In this document: positions 1-64,000 of the stretch, piece by piece
How the letters are laid out: the number at the start of each line of letters is the position of its first letter
Position numbering within the stretch: the stretch's first letter is position 1
From: a virus
DNA length: 64,000 nt
IMG/VR virus record: IMGVR_UViG_3300047476_001057
Coordinates: 62,001 to 126,000 of that record
Direction: 5' to 3' (one strand)
Made by a program: the position numbers and the translations under genes
The notes under the pieces: model-generated
What the model saw: only the letters and a program-made list of their open reading frames with translations
Told to the model about the DNA's origin: nothing
Database searches by the model: none

Positions 1-551
1 CGGTGGATAATGACATGCGTGCCCAAGAAGCTTACAATGAAGCTTTTGATGCTCTCTATTGGAGCATTAATCATATTAAGCAGTTCTGTAATTTTTTAGA
101 AGTGGTTTACCTTCCAGGTAATCATGACCGTCTAAGTTCTTACCATCTGGCTCATGCCTTAAGTAAGTGCTTTAGTGCGGAGAATGATATTGTATTTGAC
201 GCAGAATATGCAGAGAGAAAGGTAAAGGTATGGGGAGCTAACTTCTTTGGCTTTGAGCATGGAGACGTAACCAAGAAGTGGACACCGTTGGTTTATGCTA
301 CAGAGTTTCCTCTGTTCTGGGGATCCACCATTTACCGCACCTGTTATACAGGACACTTCCATTCTAAAAAGACTACAGAGTATGTCACAGATAATGAGAT
401 ACACGGCTTTGCTCTGAAGCATCTTCCTTCTTTATCCAGGTCAGATTACTGGCACTATCATAACAAGTTTACAGGTTCAAAACGCCAGGCAGTTATGGAA
501 GTTCATGACTACCACACAGGTAAGATATCCGAGTTTACCTACAATGCTTAA
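1..551 (+). CDS. Metallophosphoesterase, C-terminal part (5' end outside window)
   Basis: About 180 residues of a calcineurin-like metallophosphoesterase are visible. The GNHDR motif (residues 39-43 counted from base 3) and a GHFH motif (near residue 117) are two of the family's metal-binding signatures; the upstream D-x-H and GDxxD motifs are missing, so the protein almost certainly begins before the window. The GTG at base 3 is in frame but is probably an internal valine. The C-terminal part after GHFH (SLSRSDYWH) is typical of the phage members of this family. It would hydrolyse a phosphoester, perhaps in nucleic acid, using two metal ions; the substrate is unknown. It sits just upstream of the tail genes and is followed by a promoter-like stretch. 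Confidence 0.8.
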   Translation, partial: VDNDMRAQEAYNEAFDALYWSINHIKQFCNFLEVVYLPGNHDRLSSYHLAHALSKCFSAENDIVFDAEYAERKVKVWGANFFGFEHGDVTKKWTPLVYATEFPLFWGSTIYRTCYTGHFHSKKTTEYVTDNEIHGFALKHLPSLSRSDYWHYHNKFTGSKRQAVMEVHDYHTGKISEFTYNA

Positions 552-558
552 ACTCTAC

Positions 559-606
559 AAGTTTAACTAGGAAACTTCATGGATTTTACGTAAATTATTA
601 ATGTAG
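559..606 (+). promoter_or_regulatory. Promoter-like element upstream of the tail gene block
   Basis: The 60-base gap holds AAGTTTA, AAACTT, then GATTTTACGTA (582-592) and TATTAATG (596-603) followed by TAGAAC. The same order of blocks recurs at 14458-14504 before another large virion gene. TATTAATG followed by TAGA resembles the -7 element TAnnTTTG of Bacteroidota with two changes. The element ends only a few bases before the GTG start at 612, so the transcript would have little or no leader if this is the core promoter. Function is inferred from the repetition and position only. Confidence 0.5.
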
Positions 607-611
607 AACTT

Positions 612-1199
612 GTGGCCACAAAGTACAAACAACCAGACCTAAACGCTCCCAGGTATCGCCCTAAAAAGCTAAACCTGACAAACAGCAATGTTTACAACCA
701 GTTCGTGCAGGAGAATCCCAGGTTTAGTTCACTTACAGCTACCCAGTTCAAAGAGGTAATCAGCAGCTTTAACGGCAAGATCTGGAACAAGGTCATAGAA
801 AGCCGTGATGGTGTGGAACTACCGGAGCAACTGGGTTATTTGTTTATTGGGACTTGTCCTCGTAAACAAGGTGATAATCCTGACTTTAGGAAGAGTAATC
901 AATACGGGAAAAAGATCCAGAATCAAAACTGGGAGTCTGATCAGTATGTAGCTAAAATTTTCTACACCAACTTTGAAACTAAGTACCGGTTTAAGCATCA
1001 TGAGATGTGGGGCTTTACCGGACTTCGTGACTTTAAGAGAACAGTAGCTAAGACCTATCCCCAGGAGTGGAAGAAATATGTGCAAGTAGATAACCTGGTT
1101 AAAGTGAGCTTATTGTTCCGTAAGCATAAGTTCAAAGACTTTAAGAAAAACGAAACTCAGAAACTCCTTGAGGAGTATGATGAGTTTAATCTGGACTAA
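612..1199 (+). CDS. Conserved crAss-like phage protein of the tail/ring gene cluster
   Basis: A 195-residue, basic, soluble protein with many aromatic residues and no signal peptide or membrane segment. It starts at GTG 612; no in-frame ATG is available upstream, and the next gene starts three bases after its stop. The middle (ELPEQLGYLFIGTCPRK, then NWESDQYVAKIFYTN and a WGFTGLRDFKRTVAKTYP stretch) matches my memory of a conserved family of unknown function located beside the ring and muzzle genes in crAss-like phages. Position argues for a structural or assembly role, but no catalytic motif is visible and I cannot assign a molecular function. Confidence 0.7.
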   Translation: MATKYKQPDLNAPRYRPKKLNLTNSNVYNQFVQENPRFSSLTATQFKEVISSFNGKIWNKVIESRDGVELPEQLGYLFIGTCPRKQGDNPDFRKSNQYGKKIQNQNWESDQYVAKIFYTNFETKYRFKHHEMWGFTGLRDFKRTVAKTYPQEWKKYVQVDNLVKVSLLFRKHKFKDFKKNETQKLLEEYDEFNLD

Positions 1200-1202
1200 C
1201 CT

Positions 1203-1874
1203 ATGAAGACCACCATTGGAGATGTACTCTCAAGAATCCGTTCCCAGGTAAAGGCGGTAAGGCAAGATGCTTTACTGACTGACCGGGTTATATACTCTTT
1301 TGTCAATAAGCACTCAAAGTGGTTGTTGAAACGTGAAGATGCAAAAAACCAACTGATGGGATATTCAGGGGTTCTTCAGACAATGGAGTTTGTGGAGTTG
1401 ATCGAAGTAGACAAGGTAGAAGCTTGTTGCACTGGAATAAAATCTGACTGTACTATCAAACGCACCAAAAATAAAATGCCTGTGTTTATGCAGGGTTATT
1501 ATGGTCCGTTAATTCGTACAGTAGCATCTTTGGATGGATCTGAAGAATTGCAACCTACAGTTCCTAGCTCTTACATTGCAATGTCTAAGAGCAAGAACTT
1601 TAAATACAATAAGACTAAGTACTTCTGGTATCTTGATGACTATCTATACTTTCCTGATCTTGAGTGGGATGCTGTACGTATAGAAGGAATTTTTGAAGAT
1701 GATATTTCTGCTTTTACATGTGCTGATGATAGCTGTGTTCAAGGTTCAGACCGCTCACTAAACATTCCTGATTATCTTCTGGGTGAATTAGAGTCTGCTG
1801 TATTTAAAGATTTGGCAGGTATGTTGCAAATGCCTGTAGATCCCATTAATGATAAACAAAATGCTGCCCGTTAA
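1203..1874 (+). CDS. Putative tail ring protein
   Basis: A 223-residue protein starting at ATG 1203 in the context TAACCTATG, three bases after the previous stop. It begins with a helical segment (IGDVLSRIRSQVKAVRQDA), has a central beta-rich part and ends in a helical segment (IPDYLLGELESAVFKDLAGM). This two-helix-ends layout and the position between the upstream head genes and the muzzle gene fit the ring (adaptor) proteins stacked under the portal in crAss-like virions. It has several cysteines (CC at about 78-79, then C86, C169 and C174) that are unusual for a phage structural protein. Assignment rests on order and sequence style, not on an alignment. Confidence 0.6.
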   Translation: MKTTIGDVLSRIRSQVKAVRQDALLTDRVIYSFVNKHSKWLLKREDAKNQLMGYSGVLQTMEFVELIEVDKVEACCTGIKSDCTIKRTKNKMPVFMQGYYGPLIRTVASLDGSEELQPTVPSSYIAMSKSKNFKYNKTKYFWYLDDYLYFPDLEWDAVRIEGIFEDDISAFTCADDSCVQGSDRSLNIPDYLLGELESAVFKDLAGMLQMPVDPINDKQNAAR

Positions 1875-1879
1875 CTGCT

Positions 1880-2746
1880 ATGAAAACAGAGCCTAAATAC
1901 CGCACGTTTGATGAGCTGCTTAATGAGGTGGCTGCAGATTTTACTCAGTATAATAATGAGGGTATGATTGAACCTGGACAACTAATCAAAGTTGCTCAGA
2001 GAGTCAGTTATGACCTGGGTCTTCGTATTCATGGTACCAAAGAAAAAATATTAGACATAGAAAAAAGCAAGACTAAACTACCTGATGATTTCTATGTACT
2101 TAACTATGCTATGCTTTGCGGCAAGTATACTGTTTCTCAACCTGTTTTGCAGGGACGCCAGACTGAAGATATTATTCTTTCTTCTAATCTCTGCAAGAAA
2201 TGCGGAGCTCCTGATCCACAATGTACCTGTGAAAAAACATACACTGTAGAGTGCAAAACTGGTGAAAAGGTATTTGTACAGGTTGTAGAGAAACGTGCTT
2301 ATGAAACCAAGACTTATGAAACTTTTGAAAGGGTTGACATTAGTCCTGTAACCGGAAGACAAGATGCCTTAACTACCACTGGTAGAGCTGGTTACATCAA
2401 GAACGGATTCATTTACACAAACATAGAAGAAGGAAGGCTGTACATTTCTTATCAGGGTGCTTTAGAAGATCATGACGGAAATCTTCTTGTACTGGACCAT
2501 CCTATGATTAATGAGTATTATGAATATGCTCTTAAGCAAAGGATCTTGGAAAACCTGTTTATGAACGGAGAAGATGTGACACAGAAAATGCAGTTGGTTG
2601 AGCAGAGGTTAAGAGCAGCCCGTAACAATGCTCTCACTATTGTTAACACTCCAGACTTTGCTGAAATGAAACAGCTGTGGGAGACAAACCGTAAAGCTCA
2701 GTATGCAAAATATTACGACATGTTCAAGTCCGGATACGGCTGGTAA
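1880..2746 (+). CDS. Putative tail ring protein with Cys cluster
   Basis: A 288-residue protein, starting five bases after the previous stop. The N-terminal helical part (FDELLNEVAADF) and the C-terminal helical part (MINEYYEYALKQRILENLF and following) resemble the preceding protein, so it is probably the second member of the stacked ring proteins joining portal to muzzle. Near residues 109-119 it carries CKKCGAPDPQCTC, a CxxC-x6-CxC cluster that could bind zinc. Its stop lies 25 bases before the GTG start proposed for the next gene. Structural role is inferred from gene order in crAss-like phages. Confidence 0.6.
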   Translation: MKTEPKYRTFDELLNEVAADFTQYNNEGMIEPGQLIKVAQRVSYDLGLRIHGTKEKILDIEKSKTKLPDDFYVLNYAMLCGKYTVSQPVLQGRQTEDIILSSNLCKKCGAPDPQCTCEKTYTVECKTGEKVFVQVVEKRAYETKTYETFERVDISPVTGRQDALTTTGRAGYIKNGFIYTNIEEGRLYISYQGALEDHDGNLLVLDHPMINEYYEYALKQRILENLFMNGEDVTQKMQLVEQRLRAARNNALTIVNTPDFAEMKQLWETNRKAQYAKYYDMFKSGYGW

Positions 2747-2771
2747 ACTACCTGCACGTGCTACCACTACG

Positions 2772-3113
2772 GTGAAGTTTCCAACTTACAATTGTAAACT
2801 TGTCATTACCGTAGTAGATAGTGTTAAAAAGGAAGTGGAAAAGCTATATAAAAAATATAAGATAACAGAGCCGTTTGATTTTGAAGCTGAAGGAGCCTTA
2901 GTAATGCCTGGTACGGAAACATATTATCTGTTATTAGATAATGCATTTCTGACACATAATACAATAGCTCATGAAATATTTCATGCTGCTGTAAGAATAA
3001 CTGAAGACAGAGATATTACTGATGAAGAAGCCCAGGCGTGGATGGCAGGACATATAACAGAGACATTGTATAAGTTTTTAGAAAAGAAGAAGCTACAAGT
3101 AAAACATGGCTGA
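2772..3113 (+). CDS. Small HExxH zincin-like protein
   Basis: About 113 residues from GTG 2772. An in-frame ATG at 2703 would add 23 residues but overlaps the previous gene by 44 bases and reads low-quality sequence, so the GTG start is preferred. The core holds HEIFH (H67 from the GTG start), the HExxH motif of zinc metallopeptidases, followed about 17 residues later by an acidic stretch (DEEAQAW) that could supply the third ligand. The fold resembles small ImmA/IrrE-type or other minimal zincins. It overlaps the muzzle gene by eight bases, suggesting coupled translation. It may process a tail protein during assembly or be ejected; the target is unknown. Confidence 0.65.
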   Translation: MKFPTYNCKLVITVVDSVKKEVEKLYKKYKITEPFDFEAEGALVMPGTETYYLLLDNAFLTHNTIAHEIFHAAVRITEDRDITDEEAQAWMAGHITETLYKFLEKKKLQVKHG

Positions 3114-6100
3114 ACAATCACAGAACCCAGGAGCTGTTACTAATTCCTTTACCAAAGGAATGGTAAAAGACATGAATGAGACTTTCGTTGGAGAGGGTCT
3201 GTGGACACATGCCCGGAACCTGGTTAATAACTCTCATGAAGGTCATACAGGTGTGGTAGGTAATGAACCAGCCAACCTGCATTGTGTTACACTTCCTTAT
3301 GATCTTATTGGTGCTATACATCTTACAGATGATCAGTGGGTTATTTTTACAACAGATGATGTAAACTCAGAGATAGGTATTTTTGATGAGAGCCAATGCA
3401 GTTATGAGAAAAAGGTAAACGATCCTTGTCTTGGTTTTAAGCGTTCCCATCTTATTACAGGAGCTTCCCGTAAAAGGTTTGATTGCGAGCGTCCTGTATA
3501 TTGGGCGGATGGTCTAAACCCTGACCGTTTCATGGACCTGGATAATATTCCATGGAAGTATACAGAAACAAAAGTAAATGACTGTATAGTTAAAACAATT
3601 ATAGAGCCAAGACAGCTTGACTGTGAAAAGATAAGGATAGCTCCTTTGTTAAAATCTCCTTGTCTTGTATTGTCAAAGGGAAAAACCTCTGGTAGTTTAC
3701 CCAACGGATCTTACCAGGCAGTAATAGCTTACTCAGATAATGGCGTAAGGTTTACTAATTACATAGGACTCTCTGAAGTGCAATCTTTGTTTACACATGA
3801 AAACGTAAGTTCATCTCTTGAGCTTACCGTGTCTAGCATTGACACCACTTATGATGAGTTTGAACTAGTGATACTTGCCAGAATCAACGGTGCTACTGTA
3901 GCAAAGAAGATAGGAAACTACTCTACTTCACAGGGTATTATTTACATAGACCGCTGGGACCAGGAGTATGAAACAGTACCTGTTGCACAGATTGTGTTCC
4001 GTGGTGACGCTTCAGAAAAAGCAGATGCTATCTATGAAGTGAACAATTACCTCTTGAAAATAGGAGACTATTCTAAGTTTAAGTTTAACTATCAACAGCA
4101 GGCAAATAGGATCAAAACAAACTGGGTTGCTGTTGAATATCCGGCTGACTATTACCATAAAGGTGGTAACAACACCGGTTACTTAAGAGATGAACAGTAT
4201 GCCTTCTTTATAAGGTTTATATATAACACAGGTGACCGTTCTGATTCTTATCACATCCCGGGTCGTGCTGCAACAGCTGCTGAACGTGCAAACGTTTTTG
4301 GTGGTGATGCATTTGAAACCCAGGGATCTAATCCTGTAACAAGAGAACGCTGGCAGGTGGAGAATACTGCCACTATAGACAGTCTTGTATTATCTAAACT
4401 TTCTGACGGTGGTAAAGTAATTGCTACGGGTAAGATGGGTTACTGGGAAAGTTCAGAACAGTATCCTGCTGACCGTTTTGATATATGGGGAGACCTCTGT
4501 GGTAAAAAGATCAGGCACCATAAAATGCCTGATGTAACTATTGCAGGTGGTAACATAGTGAACCACTTCTCTAACCAAGGTCAGAACATTGTTATCCTTG
4601 GTGTACAGTTTTCTAACATTACAGCTCCTGTAGATAACCAGGGTAATATAATCAACTCTATTGTTGGTTATGAAATACTTCGTGGTTCAAGAGAAGGTAA
4701 TAAGACTATTATTGCTAACGGTATGTTCAATAACATGAGAACATATCCAATACCTGGGGAAAACAGCATACAGGGATTATATCAGAATTATCCTTATAAT
4801 GATCTTCGTCCTGATTCATATTTGACTAGTCAGGAACAGACAGGTACAAATGGTACTGTAGACCCTAAGTCTACAAAACTTAGTGGTTACAAACAAAACG
4901 TATTTTCTTTTCATAGTCCTGAAACTACTTTCTCTAATCCTTATCTTAATGCAAGTGAGGTTAAGATTTATCAAGAGTTATCTGGTACAGCATTGGGATC
5001 TTTTATTAATCCATACAAGCATCCTAAGTTTAAGGTATCTACAAACTTTACAAGTGTACTTTCTAAACTTCTTTCAGTTATAGGTACTGTAGCTGCAATA
5101 GCAGGAACTGTAGGTGGTGGTTTTGATCTTAAGATGGAAGCTGATAATGATACACCTATCAATCTTCCTTTGACAGCAACACCTTCATACGCAGGTGACT
5201 ATGTTACTGTACTTGGGTCTGGTGCTTCTCCAATAACTACCGCACAGTTCTTTGCTACAATAGCTGCTAATGGTATTATTCTTACTACTTTAATTGCAAC
5301 AGGTATATTGCCTGGTATATATGATCAGCAGTTTACACGTTTGTTCTTATACTTATCACCCAAAGTCCAATATGCTGCTCAATATAATTCCCATGGGTTT
5401 TATAACAATGGTATTCCTGCTCAAGTTGGAGCAAGACGCCGTGAAGTTGTAGACGCTATCTACGTTAAAAACAACATGCAGTCTTTTAATGCAAGGTATG
5501 CTATTAATAACATGAACCGTGCTGGATTTGTAGCTGTTGAAATACCTGAGAATAATACACTTAATAATCCTACTACTGTTGATGACAGTAGGTTTACTAT
5601 TGGTGAAAAAAGTGCCACACTTAATACTATATACCAAAGTAATATTTCAGGTCATTATGGTGCTTTGAAGATAAACATGCCTTCTCAGTATGGACAGTTA
5701 AGTACAATTAAGCAATTGCCTATATCTGGAGGTTGTGTACATAACCTTTCACTTTTACCAGGTGCTAAGATGACTAGTCCTGTACTGTTTGGTGGAGATG
5801 TGTATATAAACAGGTTTACCGAAAAAAATACCATGTTGTTTTTTACAGACTGGTTACTTGGTGAACCGGATGAGACAGAGTATGATTATACACTTTATGC
5901 AGCATTACCATATCCGCGTTTTTGGATAAACAATGAGTCTAAGCATTCTGCATTCTTTAAGTTATCAAATAGTTATCGTGTACTTGACTATAGAAGCTCA
6001 GGTACATTTTATATAAAGAGAGGTTATTTCTACTTGTTTAATTCAGGTGTAAGAGACTTTTTTGTAGAGAGTGAAGTAAACCTAGCATATCGTGATTGGG

Positions 6101-7680
6101 ATGAAGAACCAGGTAAGCGTCATTATGATCCTTACAAGTTTTCTGATTTAAATAACATGTTCCGTAGTGATGTAGTTAAGACCGGAAACTTTTATAAGTA
6201 TGATTACAACCTTAGCATATCTAAGCTGTTCAGCTCACATATCACATGGGGTAATGTTTTAGGTTTGGATTACGATCCTGCAGTTGCTGAAACATGTTAT
6301 GTATACAGACCATCAAGAGTGAGATACTCACTTCCTCAGCAGGAAGAATCAAAGAAGGATAACTGGAGAGTATATCTTACAAATAACTACAAGGATTTCA
6401 ATGGTCCGGTTACTTCTATCAAACCCATAAATAAGACAGGTGCCTTGTTCATGATGGCACGCCAGAGTCCTATGCAATTTATGGGTGTGGAAGAACTTAA
6501 GCTTGACGGTACAGGTGCAAAACTTACTATTGGTGATGGTGGATTGTTTAATCAGCCTTTACAGTCTGTAGTTAATGCTGAAGCTTCATTTGAATACGGA
6601 AGTTGTCAAAGTAAAAATGCTGTAATTAACACAACCCATGGTGTGTTTTGGGTTTCCCAAAATCAAGGTAAGGTGTTTCAATATACAGGTCAGCTTGCTG
6701 AGATTAGCCGTAACGGTATGAAATGGTGGTTTGCTCAATACCTTCCAAGTGAGCTTTTGAAAGCTTTTCCAAACTATCCTTTATATGATAATTCTGTAAA
6801 GGGAGTTGGTGTACAGATGATGTATGACAATACCAACGAAATACTTTATATCACTAAGAAAGACTATAAGCCTCTCTTTAATGATATGATATATGACAAC
6901 AATGGCTTCTATAGAGTTGTCAATGGTATTAAAACCTACTATGCTTTTAATAGTGCAGGCTTTGAGGATGCATCATGGACTATAAGCTATGACTGCAAGA
7001 ACCAGATGTGGTTATCATTTCATGACTGGAAGCCATCATATATGCTGCCTGCAAAGACTCATTTTATGAGTGTAAACGGCAACAGTGTATGGAAACATAA
7101 TTCACGTTGTGATTTGTTCTGCAACTTCTATGGTGTGGACTATCCTTTTGATATAGAGTTTGTATCCAGCACTGGTCAGACTGTTAACTCAGTAAGAAAC
7201 ATAGAATACCTGCTTGAAGCGTACAGATACTATAATGGATGTAAAGATAAATTCCACATTCTGGATCAAAACTTTGACCAGGCTATGGTGTATAATTCTG
7301 AGCAGGTATCAGGTCTCCTTGAGCTTACTCTTAAAGACAAAAGCAATCCTGTCACTATGCTTAGTTATCCACAGGTTCAGTCACAGTCTATTAAAATCCA
7401 ATATTCTAAAGAAGAACAGAAGTATAGGTTTAACCAATTCTGGGATATTACTAAAGACCGTGGAGAGTTTAATGGTGTTAGTCTTCCAATGTTTGTAACA
7501 AAAGCAAGTGGTTATGACTATGCTATTAATCCACAATACGTAAACTACCAGAAATCACCTCTTGAACGCAAGAAGTTCCGTCATGTTGTAAATAGGGTGT
7601 TCTTACGTAAACTAAAAAGTGGTGACGTAAAATTATTGTTTAAGATATCTAACCAAAAACTTCTTCAATCTCCTAGATGA
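3106..7680 (+). CDS. Tail muzzle (tail stabilisation) protein, P22 gp10-like
   Basis: A 1524-residue protein. Its N-terminus (SFTKGMVKDMNETFV, then GLWTHARNLVNN) is a hallmark of the crAss-like muzzle family, which is related to the P22 tail stabilisation protein gp10 and forms the distal part of the tail tube. The sequence is rich in Asn, Tyr and Gly, mostly beta-structured, with one hydrophobic Gly/Ala-rich region near residues 650-740 (AVIGTVAAIAGTVGGG and a later IAANGIILTTLIATGIL), which may face the channel or touch membrane. It follows the ring genes and overlaps both neighbours (8 and 4 bases). No enzymatic motif is seen. Confidence 0.85.
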   Translation: MAEQSQNPGAVTNSFTKGMVKDMNETFVGEGLWTHARNLVNNSHEGHTGVVGNEPANLHCVTLPYDLIGAIHLTDDQWVIFTTDDVNSEIGIFDESQCSYEKKVNDPCLGFKRSHLITGASRKRFDCERPVYWADGLNPDRFMDLDNIPWKYTETKVNDCIVKTIIEPRQLDCEKIRIAPLLKSPCLVLSKGKTSGSLPNGSYQAVIAYSDNGVRFTNYIGLSEVQSLFTHENVSSSLELTVSSIDTTYDEFELVILARINGATVAKKIGNYSTSQGIIYIDRWDQEYETVPVAQIVFRGDASEKADAIYEVNNYLLKIGDYSKFKFNYQQQANRIKTNWVAVEYPADYYHKGGNNTGYLRDEQYAFFIRFIYNTGDRSDSYHIPGRAATAAERANVFGGDAFETQGSNPVTRERWQVENTATIDSLVLSKLSDGGKVIATGKMGYWESSEQYPADRFDIWGDLCGKKIRHHKMPDVTIAGGNIVNHFSNQGQNIVILGVQFSNITAPVDNQGNIINSIVGYEILRGSREGNKTIIANGMFNNMRTYPIPGENSIQGLYQNYPYNDLRPDSYLTSQEQTGTNGTVDPKSTKLSGYKQNVFSFHSPETTFSNPYLNASEVKIYQELSGTALGSFINPYKHPKFKVSTNFTSVLSKLLSVIGTVAAIAGTVGGGFDLKMEADNDTPINLPLTATPSYAGDYVTVLGSGASPITTAQFFATIAANGIILTTLIATGILPGIYDQQFTRLFLYLSPKVQYAAQYNSHGFYNNGIPAQVGARRREVVDAIYVKNNMQSFNARYAINNMNRAGFVAVEIPENNTLNNPTTVDDSRFTIGEKSATLNTIYQSNISGHYGALKINMPSQYGQLSTIKQLPISGGCVHNLSLLPGAKMTSPVLFGGDVYINRFTEKNTMLFFTDWLLGEPDETEYDYTLYAALPYPRFWINNESKHSAFFKLSNSYRVLDYRSSGTFYIKRGYFYLFNSGVRDFFVESEVNLAYRDWDEEPGKRHYDPYKFSDLNNMFRSDVVKTGNFYKYDYNLSISKLFSSHITWGNVLGLDYDPAVAETCYVYRPSRVRYSLPQQEESKKDNWRVYLTNNYKDFNGPVTSIKPINKTGALFMMARQSPMQFMGVEELKLDGTGAKLTIGDGGLFNQPLQSVVNAEASFEYGSCQSKNAVINTTHGVFWVSQNQGKVFQYTGQLAEISRNGMKWWFAQYLPSELLKAFPNYPLYDNSVKGVGVQMMYDNTNEILYITKKDYKPLFNDMIYDNNGFYRVVNGIKTYYAFNSAGFEDASWTISYDCKNQMWLSFHDWKPSYMLPAKTHFMSVNGNSVWKHNSRCDLFCNFYGVDYPFDIEFVSSTGQTVNSVRNIEYLLEAYRYYNGCKDKFHILDQNFDQAMVYNSEQVSGLLELTLKDKSNPVTMLSYPQVQSQSIKIQYSKEEQKYRFNQFWDITKDRGEFNGVSLPMFVTKASGYDYAINPQYVNYQKSPLERKKFRHVVNRVFLRKLKSGDVKLLFKISNQKLLQSPR

Positions 7681-10600
7681 TGAATAAGCTGTTACAACTT
7701 TTAGTAAGCACTGGAGATGTTTCTCATAAAGTGTTACCTACCTATCAGATGAGAGGAGAGGTTAGATCTATATCTCGTGGTGACATTCAGGGAGCTCCTA
7801 TGCCTGTTATAAAAATGACAGCTGAGGAAGCTAAGAGATTGCAAATGCAGAAGATGGCTCAGCAGGCTATCGCTAACCAGGCTACATTAAAACCCGGTTC
7901 AAAACTTACAGATCGTGATGCTCTGTTAGAAAAGAACAGACAATATGCTGCATCAACAGGTAAAAGATTTAACCCTAACACCGGTGGTGTAAGTCCATTG
8001 TTATCTGATAACACAGACAGAACAATGAGACGTGTCCAGGAAAACATAGTTAATCCGATGTTGCAACTGGAAGGTCTAATGACTGGAGCAGGTCTTGTTG
8101 GTAAAGGAGCAGGTAGTATAATGCAAAGAATTGCTCCGGCAATTGAAAACATAGGGTTTAATACGTCACGTAATATTAGAAAAGCATTTCCTGGTTTTGT
8201 AGATAAAAGAATGAGGGCTATAGATAAAGGAAACAAGTGGAGTCAGGAATGGTACAGTAATCCAACTATTCAGCAACGATATAATGATTGGATTGAAGAA
8301 TCTTCTCTGTTAAAACCAGAAGCGGCTTTATATCAAAGTCGTATAATGGACATTGCACCTACTGTTATTCGAGGTATCAATCTTGATAAGAGTTATGCTA
8401 ACAGACTTAGTGGTACTATAGCCAGAGATAACTATGAAAAACTTTTAAAAGAAGGAGCTATTACTAAGGGGACTACAGATCGTTTTGGGTTTGGAAAAAA
8501 TGATGTTGTAGGAAGGTATAGTCACGGAAGTAATGATGCTCTTATAGATGTATTGCATCCAGCTCTTGGTAGAAAGTTTAATACTGCTAATACTACAGTG
8601 CATGAAAACATTCATGCAATTACCAGAGGAAATGACGGACTTACTCAGAACGCTAAGAGTTTTTTAAAAGCTCCTTTTAATAGATCAACAGGTAACAAAT
8701 ATGATAAATATTTAACTAATCCAACTGAAGTGCATGCTCGCATTGGTGAACTCAGACGTCAGTTTGGACTAACTCCTGAAACAAAAGTAGATATATCTAC
8801 TATGAATAGAATTATGGAGTTGGGAAAACAAGGTAAAACTTCTGTTGATAAAAGATGGTTTGAGCTTGTTAATGACAAATCTAAATTAAGATGGTTGTTT
8901 AATAATGCTCCAACTGTTACAGTACCTATAGCTGGTGCAGCTCTATTAGACCAAAAAAGAAAAGGTGGAGTCATTATAGATTCTCGTGGTCAATGGGCTT
9001 ATCCTGGTAAACAAACTATAGTACCTACACCCACTGGGCAAATAACCATGCAGGGTGTTCCCTATCCTGTATATGGACAAGATGAAACTGGCTATGGTCA
9101 GATGATGTATCCTGATGGTGAATATGAATTTCCTGGTGAGATGGTGTATGAAACACCCATGATGAGTAAGGGTGGACAGCACGGTGGTCTTGACCGCTGG
9201 TTTGCAGAAAAGTGGGTAGATGTAAAAACAGGTAAAGCATGTGGCAGACAAGAAGGTGAGAAACGTAAAGGATATCCTGCCTGTCGTCCTTCCAGAAGAG
9301 TGAGTGAGGATACACCAAAAACAGCATCAGAACTTTCTAGTTCTGAGCGTGAGAAATTCAAGAGATCTAAAACTTCAAGTGAACGTATAAACTATCAACA
9401 CCGTAGAAAAGAATATGGTGGAGAACAAACTGAAACAGATATGACTAACAAACCGAACAACCCGTCATTATGGTCCAGAGCTAAGTCTTTGGCTAAACAA
9501 AAGTTTAATGTATACCCTTCCGCATATGCCAATGGTTGGGCTGCTAAGTGGTATAAATCTAAAGGTGGTACCTGGAGAAAAGCTGAGTATGGTATGGAAG
9601 TACCTATGATGGCTGAAGGTGGTAAACCTGAGTGGCTTATGGAGGCTCAGCTTAAAGCTCAAGGTTATTCAGGAGATGCACTCCGTCAGAAGATGGCTTC
9701 TATGGCTAATGGTGGAGAACCTCAGAATGCAGGTTTTCAGGCATTGCCTGAAGCTGTTCAGGAAAAGATTATGAATAGCATGGCTTATGGTGGATATATG
9801 GGTGAAATGGCTTACGGTGGTAGTGCTCAACAAGCTGCTATTGCTATTGCCATGAAAAAAGCAGGTAAAAAACCAAAGTCTATGGCAGATGGTGGAGAAC
9901 CTAACGGTGAGATGGCACTCGGTCAGATGGCTGCTGTACAAGATAAAATGAATAAGCTTCTTAAGTTTGTTAGACCAGAAGATAACTTAGATCCATGGAT
10001 TGCTTCTAAGCTTGCTGTAATGGATCACAGTGCAGACGCTATTGCGGACTACATGATGTACGGTCCTGATGCTGAAGAGATGGAAGAGCAAGAAATGAAA
10101 GGTGGCGGCTATGTTGTTACAAGAAGCAACGATCGTAAAGGTAAGACTCATAAAGTGACTGGTCCTGACGGAACTGTTAAATACTTTGGTGACTCGAAGC
10201 TTGGTCAGCATCCAAGAGATCCAGAAAGAAAAGCTGCTTTCTATGCACGTCATAAAAAGAACCTTGAAGGTAATCCATACTTCCGTGCCTTTGCAAGAGC
10301 AACATGGGAGAACGGTGGACAGATAGACGAAATGGCAAACGGTGGTTATATCGGTTATGATGGAAAGCGTCACATGTCTTCTACACCCACATGGTCTGGA
10401 AACATGGGTTATCAAACTGGTGGTGAACCTTTGTGGCATGCAAACTGGAACGATGCTGAACAATCTTATGAATCTATAGATCCGATTGCAGAACAGTTTA
10501 ACCAGGATGTAGCAGCTATGCCAGCACGTGCTGTATCTATGAATGTTCCTGCAAGTGCTCCTGTTGCTAAAGCAGTGGCTCGACCACGTAGCAAAGGATC

Positions 10601-11471
10601 TAGCTACAGTGTGGTTGACTACATGAATAGCCTAGATATGCCATCTGATTATGCTACACGTAAAGCCCTTGCAGAAGAGTATGGTATAAAAGGATACAGA
10701 GGAACTGCTGATCAAAATATGATGTTGATTTCTGCTATCAGTCAAGCAGTAAAGTCTCAGGGATCTAAAGCAGCTGCTGTTTCTACACAATCAGGTTCTG
10801 CGGACTATGCTATGAATAGCAGTAATATGCTTAGAAGAGGTTACACTGCTTCTAGTAACCCATTCATGTTTGGTGAAATACCTCAAAGACCAGCTGTAAA
10901 AACTTCTGGTGCAGCTAAAGCTGCTGCAGCTAAAAAAGTAAATGCAGCTAATGCTCAAGATGCAGAAGATGCAAGATCGTTTGCTAAGTATAAAACAGAA
11001 GATCCATATTTCTTTGCAGAAGAATCTGATCCATCGTGGGTAAAGGCTATTGATATGCCTTTTACTTACTTAAGAGATCTTGGTGCCCAAGTTGTTTTAG
11101 ACCAAGACTTAATGGCATTAGGTCAACTACTTGCTCTTGGTGCAGGAACGAGGTTTATTAAGGGTAAATCTAAGATAGAGCCTTACTACGGAGGACAGAA
11201 AGCTTTGCCAAGAATGCCTGGTAAATCACTGCCTGCTCCAGCTGCCCCTGGTCCAAGAGGTCCTATTCCTGGACCTGCAAGTGGTGGATACATTAAGCCA
11301 GGAGTTCCAGGTACATCTCCAAGAGGTTTTGAAATTCCAAGTGCTGGTTTAAGAAGTCCGGGTTATCCAAGGTTTGCTCAAGGTGGACCTGTAGTGGGCG
11401 ATGAAATGGAAGTAACTCCTGAACAACTTGAACAGCTTCGTGCACAAGGATATCAGTTTGAAATAATCTAA
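7677..11471 (+). CDS. Large virion-associated protein with HExxH domain, DUF5872/DUF5754-like domains and MxxGG repeats
   Basis: A 1264-residue protein overlapping the muzzle stop in an ATGA junction. Visible parts: an N-terminal helical region; a zincin-like motif HENIH at residues 309-313 with a possible third ligand E351; a region at about 500-640 that resembles the DUF5872 family (WVDVKTGKACGRQEGEKR, later VYPSAYANGWAAKWYKSKGG); a region at about 810-880 resembling DUF5754 (HKVTGPDGTVKYFGD, LGQHPRDPERK). Between and after these lie more than ten short MANGGEP/MAYGGYM-like Gly-Gly motifs. An Ala/Pro-rich tail follows, ending in a GDEMEVTPEQLEQLRAQGY segment. Its place after the muzzle suggests an ejected or tail-lumen cargo protein; that is inference. 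Confidence 0.65.
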   Translation: MMNKLLQLLVSTGDVSHKVLPTYQMRGEVRSISRGDIQGAPMPVIKMTAEEAKRLQMQKMAQQAIANQATLKPGSKLTDRDALLEKNRQYAASTGKRFNPNTGGVSPLLSDNTDRTMRRVQENIVNPMLQLEGLMTGAGLVGKGAGSIMQRIAPAIENIGFNTSRNIRKAFPGFVDKRMRAIDKGNKWSQEWYSNPTIQQRYNDWIEESSLLKPEAALYQSRIMDIAPTVIRGINLDKSYANRLSGTIARDNYEKLLKEGAITKGTTDRFGFGKNDVVGRYSHGSNDALIDVLHPALGRKFNTANTTVHENIHAITRGNDGLTQNAKSFLKAPFNRSTGNKYDKYLTNPTEVHARIGELRRQFGLTPETKVDISTMNRIMELGKQGKTSVDKRWFELVNDKSKLRWLFNNAPTVTVPIAGAALLDQKRKGGVIIDSRGQWAYPGKQTIVPTPTGQITMQGVPYPVYGQDETGYGQMMYPDGEYEFPGEMVYETPMMSKGGQHGGLDRWFAEKWVDVKTGKACGRQEGEKRKGYPACRPSRRVSEDTPKTASELSSSEREKFKRSKTSSERINYQHRRKEYGGEQTETDMTNKPNNPSLWSRAKSLAKQKFNVYPSAYANGWAAKWYKSKGGTWRKAEYGMEVPMMAEGGKPEWLMEAQLKAQGYSGDALRQKMASMANGGEPQNAGFQALPEAVQEKIMNSMAYGGYMGEMAYGGSAQQAAIAIAMKKAGKKPKSMADGGEPNGEMALGQMAAVQDKMNKLLKFVRPEDNLDPWIASKLAVMDHSADAIADYMMYGPDAEEMEEQEMKGGGYVVTRSNDRKGKTHKVTGPDGTVKYFGDSKLGQHPRDPERKAAFYARHKKNLEGNPYFRAFARATWENGGQIDEMANGGYIGYDGKRHMSSTPTWSGNMGYQTGGEPLWHANWNDAEQSYESIDPIAEQFNQDVAAMPARAVSMNVPASAPVAKAVARPRSKGSSYSVVDYMNSLDMPSDYATRKALAEEYGIKGYRGTADQNMMLISAISQAVKSQGSKAAAVSTQSGSADYAMNSSNMLRRGYTASSNPFMFGEIPQRPAVKTSGAAKAAAAKKVNAANAQDAEDARSFAKYKTEDPYFFAEESDPSWVKAIDMPFTYLRDLGAQVVLDQDLMALGQLLALGAGTRFIKGKSKIEPYYGGQKALPRMPGKSLPAPAAPGPRGPIPGPASGGYIKPGVPGTSPRGFEIPSAGLRSPGYPRFAQGGPVVGDEMEVTPEQLEQLRAQGYQFEII

Positions 11472-11474
11472 CTT

Positions 11475-14450
11475 ATGAAAATACGTATTACTAAAAAAGG
11501 TCTTCCTAAAGCCCAGATGTGGAATAGTCAGCCTGGTGTTCAAATGCAAACACCGGCTCAATCTAGCTATAACTGGATGAATTTCAGCCAGGAGCAGGTT
11601 CCTTTACCACGCACTACGGTTATTAATCCTGATGGTACACAAAAAACCACTGGTAATTTTGGTGAACCTACTATACAATATAGAATGTCTGAACAGGGTA
11701 CACCTTTGAACCAGGGTAATATTGTACCTCTTAATACCAGACCTAATATAATGAAAACCCTTCAGGGAGTATCAACAGTAATGAATGCTATTTCTCCGGT
11801 GGCTGATCTTCTTGATACCAGAAGAAAGAATAAAGAGATTGAGCAAGCATACAGAGACAGTCTTGTAAGGATGGGTCCTGTTGATTATACACAGAACCGT
11901 GGTGACTATGAGATCAATACTGGTATGGTAGATCCGTATAACACAGGTGCTAAAAGTAAAGGTCAGTTTGCAGGAGCTTATTATACTCCTATGGCACAAG
12001 ATGGTCTTAGTCTGGGTCCTATTTCTTTTAGTGAGGAACCTGTAAGACGTAATGTATATCAGACAGCACCTCTGGAAATAACCAGAAGTGTAGCAGCTTC
12101 TACTTATGTAAAACCTCCGGTAGTTAAAAATATGTCTGTAGAAAAACCATCTGCTGCAGGATTTAAAGATTTTATTGCAGCTAAAGAAAGCGGTGGTAAT
12201 TACAGAGCTTTACCTAAGGATAGTTCTGGTAAACTTGTTTCATCTGCAGCAGGTAAATATCAGTTTTTGTGGAATCAGCATAAAGGTTGGATAAGCAAGG
12301 TGACAGGTGTTTCTTCTAAAGAAGAATTTCTTAATAACCCAGAAGCCCAGGAAAAAGCTTTTGAATACTGGGATGCTACAGTGCTTACACCTAACGCAAA
12401 CAAGATTAAACAGCAATTAAGTGTAGCTGATTCTGTAGAACAAATAAAAGCTAAAATACATTTTGCAGGACCTGCTGGTGCGTATAGATTCTATTCTACA
12501 GGACAGGAAACCAGAGATGCTTTTGGAACAACAACATCTACCTATGAAATGGGTGGAGAAAATACACAGCCTATGAAAATACGTATTACACAAGAACCCA
12601 TGGACAACATGGAATATGGCGGACAGCTTGGGTATGGTTTTGATTTGGGAGGACGCCGTGTTTACACTGATATGCCTGAGTCAACATCTGATACAGTAAA
12701 TAATACTATTGGTCCTGTACCTAGAGAGATGGCTAATATAGAAGCTGAGAAAGGTGAAACCATGTTGTCTGATGTAGACGATGATGGTATGATGGAACAC
12801 ATGAAGATTGGTGGTAAGCGTCACTCTGAAGGTGGTACTCCACTAGCTGCAAAACCTGGTGACTTTATCTTTTCAGATACAAAGAAGATGAAGATTAAGA
12901 ATCCTGCTTTACTTGCACTATTTGGTAAGTCAGCTAAGAGTGGTGGTTACACACCTGCACAACTTGCCAAGCAGTATGACATCAATAAGTACAAAGCCAT
13001 CCTGCAGGATCCAAACAGTGATGCTGTATCTAAGAGAACAGCTGAAATGATGCTGGGTAACTACGAGAAAAAGCTTGGTATGATTTCTCTTGTACAAGAA
13101 GCCAAGAAAGGATTTCCTCAGGGTATTCCTGCTGTAGCAGAAAGCGTAATGCCTGAAGCTAAGTTTGGTGGTTACCTTGAAGAGTATCAAGTAGGTGGTA
13201 GTCCTAGGAAAATGACTAAAGCTGAATATGAAGCTGCATTAAAGAAAGGTGAGTTTAAACAGATAGGCAACTCTCGTATAGCTGAAAGAACATGGCAGGA
13301 AAAAGTAAAAGATGAGGTTCCCGGTCAGGCTGCTCAGTTTAAAATAGAAACAAGTAAGGGTCCTGGTAAAGGTAGTGCATCTTTCAATAAGGCTTTTGGT
13401 GATGCTCGTAAAGCAGGTCTTAAAGAGTTTACATTTAACGGAAAGAAATTCAACACCGGTCTTTACAAACCAGGAGAAGGTAATAAGGTTCTTGTAAAAG
13501 CAGCAGTAGAAGGAACACCTGCTGAGTATAAAGAAAGAAAGGAACAAATTACTTATGACGAAGCTCCTGGTATACCAACTGTTCCAGATTTTACTCCTTC
13601 AGAAAATAACACTCCTTATGGTTGGACGCAACAGGATATAAACAATGCATTGCTTGCTATGAGCAACCGTGCAGGTATTAAGAAGTATCCAAGTGTACGT
13701 AGAGACTTCAACCCTGTTATGCCTGACTTTAGAAACATGGACTGGAGAGGTAAGGCTGCAGAGTTGCAGGGTACATATAACTCCCAAATGAATACGCTTG
13801 GTACATATCAAAGTCCTACGTCTCTTGCAGCTAATGCATCGTTTATGGCAGGTCAACAGGCTGAGAATCTTATCAACCGTGCAATTGAACCTACAGAACA
13901 ACAAAATGTGCAGATTTATAATCAGGTGTCAGGTCAGCGTGCCGGTATAATGAACCAGGCTTTGGCTAATGCTGCACAGAATACATTCCTGCGTTCACAA
14001 GATAGAGCTGTATTAAATCAGCAATATGACAATGCTGTTAGGGATGCTAATGCGGCAATGATACAGACTATCAACCAAGGTATGACAAATGCATCAGGCA
14101 TCTACAATACTAATCTTGTAGAAAGCCCATACTACTTCTATGATCCACGTACACAAAAGATGAAGTTTAACTCAGAGAATGCACGTGCAGCTTTTGAAGC
14201 AGCAAGAAGATCTGCAGGACCAAATGAATCAGATATGGCTGCTCAGTATATGACTTTGCGTAGTAAACTTACTGGTGTACCTGAAGATAAAAAAGATGAT
14301 GTTGCTCAAATGATGATGGGTCTTGGTAAAACAGGAAGAACATCATCTACTACTTATCCTTTCAATCCCACTATGAACAGAACAACTGTTCAGCAACCTT
14401 TTAATCCTTATTACAATCCCTATCTCAATCCTGCAATGAGGGATCAGTAA
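11475..14450 (+). CDS. Virion cargo protein with lytic transglycosylase-like domain
   Basis: A 991-residue protein starting three bases after the previous stop. Residues about 230-355 look like a goose-lysozyme/SLT-type lytic transglycosylase: KESGGNY with candidate catalytic Glu238, then SAAGKYQFLW, a typical substrate-groove motif. It probably cuts peptidoglycan during DNA entry. At residue 367 the opening MKIRIT of the protein is repeated, and from there a second unit runs (GETMLSDVDDDGMMEH, KRHSEGGTPLAAKPGDFIFS) that I recall as the start of separate proteins in related phages. The part near 620-670 (GKGSASFNKAFGDARKAG, FNGKKFNTGLY) is another recurrent phage module. The C-terminus is Asn/Tyr/Pro-rich. 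Likely packaged in the head or tail and ejected. Confidence 0.7.
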   Translation: MKIRITKKGLPKAQMWNSQPGVQMQTPAQSSYNWMNFSQEQVPLPRTTVINPDGTQKTTGNFGEPTIQYRMSEQGTPLNQGNIVPLNTRPNIMKTLQGVSTVMNAISPVADLLDTRRKNKEIEQAYRDSLVRMGPVDYTQNRGDYEINTGMVDPYNTGAKSKGQFAGAYYTPMAQDGLSLGPISFSEEPVRRNVYQTAPLEITRSVAASTYVKPPVVKNMSVEKPSAAGFKDFIAAKESGGNYRALPKDSSGKLVSSAAGKYQFLWNQHKGWISKVTGVSSKEEFLNNPEAQEKAFEYWDATVLTPNANKIKQQLSVADSVEQIKAKIHFAGPAGAYRFYSTGQETRDAFGTTTSTYEMGGENTQPMKIRITQEPMDNMEYGGQLGYGFDLGGRRVYTDMPESTSDTVNNTIGPVPREMANIEAEKGETMLSDVDDDGMMEHMKIGGKRHSEGGTPLAAKPGDFIFSDTKKMKIKNPALLALFGKSAKSGGYTPAQLAKQYDINKYKAILQDPNSDAVSKRTAEMMLGNYEKKLGMISLVQEAKKGFPQGIPAVAESVMPEAKFGGYLEEYQVGGSPRKMTKAEYEAALKKGEFKQIGNSRIAERTWQEKVKDEVPGQAAQFKIETSKGPGKGSASFNKAFGDARKAGLKEFTFNGKKFNTGLYKPGEGNKVLVKAAVEGTPAEYKERKEQITYDEAPGIPTVPDFTPSENNTPYGWTQQDINNALLAMSNRAGIKKYPSVRRDFNPVMPDFRNMDWRGKAAELQGTYNSQMNTLGTYQSPTSLAANASFMAGQQAENLINRAIEPTEQQNVQIYNQVSGQRAGIMNQALANAAQNTFLRSQDRAVLNQQYDNAVRDANAAMIQTINQGMTNASGIYNTNLVESPYYFYDPRTQKMKFNSENARAAFEAARRSAGPNESDMAAQYMTLRSKLTGVPEDKKDDVAQMMMGLGKTGRTSSTTYPFNPTMNRTTVQQPFNPYYNPYLNPAMRDQ

Positions 14451-14457
14451 ACCTGTT

Positions 14458-14504
14458 AAGTTTAGTTTTAAACCTTTCAGATTTTTCCGTATATTATTAA
14501 TGTA
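14458..14504 (+). promoter_or_regulatory. Promoter-like element, second copy
   Basis: The 58-base gap before the gene at 14509 contains AAGTTTA, AAACCTT, GATTTTTCCGTA (14480-14491) and TATTAATG (14495-14502), the same series in the same order as at 559-606. The exact run ATTATTAATGTA is shared by both sites. The start codon follows within five bases of the last shared base. It probably starts a transcript for the cargo and polymerase genes downstream. A short GTTTA/TAAAC hairpin lies inside the gap (around 14459-14472) but has no U-run. Confidence 0.5.
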
Positions 14505-14508
14505 ACCT

Positions 14509-17499
14509 ATGGCAACATTTATACAAGGTGTAACTGATACGAACTTAGATCCGGTGCTTTTCACACCGGACTATAGTTTTTTGAGATACAACCTACAGAA
14601 GAAGTCTGCTCAGTACGAGCAGGGTTTGAAATCTGTATCAAATGCTTATGGCTCTCTAAAGAAAGAGTTGAGTGATCCCATTAACGTAGAAAGAAGGGAC
14701 AACTATCTAAAAGCTGCTGAAACAGAACTGCAAAAGATTGCATCAGCTGATCTGTCTTTACAGCAGAATGTGAATGCTGCTAACGCTATCTTTGATCCAA
14801 TTGCTACTGATCCTGCCATTGCTTTTGATGCTTATCATACAAGTCGTATTAAACGTGAGCTTTCTGAAATGGAAAGCTGGGCTGACTCAGAAGACATGGC
14901 TACACGTAAAAAATTTAACAATGAGATATACAGCTGGTTGAAACGTGACTTAGATGGTTTAAAAAACGGTAATGGTGATATTAAGAACTATAAAGTTCAG
15001 GGACGTAAAGCCTGGGCTTTTGTAGATGCTCAAGATATTGTCAACCAGGCTGCTAAGGACATGGGTTACAAAATAGAAAATGATTCTCTTGGTCAACCCT
15101 ATATTATAACTACCATTGGTGGAAAAACCAACAGAGAGAGTTATGAACTTTTTGCTCAAAATGTTCTTGCTGCTAACCCTGTTTACCAGCAACAAACAAA
15201 GATTTTGGGTCAGGCAAGAATAGAAAATATTCTTGATTTTTATAAAAATGATCCTCTTAATGCCGGACTAGACAAAACACAACTTCTTAATAAGTATTCA
15301 GATGTTGCTTACACAGAAGGACGCAACAGGCAAAAAGGTTATATAGAAAATCTTAATGAAAAGCTGGCTGTACAAAAGGCAGACTACATTGCTTTTCATG
15401 CTGCCAATCCTAATCCCCAAGGTGAGACACTTGCTCTTATGCAACGAAAACTGGCAGATCTTAATCAGTTTAAAAGTCAGGTAGATAACATTCAAAAAGA
15501 GTATAGTAATACTTATGGTGCAGATGATGCAGCTTTTAAACTGAAGAAAGAAAACTTTACCAAGCAGTTTATTGAGAATCCTGAAGGTTATTTTGCTAAC
15601 CAGGTAAGAACAGAAGATGTGGTGCGTTGGTCTAATATCCGTTCGTCTTTTGGTACTGTATCAATCAAACCTGACCAAGGATATATATCTATGGTCAATG
15701 CTGCTGATAAAGCTTTGAACACTTTGAATAATATCAAGGATGATCAGTTTGACAACCAGATGGACGTTGAAGAACTTAAAGTGAAACAGCTCAATGCTGC
15801 TCTTAAGTTACAAGGTAAAACTGCTACTGGAGAACGCAAGAAGAACGCAGATGGTACTGATAAACTTCCGGATATAGAATTCAACGGTATCAGTTCTACA
15901 CAGGTAAATGTTACTACAAAGATTGATCAGCTTAAAGATGAACTAGCCTTGGCTAAAGCTGGAGCAATTACTAATATGACAAGCACCTTTGGTGGATTGT
16001 ATTTGTTAGAGAATATGGGTACTAAACCAGAAGATGTAGCATTGATCCGACAGTTCTTTACCAACCAACAGTTTCAAAGTAATGCCAAACCTACTAAAGA
16101 ACAGGGAGTAGCATTAAAGAATGCTTACAGAAATCTCTTTTCTTTTGTAAAACTTAATAACAGGGATGAAGCTCTCACTGAGATGAGAGGGCAGGTAGAT
16201 AAGAATATATCAATTGATAAAGTAGATTTTCCAGGCTTGTTGAAAAAAGCTGTTGCCAATTATGTACCCAAAGATGAAGAAGAAAAACAAGCCATTCGTA
16301 ACATCTTTGAGTATGACAAGAACCAGGCTTTGATTAAAACAAAGACAGATGCTATCAATAAAGGAGTAAACTTTGTTGGCAAGACCATCATGAACCAAAC
16401 GGATGAGGAATTAAAAAAGTTAGTCAAGAAAGAAGGTGATGATTATCGTTTACTAGATAAGAATGATGTAAAAGAATGGTTCAACGGTTTAAAAACCAGT
16501 GGTCAATTAAATGATGCTCAGCTTGAAGAACTTGCTGGAGCTTATATAAACGGTAAAGTAAAAGTTAATATTACTAAACCAGAAGGAGCAGCTTCTGCAG
16601 CTCGTAGTGGTGGCAGTACTTTGGGATATGTAGATATAACATACAATGATAAAAAGTATTATTTAAACGGAACCAATCCTAATATTATTAATTCTGCTGA
16701 TTATATAAAACTTTCTAAACGGATTAATGAGCGTATTCCTGTACCTGAGTTTGAAGCATCTGTACCAGGTGCTGTGGTAAAAGGTTCTGCTGGCTATATT
16801 TTCCGTGGAGACACAAAAGAAAAGACCAGGGAATTTTTGGCTAGTCCTACTCAGGATAATTCAAACATATTTATAAGTGAAGACGGAACTGCTAATGGAT
16901 ATGCCCAGGTAGATCCGGAACAACAAAAACAAATCAGATCTGCTCTTGCCAGTAAGGAAAATGTGGAGATGGTCAAGCTTTGGGTTAACTCTCCTATTAA
17001 TGAAGGAAAGCAGGTGGTTGAAGTAACTTTTGCTGCTCCTAAAAGTGAGAAGGATACTAATCCAGCTGCAGGAAAAACTTTTTATTTTCCTATTAACGTA
17101 AATGAAAGAACATCTGATATCTTCAAAACATTTGCAGAAGTAAATGATGAGTTTTCTAACTACTCTACTAAGAACGAACCTTATGTGATGGACTATCACC
17201 AGGCTTCTGGTGTAATGGCAAAGATATATGCTGATCAACCCGGTTCACGTACAGGAACAGTAAGAGTATATACTAAATATGATCCTGTTACACGTCAGTA
17301 TGGTGATACATGGATCGAGCAGAAACCTTTACAGTTTAATCTTAATAACATTTCTTTTTCAGAACTTAAGGATGTTATTTACAATGATGTATTAAGTCCT
17401 TATGTTTCTTCACATATGGCTTATACAAAACAGATGCAAACTCAGCAGGCTGCTCAAGGAACTTCAAATCCCTGGAACCAGTTAAAGTTAAACTGGTAA
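14509..17499 (+). CDS. Large crAss-like cargo-type virion protein
   Basis: A 996-residue soluble protein starting in the context TAACCTATG directly after a promoter-like element. The N-terminus (FIQGVTDTNLDPVLFTPDYS) and the following long helical region (residues about 25-450, with repeated Gln/Lys/Ala-rich helices) match my memory of a conserved family of large internal proteins located between the muzzle and polymerase genes of crAss-like phages. No enzymatic motif or membrane segment was found. The helical, extended character suits a protein that is packaged and unfolds for ejection. Function is inferred from position; it could also be a scaffold for the polymerase. Confidence 0.55.
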   Translation: MATFIQGVTDTNLDPVLFTPDYSFLRYNLQKKSAQYEQGLKSVSNAYGSLKKELSDPINVERRDNYLKAAETELQKIASADLSLQQNVNAANAIFDPIATDPAIAFDAYHTSRIKRELSEMESWADSEDMATRKKFNNEIYSWLKRDLDGLKNGNGDIKNYKVQGRKAWAFVDAQDIVNQAAKDMGYKIENDSLGQPYIITTIGGKTNRESYELFAQNVLAANPVYQQQTKILGQARIENILDFYKNDPLNAGLDKTQLLNKYSDVAYTEGRNRQKGYIENLNEKLAVQKADYIAFHAANPNPQGETLALMQRKLADLNQFKSQVDNIQKEYSNTYGADDAAFKLKKENFTKQFIENPEGYFANQVRTEDVVRWSNIRSSFGTVSIKPDQGYISMVNAADKALNTLNNIKDDQFDNQMDVEELKVKQLNAALKLQGKTATGERKKNADGTDKLPDIEFNGISSTQVNVTTKIDQLKDELALAKAGAITNMTSTFGGLYLLENMGTKPEDVALIRQFFTNQQFQSNAKPTKEQGVALKNAYRNLFSFVKLNNRDEALTEMRGQVDKNISIDKVDFPGLLKKAVANYVPKDEEEKQAIRNIFEYDKNQALIKTKTDAINKGVNFVGKTIMNQTDEELKKLVKKEGDDYRLLDKNDVKEWFNGLKTSGQLNDAQLEELAGAYINGKVKVNITKPEGAASAARSGGSTLGYVDITYNDKKYYLNGTNPNIINSADYIKLSKRINERIPVPEFEASVPGAVVKGSAGYIFRGDTKEKTREFLASPTQDNSNIFISEDGTANGYAQVDPEQQKQIRSALASKENVEMVKLWVNSPINEGKQVVEVTFAAPKSEKDTNPAAGKTFYFPINVNERTSDIFKTFAEVNDEFSNYSTKNEPYVMDYHQASGVMAKIYADQPGSRTGTVRVYTKYDPVTRQYGDTWIEQKPLQFNLNNISFSELKDVIYNDVLSPYVSSHMAYTKQMQTQQAAQGTSNPWNQLKLNW

Positions 17500-17510
17500 G
17501 TGTGAACCCT

Positions 17511-20500
17511 ATGGAAAAATTTACAATAGATCCTGGTTTATATCTGCCTTCAGATCCTTTGCCACAGGCTATTTCTCCTGTCATACAAGACTATGAGAAC
17601 AGCGGTGCTTTTATACAATCACAGCAGGATTATGCTGACAGCATTTCTATGCCTGGTGACAGCATTACTGATCTTATAAATAAGGTGGAACAATACCAGG
17701 CTCAGAGTCGTGCTCTTCTTGATCAAGGCAATCCAGAAATTCCTGTTGGTCCCGGTTATCAGTTTAATATGAATGGTGTCATGAACAAACTTGCCCGTTC
17801 TTTAAATCCTGAGAAACCAACACTACAGGCATCAGCTGCTCCAATGACTCTTGGTTCTCAGAGTGACTTTGATCGTTATGCACAAAGTGAAGACTTTCAG
17901 ACATTTGGTTATGTTCCTTCTTTAGGAAGTGAGCAGGAATACCGCTATGGTCGTGCAATGACCTGGGGAGACACCGTGGGTAAAGCATTTGCTGGTGGTT
18001 CTGCACTAGCCTGGGATACTTTTGTAGAAGGATGGAAAGGTTGGGGAAGAATGACGGAAGCTCTTTTTACGTGGGATTCTTCAAAGCTAATGGGATCTGA
18101 AGAAGAACGCTATGAGATAGCTAAAAAACAAGAAGAGATATTTAATAAGTATGCTATTTATAATACTGCTGAATCAGAAGACTCTCTTCTAAACAGACAG
18201 TTTTTTGGTAACATGTTGCAGCAAACCGGATTTACAGTAGGTGCGTTGGGTCAGATGGCTCTTGAAACATATCTCACTGCCGGTTTTGGAAAAGCTATCA
18301 GTGCTGCAGTGGGTGGAATTGGTAAAGCAAGAGGGCTTAAGACAGCCATGAATGTTGGAGAACTTATTAACGATACCCGTAAGGTTCAACAGGTCATCTC
18401 TAACACACAAAAGGTAAACAATGCTCTTAAACTTATTCCCCGTTCTATAGTACCTCTCTATGGTACAGCAGAAGATATGATTAAAGCTGGTAAAGCTGGT
18501 GCAGGTACTTTACAACTTGGTATGCTGCTTGGTGGAGGTATTAAACGTGAGTTGAGTATATTTAATATGGCTCGTTCAGAAGCCATATTTGAAGCAGCTT
18601 CTACATATAAAGAACTTGAAAATAAACTTGTGCAGGACTTTGTTAACACTAATGGACGTGAGCCAAGTGTAACAGAGCTGGAAACTATAAGGCAAACAGC
18701 AGACAATGCTTCTGCGGACAACTTTGCTACCAATCTGGGTATTCTTACACTAATGAATAGAATTCAGTTTGGTAACATGTTTAAAAACTTTAATACATCC
18801 CGTAAGATATTTAGCAGTAATGCTACTGCCTTGGGTGATGATGTATTTGAAGTGAGTGGAAAAGTGGGAGATAAAACGATAAAGAAAGTATATGAAAAAG
18901 GATTTGTAGGAAGACTTGGAGCTGTAAGAGATATTTCTAAAACTTTTGGAAAAAAGAAAGCAGCATGGGAAGCTGCAAAATCAGCAGGTCTTGGTATTAT
19001 GAAGTTTGAAGGATCTGAAGGTGCTCAGGAACTCTTGCAAGAAGCTTCTAATAAAGGACTTAGTGCTTACTATTATGATCTTTATAATGGTAAGAAAGGA
19101 TATAGTTCTAAGATTGATAATGTACTTTCCAGTATACAAAATCCTATCACTGACATTGATGGTGCAAAAACGTTTTTAATGGGGGCCTTAACAGGTCGTT
19201 TTATTGCACCGTTCTCTTATGCAGGAGGTAAGTTGTTTGCAGGTAAAGAAGGAAAAGAAATAGCAGCTAAAAAAAGAGAAGCTGTAAATATCATTAACAC
19301 TTTTTATACTGACCCTACTCAATATACAAAGGAGTGGATAGCTAACGTAAAGGTGCAAAACCGTGCAGCTGAAAACATGGAACAGGCTGTTGCTAACGGT
19401 GACAAATATACGTTCTATAATACTAAAGACTCTGCTTTTGCAAAAGCTGTTTCTTCAGCTATCAAGCTAAATATGTATGAGTCTTTGAAAGGTACACTAA
19501 CTGAACTTGGACAGGACCTTACAGAGCAAGAGTTTAAAGAAGCGTTTAACATGGATGCCACTGCAGCTAACCGTGAAAACGTTCAGCAGTTTATGGGTAA
19601 GGTTGTAGGTCAGATGGACGAATATTACACCCTTTACAATAACTTAAAAGATAAGTACGGAGACAGGATTGTTCCTGAGCTCTATCGTTATAATAAGCCT
19701 GAGGAGTATGAGCGTGTAAAGATTGCCAAGATAGCTCTTGACAATGCTATTGAGATGCTTACTACCAACGTATTCAAAGCACGCCAGACTACTAAAAGAG
19801 CAGCACAACTCCAGAGTGAGATAGCTGCCAATGCTAACATTGGTGCTTCTTCTATAGAAGTATTAAATAAGTTGGGCAGTGAGCAGTCTATAGGTGATCA
19901 TATCAGCATGCTTAACAAAGAGATCGGCTTTTATGAAAAAGCTGAGACACTAGATGCTGAACAGAAAGCCATACTTAATCTAAAGAAACAGGAACTCAAA
20001 CTTAGCCAGGCATGGCAGGATGCGTTTGAAGATGTAATGACCGGTCAGGGTGAAAGTTTTTTTGAAGAAGGATCCATTAAAAAGATTTATGAAGCATATG
20101 AGAACCTGGTAAACTTTTATAACAAAAGTGAAGAAAAGAATGTCTCTGTTTCTATAGAAGATATAGAAGACAACTTTACCAAGTTCCTGGATTACATACA
20201 GCTTAACAAAGATGGCAAAGCTTATATAGATGCCATGAACCTTCTTGCTGACCCTTACAACATGAATCTCATCATAGAAGCTACCAAGTCTTCTATAGAC
20301 GAGATGGGTAAGATCATGCAAAAGGAACACCTTGAAGAGGTAAACAAGATAGCTGAAGATCCCAAGCCTCCTGTTGAAGTGCCTCCTGCTGAAGATCCTG
20401 TTCCTCCTGCTACTGATCCGGTGGTTGTCACCACTACTGAAACAGCACAACCAGCCACTGAAATACAACCTGAAGTTAAACCGGCAGAGAATGCCGAGAT

Positions 20501-20828
20501 GGAAAATGCTCTTAAGAATGCTTATGATAAGTATAAAGCAGATGCAGAAAGAGCTGGTAATCCTGTAGCCAACTATGACCAGTGGAAAGACTTTAGTGCT
20601 GCTGCAAAAGAAATCCGCAAAGGATTTCAAGCTGCCCCTGCTACAGAACAGACAGAGGAACAACCAGAGACCTATGCAGAACAGTTTGATGTGGCTGCTG
20701 TCAATACAGAAAACATATCAGAAGATGTTGTAGATCAAATATTGAGTTCTACAAAATCAGAAAAAAGTGATAACTTTGAGAACAAGGTTGATGACTTTTT
20801 TACTAACCTGACCGTTTGTAATATCTAA
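17511..20828 (+). CDS. Large crAss-like cargo-type virion protein with hydrophobic centre and Pro-rich linker
   Basis: A 1105-residue protein. I choose ATG 17511 because it sits in the CCCTATG context used by neighbouring genes; an in-frame GTG three codons upstream is the alternative. Residues about 225-330 and 550-590 contain Gly/Ala-rich amphipathic or hydrophobic stretches (FTVGALGQMALETYLTAGF; FLMGALTGRFIAPFSYAGG) that may insert into membrane. The rest is helical. Near residues 949-995 there is a Pro/Glu/Val/Thr-rich linker, followed by a small C-terminal domain. It lies between another cargo-type gene and the polymerase gene, separated by 11 and 8 bases. Probably an ejected inner-virion protein that helps form a channel; that role is a guess from composition. 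Confidence 0.5.
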   Translation: MEKFTIDPGLYLPSDPLPQAISPVIQDYENSGAFIQSQQDYADSISMPGDSITDLINKVEQYQAQSRALLDQGNPEIPVGPGYQFNMNGVMNKLARSLNPEKPTLQASAAPMTLGSQSDFDRYAQSEDFQTFGYVPSLGSEQEYRYGRAMTWGDTVGKAFAGGSALAWDTFVEGWKGWGRMTEALFTWDSSKLMGSEEERYEIAKKQEEIFNKYAIYNTAESEDSLLNRQFFGNMLQQTGFTVGALGQMALETYLTAGFGKAISAAVGGIGKARGLKTAMNVGELINDTRKVQQVISNTQKVNNALKLIPRSIVPLYGTAEDMIKAGKAGAGTLQLGMLLGGGIKRELSIFNMARSEAIFEAASTYKELENKLVQDFVNTNGREPSVTELETIRQTADNASADNFATNLGILTLMNRIQFGNMFKNFNTSRKIFSSNATALGDDVFEVSGKVGDKTIKKVYEKGFVGRLGAVRDISKTFGKKKAAWEAAKSAGLGIMKFEGSEGAQELLQEASNKGLSAYYYDLYNGKKGYSSKIDNVLSSIQNPITDIDGAKTFLMGALTGRFIAPFSYAGGKLFAGKEGKEIAAKKREAVNIINTFYTDPTQYTKEWIANVKVQNRAAENMEQAVANGDKYTFYNTKDSAFAKAVSSAIKLNMYESLKGTLTELGQDLTEQEFKEAFNMDATAANRENVQQFMGKVVGQMDEYYTLYNNLKDKYGDRIVPELYRYNKPEEYERVKIAKIALDNAIEMLTTNVFKARQTTKRAAQLQSEIAANANIGASSIEVLNKLGSEQSIGDHISMLNKEIGFYEKAETLDAEQKAILNLKKQELKLSQAWQDAFEDVMTGQGESFFEEGSIKKIYEAYENLVNFYNKSEEKNVSVSIEDIEDNFTKFLDYIQLNKDGKAYIDAMNLLADPYNMNLIIEATKSSIDEMGKIMQKEHLEEVNKIAEDPKPPVEVPPAEDPVPPATDPVVVTTTETAQPATEIQPEVKPAENAEMENALKNAYDKYKADAERAGNPVANYDQWKDFSAAAKEIRKGFQAAPATEQTEEQPETYAEQFDVAAVNTENISEDVVDQILSSTKSEKSDNFENKVDDFFTNLTVCNI

Positions 20829-20836
20829 TATACCCT

Positions 20837-23800
20837 ATGAACAAGTGTAGTATAAGTATCCAGACTTTTGCTGACTTTACCAAGCAACTGTTGGCACAAG
20901 ATGCCAAGTATAAAAACTTTGCAGAAGTGGCAAAGTTTATCATCAAACGTCCTGGACAACCGGATAGTGTAAAGATGGTAGCTCTTAAAGGGCTTGCCAA
21001 GATATATGACCAGCTGTCTAAAAAAGATAACACTTTTAGTTTCTCTGCAGATGACAGCAAGATCATTGATGTAGACCTTGAGAAGGATAACTTAGAAACA
21101 CAGTTTAAGAATATTGCTGCTAACTACCAGGTGCGTCCGGTAAGTGGTCCTTCTATAGACGCTATCAGAAGTGACATAAAGAACCTTGCAACACTTCCTG
21201 TATTACAGCTGCAAGATGCTGTTACCAAAATCGTAAAAGACATAGCGGCCCTTGCCAAGACCAACTTCCGTAAGAGTGCAGACGAGATGGTTAAGTCTAT
21301 TGGTGAACTCTATGACAGAGCTATCAATGAACTTGCAAAGAATACAGGTGTAAGTCCTATCATCCGTAACTCTCTCACACAGCTTCTTAACACAGAAAAG
21401 AACATTGCTACAGAAGCTGCCAGTGATTATATACCCTTAAAGAACACTATCTATGGTGACACCAAGCTTATTGTAAAGAAAGATGGTAGTGTGTTTGAAG
21501 TGTTAAAAGACAACAATGGTAAGTTTATAGACATTAACTCACAGGATGGTACAACCGAAGTTGTATTTGACAGAAGTGCCGGTGACCAGTTGTTTAATCT
21601 CAGGGTTGACTCTTCACCTTTTGTAGGTGGTAATGATGGTACACAGTATATTTTTTCTCACAATGAACTGAGAAATGGTATGAACCTCCGTGACCGTACC
21701 GGAAAAGTGATGACCAACCAACTTCTTGGTTTGGACAATCCCCTTTCTGCTTTAGAAGTAATAGCATCACGTACAGAGGTAGACCGCAACCAGGATCGTA
21801 TCCGCAGGATCCGTACTGAGATCCCTAACCGTACACTTGAAACACAGGAAGTAGCCTCACAGCAAAAAGCTTTGCTTGCAGGAAGTCCTGTACTCACTGT
21901 GTTTTCTCCAGTAGATGGAGCACAGATCCAGTTCAGAATTCCTGGACAACAGGGAGCTATGATACTATACGGTATAGATAACTATGCTATAGTTTATCCT
22001 GATAACCGCACAGTGCCTGTTGACTTTTCTGAGTCTCAGAAAGAACTTATTCTAAAGCTTGCCCGTAAGAACACCACTAATGAAAACGGTGTAAACGTAA
22101 CAGAACCTCTTACAGAGGAGGACTTCTATAACCTGAAAGCCAGCTACGAGAAGTTTAAAGATTTCAAGAAAGCTGTACAGGAAATACTTGACCTTAACAA
22201 AGACCAGGCTGAGGTTGTCTTACCGCAGGCTTTGGTTAATACATATATCAGTCTTGCCCGTACAGGTGAGACTATTGCTGTTGCCCCCACTGCCGATCAG
22301 CAAGCTAGTTTATCTACACTTTTAAATAAAGAAGGCAATCCTGGTCAAATTAGCTTTAACGTTGTTGAAGCTCTTGATGATGAAAACTACTCAGAACCAC
22401 GCCGCGTAACCAAACCGATCATGGTTGCCAAGCAGGGTGGTGTGTGGACATTCATATCAGACCTGAAGGGTAATGAGATGATAGCAGTAGAGCGTGATGG
22501 CAAGACAGAATACATAACGTTTTCTGACTACATGCAAAACGTTCTTAATGTTTCTCCTGAGATTACTATACCAAATTTCCCAAGTGCTTTTGCATGGTTG
22601 TACCAGAAAGCTAACGGTAAGTTTCAACCTATTGCACTTAAGTATACACCTGTAGAAACAAGTGCAGATATTGCACGTCTTGCCATGGGCTTTGGTCAGC
22701 TGATCAAAAAGATGAATGATCCCCAGGCTGAAGGACCGAGAGAGCTCAGAAACTTCAACCTGAACAACTTTGGGTTTTCTCCTTACAACCCAACAGGAGC
22801 AACCAGCTTTGCCGGTGACTTTGATAGTTTCAAAGATCCAAGTGGTGAACGCAGTGTATCTATCCAGATCCATCCTATGACTATGAACTGGAGCCAAGTG
22901 CCACGTGATGTAAGAAAAGCTCTTACTATTTACATAGACGTTCCTGTAATGAATGCATTCTTACAGGTGGTACGTAAGGCTGCAGAGATGCCTGCCTTTA
23001 AATCACAGAAGCTTGACCTGAACACAACTGCCGGCAGAAATGCCCTGGTGAAGTTTATAGATGAAGATCCTCAGCTCCGTAAAGAGTTAATGGGTGCTTA
23101 TGAAGATATCAATACCCATATCTACCGTAAGTTTCAGGGTATAGGAGAGAAGCTTACCAAGACTTCTTATAACGGTGAGTTTGACATACCTAAGATCTAC
23201 ACCATTATGGAAAATGAGAAGAGTGATCTTAGTGGCAGATGGAAGCTTAAAGTGAAGGACCGTCAAAGTGGTAAGGATATAACCAACATGGATAACTACC
23301 GTAGCATGACTACGGAAGAAGTGTTCAGCTTTGGTGGTATACAAGCTGTGTTTGCAGGACCAAATGTTTCTGCTGTACAGACAGTAAACAAACCGGCACC
23401 GGTAACACAAAACCCGGCTAACAATACTGCTGCAGATAATGTACCTGGTACTACAGGTGGTATGCAGATAGACCTTGACTTTGAAGACGGAGCTTTTGAG
23501 CTTGCCATGGACACAGAGCTTTTCCAGGCTTACCAGGCAGGACAGTTCCAGCAGGAGCTTGACTGGATCAAGGCTAACCTTCCTAAAGATATAACAGTAG
23601 AAGACCTTGCCGAGATCATGGATGATCTGAAAGCTGAAGGTCGTGTACTTGGTTACTTTAGAGACAGGGTTATCTACCTTAACGAGCAACTTTCAGGCAG
23701 GGGATCTGGATACCATGAAGCATTCCATGGTGTGTTTCGTAAACTCATGGACGCTGCAACACGTGAGCGTTATCTAAACCTTGCTAAAGAAAAGATGGGA

Positions 23801-26800
23801 GCTGTTTCCAAAGAGCAGATTCAGGAGTTCCGTCAGAGACGTTCTCTCTATCATCTTTCTAATGCACAGGTAGTAGACCGTATGGCAGAAGAATACCTGG
23901 CTGACAGGTTTAAGTCATATAAGTTAGAAGGACGTGGTGCCCAGGAAGGATGGTTAAAGAAACTTCTAAACCTAATAGACAGCATCATTCGTTTCTTTAA
24001 CAAGAACTATAAAGAGATAGACAGCCTGTTCCAGAGAATAGACACAGGTTTCTATAAGAACGCACAGATAGTAGGAGAATTCAAGGAAGGAGCGTTTGAA
24101 ATGCTGCCTACCCGCAGCACTCTTGTAACAGGACCAAACGGTAAAGCTGTACAGAGAAAGAACTTCCTTAATAAGATTGAGCAGGCACAGCTTGTTAACC
24201 GTCTTGCTGAACTGGCTTCTTTCTCAGTAGGTAAAAACTTTGAAGAGAAGTTTGCAGCAGCCCGTAAAGAGTTAATTGCTGAACTAAACATAGATAACCT
24301 GGTAGCCCAGAATCCTTCAGAGGAAGCAGCTATTCGTGCACGTTACGAATCTATCCTCCAGGATAAACTATACACACTTGGTGTACCTGTATCCATGATC
24401 AATGAAACAAGTAATGCTGCTATGGACCAGAACATTAGTCTGATCCAGGCGGACCCTGCACAGCTGGCAGCTTATAACAAGCAGCAGGCTGATGCACTGA
24501 AGTCACTGAAGCAGCAGGTAAACCAGAAGCTGAACAAGATTTCTATAGCAAACATGTACTTTGATCCTGAAGCTATGCTCAGTGAAGAGGAGTTTGATGA
24601 AGATGATCTTGGTGATGAAACAAACTACGAGGATAGCTTTGTAAACATGAACACCCTGGATGGTCTTAGCCGCCAGTTCCGTTCATTCTTTGGGCTGATC
24701 TCTTACATCCATACAGATGACCTAGGTATAAAAACTACCCGCATGGTAGATGGAGCTACAGTGTTTGATACCATGATGAAGATCTTGGCTGACACTCCTG
24801 TAGAGAACATGATGACCCGTATGGAAGAGACCCTTGAAAAGATGCTGGAGTCTGAGAACATGCTGGCATATGAGCGTCTTAATGCAGTATGGGATAAGAT
24901 GAAGAAGTACTTCGGTCTTAACGAAGACAACCAGCCTACACGTAACACCAACCTGTACAACCAGTTTATTGATGTATTCAATGTAGCTGATCTTTCTACA
25001 GATGTTTATTATGTAAACACACGTAATGACTCTTCATCACTAAGGGTTATTGATGCCACTATACAAAATGACATCAACCAGTACTACGAGAAGCTGAGAA
25101 GAAAGTATGAGACCAGCTTCATGAAGAAGTCTGTTAAAGAGCGTGAAGAGATCCTGCGTCTGGCTAAATCTGTTATCAAAACAGAAGTGACCACACCAAC
25201 AGACTTGGGTAGCCAGAGTTTTAACTCACTGAAGGCTAGAGCCAAGAAAGTACACAAGGCTCTATCTGATATGGGTATAGTGCTGCCTTTGCATACTATC
25301 ACTTACTCACTCATTGCTATTGACGTAAAAGAAAACAAAGTGGAGCTTAAACCTAAGAGCAAAGCTTTGAAGCAATACATCCTTGACCAGGAGTTGATCA
25401 ACACTGGTGCCTACCTTGACAAAGACTTCTTTGACAAGCTTGTTAGATATGTAGATGAAAACACTAACATCTTTGACAAGACTGTAGATAAAGATATTGC
25501 TGCAGATGGTACACTGGGTCTTAGTGATCTTGAAAAGAACCAGCTCCGTTTAAAGAAGAGAGGTCTTGGTCTTATCAATTCTGTACTGAAGAAGACCGGA
25601 CGCTACGTTGTTAAATATGATCTTGACACTGTAGTTTCTGTGTTCCGTAATGCAGAAGGTAAGAACGTTTACCGTTATGTACGTTACACGCCACCACTGG
25701 TTATCTCCCAGTCTTTGAGAGAGAACGGATGGCAGGGTACTTATACTAACTTCCCTGTTATTGCAAGATTCTTGCAGGACAACCCACTCACTGCTAACAA
25801 ACCTGAGAACCTGCTCTACTTACAGAACCTTGAGCTCAGAACTTTTGGTGGTGCACGCCAGACACTCAAAGGTGTAGAGCGTGACGGTGTTACTGCAAAG
25901 ACTATTGACACTGCAGGATACTATCTTTCTTATGTGCTGATGTCTATGAACCGTAAGACAACGGTTAATAACAATGCAGCTATCACCACTTTCTCAAGGA
26001 TGCTTACACAGAATGAGGCATCTAACACTATATACATGGTACCTAATCTTTACAAGAGAATGGTTACCAGTGCTGGTTATGTATCTGAAGACAAGCAGAA
26101 CCTGGTAGTAAAAGGTTTTGTAGATGTTATCAAGCAGGAATACCAGCGTATACAAAGAGAGTGGGCTACACGTAATGACCAGAACAAGGAGAAGTTTAAT
26201 AACTACAACGCTGTTTTGAACCAGGACGGATCTGTAAACACAGAAGATCCATCTCTGCGTGCATACAACTTTAACATGCTGGCAGACTTCTTTGAGTTTA
26301 ACAATCCTGCATCCAGGACTGCTAATCCTCAGCGTGCTGACATCCGTAACCAGCTTATACAAAGTGCAAAAGATGGTGTGAAGTTTGACAAGCTTGACCT
26401 TGGTGCACTGGAGCGTGAGCTTCTTAACTATGCAGAAGAGAAGTTTGCTGCCCACTTAGATATACTGAAGTCTTACAAGCTTGTTGAAGAAGACCAGCAG
26501 ACTGGTGGACTTACAAGCCGTCTGATCCCTGACAGCTACAGTGTTGATGGTACATCTGTCAGTATTGAGACAGAAGATTCCAACCTGGAGTCTTATCTTA
26601 AAGATGTATACTTCAACGTATTTATAAACAACCTGCAGGTATCACAGTTCTTTGACGGTGATATTGCCATGGGTGTTAAGAACTTTGCTGACTACTTTAA
26701 GCGTCAGAAGATGAACGTTGCTGCCGGTCCTTCTATGAAGAGTGGTAGCCATAATGTAGCTTATGTAGATGAGATCACTTTCCTTATCAATGAGTCTGAA

Positions 26801-29800
26801 CTTGAAGAAGGTCAGTATGATGAGAATGACGAGATGCCTGAAGGCTTTGCAGGGCGTGCCCAGAAAGTCAAAGGCTTTGATGGTCAGTCTATCACTACCA
26901 TAGAGCACCGTATTGAACAATACCGTAAGCAGGGTAGGCTTGTAGATGATGTAGAAGGTCAGAAGTCTGTAGAAGAGATTCTTAAAGCCAGCCGTTACAG
27001 AAAACTTACAGAAGAGGAAGTAGAGTTCCTTAAAGATAACAAGGTGGTACTAGGTCCAAAGAAAACCGTAACCGGTGCTTTGGTGTACTACCATAAGCAA
27101 GCAGAACACATACTGTTCCGTACAGACAGTTCTTACATGGTTGTACCGGACGGCATGACCCGCAGCCAGGTAGAGAAGAGACTTGCTGAACTATATAACC
27201 AGGCAGACATCTTTCGTTCCAAGTTACGTAATGCAGATACATATGATGTCACTGCAGATGGTGGTGTGGAGTTTATTGAAGACCAGCTCCGTGATCTGTA
27301 TACCCAGATACATCGTTATTGGGAACCACTACCTCACCGTGTTGCCCATCACAATATGCTGAACTCAATGGAGACTAACGACATTGATCAGCTCATGGAT
27401 CTTACAGCTTCCAAAAAAGCTACACTGCTTCCTGTAAAAGTTAATGAAAGAGGCATTACTGACCTTGGCAAGTCTAAACTCAGTGTTCCTAACATATATA
27501 AGTTTGACCAGGTAGAAACTTCTAAGGTGTCTACTGACATCAGTTCTACTACACAGCTTCAGCATTTGATAGATGCAGACATCAACCTTGACGATAAAGA
27601 GGTGGACTCTAATCTGAAAGATGCAGTGTTGCAGTATCGTAAGCTTACCGGCAGACTTTCTGAGGTGAGCCTGGACAGACTGAACAACATCATCAAAGAT
27701 GAAAATGGTAATGTAGACGTACGTGCTATTATCCGTAGCATGAGAGATGGTCTTGAGTCACAGGGAGCTGACAGCAATACGCTGAAGTTCTTTGAAATTA
27801 GAGACGACCAGCCTGTACACAACATCAATCTTCCTTTGCTGAAGAAGATGTTTACTTACTACTACTTTGCTTTCTACTCTAACAATGTGTTTAACAAACG
27901 TCAGAGTGGTAGAAAAGACTATATCATTACCAGCTGGGGATACAAGCTTATTGAAGACCGTGCTACCGGTGAAATCATTAAGAGTGACGAGATAGCTAAA
28001 GACCCACAGAAGTATAACGACAACTCTAAGTATAAGCTTCGTTATCCTGGTGTAAAGTATGATGCTGCTAATGATCGCTACATCGTAGAGGTGATGGTAC
28101 CACGTCCATACTTTAAGAACCAGGAAGAGATTGACCTGTTTGAGCGTAAGCTCAGTGAGTTCCTTTCTACCCGTATTCCAACAGAGGACAAGCGTTCTAT
28201 GATTGTGGCTAAGGTGGTGGACTTTATTGATGGTGCTTACCAGAATGCTATCGTCATCCCTCAGATCATACATATCCTGTCAGGTTCTGACCTTGACATT
28301 GACTCTCTCTATTCTCATACGTTTGCTACCTATGAAGACTTCAATGGTAAGCAGAAAGTATATGGTGAGGCAAACACTCCTAAAGAGCAGTTTGTGGAAT
28401 ACCTCCAGAGCATGATGGAAGATAAGACGCTTGCTCCACTTGTAAAAGCAGAACTGGATAAGGTTTATAAAGAGCAAGTTACTGATGTACCTGAGTCTTT
28501 AGAGGATCTTGCAGAAGACCTGAACCTGCCGTTCTATAACTATACAAAGGAGCAGTGGATTGCTGCTTTGGATGAACTGCGTAAACAGCGTAATGATTAC
28601 TATGAGCAGGCACAAGCTATAAAGGAAAGGCGTAAGCAAACCCAGGAAATTTACCAGAGACTTAAAGCTGAGAATGAGCAGATGGTGCAGGAGATCACTG
28701 ATGCACTTAAAGCTTCTCTGAAAGCTGAGGGTATTGACACTACACCGGACGAGTTTGCTGAACTTCTTTGGGAACAGACTTCTGTAATGAGAGAGCGTTT
28801 TCGTGAGCAGGGTAGTCTTCGTGAGTCTTTAGAGCAAATGAATTATAGCATTAAGGTGGCTTATGATATAGTGACATCTGCTAATAACAAGATCCGTAAC
28901 TCCCGTAATGAACTGGAGCGTATCAGCAGACTGATGAAAGTGCTTGCTACACTCAACGTACTTGCCCGTAAGAAGATGCCTGTCACTGTAGCTCAGTATA
29001 CTAAGGAAGCATCTAAGAAAGGATCACTTGTACCTGAGACATTACAGAACGACTTGCTCCAGGCTAAGATGGACATCCTTGGTAATCCTTATACGTTTAA
29101 GAAACTATACATACAAGAACGTTCTGACGTTTCCAGGTTTGAGAAGATAGCTGTGGCTATGAAGAAAACCATCAAGGACGTTATCAACAAGAATAACATC
29201 TTCTCACCAGACGGTATTATTGGATCCCGTGACATGGTGAAGAGTTCCGGTGCAGGTATTGGTATTGCTGCCAACATCAACAAGTTTGCTGCTTTTGCTT
29301 CTAAGAAAGGACTTAGACTTAATGCTCCGGTGTGGAGTGTAAACGGTAAGAACTATGTAGACTTCACTGCAGACAGTGAGAGCCGTCCTATCTCAGACAT
29401 TGGTAACGCCCTGGGTATGCAGGCTGACGCCAAGAGTAATCCTATCCCGGCTGTACTTAATCTTAATGAGGTTAGCTTACCTATCACTCTTGTAATGATT
29501 GCACAGAAGCTTCCGCTTGAGATGGCTATCACGATCAACTCTGTACCACTGGTATCTAAAGTGATCCAGCGTGTTATGGAAGAGAAACGTGAGATCCGTA
29601 CCATAGCTGACCTCTTTAACAAACGCAGTCTTACAAGCATAGCCCGTGAAGAAATGAGCACTGCTATCGAGCAGCTCAAAGAAGACGGCTTGCAAGCTGA
29701 GCTATTTGAAGTAGATGATGAACAGAACATCATCTATGACATGGCAGGTAATCCTAAGTTTAAGAAGGACCTAATGCTGGAATATGAGTTTGACTATACT

Positions 29801-32350
29801 CCTGCAGAAAGAACATCTGCAGAAGAGTTTGGTTTCAAGCTTTCTGATAAGATGGGTATACAGTTATCTGATGCTGCTGCCCAGATCTACCTGCTTAACA
29901 AGTACATCCAGACCAGCAACCTTAACAATGACGTGTTTGCTTTGGGATCTATTCTGAATCTTTACAAGAAACTTAAGCCAAGCTGGAAGAGTGTAGACCG
30001 TACGTTGAAGAACTACGATTATTTCACTAGTGTGTTTGCCAATGAGAAGAGCCAGTTTGCCAACATACAAGAGATCCTTGAAAACTCTCCTGAGTTTAAG
30101 CCATTGATACAAGCGTTGAAAGAGCTATCTGAAAATGCAGAGACCATCCTTATAGAACGTCATCCTGTTATGAAAGCCATTGATGATACTATCAAAGGTG
30201 GACTTCAGGCGTTCAACCTGGATGAACAAGTAGAGCAAAGACTTACTGACCAGATAACTAAGTTCTTTATAATCAATAAGTTCAGAGAGGAAACTGAAGC
30301 AGAGCTTAAGGAAGAACTGGCTAAGCCAACTCCTAATCCTCTGACTATCCAGTCACTGAAGAGTGCTCTTGAAATGTTCAAGGCTGATTTCTGGAAGGGT
30401 GAACCTTCTAATGCAGATGTCACTTCTATAGAGCAGGACTTCCAATATCTAAAAGACAACCATGAGGGTAATCCTTTTGTGGACTATCTTAAAGAACGTA
30501 CACGCCAGGGTATGACTTTCGTTGAAGCCCTGAGCCGTATGAAGCTTGAGAAAGAATATGCAGAAAACATCAATGATGGTTTCTTGTTACTACAGAACTC
30601 AGCTGACAGCCGCAGTAAAATCATAGCCCGTAAGTTGTTCCACTATACACTTGTAAAGGACGGTCTTGGTTATGGTTCTAATACGTTCATCAGCTACATC
30701 AATCCTCAGGACCCTCAAACTTTTGAAAAGATATCCAAGTATCTCAACCAGCTGCAGGCAGGCTTGATTGAGTTTAATAAGAAGAACCGTGCTCTTATAC
30801 AAAAAGGTAAGACAGAAAGTTACTACAAGAAGTTCAATGATCTTCTTAATGATTTCTTTGGTAAGAAGACAGACCTCAATGTATACATCAGTTCTATTAT
30901 CAGCCGTATAGGACTTTATGCAGGTAACAATGACATCATGGTGAAGAGCCGTATGGCACTTATCAAAAGCAAGAAGAGCCGTTTTGCCGGTATAGATCCT
31001 GCTTTGATAGAAGAAGAGATGAAGTATCTGCTTCCTGAGACATACAAGCTCAAACCAAAAGAAGTATATACAGAGCTGGAAGACAACCCTGAGAACATAG
31101 AGTTCTGGTTGCCTACTTCTAAAGAAATGGGTGTGGGTAAGATTGTAATAGATACTGCACAGACCTATTCTAATATATCTAACATCATCCTGTCCCAAAT
31201 GAACATCCGCCAGGGTGCACAGTTTAATGGTGACCAGGGTCAGGTGCAGACTTATGTATTCCCGCTGTTTGTAAAGAACAACTTTGGCCAAGTGTTACGT
31301 CTTACAGAAATAGATGGTACACGTCTCAGTGAGAAAGTAATCAACAACCTGACATCAAAACTCCAGGGAAAATCATATAATGATACTGTATCCGGTGTGC
31401 GTGCTACATACGTAGTTGCAGAACAGGAAGGTACAGACAGTATTCTTAACCTTGGATTCAGTGAGCAGGAAGCTCGTGAGCTTTACAAGTTTGCACAGGA
31501 AGATAATGATAACGCATTCCTTGACATCAGCCTTACAGGCAAGTTTGAGCAGGTGCTTCAGAAACTACGTAACGTGTACAAGGTAGAGCCTAAGCGTCTT
31601 AACCTCTTAGCACGTATTGTTAGAAGTGAAGTGATGAACGGTGCTGCTATCACCTTTGAAAAGCAGAAGAACAACTTGTTCTATGTAGACTACACTGTTG
31701 ATACAAAAGACCGTGGTCCTGTACAACGTAAACTTTACTTCCGTCCGAGTGCTGCAGATCCTCTGAGCATCACTATAGAGATGAGAGAAAGAGAAGTAGT
31801 TACCGGTATAGAAACTCTGGTTAAGCTTGAAGATGACATGCGTGAGTTTCCAGCGGTAGAGATCGAGTTTGTAAAACGTGGTAAGCAATTCCGTGGACCT
31901 AAGGTTGCCAAGCCAGCTAACCCTACCACTAAAGAAATGGTAGATGAAGTGGTGAAAACTTACCAGGTTCCTCAGGGCAGAAAGCTTAAAACAAGACTAA
32001 CATTTACTACCTTTGCAGATACACAGTGGAACCTCCAGAAAGAGAACCTCAACCTGGAAAAACTGGTACAGATCTTCAACGATGTACACACTGTTCCATT
32101 GAACCAACCAGCTCCTGTACAGGAAGCTGCACCTGCTCCTTCTTCATTTACTATCCCAGCCGGTTTTGCACTGCGTCCTGGTGCTCCTGATGTAAAGACT
32201 TATGTATCCCAGATGCGTAAAGTGAGTGACAAGAGTGAGGCTGAGCTAATAGAGATGTACAAGAAGATTAACCTTGTTGCTGTCTCTACAGGGAACATAG
32301 ATGATGTAAGAAAGGACAAAGACTCCGGTGAGTGTATAGCAGAACTTTAA
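20837..32350 (+). CDS. Giant virion RNA polymerase with zincin-like domain
   Basis: A 3837-residue protein starting at ATG 20837 (CCCTATG context). The motif SGSDLDIDSL places the three aspartates of the DxDxD catalytic loop at 2485, 2487 and 2489, the signature of the single-chain two-barrel RNA polymerase of crAss-like phages that travels in the virion and transcribes early genes. Residues 960-964 are HEAFH with candidate ligand Glu1018/1019, a zincin-like metalloprotease domain upstream of the polymerase region. Low-complexity linkers near 835-880 and 3755-3770 separate blocks. The family is usually about 2000-2200 residues, so this protein appears to join the polymerase with extra N- and C-terminal parts. 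Codon use looks continuous and no frameshift is seen. Confidence 0.85.
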   Translation: MNKCSISIQTFADFTKQLLAQDAKYKNFAEVAKFIIKRPGQPDSVKMVALKGLAKIYDQLSKKDNTFSFSADDSKIIDVDLEKDNLETQFKNIAANYQVRPVSGPSIDAIRSDIKNLATLPVLQLQDAVTKIVKDIAALAKTNFRKSADEMVKSIGELYDRAINELAKNTGVSPIIRNSLTQLLNTEKNIATEAASDYIPLKNTIYGDTKLIVKKDGSVFEVLKDNNGKFIDINSQDGTTEVVFDRSAGDQLFNLRVDSSPFVGGNDGTQYIFSHNELRNGMNLRDRTGKVMTNQLLGLDNPLSALEVIASRTEVDRNQDRIRRIRTEIPNRTLETQEVASQQKALLAGSPVLTVFSPVDGAQIQFRIPGQQGAMILYGIDNYAIVYPDNRTVPVDFSESQKELILKLARKNTTNENGVNVTEPLTEEDFYNLKASYEKFKDFKKAVQEILDLNKDQAEVVLPQALVNTYISLARTGETIAVAPTADQQASLSTLLNKEGNPGQISFNVVEALDDENYSEPRRVTKPIMVAKQGGVWTFISDLKGNEMIAVERDGKTEYITFSDYMQNVLNVSPEITIPNFPSAFAWLYQKANGKFQPIALKYTPVETSADIARLAMGFGQLIKKMNDPQAEGPRELRNFNLNNFGFSPYNPTGATSFAGDFDSFKDPSGERSVSIQIHPMTMNWSQVPRDVRKALTIYIDVPVMNAFLQVVRKAAEMPAFKSQKLDLNTTAGRNALVKFIDEDPQLRKELMGAYEDINTHIYRKFQGIGEKLTKTSYNGEFDIPKIYTIMENEKSDLSGRWKLKVKDRQSGKDITNMDNYRSMTTEEVFSFGGIQAVFAGPNVSAVQTVNKPAPVTQNPANNTAADNVPGTTGGMQIDLDFEDGAFELAMDTELFQAYQAGQFQQELDWIKANLPKDITVEDLAEIMDDLKAEGRVLGYFRDRVIYLNEQLSGRGSGYHEAFHGVFRKLMDAATRERYLNLAKEKMGAVSKEQIQEFRQRRSLYHLSNAQVVDRMAEEYLADRFKSYKLEGRGAQEGWLKKLLNLIDSIIRFFNKNYKEIDSLFQRIDTGFYKNAQIVGEFKEGAFEMLPTRSTLVTGPNGKAVQRKNFLNKIEQAQLVNRLAELASFSVGKNFEEKFAAARKELIAELNIDNLVAQNPSEEAAIRARYESILQDKLYTLGVPVSMINETSNAAMDQNISLIQADPAQLAAYNKQQADALKSLKQQVNQKLNKISIANMYFDPEAMLSEEEFDEDDLGDETNYEDSFVNMNTLDGLSRQFRSFFGLISYIHTDDLGIKTTRMVDGATVFDTMMKILADTPVENMMTRMEETLEKMLESENMLAYERLNAVWDKMKKYFGLNEDNQPTRNTNLYNQFIDVFNVADLSTDVYYVNTRNDSSSLRVIDATIQNDINQYYEKLRRKYETSFMKKSVKEREEILRLAKSVIKTEVTTPTDLGSQSFNSLKARAKKVHKALSDMGIVLPLHTITYSLIAIDVKENKVELKPKSKALKQYILDQELINTGAYLDKDFFDKLVRYVDENTNIFDKTVDKDIAADGTLGLSDLEKNQLRLKKRGLGLINSVLKKTGRYVVKYDLDTVVSVFRNAEGKNVYRYVRYTPPLVISQSLRENGWQGTYTNFPVIARFLQDNPLTANKPENLLYLQNLELRTFGGARQTLKGVERDGVTAKTIDTAGYYLSYVLMSMNRKTTVNNNAAITTFSRMLTQNEASNTIYMVPNLYKRMVTSAGYVSEDKQNLVVKGFVDVIKQEYQRIQREWATRNDQNKEKFNNYNAVLNQDGSVNTEDPSLRAYNFNMLADFFEFNNPASRTANPQRADIRNQLIQSAKDGVKFDKLDLGALERELLNYAEEKFAAHLDILKSYKLVEEDQQTGGLTSRLIPDSYSVDGTSVSIETEDSNLESYLKDVYFNVFINNLQVSQFFDGDIAMGVKNFADYFKRQKMNVAAGPSMKSGSHNVAYVDEITFLINESELEEGQYDENDEMPEGFAGRAQKVKGFDGQSITTIEHRIEQYRKQGRLVDDVEGQKSVEEILKASRYRKLTEEEVEFLKDNKVVLGPKKTVTGALVYYHKQAEHILFRTDSSYMVVPDGMTRSQVEKRLAELYNQADIFRSKLRNADTYDVTADGGVEFIEDQLRDLYTQIHRYWEPLPHRVAHHNMLNSMETNDIDQLMDLTASKKATLLPVKVNERGITDLGKSKLSVPNIYKFDQVETSKVSTDISSTTQLQHLIDADINLDDKEVDSNLKDAVLQYRKLTGRLSEVSLDRLNNIIKDENGNVDVRAIIRSMRDGLESQGADSNTLKFFEIRDDQPVHNINLPLLKKMFTYYYFAFYSNNVFNKRQSGRKDYIITSWGYKLIEDRATGEIIKSDEIAKDPQKYNDNSKYKLRYPGVKYDAANDRYIVEVMVPRPYFKNQEEIDLFERKLSEFLSTRIPTEDKRSMIVAKVVDFIDGAYQNAIVIPQIIHILSGSDLDIDSLYSHTFATYEDFNGKQKVYGEANTPKEQFVEYLQSMMEDKTLAPLVKAELDKVYKEQVTDVPESLEDLAEDLNLPFYNYTKEQWIAALDELRKQRNDYYEQAQAIKERRKQTQEIYQRLKAENEQMVQEITDALKASLKAEGIDTTPDEFAELLWEQTSVMRERFREQGSLRESLEQMNYSIKVAYDIVTSANNKIRNSRNELERISRLMKVLATLNVLARKKMPVTVAQYTKEASKKGSLVPETLQNDLLQAKMDILGNPYTFKKLYIQERSDVSRFEKIAVAMKKTIKDVINKNNIFSPDGIIGSRDMVKSSGAGIGIAANINKFAAFASKKGLRLNAPVWSVNGKNYVDFTADSESRPISDIGNALGMQADAKSNPIPAVLNLNEVSLPITLVMIAQKLPLEMAITINSVPLVSKVIQRVMEEKREIRTIADLFNKRSLTSIAREEMSTAIEQLKEDGLQAELFEVDDEQNIIYDMAGNPKFKKDLMLEYEFDYTPAERTSAEEFGFKLSDKMGIQLSDAAAQIYLLNKYIQTSNLNNDVFALGSILNLYKKLKPSWKSVDRTLKNYDYFTSVFANEKSQFANIQEILENSPEFKPLIQALKELSENAETILIERHPVMKAIDDTIKGGLQAFNLDEQVEQRLTDQITKFFIINKFREETEAELKEELAKPTPNPLTIQSLKSALEMFKADFWKGEPSNADVTSIEQDFQYLKDNHEGNPFVDYLKERTRQGMTFVEALSRMKLEKEYAENINDGFLLLQNSADSRSKIIARKLFHYTLVKDGLGYGSNTFISYINPQDPQTFEKISKYLNQLQAGLIEFNKKNRALIQKGKTESYYKKFNDLLNDFFGKKTDLNVYISSIISRIGLYAGNNDIMVKSRMALIKSKKSRFAGIDPALIEEEMKYLLPETYKLKPKEVYTELEDNPENIEFWLPTSKEMGVGKIVIDTAQTYSNISNIILSQMNIRQGAQFNGDQGQVQTYVFPLFVKNNFGQVLRLTEIDGTRLSEKVINNLTSKLQGKSYNDTVSGVRATYVVAEQEGTDSILNLGFSEQEARELYKFAQEDNDNAFLDISLTGKFEQVLQKLRNVYKVEPKRLNLLARIVRSEVMNGAAITFEKQKNNLFYVDYTVDTKDRGPVQRKLYFRPSAADPLSITIEMREREVVTGIETLVKLEDDMREFPAVEIEFVKRGKQFRGPKVAKPANPTTKEMVDEVVKTYQVPQGRKLKTRLTFTTFADTQWNLQKENLNLEKLVQIFNDVHTVPLNQPAPVQEAAPAPSSFTIPAGFALRPGAPDVKTYVSQMRKVSDKSEAELIEMYKKINLVAVSTGNIDDVRKDKDSGECIAEL

Positions 32351-32374
32351 TACCTAACCCTACGAAACATACAT

Positions 32375-35300
32375 ATGGCCTGTCAAGTATTTAGAAATCC
32401 CAAGCGTGAAATCGTTAAGGTGGTTGCACCTAACGGACAACCTTCTAACTTATACAAGGACATCCTTGCCCGCCCTGAAATGCAGGGTAATAAAGAGGCC
32501 GCCTTGGATGCCTGGTTGGTTGCTTATACAGATGATTTTAAGAAAGTCCATGGTGACTGGGAAAAGAGTCCAAAGACTTTTAAAGGAGTGCTGGACAGCA
32601 ATGGTGAGCCAGTATATAACCTTGTATTACCTGGTGCTGTATATAATCTTTCTGATGTAGCAGAACAGTTTGCTTACCAGCAAGAAGAACTTGAGAGAAA
32701 CTTTAGATTCACTTCAGGCTTGACACTCATGAGCCGTGATAAAGCCCAAAGAATAGCAGACTGGGTAGCTAAGAATAACAAATACAACTCTGTCAAAGTA
32801 AGCATCCGTGGTGTAAATGATGGTTCTAAGATTATGTATGCCGTGGATATAGCTGAGAAACCTTTAAAAGAGATTTACAAACTTCAGTCCCAGCAAGCTA
32901 TTGAACTACAGAAAGCCAGGGTAAACCAGGTGATCAACCGTCTTGCAGTTAAGTTTCCAAAACTGGAGACCAGATGGATTAGACCTGAAGATTTGGATCA
33001 AAAAGATCATGCTATAGATGTATCTACTGTACGTGGTTTTGTACGTGACGGTGTAATTTATCTTGTAGAAGGAAGAGCTACTGAGTCAGTAGCTATAGAA
33101 GAATTACTACATCCTTTTATTGAGTCACTGTTTCAAGACAACCTTGCTCTTTTTACAGGACTGTTCAATAAGGGTAAGGAGCGTTACTCGGATCTGTGGA
33201 AAAAGATTCAGGGAGCCTATCTTGACAGCCGTGGTTTTACTGAGGCTGATCGTAAGAAAGAACTTGTCACTCGTGTATTACAGCAAGTATTGCAGGAAGA
33301 CATGAACAATCCTGAGAAATCTTTTCAGGAGCTGAAGTCTCTTTTACAAAGATTCTTTAACTGGCTCAGTGAACTCTTGCAGGAAGTATTTGATATCCGT
33401 ACAGACGGTAACATCATGATCCAGGCATACAACCTGCCTACCAAGATCAGCTACGAAGAGCTTTCTGAAATCATCAACACTAAGAACGTACAGCTTTCTA
33501 CAGCTGTTGCCAATGCTAACTCATACAACACAGACGGTGAAATGGACAACCAGGAACTAAACAGTTCCAAGGACCGTAAGCTTGCCCGTGTAGAGGAGCA
33601 GATGGACATAGTGCGTAAGGTGATTGGTGATCTTAAAAAAGCTAAGGGCACTGATGCTAAGATTGCCACACTTGAAAAGGTGTTGGTTAACTTAAACAAG
33701 TACCGTCAGATCATACAGAATGATGAATACACTGTGTCGGTTACTAACCTTACCGGTGGCGGTGAGATAGATAACCAGCAGGCTTATAATGACTTTAAAG
33801 AGTTTGGTACGTTCATCCACTTTGTACTTGAGAACGTTCAGAAGATGAGCGTTGAGTCAGGTAAGAAAGTAACAACCATTCTTACCCGTGAGATGTTTGA
33901 TATGCTAGCTGACAGCTATCCTGGTGAGTTTAACATCGTTAACCTGGACAGAAACCAGATGTACGAGATGAGCCAGGAGATGATCAGCTATCTTCAGTTC
34001 TATATTACCGGTGGCTACACCCTTCTTCCTGAGATATCAGTGGTAGGTAAGGATCGTAATGACCGTAATATAGTGGGACGTGTGGACATCATGGCAATAG
34101 CTCCTAACGGACAAGTAGAAATCGTGGATCTCAAGACTAAGAAGGTATATACTAATGCACAAACTGGTTTGATATTTAACAAGCCTTATCCTGTAGCTAC
34201 TACAGAACAAACAGATACTACTTTTTCTAATACAAGAAGATCAGTATATGACAGCTGGGATACCCAACTTGGTGTATATGAAAGACTTTATGCTCAGGAA
34301 GGTATTCCTGTAGGACGTAAGAGCGTGTTGGTATTAGTTTACCGTGGTGACATGGTTGACGTTACAGATGTAAACACACCTGGTCAGTTTCAGTTTGAAT
34401 ACTCAGGATATGAGTTTGTAAACTACAGCTCTGACCAGCGTCAGAACGGAACAGATCTTGAGAAGTTGAACTATGCTAACACAGAACGTAAAGTAAAGCG
34501 TGCTGTCCCTGTAGCAGGAGAAGTGTCAGAAGAAACCAAGACTTCTAAAGAGCCTATTATCTTCAACCTTAAGGATGAAGAGTACAATCGTCTCTTAACT
34601 AACCTGGAGTCAATAGCTGCAGAAGAGATCAAGAAGATAGAAAAGTCTTTGTCTCAGTTAGATGAGAACAATGAGAACGATAAGAAGCTAAGAGATTACT
34701 ACAAGACACGCCGTGAGTCTATCCGTAAGATTCAGGACAGCTTTAAGAAAGAAACCTGGGAACCTGCGTACAAGCTTACTGCCATCATGCAGTTTATGAG
34801 TGACAACACTGCTGCCATGAAACAAACTGCACAAGACATTGCTAACATCAAGGATCCTGTAGAAAAAGCCCGTAAGCTTGATGACCTTAAGAACAAGGCA
34901 GTAGCCTTTAACTATTTTCTTTCTGACATTCGTGAGTTGCTCATCAATCTTAATGACGAGCGTAATGATAAAGCCATCAACCTGCTTGATAACATCCAGG
35001 CTAATATTGACTACACTATAGGTGTATTTAATGAGCTTGGTTTTAACTACCTAGTAGATGTACTGAAGTCTTCCATGAGTCCTCAGACTTTAGAAAAGCT
35101 TAACGCAGAAAGAGCTGAGAGTATAGACCCACTGATCAACCATCTTAAAAAGAAACTTGAAAAGCTAAAGGACCAAAAAGAACAGGGTGGCAGTGGTAAC
35201 ACTATATCTTATTCTATTTGGCAGGGGCTTAGTAACATGGCTCGTACAATAGCTAAGGTACCTATTGACACCAAGAACGAGATAGAAGCTTTAGAGGTAC

Positions 35301-38300
35301 GTATTAAATCTTTAGAACTACGTAAGCAGGGAATAAATTTAGATGACAAGTCTGTACGTCAATATATACAAGGCATCCTGGATAAAAACTCTCTTTACTA
35401 TATAGGATCAGATAGTACTGTGCTTACTGATTTCATAGCTGCATCATCTAACGCAGACCTGGGTATTTCTGGTTTTGCTAACCACCTAAAGTTTATTGAG
35501 GTGAGAGCCAAGCAGCTCTACGTAAACTTTATGGAGAAGAACAAGTTCCAGACTCTGTATGATAAGTTCCGTAAAGGAAAGACAGACATTGACAAGATCA
35601 ATGCTCCTATATCAGAAGTCAGGGATGTTACTGAGTACAATGCAGAAGGACAGCCTATAGTAAAACGCTACCGTTCTTTTGTTGACCCGGTCACTGAAGA
35701 GTACAAGAACGTGTTCAAGAAGTACTATAATGATATGAGGATGCTGAACAAGCAGATCCGTGAAACTGGTGACATTGATCAGAAGAAAGACCTTGCCCGT
35801 CAAAAAGCTGCTTTAGTGCAGGCACATAAGACCTGGAGATTAGAAAACTCCCAGATGCCATACGTGGACGAGATCTACGAACTGGATAAATTCCTTCCTG
35901 AACAGTTCAAACAGAAACGTGATGAGCTCTATGAAGAGCGTGAAGCTATCCTTGCACAGGTAGGTCTTAATGAAGAAGAGAAACTTTCTGAAGAAGATTT
36001 AGAAAGTCTTGCTGAGATAGAGATCCAGCTGAGAAAACTGAAGCAGGAGACTATCGAGCAGAATGCTTCTTACCAGGAGTATATAGAGAAAATGGAAAAG
36101 TACTACAGCTACGAGCCTAACGTATTTTTCTTTGAACGTATCAAGAGCTCTAAGCAGATTGAGTATGCAGATGATCCTGTAGCATTTAAGAAGTGGATGG
36201 AGCTTAACACATACAAAACACCTAAGCAGGAGTACTATGATACCCTTGCTGATCTGTATGATACTTTGTACAACTTACTTCCTAATAACGAAGCTACACA
36301 GGAGCTCAGGGAAAAGCAGCGTACAATTCTCAGAGCGTATAAGCGTAATGGTTATGTTGATACACGTTTCCTTTCAGCTGAAGACATCAAACTCTATGAA
36401 GAGATAGAGCAGCAGCTTGCAGAGATCCGTGAAGGAAGTGGTAGTATTATGTCCGGTCTGAGCAGGGAAGAGAAAGATGCAGTGCGTGAGATCTTTGACG
36501 AGCTCAACTCTATGACTGCAACCTTTGTTAACCCTTACTATGACAGGGACTACTCTTCAAGGATTGAGGCTTTAGACCAGAAACTATTTATATATAACGA
36601 GGCTAAGCGTAAAAGTGAAGCTGCAAGTGGTGCAGAAAAAGCACAGCTGGAGCGTGAGACTATACAGGCGTTAGAGAACTTCTATGAAGAAGAAAAAGAG
36701 TTTGAAGCATGGTATAATATGAACCATGACAATGTCTATGAGTCTAAGCTTTTAGGTAAGCCTCTGAACCCTGCTCCCAAAGCATTCAACTTTGTAAGAC
36801 TTCCAAGTGATCCTAACATGATGGAGGTAAAGCCTTCACCTAAGTATAGCATCCGTAAGTTAAAAGAAGAAGCTTTCAATAAGAAGTACCAGGAAACCGT
36901 TGACGGATTCCCTATGCCAAGAGGTATGAAGTCTGTAGATGGTGTAGTTAAGATTGAGCAGACATCTAAATGGGTGAACCCACGCTATGAGCAGCTCACT
37001 AAAGAGACAGATAACTTTGACTTCTATACACAGTTTGTTGGTCAGTTTATCAAGATGCAGGACCAGACCTATGGTCGTAACCTGGGATACTTCTTCCCTG
37101 GTTTTGAAGAGACCAGCCTGCAGATCTATAAAGAGAAAGGCTTCACTGAAGGTTTCAAGAAGAACTTTGAGATCTTTAAGCAGAAGAACTTCTCTGCCAG
37201 CAGCATCTTTGACTACTCTATCAACGAGATAGCCAGTGGTAATGATACTATGGTGAGGATGAAGTTCAACCGTCCTATCAACCTCAATGAAGCAGAAGCT
37301 ACTGTAGATGGTATTGGTTCTGTTATCCGCTGGTATGAGGAAGCATTTATTAACCAGGCAGTGGGTGAGGCTCAGCCTTTGGTAAGCTCAACGCTTTCTT
37401 ATCTAAATAACCTTTACAAACAACTTGACCAGTCTAACATTGCTGATAAAGAAACCCGTAAGGCTAACCTAAAAAGAGTGATTGACTCTTACACCTTTGA
37501 GTATGAGAAGATCATTAAGGGTGAGACTAAGCTCAATGAAGGTAACATGGGTAAGATGGGTGACACCTTACTGAAAGGTATTGGTTTCACACGTCTTGGT
37601 TTTGACATAGCCAACCAGATAGGTAACTACTTCTCTGGTAATGTTCAGACATTCCTGGGCGGTCATAAAACCGGTCAGTACAATAATAAGAACCTGGCTA
37701 AAGCAAAACAGCAGTTCTATAGTCAGGATGGTCTTATGGCTTCTTTACTAAGAGATGCAAATAAGATGTCAGGCTTTACTTTTATGACCAAGATGTATCT
37801 CTACTTTAATCCTGCACAGGCTGATCTGAAGAATGCATACGATAAGACCCGTTCTACCGGTCAACGTATCGGACAGGGAGCTCTGGATCTTCAGCCTGCA
37901 TTCTGGATACAGGACAAAGGTGAGATAGAGATCTCTTCTACTATATGGCTTGCTATGATGGATAACCGCAGGGTTAAACTTGTAGCCGAGCGTAACCCGG
38001 ACGGCACTGTTAAGAGCTACCAGGTTAATCCTGATGGTTCTGTAAAGACTGTTCCTGCTTATGAAGCATACAGAACCAATGCAGAAGGTGAAGTTGTTAT
38101 ACGTGATGATGCAGACTGGACCAAGGATGACGAGAAGAGCCTTATGAGTGCTATCTTCTCTGAGATCCGCAGGACCCAGGGTAACTATGCATCAGCAGAC
38201 AAGACAAGAGCAGAGCGTGGTATCCTTGGAAGGTTCTTAGTATTCTACCGTAAGTACCTCTTACCGTTTGTTCTCAACCGTTTTGGTGCAAGAAGAGACA

Positions 38301-38908
38301 GTACTGAAGCCGGTGAAGTAGCTATGGGATATTACAACGCCCTGATCCGTGGCTTGTATTACTATAAGTGGAACCTCTTTGCGGGTATGATTGGGAAAGA
38401 TGATAGTGTATCACCATTCTATGCAAAGAAAGCTTACTACGCTGTACGTGAGATGGTTCTTGCTTCTATGCTTTATGTACTGGGTACCTTCCTCAACTCT
38501 CTGGTAAAACGCATGGACGATGATGAGGATGACGCCATAGCTAAGAACATAGCTTACCAGCTCCTGGCTATTTATATAAAGACAGAACGTGAAACCCGTT
38601 CAATGGTACCGATGCCAGTAGTGGGATCTCTGGATGAATATATCAATCAGTTCACTGACTTTACCAACTTTGGTAGAGATATAACCAGGGTGGTTAAACT
38701 TACAGAGCATGGTCTTGCACTTGGTGCAGCCCAGGTATTTAACTCTGAGATGGTAGACAAAGCAGCGTACTACCAGAGACGTACTGGTATCTTTGACAAA
38801 GGAGATGCTAAGATTGTAAAAGACATCTATGACGTCTCAGGTTTCATGAATTTTTATGAACTTTATAATCCTGAAGTGAGGGTAGAAGATGCCTTCAAGA
38901 GAAGATAA
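32375..38908 (+). CDS. Giant virion protein with degenerate zincin and PD-(D/E)XK nuclease domains
   Basis: A 2177-residue protein after a 24-base gap. Residues about 225-350 parallel the HEAFH region of the preceding polymerase gene (RDGVIYL versus RDRVIYL), but the first His is replaced, giving EELLH at 242-246. Residues about 475-650 show the order of a RecB/Cas4-type PD-(D/E)XK nuclease: FGTFIHFV (H482), GRVDIM (D571), EIVDLKTKK (D585, K587) and QLGVYERL (Q631, Y635). Long coiled-coil helices cover roughly 750-1500. The C-terminal 250 residues include hydrophobic helices (REMVLASMLYVLGTFL) and resemble large polyvalent phage proteins. Likely packaged with the polymerase; the nuclease could attack host DNA or process phage DNA on entry. 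Confidence 0.65.
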   Translation: MACQVFRNPKREIVKVVAPNGQPSNLYKDILARPEMQGNKEAALDAWLVAYTDDFKKVHGDWEKSPKTFKGVLDSNGEPVYNLVLPGAVYNLSDVAEQFAYQQEELERNFRFTSGLTLMSRDKAQRIADWVAKNNKYNSVKVSIRGVNDGSKIMYAVDIAEKPLKEIYKLQSQQAIELQKARVNQVINRLAVKFPKLETRWIRPEDLDQKDHAIDVSTVRGFVRDGVIYLVEGRATESVAIEELLHPFIESLFQDNLALFTGLFNKGKERYSDLWKKIQGAYLDSRGFTEADRKKELVTRVLQQVLQEDMNNPEKSFQELKSLLQRFFNWLSELLQEVFDIRTDGNIMIQAYNLPTKISYEELSEIINTKNVQLSTAVANANSYNTDGEMDNQELNSSKDRKLARVEEQMDIVRKVIGDLKKAKGTDAKIATLEKVLVNLNKYRQIIQNDEYTVSVTNLTGGGEIDNQQAYNDFKEFGTFIHFVLENVQKMSVESGKKVTTILTREMFDMLADSYPGEFNIVNLDRNQMYEMSQEMISYLQFYITGGYTLLPEISVVGKDRNDRNIVGRVDIMAIAPNGQVEIVDLKTKKVYTNAQTGLIFNKPYPVATTEQTDTTFSNTRRSVYDSWDTQLGVYERLYAQEGIPVGRKSVLVLVYRGDMVDVTDVNTPGQFQFEYSGYEFVNYSSDQRQNGTDLEKLNYANTERKVKRAVPVAGEVSEETKTSKEPIIFNLKDEEYNRLLTNLESIAAEEIKKIEKSLSQLDENNENDKKLRDYYKTRRESIRKIQDSFKKETWEPAYKLTAIMQFMSDNTAAMKQTAQDIANIKDPVEKARKLDDLKNKAVAFNYFLSDIRELLINLNDERNDKAINLLDNIQANIDYTIGVFNELGFNYLVDVLKSSMSPQTLEKLNAERAESIDPLINHLKKKLEKLKDQKEQGGSGNTISYSIWQGLSNMARTIAKVPIDTKNEIEALEVRIKSLELRKQGINLDDKSVRQYIQGILDKNSLYYIGSDSTVLTDFIAASSNADLGISGFANHLKFIEVRAKQLYVNFMEKNKFQTLYDKFRKGKTDIDKINAPISEVRDVTEYNAEGQPIVKRYRSFVDPVTEEYKNVFKKYYNDMRMLNKQIRETGDIDQKKDLARQKAALVQAHKTWRLENSQMPYVDEIYELDKFLPEQFKQKRDELYEEREAILAQVGLNEEEKLSEEDLESLAEIEIQLRKLKQETIEQNASYQEYIEKMEKYYSYEPNVFFFERIKSSKQIEYADDPVAFKKWMELNTYKTPKQEYYDTLADLYDTLYNLLPNNEATQELREKQRTILRAYKRNGYVDTRFLSAEDIKLYEEIEQQLAEIREGSGSIMSGLSREEKDAVREIFDELNSMTATFVNPYYDRDYSSRIEALDQKLFIYNEAKRKSEAASGAEKAQLERETIQALENFYEEEKEFEAWYNMNHDNVYESKLLGKPLNPAPKAFNFVRLPSDPNMMEVKPSPKYSIRKLKEEAFNKKYQETVDGFPMPRGMKSVDGVVKIEQTSKWVNPRYEQLTKETDNFDFYTQFVGQFIKMQDQTYGRNLGYFFPGFEETSLQIYKEKGFTEGFKKNFEIFKQKNFSASSIFDYSINEIASGNDTMVRMKFNRPINLNEAEATVDGIGSVIRWYEEAFINQAVGEAQPLVSSTLSYLNNLYKQLDQSNIADKETRKANLKRVIDSYTFEYEKIIKGETKLNEGNMGKMGDTLLKGIGFTRLGFDIANQIGNYFSGNVQTFLGGHKTGQYNNKNLAKAKQQFYSQDGLMASLLRDANKMSGFTFMTKMYLYFNPAQADLKNAYDKTRSTGQRIGQGALDLQPAFWIQDKGEIEISSTIWLAMMDNRRVKLVAERNPDGTVKSYQVNPDGSVKTVPAYEAYRTNAEGEVVIRDDADWTKDDEKSLMSAIFSEIRRTQGNYASADKTRAERGILGRFLVFYRKYLLPFVLNRFGARRDSTEAGEVAMGYYNALIRGLYYYKWNLFAGMIGKDDSVSPFYAKKAYYAVREMVLASMLYVLGTFLNSLVKRMDDDEDDAIAKNIAYQLLAIYIKTERETRSMVPMPVVGSLDEYINQFTDFTNFGRDITRVVKLTEHGLALGAAQVFNSEMVDKAAYYQRRTGIFDKGDAKIVKDIYDVSGFMNFYELYNPEVRVEDAFKRR

Positions 38909-38911
38909 AAG

Positions 38912-38939
38912 AAAGGGGCTATTGAGTAGCCCCTTTTTT
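38912..38939 (+). terminator. Rho-independent terminator at the convergent junction
   Basis: AAAGGGGCT (38912-38920), loop ATTGAGT, AGCCCCTTT (38928-38936), continuing as a T run to 38939. It lies four bases after the stop of the last virion gene and overlaps the stop of the small minus-strand gene, so it ends the plus unit and, through its A-rich left flank, may work in both directions. Confidence 0.9.
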
Positions 38940-39110
38940 CTTTTTTAGAACAGTAATGGTTAGTAGTAATATACCTACACCAAACTCTATATCTATACCA
39001 TCATATTCACTTTCAGTCTTCATATCGAAGGTCTCATGCATAATGATGTTTAAACCTAGTAGCAACTGGTATTTTGGTAAAAATGATATACTGATGTTAT
39101 TTAATCCCAT
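38919..39110 (-). CDS. Small protein with C-terminal membrane segment
   Basis: A 63-residue reading frame. The start is ATG at 39110, two bases after the stop of the upstream gene; an earlier in-frame ATG at 39167 would overlap that gene by 55 bases. The C-terminus has a hydrophobic stretch (FGVGILLLTITVL) followed by four lysines, a tail-anchor pattern. Its stop lies inside the terminator stem. No family is recognised. The tight spacing supports it being the last gene of the minus-strand unit, but it is short and could be spurious. Confidence 0.5.
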   Translation of the reverse strand: MGLNNISISFLPKYQLLLGLNIIMHETFDMKTESEYDGIDIEFGVGILLLTITVLKKKKGATQ

Positions 39111-39112
39111 GT

Positions 39113-39547
39113 TTATTGTTTTTCTGTAGTAAATGGATGACGGCCTAGGTAGCAGTCTTGCTCCCATCCCATATGTCTTTTGAGACCGTTAATATAACTC
39201 TGTATGTTGGTTGCTCCCACAGGGTTGTGTGAGTGTACACATACAGACTTAAGTACTGTATTATTCTGCTGGACATATTCTCCCAGCCAGCGGGCACAGT
39301 CTAGCCCGGTCTTCTCTGTATATTTTTCATAGTCAGGATGCTGGTATCCTACCATAGCTACTTGGTTAAAGTAGTCATCCATGTGTTCCTTTGCCAGATC
39401 ATGGTCAAAGGATATGAGATCTGGTATTCCATTCTCTGTAATCCATGCTACAAACTCATCGTAGTTTCTTACAACATACCACGGTTCATAACCAGAGATT
39501 GTAGTCGTTGGAGTGCGGACATCATCCAGGTAGAGAGCTTTCTTCAT
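39113..39547 (-). CDS. Cyclic-phosphate processing receiver-domain protein (cREC_REC-like)
   Basis: A 144-residue receiver-like protein. The pattern LYLDDVRTP (residues 5-13), RNYDEF, ISFDHDLA (near 45-52), TGLDCARWL and VHSHNPVGATNI matches the family known as cyclic-phosphate processing receiver domain, which keeps the acidic pocket of response regulators but is predicted to act on cyclic phosphates in nucleotides or RNA ends. The start overlaps the upstream stop in an ATGA junction. In a phage it might repair RNA ends or remove a host cyclic nucleotide signal; neither is shown here. Confidence 0.7.
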   Translation of the reverse strand: MKKALYLDDVRTPTTTISGYEPWYVVRNYDEFVAWITENGIPDLISFDHDLAKEHMDDYFNQVAMVGYQHPDYEKYTEKTGLDCARWLGEYVQQNNTVLKSVCVHSHNPVGATNIQSYINGLKRHMGWEQDCYLGRHPFTTEKQ

Positions 39548-39927
39548 AACGGTAAGGGGTTTTCTATAAGGTCTATACGTCTTTTAAGTTCCAGGTTTTC
39601 CTGCTGCAGCTGGGTAATCTGTATCATGCAGTTCTCTGTCACATTAGCCAGGCACTTAAACGCCTGCTCGTGATCTACCAGGGATAAGTTGACACCATGC
39701 ATGGATATAATTTCACCTGCCAGGCGTACAGTTATCTGCAGGTTGTGTCCAGCGGTTAATGTTTCATAAAGACCAAGCTTACCAGAGAGGGTAAAGTCTG
39801 CAGACTTGTTGACACCATGAATCACTTGAATATCCAGGTTGTCTCCCAGCCAGGCTTTCATCTCATCATGAAGGAAGAACCTTGGTTTCTCCCCCGGCTT
39901 GTGGTCCTTCAGTATCTGGTCTATCAT
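39544..39927 (-). CDS. Unknown protein with C-terminal coiled coil
   Basis: A 127-residue protein with no recognised domain. The first 90 residues look like a small alpha/beta fold; the C-terminus (ITQLQQENLELKRRIDLIE) is a leucine-heptad coiled coil that suggests dimerisation. It joins the next gene by an ATGA overlap. Its first 21 codons overlap the end of the upstream DUF5522-like gene by 62 bases; a start at the internal ATG 39861 would avoid this but lose the segment GEKPRFFLHDE. Confidence 0.6.
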   Translation of the reverse strand: MIDQILKDHKPGEKPRFFLHDEMKAWLGDNLDIQVIHGVNKSADFTLSGKLGLYETLTAGHNLQITVRLAGEIISMHGVNLSLVDHEQAFKCLANVTENCMIQITQLQQENLELKRRIDLIENPLPL

Positions 39928-40081
39928 AAGGCGGTTCTAGTTTAGTATTTCCTTTGAGATGTGGTTTAGTGTACGGGCAATGACGGCATTTATTCCCACA
40001 GCAGGAACCACGCTTGACGTGGAACGCTGCTGTAAGAACTATCTTACTATCCTCTTTGTAGTAATCACTTGAAGTTTTCAT
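39866..40081 (-). CDS. DUF5522-like small Cys-rich protein
   Basis: A 71-residue protein from ATG 40081. The stretch HVKRGSCCGNKCRHCPY matches the DUF5522 pattern, common in Bacteroidota, where a CCGxxCRHCPY cluster probably binds a metal. An in-frame ATG at 40174 would place most of the N-terminus inside the dCTP deaminase gene, so the later start is preferred (17-base overlap). The 3' end overlaps the following gene by 62 bases. Function is unknown; likely acquired from a Bacteroidota host. Confidence 0.6.
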   Translation of the reverse strand: MKTSSDYYKEDSKIVLTAAFHVKRGSCCGNKCRHCPYTKPHLKGNTKLEPPYDRPDTEGPQAGGETKVLPS

Positions 40082-40601
40082 GATACTTTGATTCCTGAAC
40101 ACCGGATTGTCCATGATACTTACTTCCAGCTTTTTGGTCATAGGTCTCCAGGATCTCTCCTTCAACACGTGCAAACTCTACCTGGCAGATCTTCATATTG
40201 GGATAGACTATCACTGGTTTGGTAGCTACCAGTTCCAGGACCAGGCTTCCTTCAAAACCGGTGTCTATAAAGCCTGCTGTGACATGAATGAAGAGTCCCA
40301 GTCTTCCCAGTGAACTCTTGCCTTCTACCTTTGCACGAATGTTATTTTTTACACCAATGCGTTCATTACACGCATACAGATACACCTCACCCGGATGTAG
40401 TATGTATCCTTGTGGAGGAATAACAAACTCGTCTACTGGATTAGGTTGTCTTGGATCCAGTATATCACCAGTATAGCGTTTGAACTGTGGAGCCAGTGTA
40501 AGATCTACACTATTAGGATTTACATATTCATGGTTTAATGGATCAATGATGATGTTACCAGCAGCAATCTCTTGCAGAATAGTCTTATCACTTAGTATCA
40601 T
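40065..40601 (-). CDS. dcd: dCTP deaminase / dUTPase-family protein
   Basis: A 178-residue trimeric dUTPase-superfamily protein. GKSSLGRLGLFIHVTAGFID (residues about 93-112) followed by GFEGSLVLEL holds the phosphate-binding SSxGR and the active-site segment with the catalytic Glu typical of dCTP deaminase; KYHGQSG near the C-terminus is the mobile lid. It makes dUMP precursors from dCTP, feeding the ThyX protein encoded nearby. The start at 40601 overlaps the end of a small membrane protein gene by 14 bases. Whether it is mono- or bifunctional (deaminase plus dUTPase) cannot be told by eye. Confidence 0.88.
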   Translation of the reverse strand: MILSDKTILQEIAAGNIIIDPLNHEYVNPNSVDLTLAPQFKRYTGDILDPRQPNPVDEFVIPPQGYILHPGEVYLYACNERIGVKNNIRAKVEGKSSLGRLGLFIHVTAGFIDTGFEGSLVLELVATKPVIVYPNMKICQVEFARVEGEILETYDQKAGSKYHGQSGVQESKYHENFK

Positions 40602-40767
40602 TTTTCAAACGTTTTAAGATGTCTTCAATAACAGCTTCCATCCAGAAGCCAAATGCAACTACAGCAAGTACACCCCATGCCATGGCAGTGGTACCACATA
40701 GATAGTAATCATACGCAGCAGCTGCTCCGTAGATGATAAACAATAAGATCATGAGCTTTCTTTTCAT
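40588..40767 (-). CDS. Small two-segment membrane protein
   Basis: A 59-residue frame from ATG 40767, which overlaps the stop of the upstream gene as ATGA, and ending 14 bases inside the deaminase gene. It has two hydrophobic segments, LMILLFIIYGAAAAYDYYL near the start and AMAWGVLAVVAFGFW in the middle, and a charged tail ending KRLKNDTK. The tight spacing on both sides fills an otherwise empty 160-base gap, which supports it. No family is recognised. Confidence 0.65.
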   Translation of the reverse strand: MKRKLMILLFIIYGAAAAYDYYLCGTTAMAWGVLAVVAFGFWMEAVIEDILKRLKNDTK

Positions 40768-41009
40768 AGCCAGTACTTTTTTTCTAAGGGTTTAAAAGAG
40801 AATATCATCCTATCATAAGAAGGAAGCTTGCTGTAGTTATTTACTTCTTCAAAGATGTCTTTGTCTAGATTAGCCATTGACTGATCGTAGTCTTCTTGAA
40901 TAATCTGCCTTCTAAATCTGGCTACTTTACTGTTTCTAAAGCTTATAAAAAGACATATTGCAGCAAGAATCATGGTTACACTTAGAAGTATGATATCACT
41001 TGTTGTCAT
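40764..41009 (-). CDS. Small membrane-anchored protein
   Basis: An 81-residue protein from ATG 41009 (an in-frame ATG at 41063 lies deeper within thyX and is unlikely). The N-terminus is one transmembrane helix (IILLSVTMILAAICLFISF) followed by a basic and then acidic cytoplasmic tail. It overlaps the end of thyX by 14 bases and the next gene by four. With its neighbour it forms a pair of small membrane proteins between thyX and dcd; the role is unknown. Confidence 0.65.
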   Translation of the reverse strand: MTTSDIILLSVTMILAAICLFISFRNSKVARFRRQIIQEDYDQSMANLDKDIFEEVNNYSKLPSYDRMIFSFKPLEKKYWL

Positions 41010-41658
41010 AACCAAAAGCTTTGAGTGAGTGTTCAAAAGGATTACCGGGAATGTCTTGTACAAGCTGCAACATTTGCTGGGCTACCTCTCTTACTTCAAG
41101 CTGTGCATGCTCAGAGTTTCTGAGACCCTGAAAGTGCATAAAGCTTCTGAAGTTAAACTGTACGTCAGCTGCTATCTGTGAGTTGTAGGTCTTAAAGAAC
41201 CTGGCGGATTCTTTGGCACGCTTGCGTCCTAGGATAGGTGTAAGCTCTTCCAGGCAGGCGTGATACATAGCATTACCCTGCATAGTGTAACCTTCCAGCA
41301 TGTAAACCCATTGCTTTAATATTTTATCCGGTCCCTGGGTTTCATGACCCATGCTCCAGTCTACAGGAACATAGAACTTATCTTCTTTAAGTTCTTTGTA
41401 GCGGGCAGACTCTGCATTGACACTAAGTCCAATACGATGTTTGATTAGATGGATGTGGGTAGCAATATCTGTGTTGACTAAAAAGTGTAAACTGCTTTTT
41501 TCAAAAGGAGTATGGTGTCCGTCTTTAGCTAGCATCTCTAATAGTTTAGGCATGCGGTCTTTCTTGGCATCATAGTCCCTGGAGGTAGAGGTCCATGCAG
41601 ACATCGCGTGTTCCTTGTCTCCCCCGTAGTATCCTAATAGTTCTACTGAGTTATTCAT
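40996..41658 (-). CDS. thyX: FAD-dependent thymidylate synthase
   Basis: A 220-residue ThyX. The signature appears as KHRIGLSVNAESARY at residues 73-87, a variant of the RHRx7S motif with Lys in place of the first Arg and one extra residue, a form I recall from other phages. It converts dUMP to dTMP using methylenetetrahydrofolate, NADPH and FAD. Upstream HTPFEKSSLHFLV and downstream LRNSEHAQLEVREVA are also typical of the family. It lies with dcd and the dNMP kinase, so the block makes thymidine nucleotides for phage replication. It overlaps the HAD-like gene by eight bases. Confidence 0.92.
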   Translation of the reverse strand: MNNSVELLGYYGGDKEHAMSAWTSTSRDYDAKKDRMPKLLEMLAKDGHHTPFEKSSLHFLVNTDIATHIHLIKHRIGLSVNAESARYKELKEDKFYVPVDWSMGHETQGPDKILKQWVYMLEGYTMQGNAMYHACLEELTPILGRKRAKESARFFKTYNSQIAADVQFNFRSFMHFQGLRNSEHAQLEVREVAQQMLQLVQDIPGNPFEHSLKAFGYDNK

Positions 41659-42112
41659 TGGTCATTGTAGTTTGGTGAGTGTCGATCCAGGCTTGTATGA
41701 GCCGGTCACATTTTTCTTTCCAAGTGTTGGACTGAACCTGTATCATGGGTACAGAACATCCACTAGCTTTAGCTTTGGAGAACTCTTCTGGATTATCATC
41801 CAGGTGCCACACGAACTTGGTCCCGTCTAAGTAGGTGTACTTCCACTCCATGCATGTAAAGCGTACATGATGCTTGGGTATGCCGAGTTTCTCTGCTACA
41901 CCCCATACGTTAAAGTTGGGATCTCCATTGTGATTATCATAAATGAGGGCCCACTCTGCATCCGGGAACTTGTGGATCCACTTGTGCACGTGGTTGGCAT
42001 CATAACGTGTGGTAACAATCCACACTTCTATACCTCTTTTTATAAGTGACTTGGCATAGTCCTGGACGTCTTCAAACTCCAGAGTGCCATCAAAATCAAA
42101 ACTTACTTTCAT
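41651..42112 (-). CDS. HAD-superfamily phosphatase-like protein
   Basis: A 153-residue protein opening with MKVSFDFDGTL, the DxDGT nucleophile motif of the HAD superfamily (Asp6 nucleophile, Asp8 acid/base). IVTTRYD (near 32-38) is motif II with a Thr, and WHLDDNPEEF near residue 103 is the acidic motif IV. It probably removes a phosphate from a nucleotide or polynucleotide end, but the substrate is open. The gene starts after an 87-base gap and is the first of a tightly overlapping run ending at 38.9 kb. Confidence 0.8.
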   Translation of the reverse strand: MKVSFDFDGTLEFEDVQDYAKSLIKRGIEVWIVTTRYDANHVHKWIHKFPDAEWALIYDNHNGDPNFNVWGVAEKLGIPKHHVRFTCMEWKYTYLDGTKFVWHLDDNPEEFSKAKASGCSVPMIQVQSNTWKEKCDRLIQAWIDTHQTTMTNE

Positions 42113-42199
42113 ATAGTCTGGATTAAAAACATCAGTATATTATACCATAAGTACATGGTAATACAAAAGATTGCAACCCAGGTTACTATAAAAGTCCAG
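42113..42199 (-). promoter_or_regulatory. Upstream gap with possible promoter
   Basis: This 87-base gap precedes the run from the HAD-like gene down to 38.9 kb. On the minus strand it reads TATGGTATAATATACTGATG, with a near-palindromic TATAATATA core about 35 bases before the start. There is no TAnnTTTG element. A 15-codon hydrophobic frame (42111-42158) ending in an ATATGA overlap with the HAD start is also present but too short to claim. Confidence 0.3.
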
Positions 42200-42484
42200 T
42201 TATAGTTTTTCATAGAGTAGGGTCTTTTTGTTACACTGATTAATTCTGTCTAAGTCTCCTTCTTTAATAGCTGAAAGTCTTAAGGCTGCTTCCAATTGAA
42301 TAAGAGGACAGTAAGCCCTTGCTTTTTTAACACAGGTGTGTTGAACAAGAGCAGCACTGATACCAAGCTTGTTAGCTGCTTTTTTATAGTTTTCAAAAAC
42401 AGCTATCAACTGTTTCTTTTCAGGATCATACACTTTAACACAAGTGTTATCACCAATTTGGTTTACAGTAATTTTTTGATACAT
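42200..42484 (-). CDS. Small protein with possible helix-turn-helix (NUMOD/IENR-like)
   Basis: A 94-residue protein. Residues about 32-50 (NYKKAANKLGISAALVQHT) look like the helix-turn-helix modules found in NUMOD1/IENR1 repeats, which read DNA or accompany homing endonucleases; here no nuclease domain is attached. It stands alone between two gaps, so it may have its own promoter, and a small DNA-binding regulator is one reading. The first 30 residues form beta strands (KITVNQIGDNTCVKVYDP). Confidence in the gene is good, in the fold modest. Confidence 0.65.
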   Translation of the reverse strand: MYQKITVNQIGDNTCVKVYDPEKKQLIAVFENYKKAANKLGISAALVQHTCVKKARAYCPLIQLEAALRLSAIKEGDLDRINQCNKKTLLYEKL

Positions 42485-42533
42485 ATTGTACAGATTAATG
42501 TCCGGTAAAGTTAGAGAACTTTTTCCACATCTA

Positions 42534-42541
42534 CAAATAGA
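42534..42541 (-). promoter_or_regulatory. Weak Bacteroidota-type -7 element
   Basis: Minus strand TCTATTTG followed by TAGATG; it differs from TAnnTTTG at one position but shares the following TAGA with the better sites at 49839 and 52992. It begins inside the right stem of a hairpin and lies about 50 bases before the start at 42484. Confidence 0.3.
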
Positions 42542-42570
42542 AAGTGGAGAACTTATTGTTCCCCACTTTC
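42540..42570 (-). terminator. Hairpin with stop codon in its loop; possible terminator
   Basis: On the minus strand GAAAGTGGGGAAC, loop AATAA, GTTCTCCACTTTC: 12 of 13 positions pair. The TAA stop of the upstream gene (42553-42555) lies within the loop. Only a short U-poor tract (TATTTG) follows, so termination would be weak; it may instead protect the 3' end. Confidence 0.5.
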
Positions 42571-42780
42571 CCAGTATATTTTTCTGACCTTATGCCCTAG
42601 CTCAAAGTCATTAGATGTTTCTTTAACTACCTGTACAGGTACCTGTATGGTCTTGGTCTTATTGGTGTAACATTCTATACATAATTGACCGACACCTTCT
42701 ATATATCCGTACCGCATATCAATATGGTCCGTAAAGTCATAAAGGGTCTCGTTGCCACACATGACACAACAATCTTTCAT
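42553..42780 (-). CDS. Small zinc-ribbon-like protein
   Basis: A 75-residue protein with CCVMCGNETLYDF at the start (C4, C5, C8) and LCIECYTN near residues 33-40, giving two CxxC pairs spaced like a small zinc ribbon. A charged beta-rich tail follows and ends in the hairpin at 42540-42570. It is 12 bases downstream of the previous gene. No specific family is recognised; nucleic-acid or protein binding is possible. Confidence 0.65.
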   Translation of the reverse strand: MKDCCVMCGNETLYDFTDHIDMRYGYIEGVGQLCIECYTNKTKTIQVPVQVVKETSNDFELGHKVRKIYWESGEQ

Positions 42781-42792
42781 AGGTATTGATTT

Positions 42793-43038
42793 TTAGAGGT
42801 TTACAACATGGGCTGCTTCTCTAAACCTTTCTTGAAGGTCTTCCCAATAGCCCGGTTCATCATTATACCGATTACAAACTGTAACCAGTTCAGGGAAACC
42901 CAGAGCAACTTTAGCCCTGGTAAGTCTATCTAGTTTGAATATAGCATCTATAAGTGCAGTGTATCCGCTGCCAGCCATTCCTTTCTTGTAGAATATGAAC
43001 AGCTCTTCGGCTTGTGTAATAACAGGTTTAGTTGCCAT
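42793..43038 (-). CDS. Unknown small helical protein
   Basis: An 81-residue protein from ATG 43038, which overlaps the upstream stop by 11 bases. Longer readings from upstream ATGs run through the other gene and are rejected. The sequence is helical with two conserved-looking parts (AEELFIFYKKGMAGSGYTAL; YWEDLQERFREA). No family recognised; it sits with other small genes next to a metallophosphoesterase. Confidence 0.6.
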   Translation of the reverse strand: MATKPVITQAEELFIFYKKGMAGSGYTALIDAIFKLDRLTRAKVALGFPELVTVCNRYNDEPGYWEDLQERFREAAHVVNL

Positions 43039-43252
43039 ATAAATCAAGTTGATCTGCCATTGATCGGATTGTTCTACCCAGCATCTTAGCCAGGTTCTTA
43101 ACTGCTTCTGGATCCAGGCTATTAAGCCATTGATCCTGCTTTTGTTCAGGACAGTCTTCAAAGCAGGTAGGTTCTCTGCGTTCATCTTCATCAAACTTGT
43201 GGAAGATGTAGATGCCGCTGATGTTGCGTCTGTTTACATGTTCTATGCTCAT
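43028..43252 (-). CDS. Unknown small acidic protein
   Basis: A 74-residue protein starting in an ATGA overlap with the metallophosphoesterase gene. It is charged, with CFEDCPEQKQ in the middle and a helical C-terminus (PEAVKNLAKMLGRTI). No known domain. Its overlaps on both sides indicate that it is translated with its neighbours. Confidence 0.6.
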   Translation of the reverse strand: MSIEHVNRRNISGIYIFHKFDEDERREPTCFEDCPEQKQDQWLNSLDPEAVKNLAKMLGRTIRSMADQLDLYGN

Positions 43253-44043
43253 AGTGTAATAATGTTTCCGTGTGAAGTAAGTCCAAGGTCAAACCTGCCG
43301 TCATAGACACAAGCTGCATTGGAATAAATAGTAGAGACTTTAGAGTAGTGAGCTACTCCCTGGTTAGTATCTACACCATCCATATTATGAATGTGACCGA
43401 ATGCTACAAGCTTGAGTGTATCTTTAAGTGCCCAGCAGCGTTTCATCAGTGCAGAGCATCCGCACATTTCTAGTTCACCATCTCGATTAAAACTCAGGTC
43501 ACGTACACCTTTAGGTGGACCATGTGTAATGAGAACATCAGTGTCTTCTGGTATCTGTTGCCAGACCAGGTTGATCTTCTCCCGCTTTTTCATAAAAGCC
43601 CATTGACCAAATGTAGGTGTGATGGGAGAACCCCAAAACTTGATGCCGTCAATAGTAGTAGATGCATTCTCCAGGTATATAATACCTGCAGCATGAAAGT
43701 CTCCAGGTGTAACCATACGTCTCTCTATAGAGGTGTCATGGTTACCTGCTACATAGATCTTGTGTTTTACAGGTATAGACTCATACCAGGCAATAAAGTT
43801 TCTGACTTCAGGTTCATTGCGGTAGGGGTCCATCCAGTTGGAGCAGTCTCCTGAATGAATGACTACATCTATACCTTCAAAACGTTCATTAGGAAACATA
43901 CCATGAAAACCATGGGTATCTGAGATGTGAAGAATCTTCATAGTTGGTTTTTTTTCTATAAGGTTGGATACCAGGTTTTCAAAGACCTGATTGGTTTCAT
44001 ACCTGGATCTGACATAATCAGCCAGGCGTTCTACAGGTGTCAT
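43249..44043 (-). CDS. Calcineurin-like metallophosphoesterase
   Basis: A 264-residue protein with the full motif set: SDTHG (residues 41-45), SGDCS (64-68), GNHD (near 100), THGPP (near 173) and GHIH (near 216). These bind two metal ions for phosphoester hydrolysis. The first 34 residues form a helical extension before the usual start MKILHISDTHG; the ATG at 43941 also has a good context (CCAACTATG) and may be an alternative start giving a standard-length enzyme. It is the second metallophosphoesterase in the window and not closely similar to the first. Substrate unknown; nucleic-acid or cyclic nucleotide are options. Confidence 0.85.
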   Translation of the reverse strand: MTPVERLADYVRSRYETNQVFENLVSNLIEKKPTMKILHISDTHGFHGMFPNERFEGIDVVIHSGDCSNWMDPYRNEPEVRNFIAWYESIPVKHKIYVAGNHDTSIERRMVTPGDFHAAGIIYLENASTTIDGIKFWGSPITPTFGQWAFMKKREKINLVWQQIPEDTDVLITHGPPKGVRDLSFNRDGELEMCGCSALMKRCWALKDTLKLVAFGHIHNMDGVDTNQGVAHYSKVSTIYSNAACVYDGRFDLGLTSHGNIITL

Positions 44044-44045
44044 AG

Positions 44046-44132
44046 TTAATTATTAAACATTCTTTCAAACAGCTTTCTAAGAAGATACTTACATGTTTCC
44101 CAAACAGTGATGATGATAAGGGCGTATAACAT
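44046..44132 (-). CDS. 28-residue membrane microprotein
   Basis: A reading frame from ATG 44132, two bases after the stop of the radical SAM gene, to TAA at 44046, two bases before the next ATG. It encodes MLYALIIITVWETCKYLLRK plus eight further residues: a hydrophobic start followed by a basic amphipathic end. The exact fit between both neighbours, with no other use of this 90-base gap, is the main support. Confidence 0.5.
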   Translation of the reverse strand: MLYALIIITVWETCKYLLRKLFERMFNN

Positions 44133-44134
44133 GA

Positions 44135-44986
44135 TTAAAAAATGTACCGGATACCAGCCGGGTTGAAGTATTCACTGTACAGGCTGGTAAAGTCCTGTAC
44201 CATTTGTTTTTTCAGTTGCCACTGATACCTAATGTTATCAGGTGCATACTGAGAATCTTTGACTTCTTGGATGTCCGGACGCCAGATCAAATCACGCACT
44301 GGTTGAGAGTTACGTTCATGCTGGTGAATGTTATGCGTTAAGAAGATGCACTCACTCTTTACTTCTATACCAGCAGCTTTGATCTGTTCAAACAAACCAC
44401 GGTACTCGTCCAGCCAACCCTCTGCATAGATAATAGGAGAAAAGTTGATATGCACTTCCATGTACTGCTGCAGTCTTGGAATCTGAGCTATACGTTCTGA
44501 GATCTTGTCTGTACCAGGTTCCAGTATATCAGAATACTTCTGTGGCATCAGACTTATCCTAATACGGTGTTTGGCTGGATCCATATCATATGGCCATGGG
44601 TCAAACATACTTGGGTACTTGGTAGCAAATGTACTTTTGGCTTTAGGGTTTACGTTGAAGTAGTCAAACACAAGTGACCAGTCATAGTACTTACGCATCA
44701 GCGGTACATCTGTACTACATCCAATGTCTATAGTGTAATAAGTTGGATCTACTTGGTTAGGTATTTTGGGCCAGAGTTGCTTTTGCACCCATTGATCTAC
44801 AGAGTCTATGATGGATGAGAAGTTCTCATTGACATATACTTTGTCATGATTGTATCTTCCTACATAACAGTAAGAAGACATACATCCTCCGAGGCATCCG
44901 TATAGGAAGTTTGGACTGATGGCGTCTGAGCTTCTTCCGTTATCACGAGTGACTAACGTCTTGGTTTTTTGTTTTATAATCTGCAT
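44135..44986 (-). CDS. Radical SAM protein, spore photoproduct lyase-like
   Basis: A 283-residue protein. Near the N-terminus GCLGGCMSSYCYVGRYNHD holds three cysteines in a CX3CX4C arrangement, followed by VYVNENF; the YCYV-R context resembles the spore photoproduct lyase family, where a 4Fe-4S cluster and S-adenosylmethionine reverse thymine photoproducts. The usual family spacing is CX3CX2C, so two residues appear inserted. Later IRISLMPQKY and KSECIFLTHNIHQHE fit a TIM-barrel enzyme. It overlaps the kinase gene by 44 bases. DNA repair is possible, but the enzyme could act on another substrate. Confidence 0.65.
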   Translation of the reverse strand: MQIIKQKTKTLVTRDNGRSSDAISPNFLYGCLGGCMSSYCYVGRYNHDKVYVNENFSSIIDSVDQWVQKQLWPKIPNQVDPTYYTIDIGCSTDVPLMRKYYDWSLVFDYFNVNPKAKSTFATKYPSMFDPWPYDMDPAKHRIRISLMPQKYSDILEPGTDKISERIAQIPRLQQYMEVHINFSPIIYAEGWLDEYRGLFEQIKAAGIEVKSECIFLTHNIHQHERNSQPVRDLIWRPDIQEVKDSQYAPDNIRYQWQLKKQMVQDFTSLYSEYFNPAGIRYIF

Positions 44987-45776
44987 TTACTAAACCTTGT
45001 TTTTTAAGAATAGTGTATACACTAAACATGAGACTAACAATATCAGATCCGTTCATAATCTTGTAATCAAACTCCCAGTTGTCCAGTGAGGTCTCTGAGG
45101 CATGAGGATTGATAGGTTTTACACCAGGTCTGTCTACACGGATGACAATACCACCAGCATCTTTGATAGCCTGGGCTTCATTGGGAAAGCGGGTATCAGT
45201 GATGATCCATTTAGATTCTACTTCTTCATACTGACTACCTCTGGTACTGTAAGGCTTATAGTCAGCCATCAGAGCATTGACCCAGGTGTTGGTGTGTAGA
45301 CCCTTACGGCAGGCGTCAGTACCCAGCTCTTGTAAGAATTGCCTGACGGTCATCTGCTGCATACCTACGACATACTCCATTCGGAACGTACCATAGGTCT
45401 GTTCCATAAAACCTGCGTAACCTTCAGCTTCAGCTTTGGTGACAAAACGTCCTTCCTGAAACTTGAGTTTACCGTTGTCGATAGCAGACACGGTCCAGTA
45501 GTTCCACTCAGAACCCAGGTAGGTCTTCTTGAACTCCTGGTCCTCAAACTTTTCTTGCGAAATACCAGTGAGAAGAGATGCTATAGTCTTGAGCTTACCT
45601 GCCCACTTCTTGATCTCCCAGCCGGATTGCTCTTCAAGCCACCATTCGTGATTTTTATAGTCAGCCAGTATTTTTTCTATAGTAAGAGATCCTGTGTTGC
45701 TGGAATGCAAAACTTGGATCAATGCACCAACAGTGTCTTTGCCGCTACCTGCGTAGCCATTAATACCAATAATCAT
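44943..45776 (-). CDS. Deoxynucleoside monophosphate kinase
   Basis: A 277-residue P-loop kinase. The Walker A motif GYAGSGKDT lies at residues 7-15, and WIITDTRFPNEAQAI near residue 190 resembles the conserved DxRFxNE segment of phage dNMP kinases such as T4 gp1. It would phosphorylate dNMPs to dNDPs, working with ThyX and the dCTP deaminase. It starts in an ATGA overlap with the upstream gene. The size is slightly above that of T4 gp1 (241 residues). Confidence 0.85.
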   Translation of the reverse strand: MIIGINGYAGSGKDTVGALIQVLHSSNTGSLTIEKILADYKNHEWWLEEQSGWEIKKWAGKLKTIASLLTGISQEKFEDQEFKKTYLGSEWNYWTVSAIDNGKLKFQEGRFVTKAEAEGYAGFMEQTYGTFRMEYVVGMQQMTVRQFLQELGTDACRKGLHTNTWVNALMADYKPYSTRGSQYEEVESKWIITDTRFPNEAQAIKDAGGIVIRVDRPGVKPINPHASETSLDNWEFDYKIMNGSDIVSLMFSVYTILKKQGLVNADYKTKNQDVSHS

Positions 45777-46135
45777 TTGTCAGTTTTTATAGATTCAGGA
45801 AATGGAAGACCATCTGCTTTCCAATCATCAGCCTGGTCTTTGGTGAGTATAAGATTGGGTTTCTTAGATATCCTATCGTAAAACCTTTTTTCTATGCCTT
45901 TATTGGTAAGTTTAGCTTCTTTACTTGTAAGATGCCATCCTTTACAATGCGGACAATAGTAAAACCGGCACTGTTCTATTTTACCGGTTCTTCTTTTTAC
46001 ACGTTTTTGTGTTACATTATTATATGCTGTTTTTTTAGCTTTTAGTTTTTGTATAGCTGTCTTGGCATCACCAGAAGTAGGATACCTAGTCTTGCCCGTA
46101 GCAGTACATTTACTGAGGTGCAGTGTCTGCTCCAT
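45773..46135 (-). CDS. Small basic zinc-finger-like protein
   Basis: A 120-residue, strongly basic protein. CRFYYCPHCKGWHLTS near residues 56-71 supplies three Cys and one His spaced like a small zinc finger; the flanks are lysine- and threonine-rich. Cx4Cx2CxxxH proteins of this kind are common in Bacteroidota phages, without known function. It overlaps both neighbours (ATGA at the kinase; 26 bases with the upstream gene). DNA or RNA binding is plausible. Confidence 0.65.
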   Translation of the reverse strand: MEQTLHLSKCTATGKTRYPTSGDAKTAIQKLKAKKTAYNNVTQKRVKRRTGKIEQCRFYYCPHCKGWHLTSKEAKLTNKGIEKRFYDRISKKPNLILTKDQADDWKADGLPFPESIKTDK

Positions 46136-46469
46136 ACTTCAGGTTTAGATGTTGGTCAATCATTTCTGTAATTTGTTCTAAATCTTCTTGAGGAAGATTA
46201 AACAGTTGTTCTGTTAGTACCATGATGTAAACCAGATCTGCTCTATCAAGATCTTGTTTTACTTTAAGTACCATAGAACTATCTCCAAGAAGATCACATA
46301 TGTGATTAATAGCTGATCTCACTTTTACAAGAGCGTTATTAATAGCATACTTTTGCTTTTGGGAAGTAGCAGCTTTTGCATAATCTAGTCTTACCTCTAT
46401 ACATTTCATATGTTGCATGAGGTTCATGAATAATTCTCCTACTGTATCTTTTCTCAGTTCATGTGACAT
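46110..46469 (-). CDS. Unknown helical protein
   Basis: A 119-residue, almost wholly helical protein (for example KYAINNALVKVRSAINHICDL and LDRADLVYIMVLTEQLF). No motif or known family. It starts after a terminator-like hairpin (46484-46513), so it may be the first gene of a transcript that includes the zinc-finger protein, the dNMP kinase and the genes below it. Confidence 0.6.
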   Translation of the reverse strand: MSHELRKDTVGELFMNLMQHMKCIEVRLDYAKAATSQKQKYAINNALVKVRSAINHICDLLGDSSMVLKVKQDLDRADLVYIMVLTEQLFNLPQEDLEQITEMIDQHLNLKYGADTAPQ

Positions 46470-46474
46470 AGGGG

Positions 46475-46513
46475 TAAAAATAGAAGGGAGTAAGTTATAA
46501 TACCTACTCCCTT
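46475..46513 (-). terminator. Hairpin terminator downstream of the DUF932-like gene
   Basis: Minus strand AAGGGAGTA, a 12-base loop, TACTCCCTT, then CTATTTTTA. The 9-bp stem is perfect (46505-46513 with 46484-46492) and is followed by a short T run just before the next start codon at 46469. The long loop makes it weaker than the other terminators. Confidence 0.6.
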
Positions 46514-46518
46514 ATTGA

Positions 46519-47379
46519 TTATAAAAATGTTACACCAAAGTTTCCAACAGGCTCAAGCTCAAAGTCTTCAGGCTGTTCTTCATAGTTTGGTGTAGAAGGA
46601 AGCATGGCTTCTTCTGTAAACTCTCTATCATCATAGTGTGGATCAGGTGTAGTAGATCCTTGTAACTGACCATACTGATTAATAAAGAAGTCATGAAGAA
46701 TTTCATGATCCTGTAGATAACTGTTTGGATGTGATTCCTTAAGTGCTACTGTTATATGGTTATACATAGCCCATGCACTATTAGGATCACAGTTATAGTT
46801 AAAAGATGGTTTGTCCATCTCACGCTTAACTATACCAACCTGCGTAAGTGTAAGTATTTCCTGCTCTGCAAAGAGGCGTCCTAAAATACTACCTTTTTCA
46901 CGAGGCGTGAGCAGTACATCTTTGAGAGCTTCTTTGTCTTCCACGAGTGTACTGAAGTGATGACGTGCGTTTGCTATTTGATCATTGATATGCTGTGTTG
47001 CTTCATAGAGAGCAGATCCTGTATGCTTACGAACAAAGCTGGACATGTCACCACGTACCACGCCGTTCATGCATACAAACACATGACCACCTACGGCACA
47101 CTTGAAACGCATACTCTTGTTATAAGAGTTGCTCCAGGCAAACATGAGTCCCATATCAGGATCGTTGCCGTATTCTAAATGATACACACCTTGAGCTACT
47201 TGGCCATCAAGGGTAGTTCTATACTGTTCAGACTTCAGTGAGAAGCCTGCTGAGAAAAGTGCCTTCCTGGTCTCGTCAATAGCGTGACCATGAGGAATTA
47301 CAGAATATGTTTTTCCATGCTGAGGCAGCACCACGTTTCTAACTTGGGCCTCAGATACTAATGCTGTTTTTACAGGCAT
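46519..47379 (-). CDS. DUF932-like protein
   Basis: A 286-residue protein. The central part (SNSYNKSMRFKCAVGGHVFV, then CMNGVV) is like DUF932, a family found on phages and plasmids whose role is unknown. The N-terminus has VIPHGHAIDETRKAL; the C-terminal 60 residues are acidic and Pro-rich and probably flexible. It lies 10 bases downstream of the DNA polymerase gene and is followed by a hairpin terminator, so it is the last gene of the polymerase transcript. The family assignment is by eye and moderate. Confidence 0.55.
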   Translation of the reverse strand: MPVKTALVSEAQVRNVVLPQHGKTYSVIPHGHAIDETRKALFSAGFSLKSEQYRTTLDGQVAQGVYHLEYGNDPDMGLMFAWSNSYNKSMRFKCAVGGHVFVCMNGVVRGDMSSFVRKHTGSALYEATQHINDQIANARHHFSTLVEDKEALKDVLLTPREKGSILGRLFAEQEILTLTQVGIVKREMDKPSFNYNCDPNSAWAMYNHITVALKESHPNSYLQDHEILHDFFINQYGQLQGSTTPDPHYDDREFTEEAMLPSTPNYEEQPEDFELEPVGNFGVTFL

Positions 47380-47389
47380 AATATATAGT

Positions 47390-49321
47390 TTAAAAAAGTG
47401 CTAGTTGTGTAATTGATCTGGGCTTGAATACTTCTATGCCCTCTATCTGTTTGTTAATTTCTTCCAGATAGTAACTGTAATTGATATCGTAGTCTTCTAT
47501 AGAAAATTTAGGATCAATCTGGTTGACTACAGTTTGTAGCCAGCTGCCGGACTCTACTTGTATTTCTCTTCCGTCTGGGTGACATTTGACTATCTTGCCA
47601 CCATTTTTGGATACATAGTATCTGACTATCTTCTGCAGACGATTCGTAGTAAGTACTCCTTTGTCTACATAGCGTTCTTCATAATACCATGCACCTTTGG
47701 ATTTCACACCTGCACAATAGTCTACCACTTCACGGTTATCTCTAAGAAAGTCTTCAGGTTGGATACCGTTGACGAAGTAGGCATAAATAGCTTTGGGAAT
47801 AATCAGGAAGCTTTTGTTCTTATGGAACGTGGCTACCTTCTTTTTTTCCAGGTCTTCCCACTCAAAAGCACCCTTGCACTTTACCTTATCTTTTTTAGAG
47901 ATTGCTATGTAGTTATTGACGTCCCGGATAATCATTTTTTTATACTCATCATGTTCTAAAGAAAGCTTAGTAAGCTTTTCCCATTCGGCACATACTTTCA
48001 TATAAGTATCTACAGAACCTGTAGGTATCATCATTTCCAGACCGTCTGTATTTTGCATAAGCGGGATGCCTTCTGGAATAGCTAGAGATAACATCTCGTA
48101 AAGCATAGACAGTAAAAGCTGACCATTGACAGTAATTTGCATAGTCATACGTGGATCGTACAAGAAACTGTTCTCATCACCGGTAAGTCCGTAAGTAGAG
48201 TTTAGGATAATCTTATAGACATAGTTCTTAGGATCTGTCTTTGGGATTTTCTTACGCTCTTCAAAGAACCACTCATACAGTTCCAAGAATTCTTTCTTAG
48301 GTAGGTGCTCTGGTGCAAACCCGTTTTTGATAGCCAGGTTAGGATAGAAACTAGTAACGTCAGACGTCATTATTGTCCAACCAGGTTTAGCTTCATATAC
48401 ACCAGCATCAGTAGCACCATGTATACCACCTAGTCCATAGTCTGTCTTTACGCCTTTATACTCCATTCGGTACTTAAACCCATCTTTAGTAGATGTGATT
48501 ACAGTTTTACGGAAGAAGTCCAGCATCTTTTGCATTTCAGGAGTCTGAAACTTGACATAGTCTAATATGCAATCACCCAAAACAATATGAGTACGTGGTG
48601 TACGCATGCGTTTAAGTTCTGCTTTTTCAATACCAGTTTTGTTTTCCAGAAAATACAAGAACAGTTCTTTAGAAATCCTTGGTTCTGAAGCACTATACAA
48701 GTCTATATCATACTCTTTAGTAAGTACCTGTCTTAGCTTAATTTGCTCTTTGGAATGTTCTAGAATCTGCTTAGTAGATAATACGTCATTGATACAGTAA
48801 GAGATTACCTTTTGCAAAGTGTGAGCATCTGTCACAGGTTCACTATGATGATGTGGCATCTCTTCTACGTTCTCCCAGTCCATTGCATACTGGACCCATT
48901 TCAGTGAAGAGCTTTTGGCTTTATTATCCCAGTGGTTGAGTTTAAATAAATCAATCTGTCTTATCCATAGCTTATATGGAGCATACTCAAGAAATTCACC
49001 TCTGTTTTTACGAGAGATAACATCTTGTGCATAAGCATATAGTTTTTCTGCTATCTTTTCACCTGACAGTTTAACCAGTTCTGACCGGTTCTTCATTACA
49101 TGCTGGGTGATCTGAGCATCAAACTCTAATCCGTTATAGGAAATATGCCACTGGTTGTTGTTTTTACAGTCCATTAAGAACTTACAGAACTCTTGTATAT
49201 CATTCTGTTCTTTGTTGATTACAAAGACTTTACGGACTGACTCATCTTTATAGTGCTGAAATACGGCAACAAACGTGTTACAGATTGTCTCGTAGTCCAT
49301 TACCCAGTGTATTTGTGTCAT
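47390..49321 (-). CDS. Family B DNA polymerase
   Basis: A 643-residue polymerase with 3'-5' exonuclease motifs DYET (Asp9, Glu11), YNGLEFD and YCINDV, then polymerase motif A DVTSFYPN (Asp321), motif B KIILNSTYG and motif C as QNTDGLEM (Asp426). Motif C has NTDG where most family B enzymes have DTDS; the key Asp is kept. It is short for the family (usually 750 or more), close to protein-primed or compact phage enzymes, but I see no TPR insertions with certainty. It copies the phage genome together with the helicase, primase and SSB-like protein upstream. A terminator precedes it, so it has its own promoter or relies on read-through. Confidence 0.92.
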   Translation of the reverse strand: MTQIHWVMDYETICNTFVAVFQHYKDESVRKVFVINKEQNDIQEFCKFLMDCKNNNQWHISYNGLEFDAQITQHVMKNRSELVKLSGEKIAEKLYAYAQDVISRKNRGEFLEYAPYKLWIRQIDLFKLNHWDNKAKSSSLKWVQYAMDWENVEEMPHHHSEPVTDAHTLQKVISYCINDVLSTKQILEHSKEQIKLRQVLTKEYDIDLYSASEPRISKELFLYFLENKTGIEKAELKRMRTPRTHIVLGDCILDYVKFQTPEMQKMLDFFRKTVITSTKDGFKYRMEYKGVKTDYGLGGIHGATDAGVYEAKPGWTIMTSDVTSFYPNLAIKNGFAPEHLPKKEFLELYEWFFEERKKIPKTDPKNYVYKIILNSTYGLTGDENSFLYDPRMTMQITVNGQLLLSMLYEMLSLAIPEGIPLMQNTDGLEMMIPTGSVDTYMKVCAEWEKLTKLSLEHDEYKKMIIRDVNNYIAISKKDKVKCKGAFEWEDLEKKKVATFHKNKSFLIIPKAIYAYFVNGIQPEDFLRDNREVVDYCAGVKSKGAWYYEERYVDKGVLTTNRLQKIVRYYVSKNGGKIVKCHPDGREIQVESGSWLQTVVNQIDPKFSIEDYDINYSYYLEEINKQIEGIEVFKPRSITQLALF

Positions 49322-49352
49322 AGTGTTCAGTTAAGCTGTTCCGCCATTATTA

Positions 49353-49377
49353 CTAAAAAAAGGCAGATCAACTGCCT
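49353..49377 (-). terminator. Rho-independent terminator
   Basis: Minus strand AGGCAG, loop TTGAT, CTGCCT and then TTTTTT. Stems are 49372-49377 and 49361-49366; the T run covers 49354-49360. It ends the transcript of the gene at 49409-49813 before the polymerase gene. Confidence 0.85.
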
Positions 49378-49408
49378 CTTCTAGATTGGTTATCATAGGG
49401 GGTATGCG

Positions 49409-49813
49409 TTACGGTGTAATAATACTTGGACCCACCGTTTGTATATTAGCTGCTTCTAAGTATTCATTATAGTCAAAGCTGTCAGCATTGATACATAATA
49501 GATTGATAACATTCTTGATTTCTTCTGGGTTATCCAGATAGTATTCATAGTATGTTTCCAATGTTTTACGCTCTTCTGCGTAGTCTTTACCATTGTCACG
49601 GCGTCCGATCTTCATGCGTTTAACGTCTCCGTTATCATCAAGTTTGGCAACCATGTGCATGCTTTGTTTCTTTTCTTTACCAATCAAAGCAAGTACTTTA
49701 GAGTCACGGTCAAAAATGGCCTCATTATACGGGGCATCATTAGAAACAGGTATCATTTTGAAGGTCTTTGTCTGACCCCAGGCACCTGTTATTAGCATCA
49801 TAGATTTTGTCAT
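49409..49813 (-). CDS. Unknown conserved protein in the replication block
   Basis: A 134-residue protein, beta-rich at the start (MMLITGAWGQTKTFKMIPV) and helical afterwards (YAEERKTLETYYEYYLDNPE). No known domain. It is preceded by a good Bacteroidota-type promoter and followed by a strong terminator, so it appears to be transcribed largely on its own and perhaps abundantly. That makes a structural, DNA-coating or regulatory role possible, but nothing in the sequence proves it. Confidence 0.65.
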   Translation of the reverse strand: MTKSMMLITGAWGQTKTFKMIPVSNDAPYNEAIFDRDSKVLALIGKEKKQSMHMVAKLDDNGDVKRMKIGRRDNGKDYAEERKTLETYYEYYLDNPEEIKNVINLLCINADSFDYNEYLEAANIQTVGPSIITP

Positions 49814-49838
49814 GGGTTGAAATATTGTTAAAGTTCTA

Positions 49839-49871
49839 CAAATCTAAAGAACTTTTTTTAAGTTCTCCAAA
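49839..49871 (-). promoter_or_regulatory. Bacteroidota-type promoter (TTTG-N21-TAGATTTG)
   Basis: Minus strand TTTG (49871-49868), 21 bases, then TAGATTTG (49846-49839) followed by TAGAAC. This matches the -33 TTTG and -7 TAnnTTTG of the primary sigma factor of Bacteroidota. It overlaps the stop of the upstream gene and lies 26 bases before the start at 49813. A 7-bp inverted repeat AGAACTT/AAGTTCT fills the spacer and could be an operator or a terminator stem of the gene above. Confidence 0.6.
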
Positions 49872-50404
49872 TGTTCTACAGGAATTTTTAAAGTTTCTTT
49901 TTCTATATCACAAGGATCACACAGCTCACCTACCTGTTTAAGGACTGTGGGTTCTACATTCAACAACTTAGCATACACGTCAAAGTACTTCTCTGGATTG
50001 AGATAGGACTCTATGTATTTAAACTCTGAGCTGTTTTCTCCATAATAGAGCCTGATAGCTTTCTTTAATGGATTAGAAAGTTTAGAATACTTTCCTAATA
50101 TAAAATTGAACCAATCATTCTTATAACTATCATAATCAAATAGATACACATTGTAGTCTTGTATATGTATTATACTAGAAAACAGAGGGTTAGATAAAAG
50201 CATTTGTTCTTCAAATGCTTTAAATCCTTGTGATGTATCTTCCTTAAATGTCACAATTAGCTTCATGTCTTCAGGACCTACCATCCCATCAAGGGATATG
50301 TAGGTACCTGAAGGTGTATGATGAGCTGTTCTTTTTATTCCCAATGCAGGATATAAAAAGGACCTGGACTTCTGAAAGTATTTTGTGTATAAGCTATCAA
50401 TCAT
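49844..50404 (-). CDS. Unknown protein
   Basis: A 186-residue soluble protein with many Tyr/Phe residues, for example FYxS-like segments and IIHIQDYNVYLFDYDSY. No family is recognised. It lies 12 bases after the PD-(D/E)XK nuclease gene and probably shares its transcript. A CDPCD stretch near residue 166 has two cysteines but no complete metal site. Confidence 0.6.
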   Translation of the reverse strand: MIDSLYTKYFQKSRSFLYPALGIKRTAHHTPSGTYISLDGMVGPEDMKLIVTFKEDTSQGFKAFEEQMLLSNPLFSSIIHIQDYNVYLFDYDSYKNDWFNFILGKYSKLSNPLKKAIRLYYGENSSEFKYIESYLNPEKYFDVYAKLLNVEPTVLKQVGELCDPCDIEKETLKIPVEHLENLKKVL

Positions 50405-50416
50405 ACTGCAACTCTT

Positions 50417-51457
50417 TTACAGAGCAACCATACCCTTGGCAAATTGATACGGGAGCTCATAGCTTTTGTTAGTGTAATGCCAATCTGCTATCTCTAAAAC
50501 TTCTTTAAACTTGTCCAACCATTTGTTCAATGTACCATCTGATACAGGGAATGCATAAGTTTGGAAAGCTCTGTCAATCACTACAAAGTGAAACTTAATT
50601 TTATAACCACCTGCATCTATAAGATGTATATACTTCATACTTACAAGAGATACATACATAATAGCTTGTAGCCAATAAGAGTAGAAATCTACTGTCTCTG
50701 GAAAGTCTTTAAGATCCTTAGATGTGGTCTTGATATCATTAATGAATATCGTCTTTTGACTATGGTCAATAACCAGGTTGTCAACAATACCTTTCAGACC
50801 AAAAGGGCGGTCGTTCAGTTCAAGCTGAAGCATCACCTCATTCTGTACTTCTTTGTTATCAAATTCAGTTACATTACAACCAATGAGATCACAAACTTGC
50901 TTGTGAGTCTTGATCATATCTACAGCGTTTCTGCAGAAATCATAGCTTTCCTGGTCAATGAGGGTTTTATTACCTTTCATTTGAAGAAAACTCCAATAGT
51001 TATAAGCATCTGCAGTGAGTACCTTGTCAAGTCTTTGCTGGTCAGTCTTTAGACTTTGATGATAGTTCATGTCCTTCATTACATCCAGGATAGCCTGGTC
51101 AAACTCTTCTAGTTTCTCACGCTGATCACCATTACGTTTCAGTTCTGTATGATGATAAAACACTCTGTCTATTACAGTGCGTAGGTTACCAGTAGGTAAG
51201 TTAGCTGGAGAGATGATAAACAGCTCATTGAACTTTTCTTCTTCCAGTAACAAAGCGTGAATAATCTTACCTTGTACAAGATGGCTATCTACTCTTTCTT
51301 CTTTAAGACCCATTACATAGAGCTGGTAAAATACAGCAGGATTCCATAACAGCTTGTTTAGAGAGCTGTAAGAAAAATAGAACTTCTGTTTATAAAAGTC
51401 TTTTTCGAGATGCTGAACAGATTCTTGCATCAAGTCTTCAAACTGTGTGTCAATCAT
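50417..51457 (-). CDS. PD-(D/E)XK exonuclease (RecB/Cas4/YqaJ type)
   Basis: A 346-residue nuclease. Order of motifs: FSYSSLNKLLWNP near residue 28, QGKIIHALLLEEE near 62-74 (the GxxxH motif), GLKGIVDNLVI near 222-232 (motif with Asp), FINDIKTTSKD (D-x-K core) and YWLQAIMYVSL (QxxxY-type). These define the RecB-like exonucleases used in phage recombination and end processing. It lies near the Sak4-like ATPase and SSB-like protein, suggesting a recombination set with 5'-3' or 3'-5' end resection. The start at 51457 is three bases from the upstream stop. Confidence 0.85.
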   Translation of the reverse strand: MIDTQFEDLMQESVQHLEKDFYKQKFYFSYSSLNKLLWNPAVFYQLYVMGLKEERVDSHLVQGKIIHALLLEEEKFNELFIISPANLPTGNLRTVIDRVFYHHTELKRNGDQREKLEEFDQAILDVMKDMNYHQSLKTDQQRLDKVLTADAYNYWSFLQMKGNKTLIDQESYDFCRNAVDMIKTHKQVCDLIGCNVTEFDNKEVQNEVMLQLELNDRPFGLKGIVDNLVIDHSQKTIFINDIKTTSKDLKDFPETVDFYSYWLQAIMYVSLVSMKYIHLIDAGGYKIKFHFVVIDRAFQTYAFPVSDGTLNKWLDKFKEVLEIADWHYTNKSYELPYQFAKGMVAL

Positions 51458-51459
51458 AG

Positions 51460-51897
51460 TTATTTCTTTTTAGGTTTCCAATTGATCATAGCACGGTCCC
51501 CGTGTGCAGTGACGCAACTTCTGCATATCACTGACACCCATCCGGATGTTTCTCCAAGTTCTTGTTCTGATCCGCAGTCCTGGCAGGTGTTATCACACAT
51601 GTATTCTGCCATACGAATCATACCTTCTACCTCATCATCATTACCGTTGGTATAGAAGCGTAGTCCACCAAACTTTTCTTTCATCGCTGCACAGGTAACC
51701 TGCTCAGGTTTTTTAGGACCGTCTGCCGTGTACCTGGTGGTATTATTTATATAGTCTTGAATACATCCACAGAGTTTATCTATAATAGATAACCAACCAT
51801 CCGGTACACCATACCAGTTAACTCTGTCTGGGTTTCCTTCATAGTCTTGGAAGATCTTGGGATACTTATTGATTAACTCTTCTGTTGTGATGGCCAT
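51460..51897 (-). CDS. Conserved phage protein with zinc ribbon
   Basis: A 145-residue protein. The segment KEKFGGLRFYTNG followed by MIRMAEYMCDNTCQDCGSEQ and then VICRSC is a pattern I recall from many phages without known function; the two CxxC pairs (CQDC and CRSC) form a zinc ribbon at the C-terminus. It overlaps the next gene upstream by 25 bases and lies next to the exonuclease gene. Presumably a small nucleic-acid-related accessory protein. Confidence 0.7.
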   Translation of the reverse strand: MAITTEELINKYPKIFQDYEGNPDRVNWYGVPDGWLSIIDKLCGCIQDYINNTTRYTADGPKKPEQVTCAAMKEKFGGLRFYTNGNDDEVEGMIRMAEYMCDNTCQDCGSEQELGETSGWVSVICRSCVTAHGDRAMINWKPKKK

Positions 51898-52076
51898 ACA
51901 CCTTCTTTTACAAGGAATGAACGAATGCGTCCTGCAGTGGCAGGATCGGTAGTGAGGGCTTCTACTGTTTCTAAAAACTCTATAGTCTGATCCAGTTTTT
52001 TGTTTACTCTGTCAAGCTCACATAAGAAGTAGTCCAGATCTGTTTGTTCATCAGGTGACGGGAATGCTTGATTCAT
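51873..52076 (-). CDS. Unknown small protein
   Basis: A 67-residue acidic helical protein (DLDYFLCELDRVNKKLDQTIEF looks coiled-coil; only the first part is cited) with a C-terminal segment GRIRSFLVKEGVWP. Starts in an ATGA overlap with the gene above and runs 25 bases into the zinc-ribbon gene. No family recognised. Confidence 0.55.
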   Translation of the reverse strand: MNQAFPSPDEQTDLDYFLCELDRVNKKLDQTIEFLETVEALTTDPATAGRIRSFLVKEGVWPSQQKS

Positions 52077-52318
52077 GATAGGTTTTTTAACTGTGTAAGA
52101 GCGTTATCCATTTCCTGAAGCACCTTGATGTGTAGCTGGTGCTTGCTTTTTGGATCTGCGTCCAGTGCAGAAAGTGTTCTGTATCTTTCCTGCAGACGGA
52201 TCATGTCATTGTTTGTTCCTTCCATAGCATCTGCTACTCTTGCAAGCTGACGTGCTATTTCAGGCAGTGTATGTTCTATAAGCTTACGACCCATAAGAGT
52301 CTCGTGTAGCTCAGCCAT
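52073..52318 (-). CDS. Unknown small helical protein
   Basis: An 81-residue protein, helical throughout, with heptad-like segments (LPEIARQLARVADAME; LHIKVLQEMDNALTQL). Overlaps the next gene by four bases (ATGA) and starts three bases after the previous stop. No domain recognised; probably oligomeric. Confidence 0.55.
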   Translation of the reverse strand: MAELHETLMGRKLIEHTLPEIARQLARVADAMEGTNNDMIRLQERYRTLSALDADPKSKHQLHIKVLQEMDNALTQLKNLS

Positions 52319-52321
52319 AGA

Positions 52322-52588
52322 TTAAAGGTTTAAAGGATGAGTGCCATCTTCATTAGGAGGTAGCATTTTAATATCATCATAAAAGACATGGATAGATCCC
52401 AGGTCTTGTTCACAGAGCTCTGCATCGAGAGCTTGGATAGTTACACTTTCTCCATCTTCAGATTGCTTAATTTCTATATCCAGTTTACCTACACGGACCC
52501 ATAATGTACCAGTGTCAGAATTCAGGGGAATTATCTGATCTTCTTTACGTTCGTTCCATTCAGTTACTAGAAATGGTAAGTATTGCAT
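52322..52588 (-). CDS. Unknown small beta-rich protein
   Basis: An 88-residue protein from ATG 52588 (preceded by an A-rich leader GCAGAAAAAA). Longer readings run through the HNH gene and are not credible; an ATG at 52615 is the other option. The sequence is acidic and beta-rich (TLWVRVGKLDIEIKQ; VTIQALDAELCEQDLG). It overlaps the HNH gene end by 29 bases. No family is recognised. Confidence 0.55.
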   Translation of the reverse strand: MQYLPFLVTEWNERKEDQIIPLNSDTGTLWVRVGKLDIEIKQSEDGESVTIQALDAELCEQDLGSIHVFYDDIKMLPPNEDGTHPLNL

Positions 52589-52973
52589 TTTTTTCTGCTT
52601 TAGTTTTTTTGTCATGGCAGGTAGTGCATAATACCTGCAGGTTATTTTGTTCACAGAAAAGACGCTCAACAAAGCCAGGAAGATCTTGTGCACAATTAAG
52701 ACTTCCTGCTGGGCAAATATGATCCACATTGATATTCTTTTCTGCGTAATACTTGTTACAACTAGCACAGAGGTATTCAAACTTCTGACGCTTGTTGGGA
52801 CCTTTATATGCACGGCGTGCTTTTTGTTTAGCCAACGTGATGGGTTTCCACCATCTGGATTTTTGTCTGAGAGCAGATCTTATAAAACTCCAGAAAGCAG
52901 ACTCCGTCATTGTGCCTGCATTGCGGGTTTTAGGTACCCGTGGTTTCTTGGGAGTTGTAGTTTTCTTAGGCAT
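52560..52973 (-). CDS. HNH endonuclease
   Basis: A 137-residue protein with a basic Pro/Lys-rich N-terminus (KKTTTPKKPRVPKTRN). CASCNKYY, then NVDHICPAG (catalytic His in DH) and NLQVLCTTCHDKKT make the zinc-bracketed HNH site (two CxxC pairs around DH...N...H). It resembles free-standing phage HNH proteins rather than terminase-linked ones. It begins after a small promoter region at 52974-53012 and is the first gene of a run through the exonuclease gene. It may be a homing or DNA-processing nuclease. Confidence 0.85.
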   Translation of the reverse strand: MPKKTTTPKKPRVPKTRNAGTMTESAFWSFIRSALRQKSRWWKPITLAKQKARRAYKGPNKRQKFEYLCASCNKYYAEKNINVDHICPAGSLNCAQDLPGFVERLFCEQNNLQVLCTTCHDKKTKAEKNAILTISSN

Positions 52974-52991
52974 ATTGTAGATTAAGCTCTA

Positions 52992-53024
52992 CAAAGATAT
53001 GTAGAACTTATATCAGTTATCTAA
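52992..53024 (-). promoter_or_regulatory. Bacteroidota-type promoter (TTAG-N21-TATCTTTG)
   Basis: Minus strand TATCTTTG (52999-52992) fits TAnnTTTG exactly and is followed by TAGAGC; 21 bases upstream is TTAG (53024-53021), one change from TTTG. The start of the HNH gene lies 18 bases downstream. An inverted repeat TCTACA/TGTAGA surrounds the -7 element. Confidence 0.55.
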
Positions 53025-53999
53025 TTTTTTATTTAGTAGTGGGACTATTGTATAGTAAACCTTTTTAGCACCGTGATCTTTGATAGAGTCAGAAAGGTCT
53101 TTGCTCATAGGAAGAACTACAGGAACTATGTTTGGATAGATTTCTTTATACTTTTCCATAGCTTTCAGACCTGCTTCATCATAGTCAAACATCACCATGA
53201 CTTTTTGGTAATCTTTGAGATACTGCTGCATCACTTCTTTACGTATCATAGAGTTCTCGGAGTCCGGGGCCACTACATCTACAGCGAGCTTTAGACTTTT
53301 AAGACTCATTATATCTTTTAAAGAAGAGGTGATTACTAAATACTTATGATTTTTTATTTGTTCAGAACCTTGTATGTAGTCATTCACTTTAATAAACTTC
53401 TTATCCAGAGTCTTGGGCTGATAGATCTTATATAGTGTACCGTCCTTCTTAAAGTAACCATAGAGATAATTACCTCGTATTGTTAACTCTATAGGATCTT
53501 CATCTACTATGTCTTTAGACAAAACATAATATTCCAATGGTCTAACACAATACTCTTCCAGTAGACGTGATCCAATGTTGAACTGGGTCCAGAAGTATTG
53601 ATCAGAAGTATTCCAGGATCTGAATACGAACTTTGATACTTTATACTTGCTGGCCTGCTTGAACTCTGTAACATCGTATCCACCGTTATTGTGTAAGACA
53701 TAGTCGTTGTATTTTTCTACTACTAAAGATGAAGCTTTATGATAAGGAAGCTGCGTAAGTTCTTTGACTAAGTCTATAGCTGAACCACCTTTGCCGCTTG
53801 AGAAATCTTTGTACCGGTAACCATCTTTTTTGGCGTCATAGTAGATGCACATAGATGGTGTCCGTTCTTTTGAATTGAACAGACTTTTGATCTTTACATC
53901 ATGACCGTTAAGCTTTTCTTTAAGCTTGCAGAAGTGTTCAAATATCCAGGGTACAGGAACGTCCTTGACTTCATGTACCAGATTTTTTGTGTTAAACAT
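53013..53999 (-). CDS. DnaG-type TOPRIM primase
   Basis: A 328-residue primase. The N-terminal 100 residues follow the fold of the DnaG zinc-binding domain (FNSKERTPSMCIYY; YKDFSSGKGGSAIDLV) but lack the usual cysteine/histidine ligands. The TOPRIM part has ITSSLKDIMSL where DnaG has the EG motif, and FDYDEAG with Asp272 and Asp274, the metal-binding DxD. It makes RNA primers for the family B polymerase and would work with the SF4 helicase encoded separately at 56 kb. The gene is framed by a terminator upstream (54012) and a promoter at its 3' end. Confidence 0.8.
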   Translation of the reverse strand: MFNTKNLVHEVKDVPVPWIFEHFCKLKEKLNGHDVKIKSLFNSKERTPSMCIYYDAKKDGYRYKDFSSGKGGSAIDLVKELTQLPYHKASSLVVEKYNDYVLHNNGGYDVTEFKQASKYKVSKFVFRSWNTSDQYFWTQFNIGSRLLEEYCVRPLEYYVLSKDIVDEDPIELTIRGNYLYGYFKKDGTLYKIYQPKTLDKKFIKVNDYIQGSEQIKNHKYLVITSSLKDIMSLKSLKLAVDVVAPDSENSMIRKEVMQQYLKDYQKVMVMFDYDEAGLKAMEKYKEIYPNIVPVVLPMSKDLSDSIKDHGAKKVYYTIVPLLNKKLDN

Positions 54000-54011
54000 A
54001 AAACTGCTTTT

Positions 54012-54043
54012 AAAAAAAAGAGGGGGAAGTGGAAACCTCCCCC
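54012..54043 (-). terminator. Rho-independent terminator after the SSB-like gene
   Basis: Minus strand GGGGGAGG, loop TTTCCA, CTTCCCCC (one G-T pair), followed by TCTTTTTTTT. It lies about 40 bases past the stop at 54083 and just before the primase start. Confidence 0.9.
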
Positions 54044-54082
54044 GTTGATGTTACTTCTTATACTACTTTACCGGTAGTCTTT

Positions 54083-54694
54083 TTACATGTCAAAGTCATC
54101 GTTAACAGGCTCAAAGCTGCTAACAGGTTTGGTTTGCATTGCCTTGTAGTGATACTGGTTGTTTTTGTCAAACTTATCCAGTCTTGCTTCATCTACAGAA
54201 GCAAACTTGTACCTTGGTAAAGAGAGTTTTACAATGGTCTTACCATTGTACTCTTCTTCTGTGCCCTTAAGGAACCAGTACATGTCATGTCCTTTTAAGA
54301 TGCTGATTGCCTGAGCAACCCAGTCTTCAAGGCTCACTGCTGAGATGTTATCTACAGCATCACGCAAACCAAGTTCTCCGGCAATTACTGTGAGTTTCTG
54401 AAGAATCTCATTCTTCATCACATTAGTTTCGTTAAACTGGTCAGTCCAGATGGTAGCTGTTACACGTGATGACAAACCTTTAAACTTAGGTCCGTCCTGG
54501 TCATTTCTGTCTATAGACCAGCCTTCAAAGTTTTCAAGTTCTGGACCCTCAAGAATAAGTTCCAGACTCTTTTTGTCTCCGTTCTTGGAGGTTCTTACGT
54601 TGCCACTGAAAATGTGGGCATACACTACGCCTGGTTGGAAAGACTTCATTTGTCCACTACCAGTTTTTACTTCCTGTCCTTTAGTACTAAACAT
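54083..54694 (-). CDS. Single-stranded DNA-binding-like protein
   Basis: A 203-residue protein with a beta-rich core (GVVYAHIFSGNVRT; KSLELILEGPELEN) and an acidic C-terminal tail ending PVNDDFDM, the usual ending of SSB proteins that recruit partners. It resembles the SSB assigned in crAss-like replication blocks. It sits between the Sak4-like ATPase and the primase and is followed by a very strong terminator, which suits a highly expressed protein. The OB fold cannot be proved by eye. Confidence 0.65.
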   Translation of the reverse strand: MFSTKGQEVKTGSGQMKSFQPGVVYAHIFSGNVRTSKNGDKKSLELILEGPELENFEGWSIDRNDQDGPKFKGLSSRVTATIWTDQFNETNVMKNEILQKLTVIAGELGLRDAVDNISAVSLEDWVAQAISILKGHDMYWFLKGTEEEYNGKTIVKLSLPRYKFASVDEARLDKFDKNNQYHYKAMQTKPVSSFEPVNDDFDM

Positions 54695-54721
54695 GTGCTT
54701 GTGTTTTAAAAATTAAGAGAG

Positions 54722-55405
54722 TTAGTTTTCATAATCAAGAACTGCTTGTCTTACAAGCTGCAGATCGTTTACAATCTCAAAGTCTGTAAACATATCCTTA
54801 GGTGCTTTACAAGTATTCTCACCATTGTTACGGGTCTCAAAAACATGACGGATATCCCCGTCTTTGTTCTTTTTCACCTTACCAAACAATACAATAGAGA
54901 ACAGACCTTCTAGTGTAAGTTTTTCATCAACCATTTTACCAATAGTCTTTGCTTTAAACTTACGTTTACCTTCCAGGTCCGTAGACTCTTCAGCATGCGT
55001 CAGAAAGAATACCATGAGGTCTTCTCTCAGATCTTTAGGCATACGGGCAATACGTGCCAGGTGTGCACCGATCTGTGTGAACTTCTCATAGCCTTTCTCG
55101 TCTACACGATCAAAGAACTCAAAAGAGCTCATGTACTGAAAGTCGTCAATAACAAGGTTCTTGATTTCCTTTCTCTTTTCACTGACATACTTAATACATG
55201 CCTCAATGTTTTGAGGAGAGTTACCATAGTACATATTCCCGTTAGGATTTTCCTTAGACCAGGTTGTGTACTTCTTTTTCCAGCCCTTAAAGGGGAGTGC
55301 TTTGTTAGCTACATTAATAATAAATGTCTCTGCCGGGTTCAGGTTTTCAATAGCTGTGGACTTACCTGCACCGGATTCTGCAATAACAAGAATACCTTGT
55401 GCCAT
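54722..55405 (-). CDS. Sak4-like RecA-family ATPase (recombinase)
   Basis: A 227-residue ATPase. Walker A is AESGAGKST at residues 9-17; Walker B is NLVIDDFQYM near 88-97; VFFLTHAEES follows as the sensor strand. This is the AAA_24/Sak4 layout of phage single-strand annealing or RecA-like recombinases that act with an SSB. It is 27 bases from the SSB-like gene, matching the common Sak4-SSB pairing, and near the PD-(D/E)XK exonuclease. It would mediate strand annealing in recombination-dependent replication. Confidence 0.85.
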   Translation of the reverse strand: MAQGILVIAESGAGKSTAIENLNPAETFIINVANKALPFKGWKKKYTTWSKENPNGNMYYGNSPQNIEACIKYVSEKRKEIKNLVIDDFQYMSSFEFFDRVDEKGYEKFTQIGAHLARIARMPKDLREDLMVFFLTHAEESTDLEGKRKFKAKTIGKMVDEKLTLEGLFSIVLFGKVKKNKDGDIRHVFETRNNGENTCKAPKDMFTDFEIVNDLQLVRQAVLDYEN

Positions 55406-55407
55406 AT

Positions 55408-55992
55408 TTAAAAGTGTATTTTACTACTTTGTATTAGTTCATTGAGCCATGGCTTTAGACTTAATGGCTTTCCGTAACGGATTGCTATATAGTCTCTAAT
55501 GGTCATTTCACTATAGGGAGCATCAGACACTTCTGGTCTGCTTGTAAACAATACCTGTGTATTTACCTCTTCAGCTTTAATTACAGGTTTTTCTACAGGA
55601 GGTGTTGATGGTGTAGATATGCAACGCAGTTCATCAACCGGTACAAGGAATGAACCTTTTTCATTCATCTCATACTCATCTTCATGATTGTCATTACGAC
55701 TAATCTTATATACTTTACGCTCAGATTCCAGAGGATCTAGATCCCTGGTAACAAGTTCAAAGAAAAAACCTTTGTCCTTTTTAAACTCTGATCCAAAAAT
55801 ACCTACTACATAACGTCCATGACGGTCATAGAAGGGCATCTTCATGTTAAAGTCAAGTGGAGAAATACCAAGAGCTCTGATCAATGGTGCGTGATATTCA
55901 CGAACTTGGTCCAGCTTTTGTTTTTTCCATTCTTTTTGGTTGCCATATTTATCTATTGGCAGCTCTGTTTGTAACACGTTTACTTGAGACAT
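55408..55992 (-). CDS. Unknown conserved protein between helicase and Sak4 genes
   Basis: A 194-residue protein, with a first half of alpha/beta type (ALGISPLDFNMKMPFYDRHG; YVVGIFGSEFKKDKGFFFEL) and a C-terminal half with a Pro/Thr linker (STPSTPPVEKPV) and a helical end. I recall similar proteins beside helicase genes of crAss-like phages but no known function. It starts 20 bases after the helicase gene and overlaps nothing, in one run with the replication genes. A replication accessory role is inferred from place only. Confidence 0.6.
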   Translation of the reverse strand: MSQVNVLQTELPIDKYGNQKEWKKQKLDQVREYHAPLIRALGISPLDFNMKMPFYDRHGRYVVGIFGSEFKKDKGFFFELVTRDLDPLESERKVYKISRNDNHEDEYEMNEKGSFLVPVDELRCISTPSTPPVEKPVIKAEEVNTQVLFTSRPEVSDAPYSEMTIRDYIAIRYGKPLSLKPWLNELIQSSKIHF

Positions 55993-56012
55993 GTGTTAGG
56001 ATTTAAAATGTG

Positions 56013-57080
56013 TTATAGTTCTTGTCCAATATCTGCTGATATAGGTCTTCTATTATTACCCCCAGCTGATCCACTACCTCTTGGATTATTATAAGGGGTA
56101 TAACCAGTGGTTGCTGTTTGTGGCTCTATAGTCTCGATCATCTTTTGCCTGTTATATTCTCCGTTCATAAACAGGATGTTGTTGTCATCTCCACCATTAC
56201 GTACCTTGAGCAGATGAATGTAAATTTGGTCCTTGTGAGTAATGTACTTTTTAGGACCATAAATGTTGATGTTGGACTTAAACGGGCGGTTAAGGGCAAT
56301 GACCATATCTGAACTCTGCATTAAGGCGTCACCTCCAAAAATGTCTGAGCTGGTAGGATAGTTACCTATAATACCAGGATGGGCACGGGAAGCTTCTTCC
56401 ATAGTACGGTTCATCTGTGTGATCATTAGTACAATGATAGGCAGTTCATTTTTGAGCTGCATAAGCATTTCTGCTGTATTATACAGTACATCAAACTTGT
56501 CCTTTTCACCACTACTTTTTTTAATAAGCCAAGAATGGTCTATAGTTACAATCATAAACTTTGCACCCATTTGTTTGTAATAGAACCGGATAGCTTTTTC
56601 TATATCAGTTACACATAACGGCTTTTTAACCAGCTTACGCTTTATACCTGCTTTTTCCAATGCCTGGGTATCTGCTAAGTATTTTTGCATTTGTTTATAA
56701 GCAAAGTCATCCAGCTGCTGATAAGAGCTTAGTACCTGATTATAGTCCATAGCTACTTCTGCTGCAAACTGTCGGGCTGCATACTGTTTGTCACCCATCT
56801 CAAACTGGAACTCCAGGATAGAAAAATCCTGGTCCGGATTATGAAGACGTGACTCCCTCAGTATCTGGGAAACTATCATGGTTTTACCTGCACCTGGTCT
56901 GGCTCCTATTGTCATCATAGAACCCCATTCCAGACCACCAATACCCGCATAATTCAGTCCGGTCCAGGGAGTCTTAAAAGACTTTACCCTTCCTGTTCTG
57001 CGGTCGTCTATATATTTGAGACCCTCAATGAGGACCTCAGAATAATCTTTGGCGTCAAAAGGATTCTGTGGATTACTCAT
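56013..57080 (-). CDS. Replicative DNA helicase, DnaB-like (SF4)
   Basis: A 355-residue helicase. Walker A is GARPGAGKT at residues 59-67; MIVTIDHSWLI near 178 is Walker B (H replaces the second acidic residue after D); IVLMITQMNRTMEE near 215-228 is motif H3, and later DMVIALNRP follows. It lacks the DnaB N-terminal primase-binding domain, so it is a core-only SF4 helicase as in other crAss-like phages; priming comes from the separate TOPRIM protein. The C-terminal 35 residues are Gly/Asn-rich and disordered. Confidence 0.88.
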   Translation of the reverse strand: MSNPQNPFDAKDYSEVLIEGLKYIDDRRTGRVKSFKTPWTGLNYAGIGGLEWGSMMTIGARPGAGKTMIVSQILRESRLHNPDQDFSILEFQFEMGDKQYAARQFAAEVAMDYNQVLSSYQQLDDFAYKQMQKYLADTQALEKAGIKRKLVKKPLCVTDIEKAIRFYYKQMGAKFMIVTIDHSWLIKKSSGEKDKFDVLYNTAEMLMQLKNELPIIVLMITQMNRTMEEASRAHPGIIGNYPTSSDIFGGDALMQSSDMVIALNRPFKSNINIYGPKKYITHKDQIYIHLLKVRNGGDDNNILFMNGEYNRQKMIETIEPQTATTGYTPYNNPRGSGSAGGNNRRPISADIGQEL

Positions 57081-57292
57081 TTTTGTTTGTTAAATACCCT
57101 TTCTATAACATCTTCTGCAGAGATTAAAACTTGCTGACCACCGTGAAAGAAACCTTTCATCATCATGCGGTCTATGGCTATTTTAAAGCCTTCCAGGTTG
57201 ATAGCTCTAAGTCCATTTCCACCTGGGATTTCTACTGTTACTTTGTCAAATAACTCTTTAACTTCTACATCGTGGTTAACTGTGTCTAGCAT
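57077..57292 (-). CDS. Unknown small protein preceding the helicase
   Basis: A 71-residue protein joined to the helicase gene by an ATGA overlap and to the gene above by a one-base TAATG overlap. It has FDKVTVEIPGGNGLRAINLE and a helical part rich in Met (IDRMMMKGFF). No family recognised. Translation is evidently coupled to the helicase, so it might be a loader or other partner, but the sequence does not show it. Confidence 0.6.
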   Translation of the reverse strand: MLDTVNHDVEVKELFDKVTVEIPGGNGLRAINLEGFKIAIDRMMMKGFFHGGQQVLISAEDVIERVFNKQK

Positions 57293-57474
57293 TACAGTTT
57301 CATTTTACGGGTTGTAAATATATAGAACTTCATGGAGATGACCAAGAAAAGTTCTATAAGAAAATATTTCCATAAGGGAAGTTCTATAATAAGCCAGTCT
57401 ATTAAGATCCAGTTTACTACAGAAAATACAATACTGATAAGCAGTCGGTGAACTGCTTTTTCTACTTTGGACAT
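57292..57474 (-). CDS. Small membrane protein
   Basis: A 60-residue protein from ATG 57474 (an earlier in-frame ATG at 57522 overlaps the upstream gene by 44 bases). Two hydrophobic helices (LLISIVFSVVNWILIDWLII and YFLIELFLVISMKFYIF) are joined by a short Pro-containing loop, and the ends are basic. It is embedded among replication genes, where it could tether replication to the membrane or protect against other phages; both are guesses. Confidence 0.6.
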   Translation of the reverse strand: MSKVEKAVHRLLISIVFSVVNWILIDWLIIELPLWKYFLIELFLVISMKFYIFTTRKMKL

Positions 57475-57478
57475 AAGC

Positions 57479-58072
57479 TTACATTGTTTGGGTAGTTTCT
57501 CTGTAGATGATATCAGGATCATCCTTGAGCAGCTGACAGTAATCTGCCAGGCTAGACTTTAGCATTTTTGTTTTATTGTCCGTTTTTTGTATAAAGTATG
57601 AGCTAGTAGCCATATACTTAAACCCATCTTTGCTTTTGATATACTTATAGTAGTTTGTTGCCTCCAATACAAGAGGCCAGTCAAACTCGGGATAAGTTTT
57701 AAAGAACCAAACAAACTTCATTTTTAGTTCTTCTACACTCTGTCTAGCTATTTCACCATGAGGTAAAAAACCTGAAGGAAAGATTTCTCTATACTCTTTT
57801 ATACGATCCAGGAATCCATCACCTAATACTTCAGTTGTTACTTTCTTTTTAGTTTTAACTAAGAAGGTTTCAAATTCATCTAACACCTGAACAGCTTTAT
57901 CTGTAAGTATACCATCATCATTAATAAATCCACGAGAATGAGCTATCATCCTTTCTGCATCAGCATTTATGATAGATGTAGGTTTTATACGGTTGCGACA
58001 ACTATCAAGAAAATAAAGCAGGTTGGGGGAGACGTTGTGACGTATTAGACTCGTCCAGATCTGGTGACTCAT
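57479..58072 (-). CDS. Unknown conserved replication-block protein
   Basis: A 197-residue helical protein. Segments such as WFFKTYPEFDWPLVLEATNYY and KYMATSSYFIQKTDNKTKM recall phage replication or primosome accessory proteins, but I cannot name the family. Its first 22 codons overlap the end of the DnaA-domain gene by 68 bases, an unusually long overlap. No metal or nucleotide motif is visible. Confidence 0.6.
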   Translation of the reverse strand: MSHQIWTSLIRHNVSPNLLYFLDSCRNRIKPTSIINADAERMIAHSRGFINDDGILTDKAVQVLDEFETFLVKTKKKVTTEVLGDGFLDRIKEYREIFPSGFLPHGEIARQSVEELKMKFVWFFKTYPEFDWPLVLEATNYYKYIKSKDGFKYMATSSYFIQKTDNKTKMLKSSLADYCQLLKDDPDIIYRETTQTM

Positions 58073-58502
58073 GGCTTTGTTTTATGTGGTTTAGGATTAC
58101 TTGGAATTTACTTCTGAACTGTTCATCTGTTTCCATCAAGTTTAGAAATGTAGAAACATTGTGTATCACTGTAGTATGATCTCTGGCACCTAGTAGTTCA
58201 CCTATAGTACCTAGTTTGTACTTCATAGACCGAGCCAGGAAACAAAACATCATTCTAAGTTCAACCACTTCTCTTTTTCTACTTTTAGATGGCAGTGTAA
58301 GTCTTTTACCAAAATGAGTGGGTAAAAAAGGATCAAAATATTTGAACAGTTGTTCTAATGTCATCAGGGGTATATAGAAGTCCCCGGTATCTATTTTTGT
58401 CAGGATTATAGGTGTATATCCTATTTTTTCCAGAAACTTTTGCTTAAACTCTTCTATAAGCTTTCTTTCCAGCTGTGCTGCATACATGCGTGATTCTGTC
58501 AT
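58005..58502 (-). CDS. DnaA domain IV-like DNA-binding protein
   Basis: A 165-residue protein. Residues about 85-140 match the DNA-binding domain IV of DnaA: MMFCFLARSMKYKLGTIGEL, then GARDHTTVIHNVSTF, which contains the DHTTV signature that reads DnaA boxes. There is no AAA+ ATPase part. As the first gene leftward of the divergent control region at 58.5 kb, it may bind the phage origin or its own promoter. Similar DnaA-IV proteins occur in other phages of Bacteroidota. The C-terminus (after LNHIK) is a flexible Ser/Pro tail overlapping the next gene. Confidence 0.8.
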   Translation of the reverse strand: MTESRMYAAQLERKLIEEFKQKFLEKIGYTPIILTKIDTGDFYIPLMTLEQLFKYFDPFLPTHFGKRLTLPSKSRKREVVELRMMFCFLARSMKYKLGTIGELLGARDHTTVIHNVSTFLNLMETDEQFRSKFQVILNHIKQSHESPDLDESNTSQRLPQPALFS

Positions 58503-58524
58503 AAATCTTCAATATTTAAGTGTA

Positions 58525-58532
58525 CAAATGTA
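58525..58532 (-). promoter_or_regulatory. Bacteroidota-type -7 element of the leftward replication unit
   Basis: Minus strand TACATTTG fits TAnnTTTG, 23 bases before the start at 58502. No clear TTTG lies at the expected -33 place; instead the inverted repeat arm ends six bases upstream, so a bound protein there could act as activator or repressor. Confidence 0.5.
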
Positions 58533-58537
58533 TAAAA

Positions 58538-58571
58538 AGTCTACAAGATTACGTATATTATATTGTAGACT
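58538..58571. promoter_or_regulatory. Perfect inverted repeat in the divergent control region
   Basis: AGTCTACAA (58538-58546) and TTGTAGACT (58563-58571) are perfect inverted copies separated by 16 bases (GATTACGTATATTATA). The spacer contains ACGTATATTATA like the rightward elements at 582 and 14480. With arm centres 25 bases apart, the site suits a dimeric regulator acting on both directions. The rest of the 109-base region is AT-rich with no other clear signal. Confidence 0.6.
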
Positions 58572-58611
58572 GTATTAAAGATCTACAGGTTTAAAGTTTA
58601 AAACTCTTAAT

Positions 58612-58884
58612 ATGGCAAAGAAATTCTATGCCCAAAAGGATGCTCTAGGGTTTCCTATTCCTGGTACAATGATGTCAAATGATACTGTTCCGGCAGACTT
58701 GGTAGAAATCCCAACATCTACAGCAGTTTCATATAAAGCTCATCCTGAGAAACTTAGATATTTTGTACGTAGGGATAAGAACAACCAGATTATTCCTAAT
58801 AGCTTGATTATCAGCTTGAAAGAACCAAAAGGGAATGTACTTGAGTTCCGCTTACCAGATGGTCAAGATATAACTCCTGCTTAA
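58612..58884 (+). CDS. Unknown small conserved protein
   Basis: A 90-residue protein, first of the rightward unit. It begins MAKKFYAQKDALGFPIPGTM and is beta-rich, with no membrane segment or cysteines. Its style (pattern PGTMMS and later NVLEFRLPDG) is like a small virion or decoration protein, and I recall similar short proteins in crAss-like genomes. The leader is about 40 bases with AT-rich sequence. It is followed after 23 bases by a membrane protein of the lysis group. Confidence 0.6.
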   Translation: MAKKFYAQKDALGFPIPGTMMSNDTVPADLVEIPTSTAVSYKAHPEKLRYFVRRDKNNQIIPNSLIISLKEPKGNVLEFRLPDGQDITPA

Positions 58885-58907
58885 TAGACTTCTAAACGCG
58901 AACTGAG

Positions 58908-59216
58908 ATGAATTCTTCAGCTGTAGATAAAGTGAAAGTTTGGCTGTTTCCAACACTGGTTAGTCTGATAGGTATACTACTGTACCAGGAGATGAAAGAG
59001 ATTAAAAGTGATGTAAAGGCGTTGTTGGCTCAGTCTAATATAGATAAGACCAGGATAGATAACCTGGAAAGAATGATGTATCCCATACAAGCTCCTGCAT
59101 CTCAAAAACAACCAACAGATCCAAGACCAACACCTATCAAGTTTATTATGACCGAGTTTATACCGGCAAGAAACGAGATTGAAGAGGATGAGGATTATGA
59201 AAAAAACCACATATGA
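58908..59216 (+). CDS. Membrane protein of lysis group (possible holin or i-spanin-like)
   Basis: A 102-residue protein with one N-terminal hydrophobic helix (VWLFPTLVSLIGILLY), a coiled-coil (MKEIKSDVKALLAQ) and a Pro-rich, then acidic C-terminus. This layout is like XhlA-type or single-span holin-associated proteins. It overlaps the next membrane-anchored gene by an ATGA junction and lies 0.8 kb before the amidase, so a role in lysis is likely. Which of holin, regulator or inner spanin applies is open. Confidence 0.5.
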   Translation: MNSSAVDKVKVWLFPTLVSLIGILLYQEMKEIKSDVKALLAQSNIDKTRIDNLERMMYPIQAPASQKQPTDPRPTPIKFIMTEFIPARNEIEEDEDYEKNHI

Positions 59217-59827
59217 GACAAGTTATACTAATAGCCTTGGGTTTTATTCTGGGTTATGTTTTGTTTAGTCAGATTAAAAGCTGTGTATCAGGTGATATAG
59301 TTAGTTCAGATACTGTATATAAACGTGATACACTATGGAAGCATTATGATACAGTTGTAAAGAAATCAATGAGGATTAAAGTAGTCATACATGACACTCT
59401 ACCTCCTCAGTATATTCCAAATCCTATGTATGATAGCCTGAAGGTTCAATATGAAGAACTTGCTCAGGCTTTTCTAGCTAAAAATATATATCAAGACACT
59501 GTCAAAATAGACACTTTTGGACAAGTGGTTGTTTATGATACTGTTCAGAACAATGAGTTAAGTCAGCGTTCTTATGCAGTTAAATATAAACTTCCCATTA
59601 TAAGAGACAGCATATTTATAACAAATACAATAGAAGCTCCTAAAACAGGACAGCTTTATATAGGTGGGGGTTTTGCTTCTAATAAGGCATTAAGTAGCAC
59701 CGGTCACCTAGGTATTTTATATAAGACAAAAAAAGATAAGATAGTGGGTGGTTATGTAGCAGTATTGCCTGGTATGCAAATCAGTTATGGTGTACAAACT
59801 TACTGGAAGCTCACCTTTAAAAAATAA
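59213..59827 (+). CDS. Membrane-anchored periplasmic protein (possible spanin)
   Basis: A 204-residue protein with an N-terminal membrane anchor (VILIALGFILGYVLF), one Cys at about residue 25, a beta/helical middle with repeated DT pairs (SDTVYKRDTLWKHYDTVVKK) and a C-terminal Gly-rich beta region (LYIGGGFASNKALSS; VAVLPGMQISYG) resembling short outer-membrane beta strands. Proteins of this build occur in Bacteroidota phages between holin-like and amidase genes and might bridge the two membranes as a spanin. That role is inferred. Confidence 0.5.
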   Translation: MRQVILIALGFILGYVLFSQIKSCVSGDIVSSDTVYKRDTLWKHYDTVVKKSMRIKVVIHDTLPPQYIPNPMYDSLKVQYEELAQAFLAKNIYQDTVKIDTFGQVVVYDTVQNNELSQRSYAVKYKLPIIRDSIFITNTIEAPKTGQLYIGGGFASNKALSSTGHLGILYKTKKDKIVGGYVAVLPGMQISYGVQTYWKLTFKK

Positions 59828-59829
59828 AT

Positions 59830-60003
59830 ATGAAACTGTTCAGCTTTTTTGCCAAGATGTTTGGCCCTAAGCCTCAAGCTTCTATTCCTGTAGTAGAAGA
59901 AGTTATTCCTGTTGTAGAAGAACAACCGGTTGTTATTGTTCCAGAAGACGAACCTAAAAAGAAAAAGGTTGTAAAAAGAAAACCTAAGAATCCTTCTTTA
60001 TGA
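59830..60003 (+). CDS. Small Pro-Val-Glu-rich protein with Lys-rich tail
   Basis: A 57-residue protein from ATG 59830, two bases after the previous stop, ending in an ATGA overlap with the amidase gene. The start MKLFSFFAKMFGPKP is a short amphipathic helix; the middle repeats IPVVEEVIPVVEE; the end is KKKKVVKRKPKNPSL. It could be a membrane-surface peptide. Exact fit between neighbours supports it as a gene. Confidence 0.6.
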   Translation: MKLFSFFAKMFGPKPQASIPVVEEVIPVVEEQPVVIVPEDEPKKKKVVKRKPKNPSL

Positions 60004-60650
60004 ACATCAAACAAGTGAGTTTTCCTGCCAGTCAGTATATGCAGGAAGAACATCCTAAAAAACAAATTTACCTACATCACACTGCAGGTAATGCAGATGG
60101 TGAACAGGTGTTTAAGGGCTGGGAGTCTAACGCAGAGCGTATAGCTACTTGCGTTACTATATCCGGACCTGGAAAAACATCTGTTGATGGACAGATCATC
60201 CAGGGATTTAGTTCTAAGCATTGGGGGTTTCACCTGGGACTTAAAGAATCTACCTTTCAGAAAGCCGGTGTTCCTTATAAGTCTTTAGATAAGATATCTA
60301 TTGGTATAGAGATCTGTAATTGGGGACAGCTTACAGAAAAAAACGGTAAGTTTTATACTTATGTCAACACTGAAGTTCCCCGCTCACAAGTGTGTGAACT
60401 TGAAAAACCCTTTAAAGGATTTAAGTTTTATCACAACTATACTGATGCACAGATTGAGTCTGTAAAACAGTTATTATTACTGTGGAAAGACCAATATGGT
60501 ATACCGCTTGACTATTATGACGATATCTGGGATATTGCACCCAGAGCGTTAAAAGGAGCTAGTGGTGTTTTTACTCACAACTCAGTAAGAAGAGACAAAG
60601 TGGATGTCTATCCTCATCCTAAGCTTATACAAATGCTTAAATCATTATAA
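60000..60650 (+). CDS. N-acetylmuramoyl-L-alanine amidase (endolysin)
   Basis: A 216-residue amidase_2/PGRP-type enzyme. HHTAG (His26-His27) is the first zinc ligand region, KHWGFHLGL near 73-81 the central part and FTHNSVRRDKVDVYPHP near the end supplies the last His and Lys of the zinc site. It cuts the amide bond between MurNAc and L-Ala of peptidoglycan. No signal peptide or cell-wall domain is visible, so it depends on a holin, probably one of the small membrane proteins upstream. The start overlaps the preceding gene by four bases. Confidence 0.9.
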   Translation: MNIKQVSFPASQYMQEEHPKKQIYLHHTAGNADGEQVFKGWESNAERIATCVTISGPGKTSVDGQIIQGFSSKHWGFHLGLKESTFQKAGVPYKSLDKISIGIEICNWGQLTEKNGKFYTYVNTEVPRSQVCELEKPFKGFKFYHNYTDAQIESVKQLLLLWKDQYGIPLDYYDDIWDIAPRALKGASGVFTHNSVRRDKVDVYPHPKLIQMLKSL

Positions 60651-60652
60651 CT

Positions 60653-61078
60653 ATGCCTAACAGAGCTTTTGTCCGTTACAAAAAGTGTGGCAATATTGTT
60701 CCAGGATCTCTTATCCTGACCAATGGTAGCTATCCTGAACCTGATGCAGGTTGGATAGAAGTTCCTATTAAAATGCCATGTGGATCTATACGCATTAGTG
60801 AAACAGCACAAGCTGGTGATCCGGACGAAATATGCTGGGGTGGTTTTGCACTAGTTTATGATAATGGATATACTTTAATATCAGGTGCTGGATACGCTTC
60901 TACTATAGCAGGAGTTATTGAGAATTTGAATGCTGCATATGGTTTTTTAGGCAAGTGGAGTGCCAGTGGTCTTATAATCACATTAGACATGAAACTAGAC
61001 GTAGCTGATGGATTAGTTAAAGGTCAGGACTTAAATCCTGGTGGAGCTTGGTCTATGATTATTTACTGTGGTGGATAA
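60653..61078 (+). CDS. Unknown conserved phage protein
   Basis: A 141-residue protein starting two bases after the amidase stop. Its opening (RAFVRYKKCGNIVPGSLILT) is a pattern I recall as recurring in small proteins of Bacteroidota phages, where it is annotated as structural or unknown. The rest is Gly-rich and beta-structured (GWIEVPIKMPCGSI; WGGFALVYDNGYTLI). No membrane segment. It might be a small virion component expressed late; nothing proves this. Confidence 0.55.
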   Translation: MPNRAFVRYKKCGNIVPGSLILTNGSYPEPDAGWIEVPIKMPCGSIRISETAQAGDPDEICWGGFALVYDNGYTLISGAGYASTIAGVIENLNAAYGFLGKWSASGLIITLDMKLDVADGLVKGQDLNPGGAWSMIIYCGG

Positions 61079-61093
61079 CTCAAATTTATATAA

Positions 61094-61210
61094 ATGGCAA
61101 AGACTGGAGGAAACTATAAAGTAACATTTGGCAATCGTAGAAAAGGTAAAGCTAAAAAACGCAGAGGACCAAAAGATAAATCTGTCTCTAAATATAGAGG
61201 ACAGGGATAA
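61094..61210 (+). CDS. Very basic 38-residue protein
   Basis: ATG 61094 to TAA 61210. The sequence is Lys/Arg/Gly-rich (FGNRRKGKAKKRRGPKDKS) with an estimated charge above +10, so it would bind nucleic acid or be packaged. It lies 15 bases after the previous gene and 11 bases before the next. No family is recognised. Confidence 0.55.
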   Translation: MAKTGGNYKVTFGNRRKGKAKKRRGPKDKSVSKYRGQG

Positions 61211-61221
61211 ACCATATAACT

Positions 61222-61374
61222 ATGAAAAAAACCATTCTCTCAGCTATCAGATTATTGGTAGTAATTGGCGTATGTATCCAGTTGACTTTTATTGTACTGG
61301 ATTTTACTGCACAACATCATTCTGTTAATCAATTAAGATACCAACTAAAGAAAAACATAACTTGTATTTTCTAA
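61222..61374 (+). CDS. 50-residue single-span membrane protein
   Basis: ATG 61222 (TAACTATG context) to TAA 61374, with the terminator beginning 20 bases later. A basic start MKKTILSAIR is followed by a hydrophobic helix (LLVVIGVCIQLTFIVLDF) and a polar end. A type II-like small membrane protein in the lysis region; a second holin or antiholin is one reading. Confidence 0.55.
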   Translation: MKKTILSAIRLLVVIGVCIQLTFIVLDFTAQHHSVNQLRYQLKKNITCIF

Positions 61375-61394
61375 GTTTATAATCTTGAAATAAG

Positions 61395-61422
61395 AAGGGG
61401 AGCCGTTAAGCTCCCCTTTTTT
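61395..61422. terminator. Bidirectional terminator
   Basis: AAGGGGAGC (61395-61403), loop CGTTAA, GCTCCCCTT (61410-61418), then TTTT. A 9-bp perfect stem between convergent genes; the left flank is A-rich, so it can serve both strands. Confidence 0.9.
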
Positions 61423-61723
61423 ATTTTATCCGCCAGACTCTTCTGTTTCCATCAAGCTGTATCCTTGTTGTCAGTGTAAACCCTGGTTTCATCTTAGCAT
61501 ACTGTTTAGCAGCATAGTGCAAAGTGTTAGGATTTTTGGCAATAGGATCTGTTTTTGGTACCAGAAAACTATCTCCAGGTTTCATAATCTCGAAAGGAAA
61601 CTTGTCAATCAAGTTGTGGTTTCTTACACCATTTATGCTAACACCTTGTTCTACATTGTAGGCAAACTTCTTTGTTTTTTCTGCAGGTGTTGCAACTTTA
61701 GGTTTTTTCTTAGTGACTGCCAT
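61421..61723 (-). CDS. Small conserved phage protein (DUF7303-like)
   Basis: A 100-residue protein with a Lys-rich start (VTKKKPKVATPAEKTKK) and a core FPFEIMKPGDSFLVP, YAKMKPGFTLTTR and RVWRIK at the end. This order (PFxxMxxGDSF... FxTR... RVWR) is a widespread small phage protein of unknown role. It lies after the VWA gene with an 88-base gap holding repeats and ends at the bidirectional terminator. A role in DNA binding is possible from its basic N-terminus. Confidence 0.65.
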   Translation of the reverse strand: MAVTKKKPKVATPAEKTKKFAYNVEQGVSINGVRNHNLIDKFPFEIMKPGDSFLVPKTDPIAKNPNTLHYAAKQYAKMKPGFTLTTRIQLDGNRRVWRIK

Positions 61724-61788
61724 ATTTTTATGTTTGTCATCTAAGATAGAACTTAAGGCATAATCAATACACTTGATTTTTTAGAAGT

Positions 61789-61813
61789 GTTACTTAGTTA
61801 CTACTTGGTTACT
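61789..61813. repeat. Three direct copies of GTTACT
   Basis: GTTACT at 61789, 61797 and 61808 (the last overlaps the VWA stop), 8 and 11 bases apart. They lie upstream of the gene starting at 61723 and could bind a regulator. An ACACTT/AAGTGT inverted pair lies next to them at about 61769-61790. Confidence 0.35.
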
Positions 61814-63332
61814 ATACAGCATGTCCACTTTGGTTTACACTTCTTATTCTGTTTCCGTCAAATACTACAACCTGAGCTTTGTCAGAATACTGTTTTACTA
61901 CATCCAGGTTAAATCCATTAAATCGTGAACCTTCTACACCTATAAAGAAAGCTTTATCTGAGTAGATAGAACAGTTATCTTCTGCATCTGTAATGATGAG
62001 TGAGTTGATCCCGTTACGTTCAATAGACCTTACAGCTTCATTGATTGTAGTACCACCACCACAGTCTATCATGGATATAGAGATCATATCATTACGATAT
62101 TTCTTTACACGAGTGTCAAACAGATAGACATCATTAAGCATGTCAAGTTCTTTTAGCTTGGCTATCATGCTTTTTGCAAAGTCTATTTTGGATATCTGGT
62201 CACCATTTGTGTTTTTTACTCCACAACCACTGGACATAGATCCTGATACATCTACATAAACATCAATCTTACCAACAGCTTTAGAATCTTTAATTTGTAT
62301 GTCTTCTGCAAAGATCTTACGGAGTTTTGGATGTAACAGTTCATAGTCTTCCAGACCAGACACATCCTGAGCATTGAAAAGATCTTCGTATTTAACAATC
62401 TTACGAGAAGAGAAATAGCTGGCACTTTTATCCAAGAGCTTTTTGATCTTTTCTTTAAGAGAACCCATAGAAAGCTTAACAGACTCAAGCTTAGCTGCCA
62501 CTTGACGCATATAGTCCGGTGATAGTTTTCCTGCATCTTGTCCGCCATTTTTGTTAGCTTCTTCAAACATTTTCTCTTGGATATCCTGGTCTATATGATC
62601 ATCCATCATCTTACAGGTATCTTGTGCATCCTGCATAAGTTTCTCAAGCATATTTTTACCCGCACTGGAATTCATATGTTTGTCCATTGCTTTATCAATG
62701 TCATCTTGATTAAACTCAGAGTCACCTTCTCCATTAAGACCGTTCATCATCTGCTGCTGTGCATCCGGATCTACATACTCCATTTGTGTAAGCTGCATTA
62801 GATAGTAGAGCATCATGTTTTTGGTAAACACCGCAGATTTTAAGTTAGACCCTTCAGACATAATCTTACCTACAGGATTGTTGGCTTTTTCCAAAAACTT
62901 AAACCTGGTGCGGTTCTTTTCATCACGCTCGGTAAATTCAAGCTTGTCCATTTTGTGATAGTACAGCTTGTGTATGTCATACTTTAGAGACTTCGGTAGC
63001 TTGTCATAGTTTTCTTTGAGCTTCTCGTGAAACTTTTGCAAGTCCGGTTTCTGGTCTTCAGGCAGTTTACCAAAAGCAGCAGTACCCCTGAACCTGTGGT
63101 AGTACTCCTGGATAGACTTAACGTTTTGAATCTCTGTCTTTACCAAGCTATCAATTTTACCTTCATCTATATAGTGGATGTAAGGTTTTACCAGATCACT
63201 TTTTTTATAGAAGTTCAGTCTGCCGAACAGACCGTCCTTGTCTTTGTAATAAGACTGGCTCTGTATCTCACCCTTCTTGACTTTCTCAAGAATCGTATAT
63301 ACGTTCTTATACTGTTTGCTTTTAGAAGCCAT
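61812..63332 (-). CDS. VWA-domain protein (CoxE/CobT-like partner of MoxR ATPase)
   Basis: A 506-residue protein. The C-terminal 160 residues are a von Willebrand A domain: DVSGSMS at Asp361-Ser365 is the metal-ion-dependent adhesion site, FAKSMIAKLKEL and DCGGGTTINEAV (second site) follow, then LIITDAED. The first 350 residues are helical and acidic with Met/Asp/Gln-rich linkers. This is the build of VWA proteins that work with MoxR AAA+ ATPases to remodel or insert metal into partner proteins. The next gene upstream encodes such an ATPase, separated by a terminator hairpin. Phage role unknown. Confidence 0.85.
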   Translation of the reverse strand: MASKSKQYKNVYTILEKVKKGEIQSQSYYKDKDGLFGRLNFYKKSDLVKPYIHYIDEGKIDSLVKTEIQNVKSIQEYYHRFRGTAAFGKLPEDQKPDLQKFHEKLKENYDKLPKSLKYDIHKLYYHKMDKLEFTERDEKNRTRFKFLEKANNPVGKIMSEGSNLKSAVFTKNMMLYYLMQLTQMEYVDPDAQQQMMNGLNGEGDSEFNQDDIDKAMDKHMNSSAGKNMLEKLMQDAQDTCKMMDDHIDQDIQEKMFEEANKNGGQDAGKLSPDYMRQVAAKLESVKLSMGSLKEKIKKLLDKSASYFSSRKIVKYEDLFNAQDVSGLEDYELLHPKLRKIFAEDIQIKDSKAVGKIDVYVDVSGSMSSGCGVKNTNGDQISKIDFAKSMIAKLKELDMLNDVYLFDTRVKKYRNDMISISMIDCGGGTTINEAVRSIERNGINSLIITDAEDNCSIYSDKAFFIGVEGSRFNGFNLDVVKQYSDKAQVVVFDGNRIRSVNQSGHAV

Positions 63333-63344
63333 GGTTATAAGTTT

Positions 63345-63377
63345 AAAAAGGCTGACTGGTTGTTACACCAGCCAGCC
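63345..63377 (-). terminator. Hairpin terminator between the ATPase and VWA genes
   Basis: Minus strand GGCTGGCTGGT, loop GTAACA, ACCAGTCAGCC (11 pairs with one G-T), then TTTTTAAAC. It lies seven bases after the ATPase stop and 12 bases before the VWA start, so it may attenuate rather than fully end the transcript. Confidence 0.8.
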
Positions 63378-63383
63378 ATATTT

Positions 63384-64000
63384 TTAGAATGGGCTAACAG
63401 AATCAGAAGGAATATTACCAGCTTCCATCATGTTGTCAAACTCTTCTGCAGAAACGTAATCTTTACGTGTAGGGTGGTTTGCCAAGATGTACTGCATAGA
63501 AAGCTCGATCTCCTCCACTTGGGATACGTCCATGATACCACGAGACGTGTAGGTGTTGATTAGACTTTCGATTTCTGCTACAGCAAGCTCCAGCTGTTCG
63601 TTAGAACTATAAGAGTGAAGCATCTCAACCTTACTCATCACTGCTTTGACCTCCGGACTCATCAGCTTATTCTGAAGTTCAGAACCTGCAGATTGGGAGA
63701 TCATGATCTGTGCAGTTTTAACCAGGGATTTATCTAAAGAAATATCCCAGATAAAACTTACAGCTTTAGTCAGCGTAGGTACAAAGGTGAGCGTACGATC
63801 AGAACTGGCTGAATAACCAACCTCGAGATACTTCTCTAGTTTATTAGCTGGTACTTCTAAAGAGCTCATCTCAGCTTTGGTAGGAATACCAATTTTAAAT
63901 ACCTCTTTGTAGTCACGTGCACCCTTATTGTAATACTTTACAAGTTCACCGGCAGATACACGGTTAACTGTTTGCTTCAGCATGAAACGGTCCCAGAAAG
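63384..64000 (-). CDS. MoxR-type AAA+ ATPase, C-terminal part (continues past window)
   Basis: About 204 residues of the C-terminal part. The frame stays open through the window end and reads FWDRF just before the internal Met at 63983; this is the conserved (L/F)xDRF segment near sensor 2 of MoxR AAA+ ATPases. The following helical bundle (VSAGELVKYY; MSSLEVPANKLEKYLE) fits the lid and C-terminal helices. Walker motifs lie outside the window. With the VWA gene it forms a MoxR-VWA pair. The ATG at 63983 should not be taken as the start. Confidence 0.65.
   Translation of the reverse strand, partial: FWDRFMLKQTVNRVSAGELVKYYNKGARDYKEVFKIGIPTKAEMSSLEVPANKLEKYLEVGYSASSDRTLTFVPTLTKAVSFIWDISLDKSLVKTAQIMISQSAGSELQNKLMSPEVKAVMSKVEMLHSYSSNEQLELAVAEIESLINTYTSRGIMDVSQVEEIELSMQYILANHPTRKDYVSAEEFDNMMEAGNIPSDSVSPF

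What the first reader, a model, noticed from the sequence alone, without database searches (positions are those of the whole stretch)
2772..33400. Four HExxH or HExxH-derived domains spread over neighbouring virion genes
HEIFH (small protein at 2772), HENIH (residue 309 of the 7677 gene) and HEAFH (residue 960 of the polymerase gene) are seen directly; EELLH in the 32375 gene is a fourth, altered copy. HExxH with a downstream Glu is the zincin signature. Several peptidase-like domains in one ejection block suggest staged cutting of virion or host proteins, for example release of the polymerase from its giant precursor.
Basis: partly seen in the sequence, partly recalled or inferred. Interest (0 to 1): 0.65.

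Follow-up and report, generated by a model that had tools for sequence, protein, structure and literature searches.

The report
Zincin-like domains in crAss-like phage cargo
A crAss-like phage carries four protease-like (zincin) domains in and beside the proteins it probably injects with its RNA polymerase; three keep an intact zinc site, one has lost a zinc-binding histidine, and comparison with relatives suggests separate families rather than one cutting cascade.

Summary
In detail: HEIFH, HENIH, HEAFH and EELLH are where stated, and three HExxH in 12,739 aa compares with 0.06 expected. The window is a crAss-like phage. Three motifs belong to separate families that conserve HExxH plus a downstream Glu: P0001 (phrog_1365); a zincin cassette that recurs on variable cargo-type proteins (P0003); and a domain about 1,500 aa ahead of the RNAP DxDxD motif, also at the C-end of crAss001 gp47 (P0004). 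The fourth, EELLH (P0005), is a homologue of the P0004 domain with its first His fixed as Glu (12 of 24 records; the other 12 keep HExxH). The staged-cutting, polymerase-release reading is weakly supported: a sister group has HEAFE in the polymerase gene, and two members that were read have no HExxH there or in the next gene. The closest precedents are the zincin-like peptidases of phage polyvalent proteins and of the N4 virion RNAP, which is packaged uncut. Best reading: several polyvalent-protein-type zincins, one possibly cis-acting, one a swappable host- or envelope-directed effector, one diverged. No activity was tested, and structure comparison did not confirm the folds.

The parts
2703..3113 (+). 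P0001, small stand-alone zincin-like protein (phrog_1365); HEIFH at 2970-2984, third-ligand Glu109 at 3027-3029; the true start may be later
   Evidence: phrog_1365 E 3e-9; H, E, H, E, A invariant in 15 sequences; same place between ring 1 and the muzzle-like gene in all relatives whose locus reaches that far
7677..11471 (+). P0003, 1264-aa cargo-type carrier protein
   Evidence: conserved middle found in 68 viral loci with variable attached parts
8349..8861 (+). P0003 zincin cassette, residues 225-395; HENIH at 8601-8615, Glu351 of the NPTExxAR motif at 8727-8729
   Evidence: alignments A4 and A7, invariant H, E, H, Y, P, E, R; found by profile in 11 of 50 related records
9696..10322 (+). conserved carrier core of P0003, residues 674-882
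   Evidence: 72% identical in the nearest relative; 68 loci
10494..10817 (+). C-terminal stretch like endolysin ends (possible wall binding), residues 940-1047
   Evidence: PHROG endolysin and L-Ala-D-Glu peptidase families E 6e-10 and 5e-11, Bacillus phage endolysins
20837..32350 (+). P0004, 3837-aa virion RNAP fusion; DxDxD motif at 28289-28303
   Evidence: matches crAss RNAP subunits, crAss001 gp50
23480..24160 (+). P0004 zincin domain, residues 882-1108; HEAFH at 23714-23728, EE (residues 1018-1019) at 23888-23893
   Evidence: homologous to crAss001 gp47 2100-2294; Glu of ExxA kept in 58 of 58
32375..38908 (+). P0005, 2177-aa protein with altered zincin, PD-(D/E)XK nuclease domain (33791-34159) and a gp49-like part (37439-38626)
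   Evidence: Pfam PDDEXK_1 E 6e-5; crAss001 gp49
32942..33697 (+). altered zincin domain of P0005, residues 190-441; EELLH at 33098-33112, conserved Glu296 at 33260-33262
   Evidence: homologous to the HEAFH domain; EExxH in 12 and HExxH in 12 relatives; model
1203..2746 (+). context: tail ring proteins 2 (1203-1874) and 1 (1880-2746)
   Evidence: Pfam CrAss_Ring_2 E 3e-21 and CrAss_Ring_1 E 2e-13
3106..7680 (+). context: muzzle-like virion structural protein
   Evidence: PHROG virion structural protein E 3e-64; position as in crAss001 and cr118_1

Best explanation
The block is the tail, cargo and virion-RNAP region of a crAss-like phage. It carries four zincin-type domains of the kind known from phage polyvalent proteins, belonging to at least three families. 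Three (in P0001, P0003, P0004) keep a complete HExxH...ExxA site and are probably active metallopeptidases. The fourth (in P0005) is a homologue of the P0004 domain with a fixed His-to-Glu change and is probably not a normal zinc peptidase. They most likely do not form a cascade. The P0004 domain sits where crAss001 has a protein end (the C-end of gp47) and most likely acts in cis or on co-injected cargo. The P0003 domain sits in an exchangeable part of a cargo-type protein with an endolysin-like end and most likely acts on host envelope or host proteins. P0001 is a separate small peptidase whose virion location is unproven. Shown: motifs, families, homology, and the state of the sites in relatives. 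Inferred: peptidase activity, targets and timing.
For: Conserved zinc-site residues in each family; excess of HExxH over chance. HEAFH domain homologous to crAss001 gp47 residues 2100-2294 of 2341 (BLASTP E 2e-10) and to the fused polymerase of cr118_1; HEAFH-to-DxDxD spacing 1525 aa in the window, 1475 in cr118_1, about 1490 in G010. gp47, gp49 and gp50 were detected in crAss001 virions by mass spectrometry (PMC10172136). The P0003 cassette is in 11 of 50 related records, at different positions; another carrier has a YkuD L,D-transpeptidase domain. EELLH homologous to HEAFH; HExxH and EExxH forms separated by one branch, support 0.999, motif column removed. Polyvalent-protein zincins and the HExxH domain of N4 virion RNAP are published precedents (PMC5512222; PMC12633501).
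Against: No activity, cleavage product or virion proteome exists for this phage. No Pfam zincin model matches the four domains above threshold. Foldseek of the EELLH model found nothing in PDB (best E 1.6) and the HENIH model had low confidence (pLDDT 44), so the zincin fold rests on sequence. The match of the HENIH profile to N4 RNAP is not significant (E 0.03-0.16). The part of P0004 ahead of the domain could not be matched convincingly to gp47.
Confidence: 0.55

Rival explanations
1. Staged cutting: the HEAFH domain cuts the 3837-aa precursor and releases the polymerase, and the other domains cut further virion proteins.
For: The HEAFH domain lies ahead of the RNAP part, and in crAss001 the homologous domain ends a separate protein, gp47, so a protein boundary exists at about that place.
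Against: Sister phages keep the fusion but have HEAFE, and the two that were read have no HExxH in the polymerase gene or the next one. N4 virion RNAP is packaged uncut (PMC5512222). The P0003 domain is absent from the nearest relative.
Confidence: 0.2
2. The domains are kept mainly as structural or packaging modules inside cargo proteins; peptidase activity is secondary or lost, as in the altered copies.
For: HExxE and EExxH forms persist over large groups with the remaining site residues conserved; in N4 the region with the domain is required for encapsidation (PMC5512222).
Against: Complete sites are kept in 48 of 58 polymerase-gene domains and in all P0001 and P0003-type domains read, where ligands are among the few invariant residues.
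Confidence: 0.2
3. The motifs are chance matches in large proteins.
For: No Pfam or PDB match confirms the fold.
Against: Expected number 0.064 against 3, and conservation in each family.
Confidence: 0.02

Closest known systems
Zincin-like MPTase domains of phage polyvalent proteins (Iyer et al. 2017, PMC5512222)
   Same: HExxH with a Glu in the next helix, inside giant multidomain phage proteins thought to be delivered into the host, sometimes more than one per protein, always present with N4-like RNAPs; proposed roles include self-processing and attack on host proteins
   Different: crAss is not mentioned in that paper; EExxH/HExxE states in two consecutive genes and the exchangeable cassette on a cargo-type carrier are not described in the passages read
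HExxH domain C1 of phage N4 virion RNAP (PMC12633501)
   Same: zincin-type motif in a giant virion RNAP; the HENIH profile's only PDB matches (E 0.03-0.16)
   Different: single-subunit-type RNAP, domain on the C-terminal side of the polymerase; no significant homology shown
crAss001 gp47 (putative RNA-polymerase subunit; virion cargo, PMC10172136)
   Same: C-terminal HEAFH domain homologous to that of P0004
   Different: separate protein, encoded on the other strand from the RNAP gp50; fused to the RNAP in the window
phrog_1365 family
   Same: P0001 matches over residues 23-130
   Different: function unknown; in some gut crAss phages not in the virion block
Crassvirus cargo protein 1 (gp45, PF25725)
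   Same: some relatives of the P0003 carrier hold this domain in the same protein
   Different: not detected in P0003 itself

Membership tests
zincin-like metallopeptidase (P0001, P0003, P0004 domains) | HExxH conserved among homologues | tested here: met
   (P0004 domain 48 of 58; the rest HExxE)
zincin-like metallopeptidase (P0001, P0003, P0004 domains) | third ligand Glu in a downstream helix | tested here: met
   sequence: ExxA Glu invariant; helix position only from a weak model for P0003
zincin-like metallopeptidase (P0001, P0003, P0004 domains) | zincin fold | tested here: inconclusive
   P0003 model pLDDT 44; P0001 and P0004 domains not modelled; PDB profile hits weak or none
zincin-like metallopeptidase (P0001, P0003, P0004 domains) | metal binding and peptidase activity | not testable with these tools
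   needs experiment
zincin-like metallopeptidase (P0005 EELLH domain) | HExxH | tested here: not met
   EExxH fixed in the window's group; homologous domains with HExxH exist
zincin-like metallopeptidase (P0005 EELLH domain) | zincin fold | tested here: inconclusive
   element order fits; no PDB match; homologous to the HEAFH domain by profile
polyvalent-protein MPTase | domain inside a large multidomain protein delivered into the host | tested here: inconclusive
   large multidomain proteins: yes; delivery inferred from crAss001 virion proteins (PMC10172136)
crAss-like virion RNAP | DxDxD motif in a giant protein with similarity to crAss RNAP | tested here: met
Crassvirus cargo protein 1 | CARG1 domain (PF25725) | tested here: not met
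   absent in P0003; present in relatives of its carrier

The most novel reading that the evidence does not exclude
Two homologous zincin domains in consecutive cargo genes form an active/altered pair: in the window's group the second has Glu fixed in place of the first zinc His, and in a sister group the first has Glu fixed in place of the second His. As both changes are to Glu and the other ligands stay, the altered sites may bind another metal or regulate a partner. The exchangeable zincins on the cargo-type carrier would make a polymorphic injected effector system of crAss-like phages.
Probability: 0.15. Interest if true: 0.7.

Novelty: new variant of a known kind. Interest (0 to 1): 0.5.

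Why it matters
crAss-like phages are the most abundant viruses of the human gut and inject giant RNA polymerase-associated proteins with other cargo by a route that is not understood. The HEAFH domain at the end of gp47 of the cultured phage crAss001, with its natural HEAFE and EExxH variants, makes it directly testable whether a cargo peptidase is needed for infection. The exchangeable domains on the P0003 carrier point to envelope- or host-directed enzymes carried in the virion.

Tried and rejected
Pfam on the proteins and on two domain alignments: no zincin model above threshold. PDB profile searches: P0001 nothing of meaning; EELLH nothing of meaning (7rdr has no matching stretch, an artefact); HEAFH weakly to Pro-Pro endopeptidase (E 0.013), lost with the larger alignment. 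Foldseek of the EELLH model in PDB: nothing. The HENIH model was too weak to search. Direct scans for the HENIH domain found nothing; it was found through the carrier. A common origin of the three intact domains: not supported. A membrane segment after the P0003 zincin: hydropathy scan negative. Invariance of EExxH and YHEAFH in pattern-based scans was set aside as retrieval bias and replaced by profile retrieval; about five of the 58 polymerase-gene records still come from the HEAFH pattern, some EExxH records from the EExxH pattern, and some records are near-duplicates.

Full report
What was checked. The window is bases 62001-126000 of a 126,629-base IMG/VR virus record. Two genes match Pfam CrAss ring proteins 2 and 1. 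The 3837-aa gene matches crAss RNAP subunits over its middle and has the DxDxD motif at residue 2485. The 2177-aa gene matches crAss001 gp49, and the opposite strand carries PolB-, DnaB- and DnaG-type and PD-(D/E)XK genes. It is a crAss-like phage. The four motifs are at the stated places, and three HExxH in 12,739 residues is far above the 0.064 expected.

P0001 (2703-3113). It matches phrog_1365 (E 3e-9). Nineteen viral loci carry a close relative, and wherever the locus reaches far enough the order is ring 2, ring 1, P0001, muzzle-like gene. In 15 sequences, four of them from gut crAss phages, the invariant residues are H90, E91, H94, E109 and A112: the expected zinc ligands, the catalytic Glu and one Ala. 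In gut phages cr60_1 and cr114_1 the relative lies among small genes upstream of the terminase, so a virion role is not shown.

P0003 (7677-11471). The HENIH domain had no relative by direct search. The protein's conserved middle (residues 674-882) occurs in 68 viral loci, and what is attached to it varies. In the nearest relative the N-terminal part is unrelated and has no HExxH. Eight further carrier frames (two nearly identical) have an HExxH at varying positions; six of them follow it with Y-x-x-x-P-[ST]-E-x-x-A-R. A profile of six sequences found the domain in 11 of 50 related records, partly the ones it was built from; in an alignment of ten, H, E, H, Y, P, E and R are invariant. Other carriers have a YkuD L,D-transpeptidase domain or the crassvirus cargo protein 1 domain. 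P0003 has near its end a stretch like the ends of Bacillus phage endolysins. The domain profile's only PDB matches are the N4 virion RNAP over its HExxH (E 0.03-0.16): suggestive, not significant.

P0004 (20837-32350). The HEAFH domain (residues 882-1108) is homologous to residues 2100-2294 of crAss001 gp47 (2341 aa; BLASTP E 2e-10) and to part of the fused polymerase of cr118_1. The distance from HEAFH to DxDxD is 1525 aa here and 1475 in cr118_1, about 1490 in G010. In 78 of 80 loci found with the YHEAFH pattern the frame continues at least 260 aa beyond the motif. Profile searches of 36 and 50 records gave 58 readable domains: 48 HExxH and 10 HExxE, with the Glu of ExxA kept in all 58.

P0005 (32375-38908). 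The EELLH domain profile aligns with the HEAFH profile over 105 columns, motif on motif (83.5%, pairwise E 8e-6). Profile searches gave 12 records with EExxH and 12 with HExxH (HEFSH, HEYAH, HEYLH and others); the downstream Glu is kept in all 24. In a tree built without the changed column one branch (support 0.999) separates the two states. In all ten EExxH records in which both genes were read, the polymerase gene keeps HExxH. An AlphaFold2 model has the element order expected of a zincin, with the motif in helix 48-66 and the Glu in helix 101-118, confidence mostly 74-93 in that part. Foldseek found no PDB match; in the viral library it found large phage proteins, some named as carrying polyvalent-protein domains.

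Mechanism. The four domains are best read as zincin-type domains of the polyvalent-protein kind (PMC5512222) in and beside the cargo and RNAP block. That gp47, gp49 and gp50 are in crAss001 virions is published (PMC10172136). A peptidase ahead of the RNAP suggests cis cutting, but phages of the HEAFE group (G005, G010) have no HExxH in the polymerase gene or its neighbour while the RNAP motif is intact, and the N4 enzyme is packaged uncut. The P0003 domain behaves like an exchangeable effector on a protein that may touch the cell wall. Activity, targets and timing are inferences.

Novelty. Zincins in injected phage proteins and beside virion RNAPs are known.

Noticed in passing
11475-14450: 991-aa gene after P0003: residues about 226-357 look like a lysozyme or lytic transglycosylase (ESGGNY...GKYQF, by eye) and are shared with carrier proteins of other phages; no Pfam match.
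   Followed up: partly
L187:2964-5879: A relative of the P0003 carrier holds a YkuD L,D-transpeptidase domain and DUF5872, a further sign that the carrier exchanges envelope-acting enzymes.
   Followed up: no
9147-9374 (P0003 residues 491-566): DUF5872 domain, 65% identical to a Prochlorococcus phage; a stretch shortly after it (591-626) is 92% identical in Synechococcus phages.
   Followed up: no
L314 and L353 (record G036): Both zincin domains (HEAFH and HEFAH) lie in open frames of 5160 aa in one record, so the polymerase gene and the next gene appear fused there.
   Followed up: no
44135-44986 (-): Gene similar to spore photoproduct lyase (PF20903, E 2e-10).
   Followed up: no
17502-20828: 1108-aa gene weakly like residues 373-607 of crAss001 gp47 (E 0.04), so gp47 may be divided here between this gene and the front of the polymerase gene.
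   Followed up: partly
46519-47379 (-): DUF932 protein with an HEILH at residue 225, probably chance.
   Followed up: no
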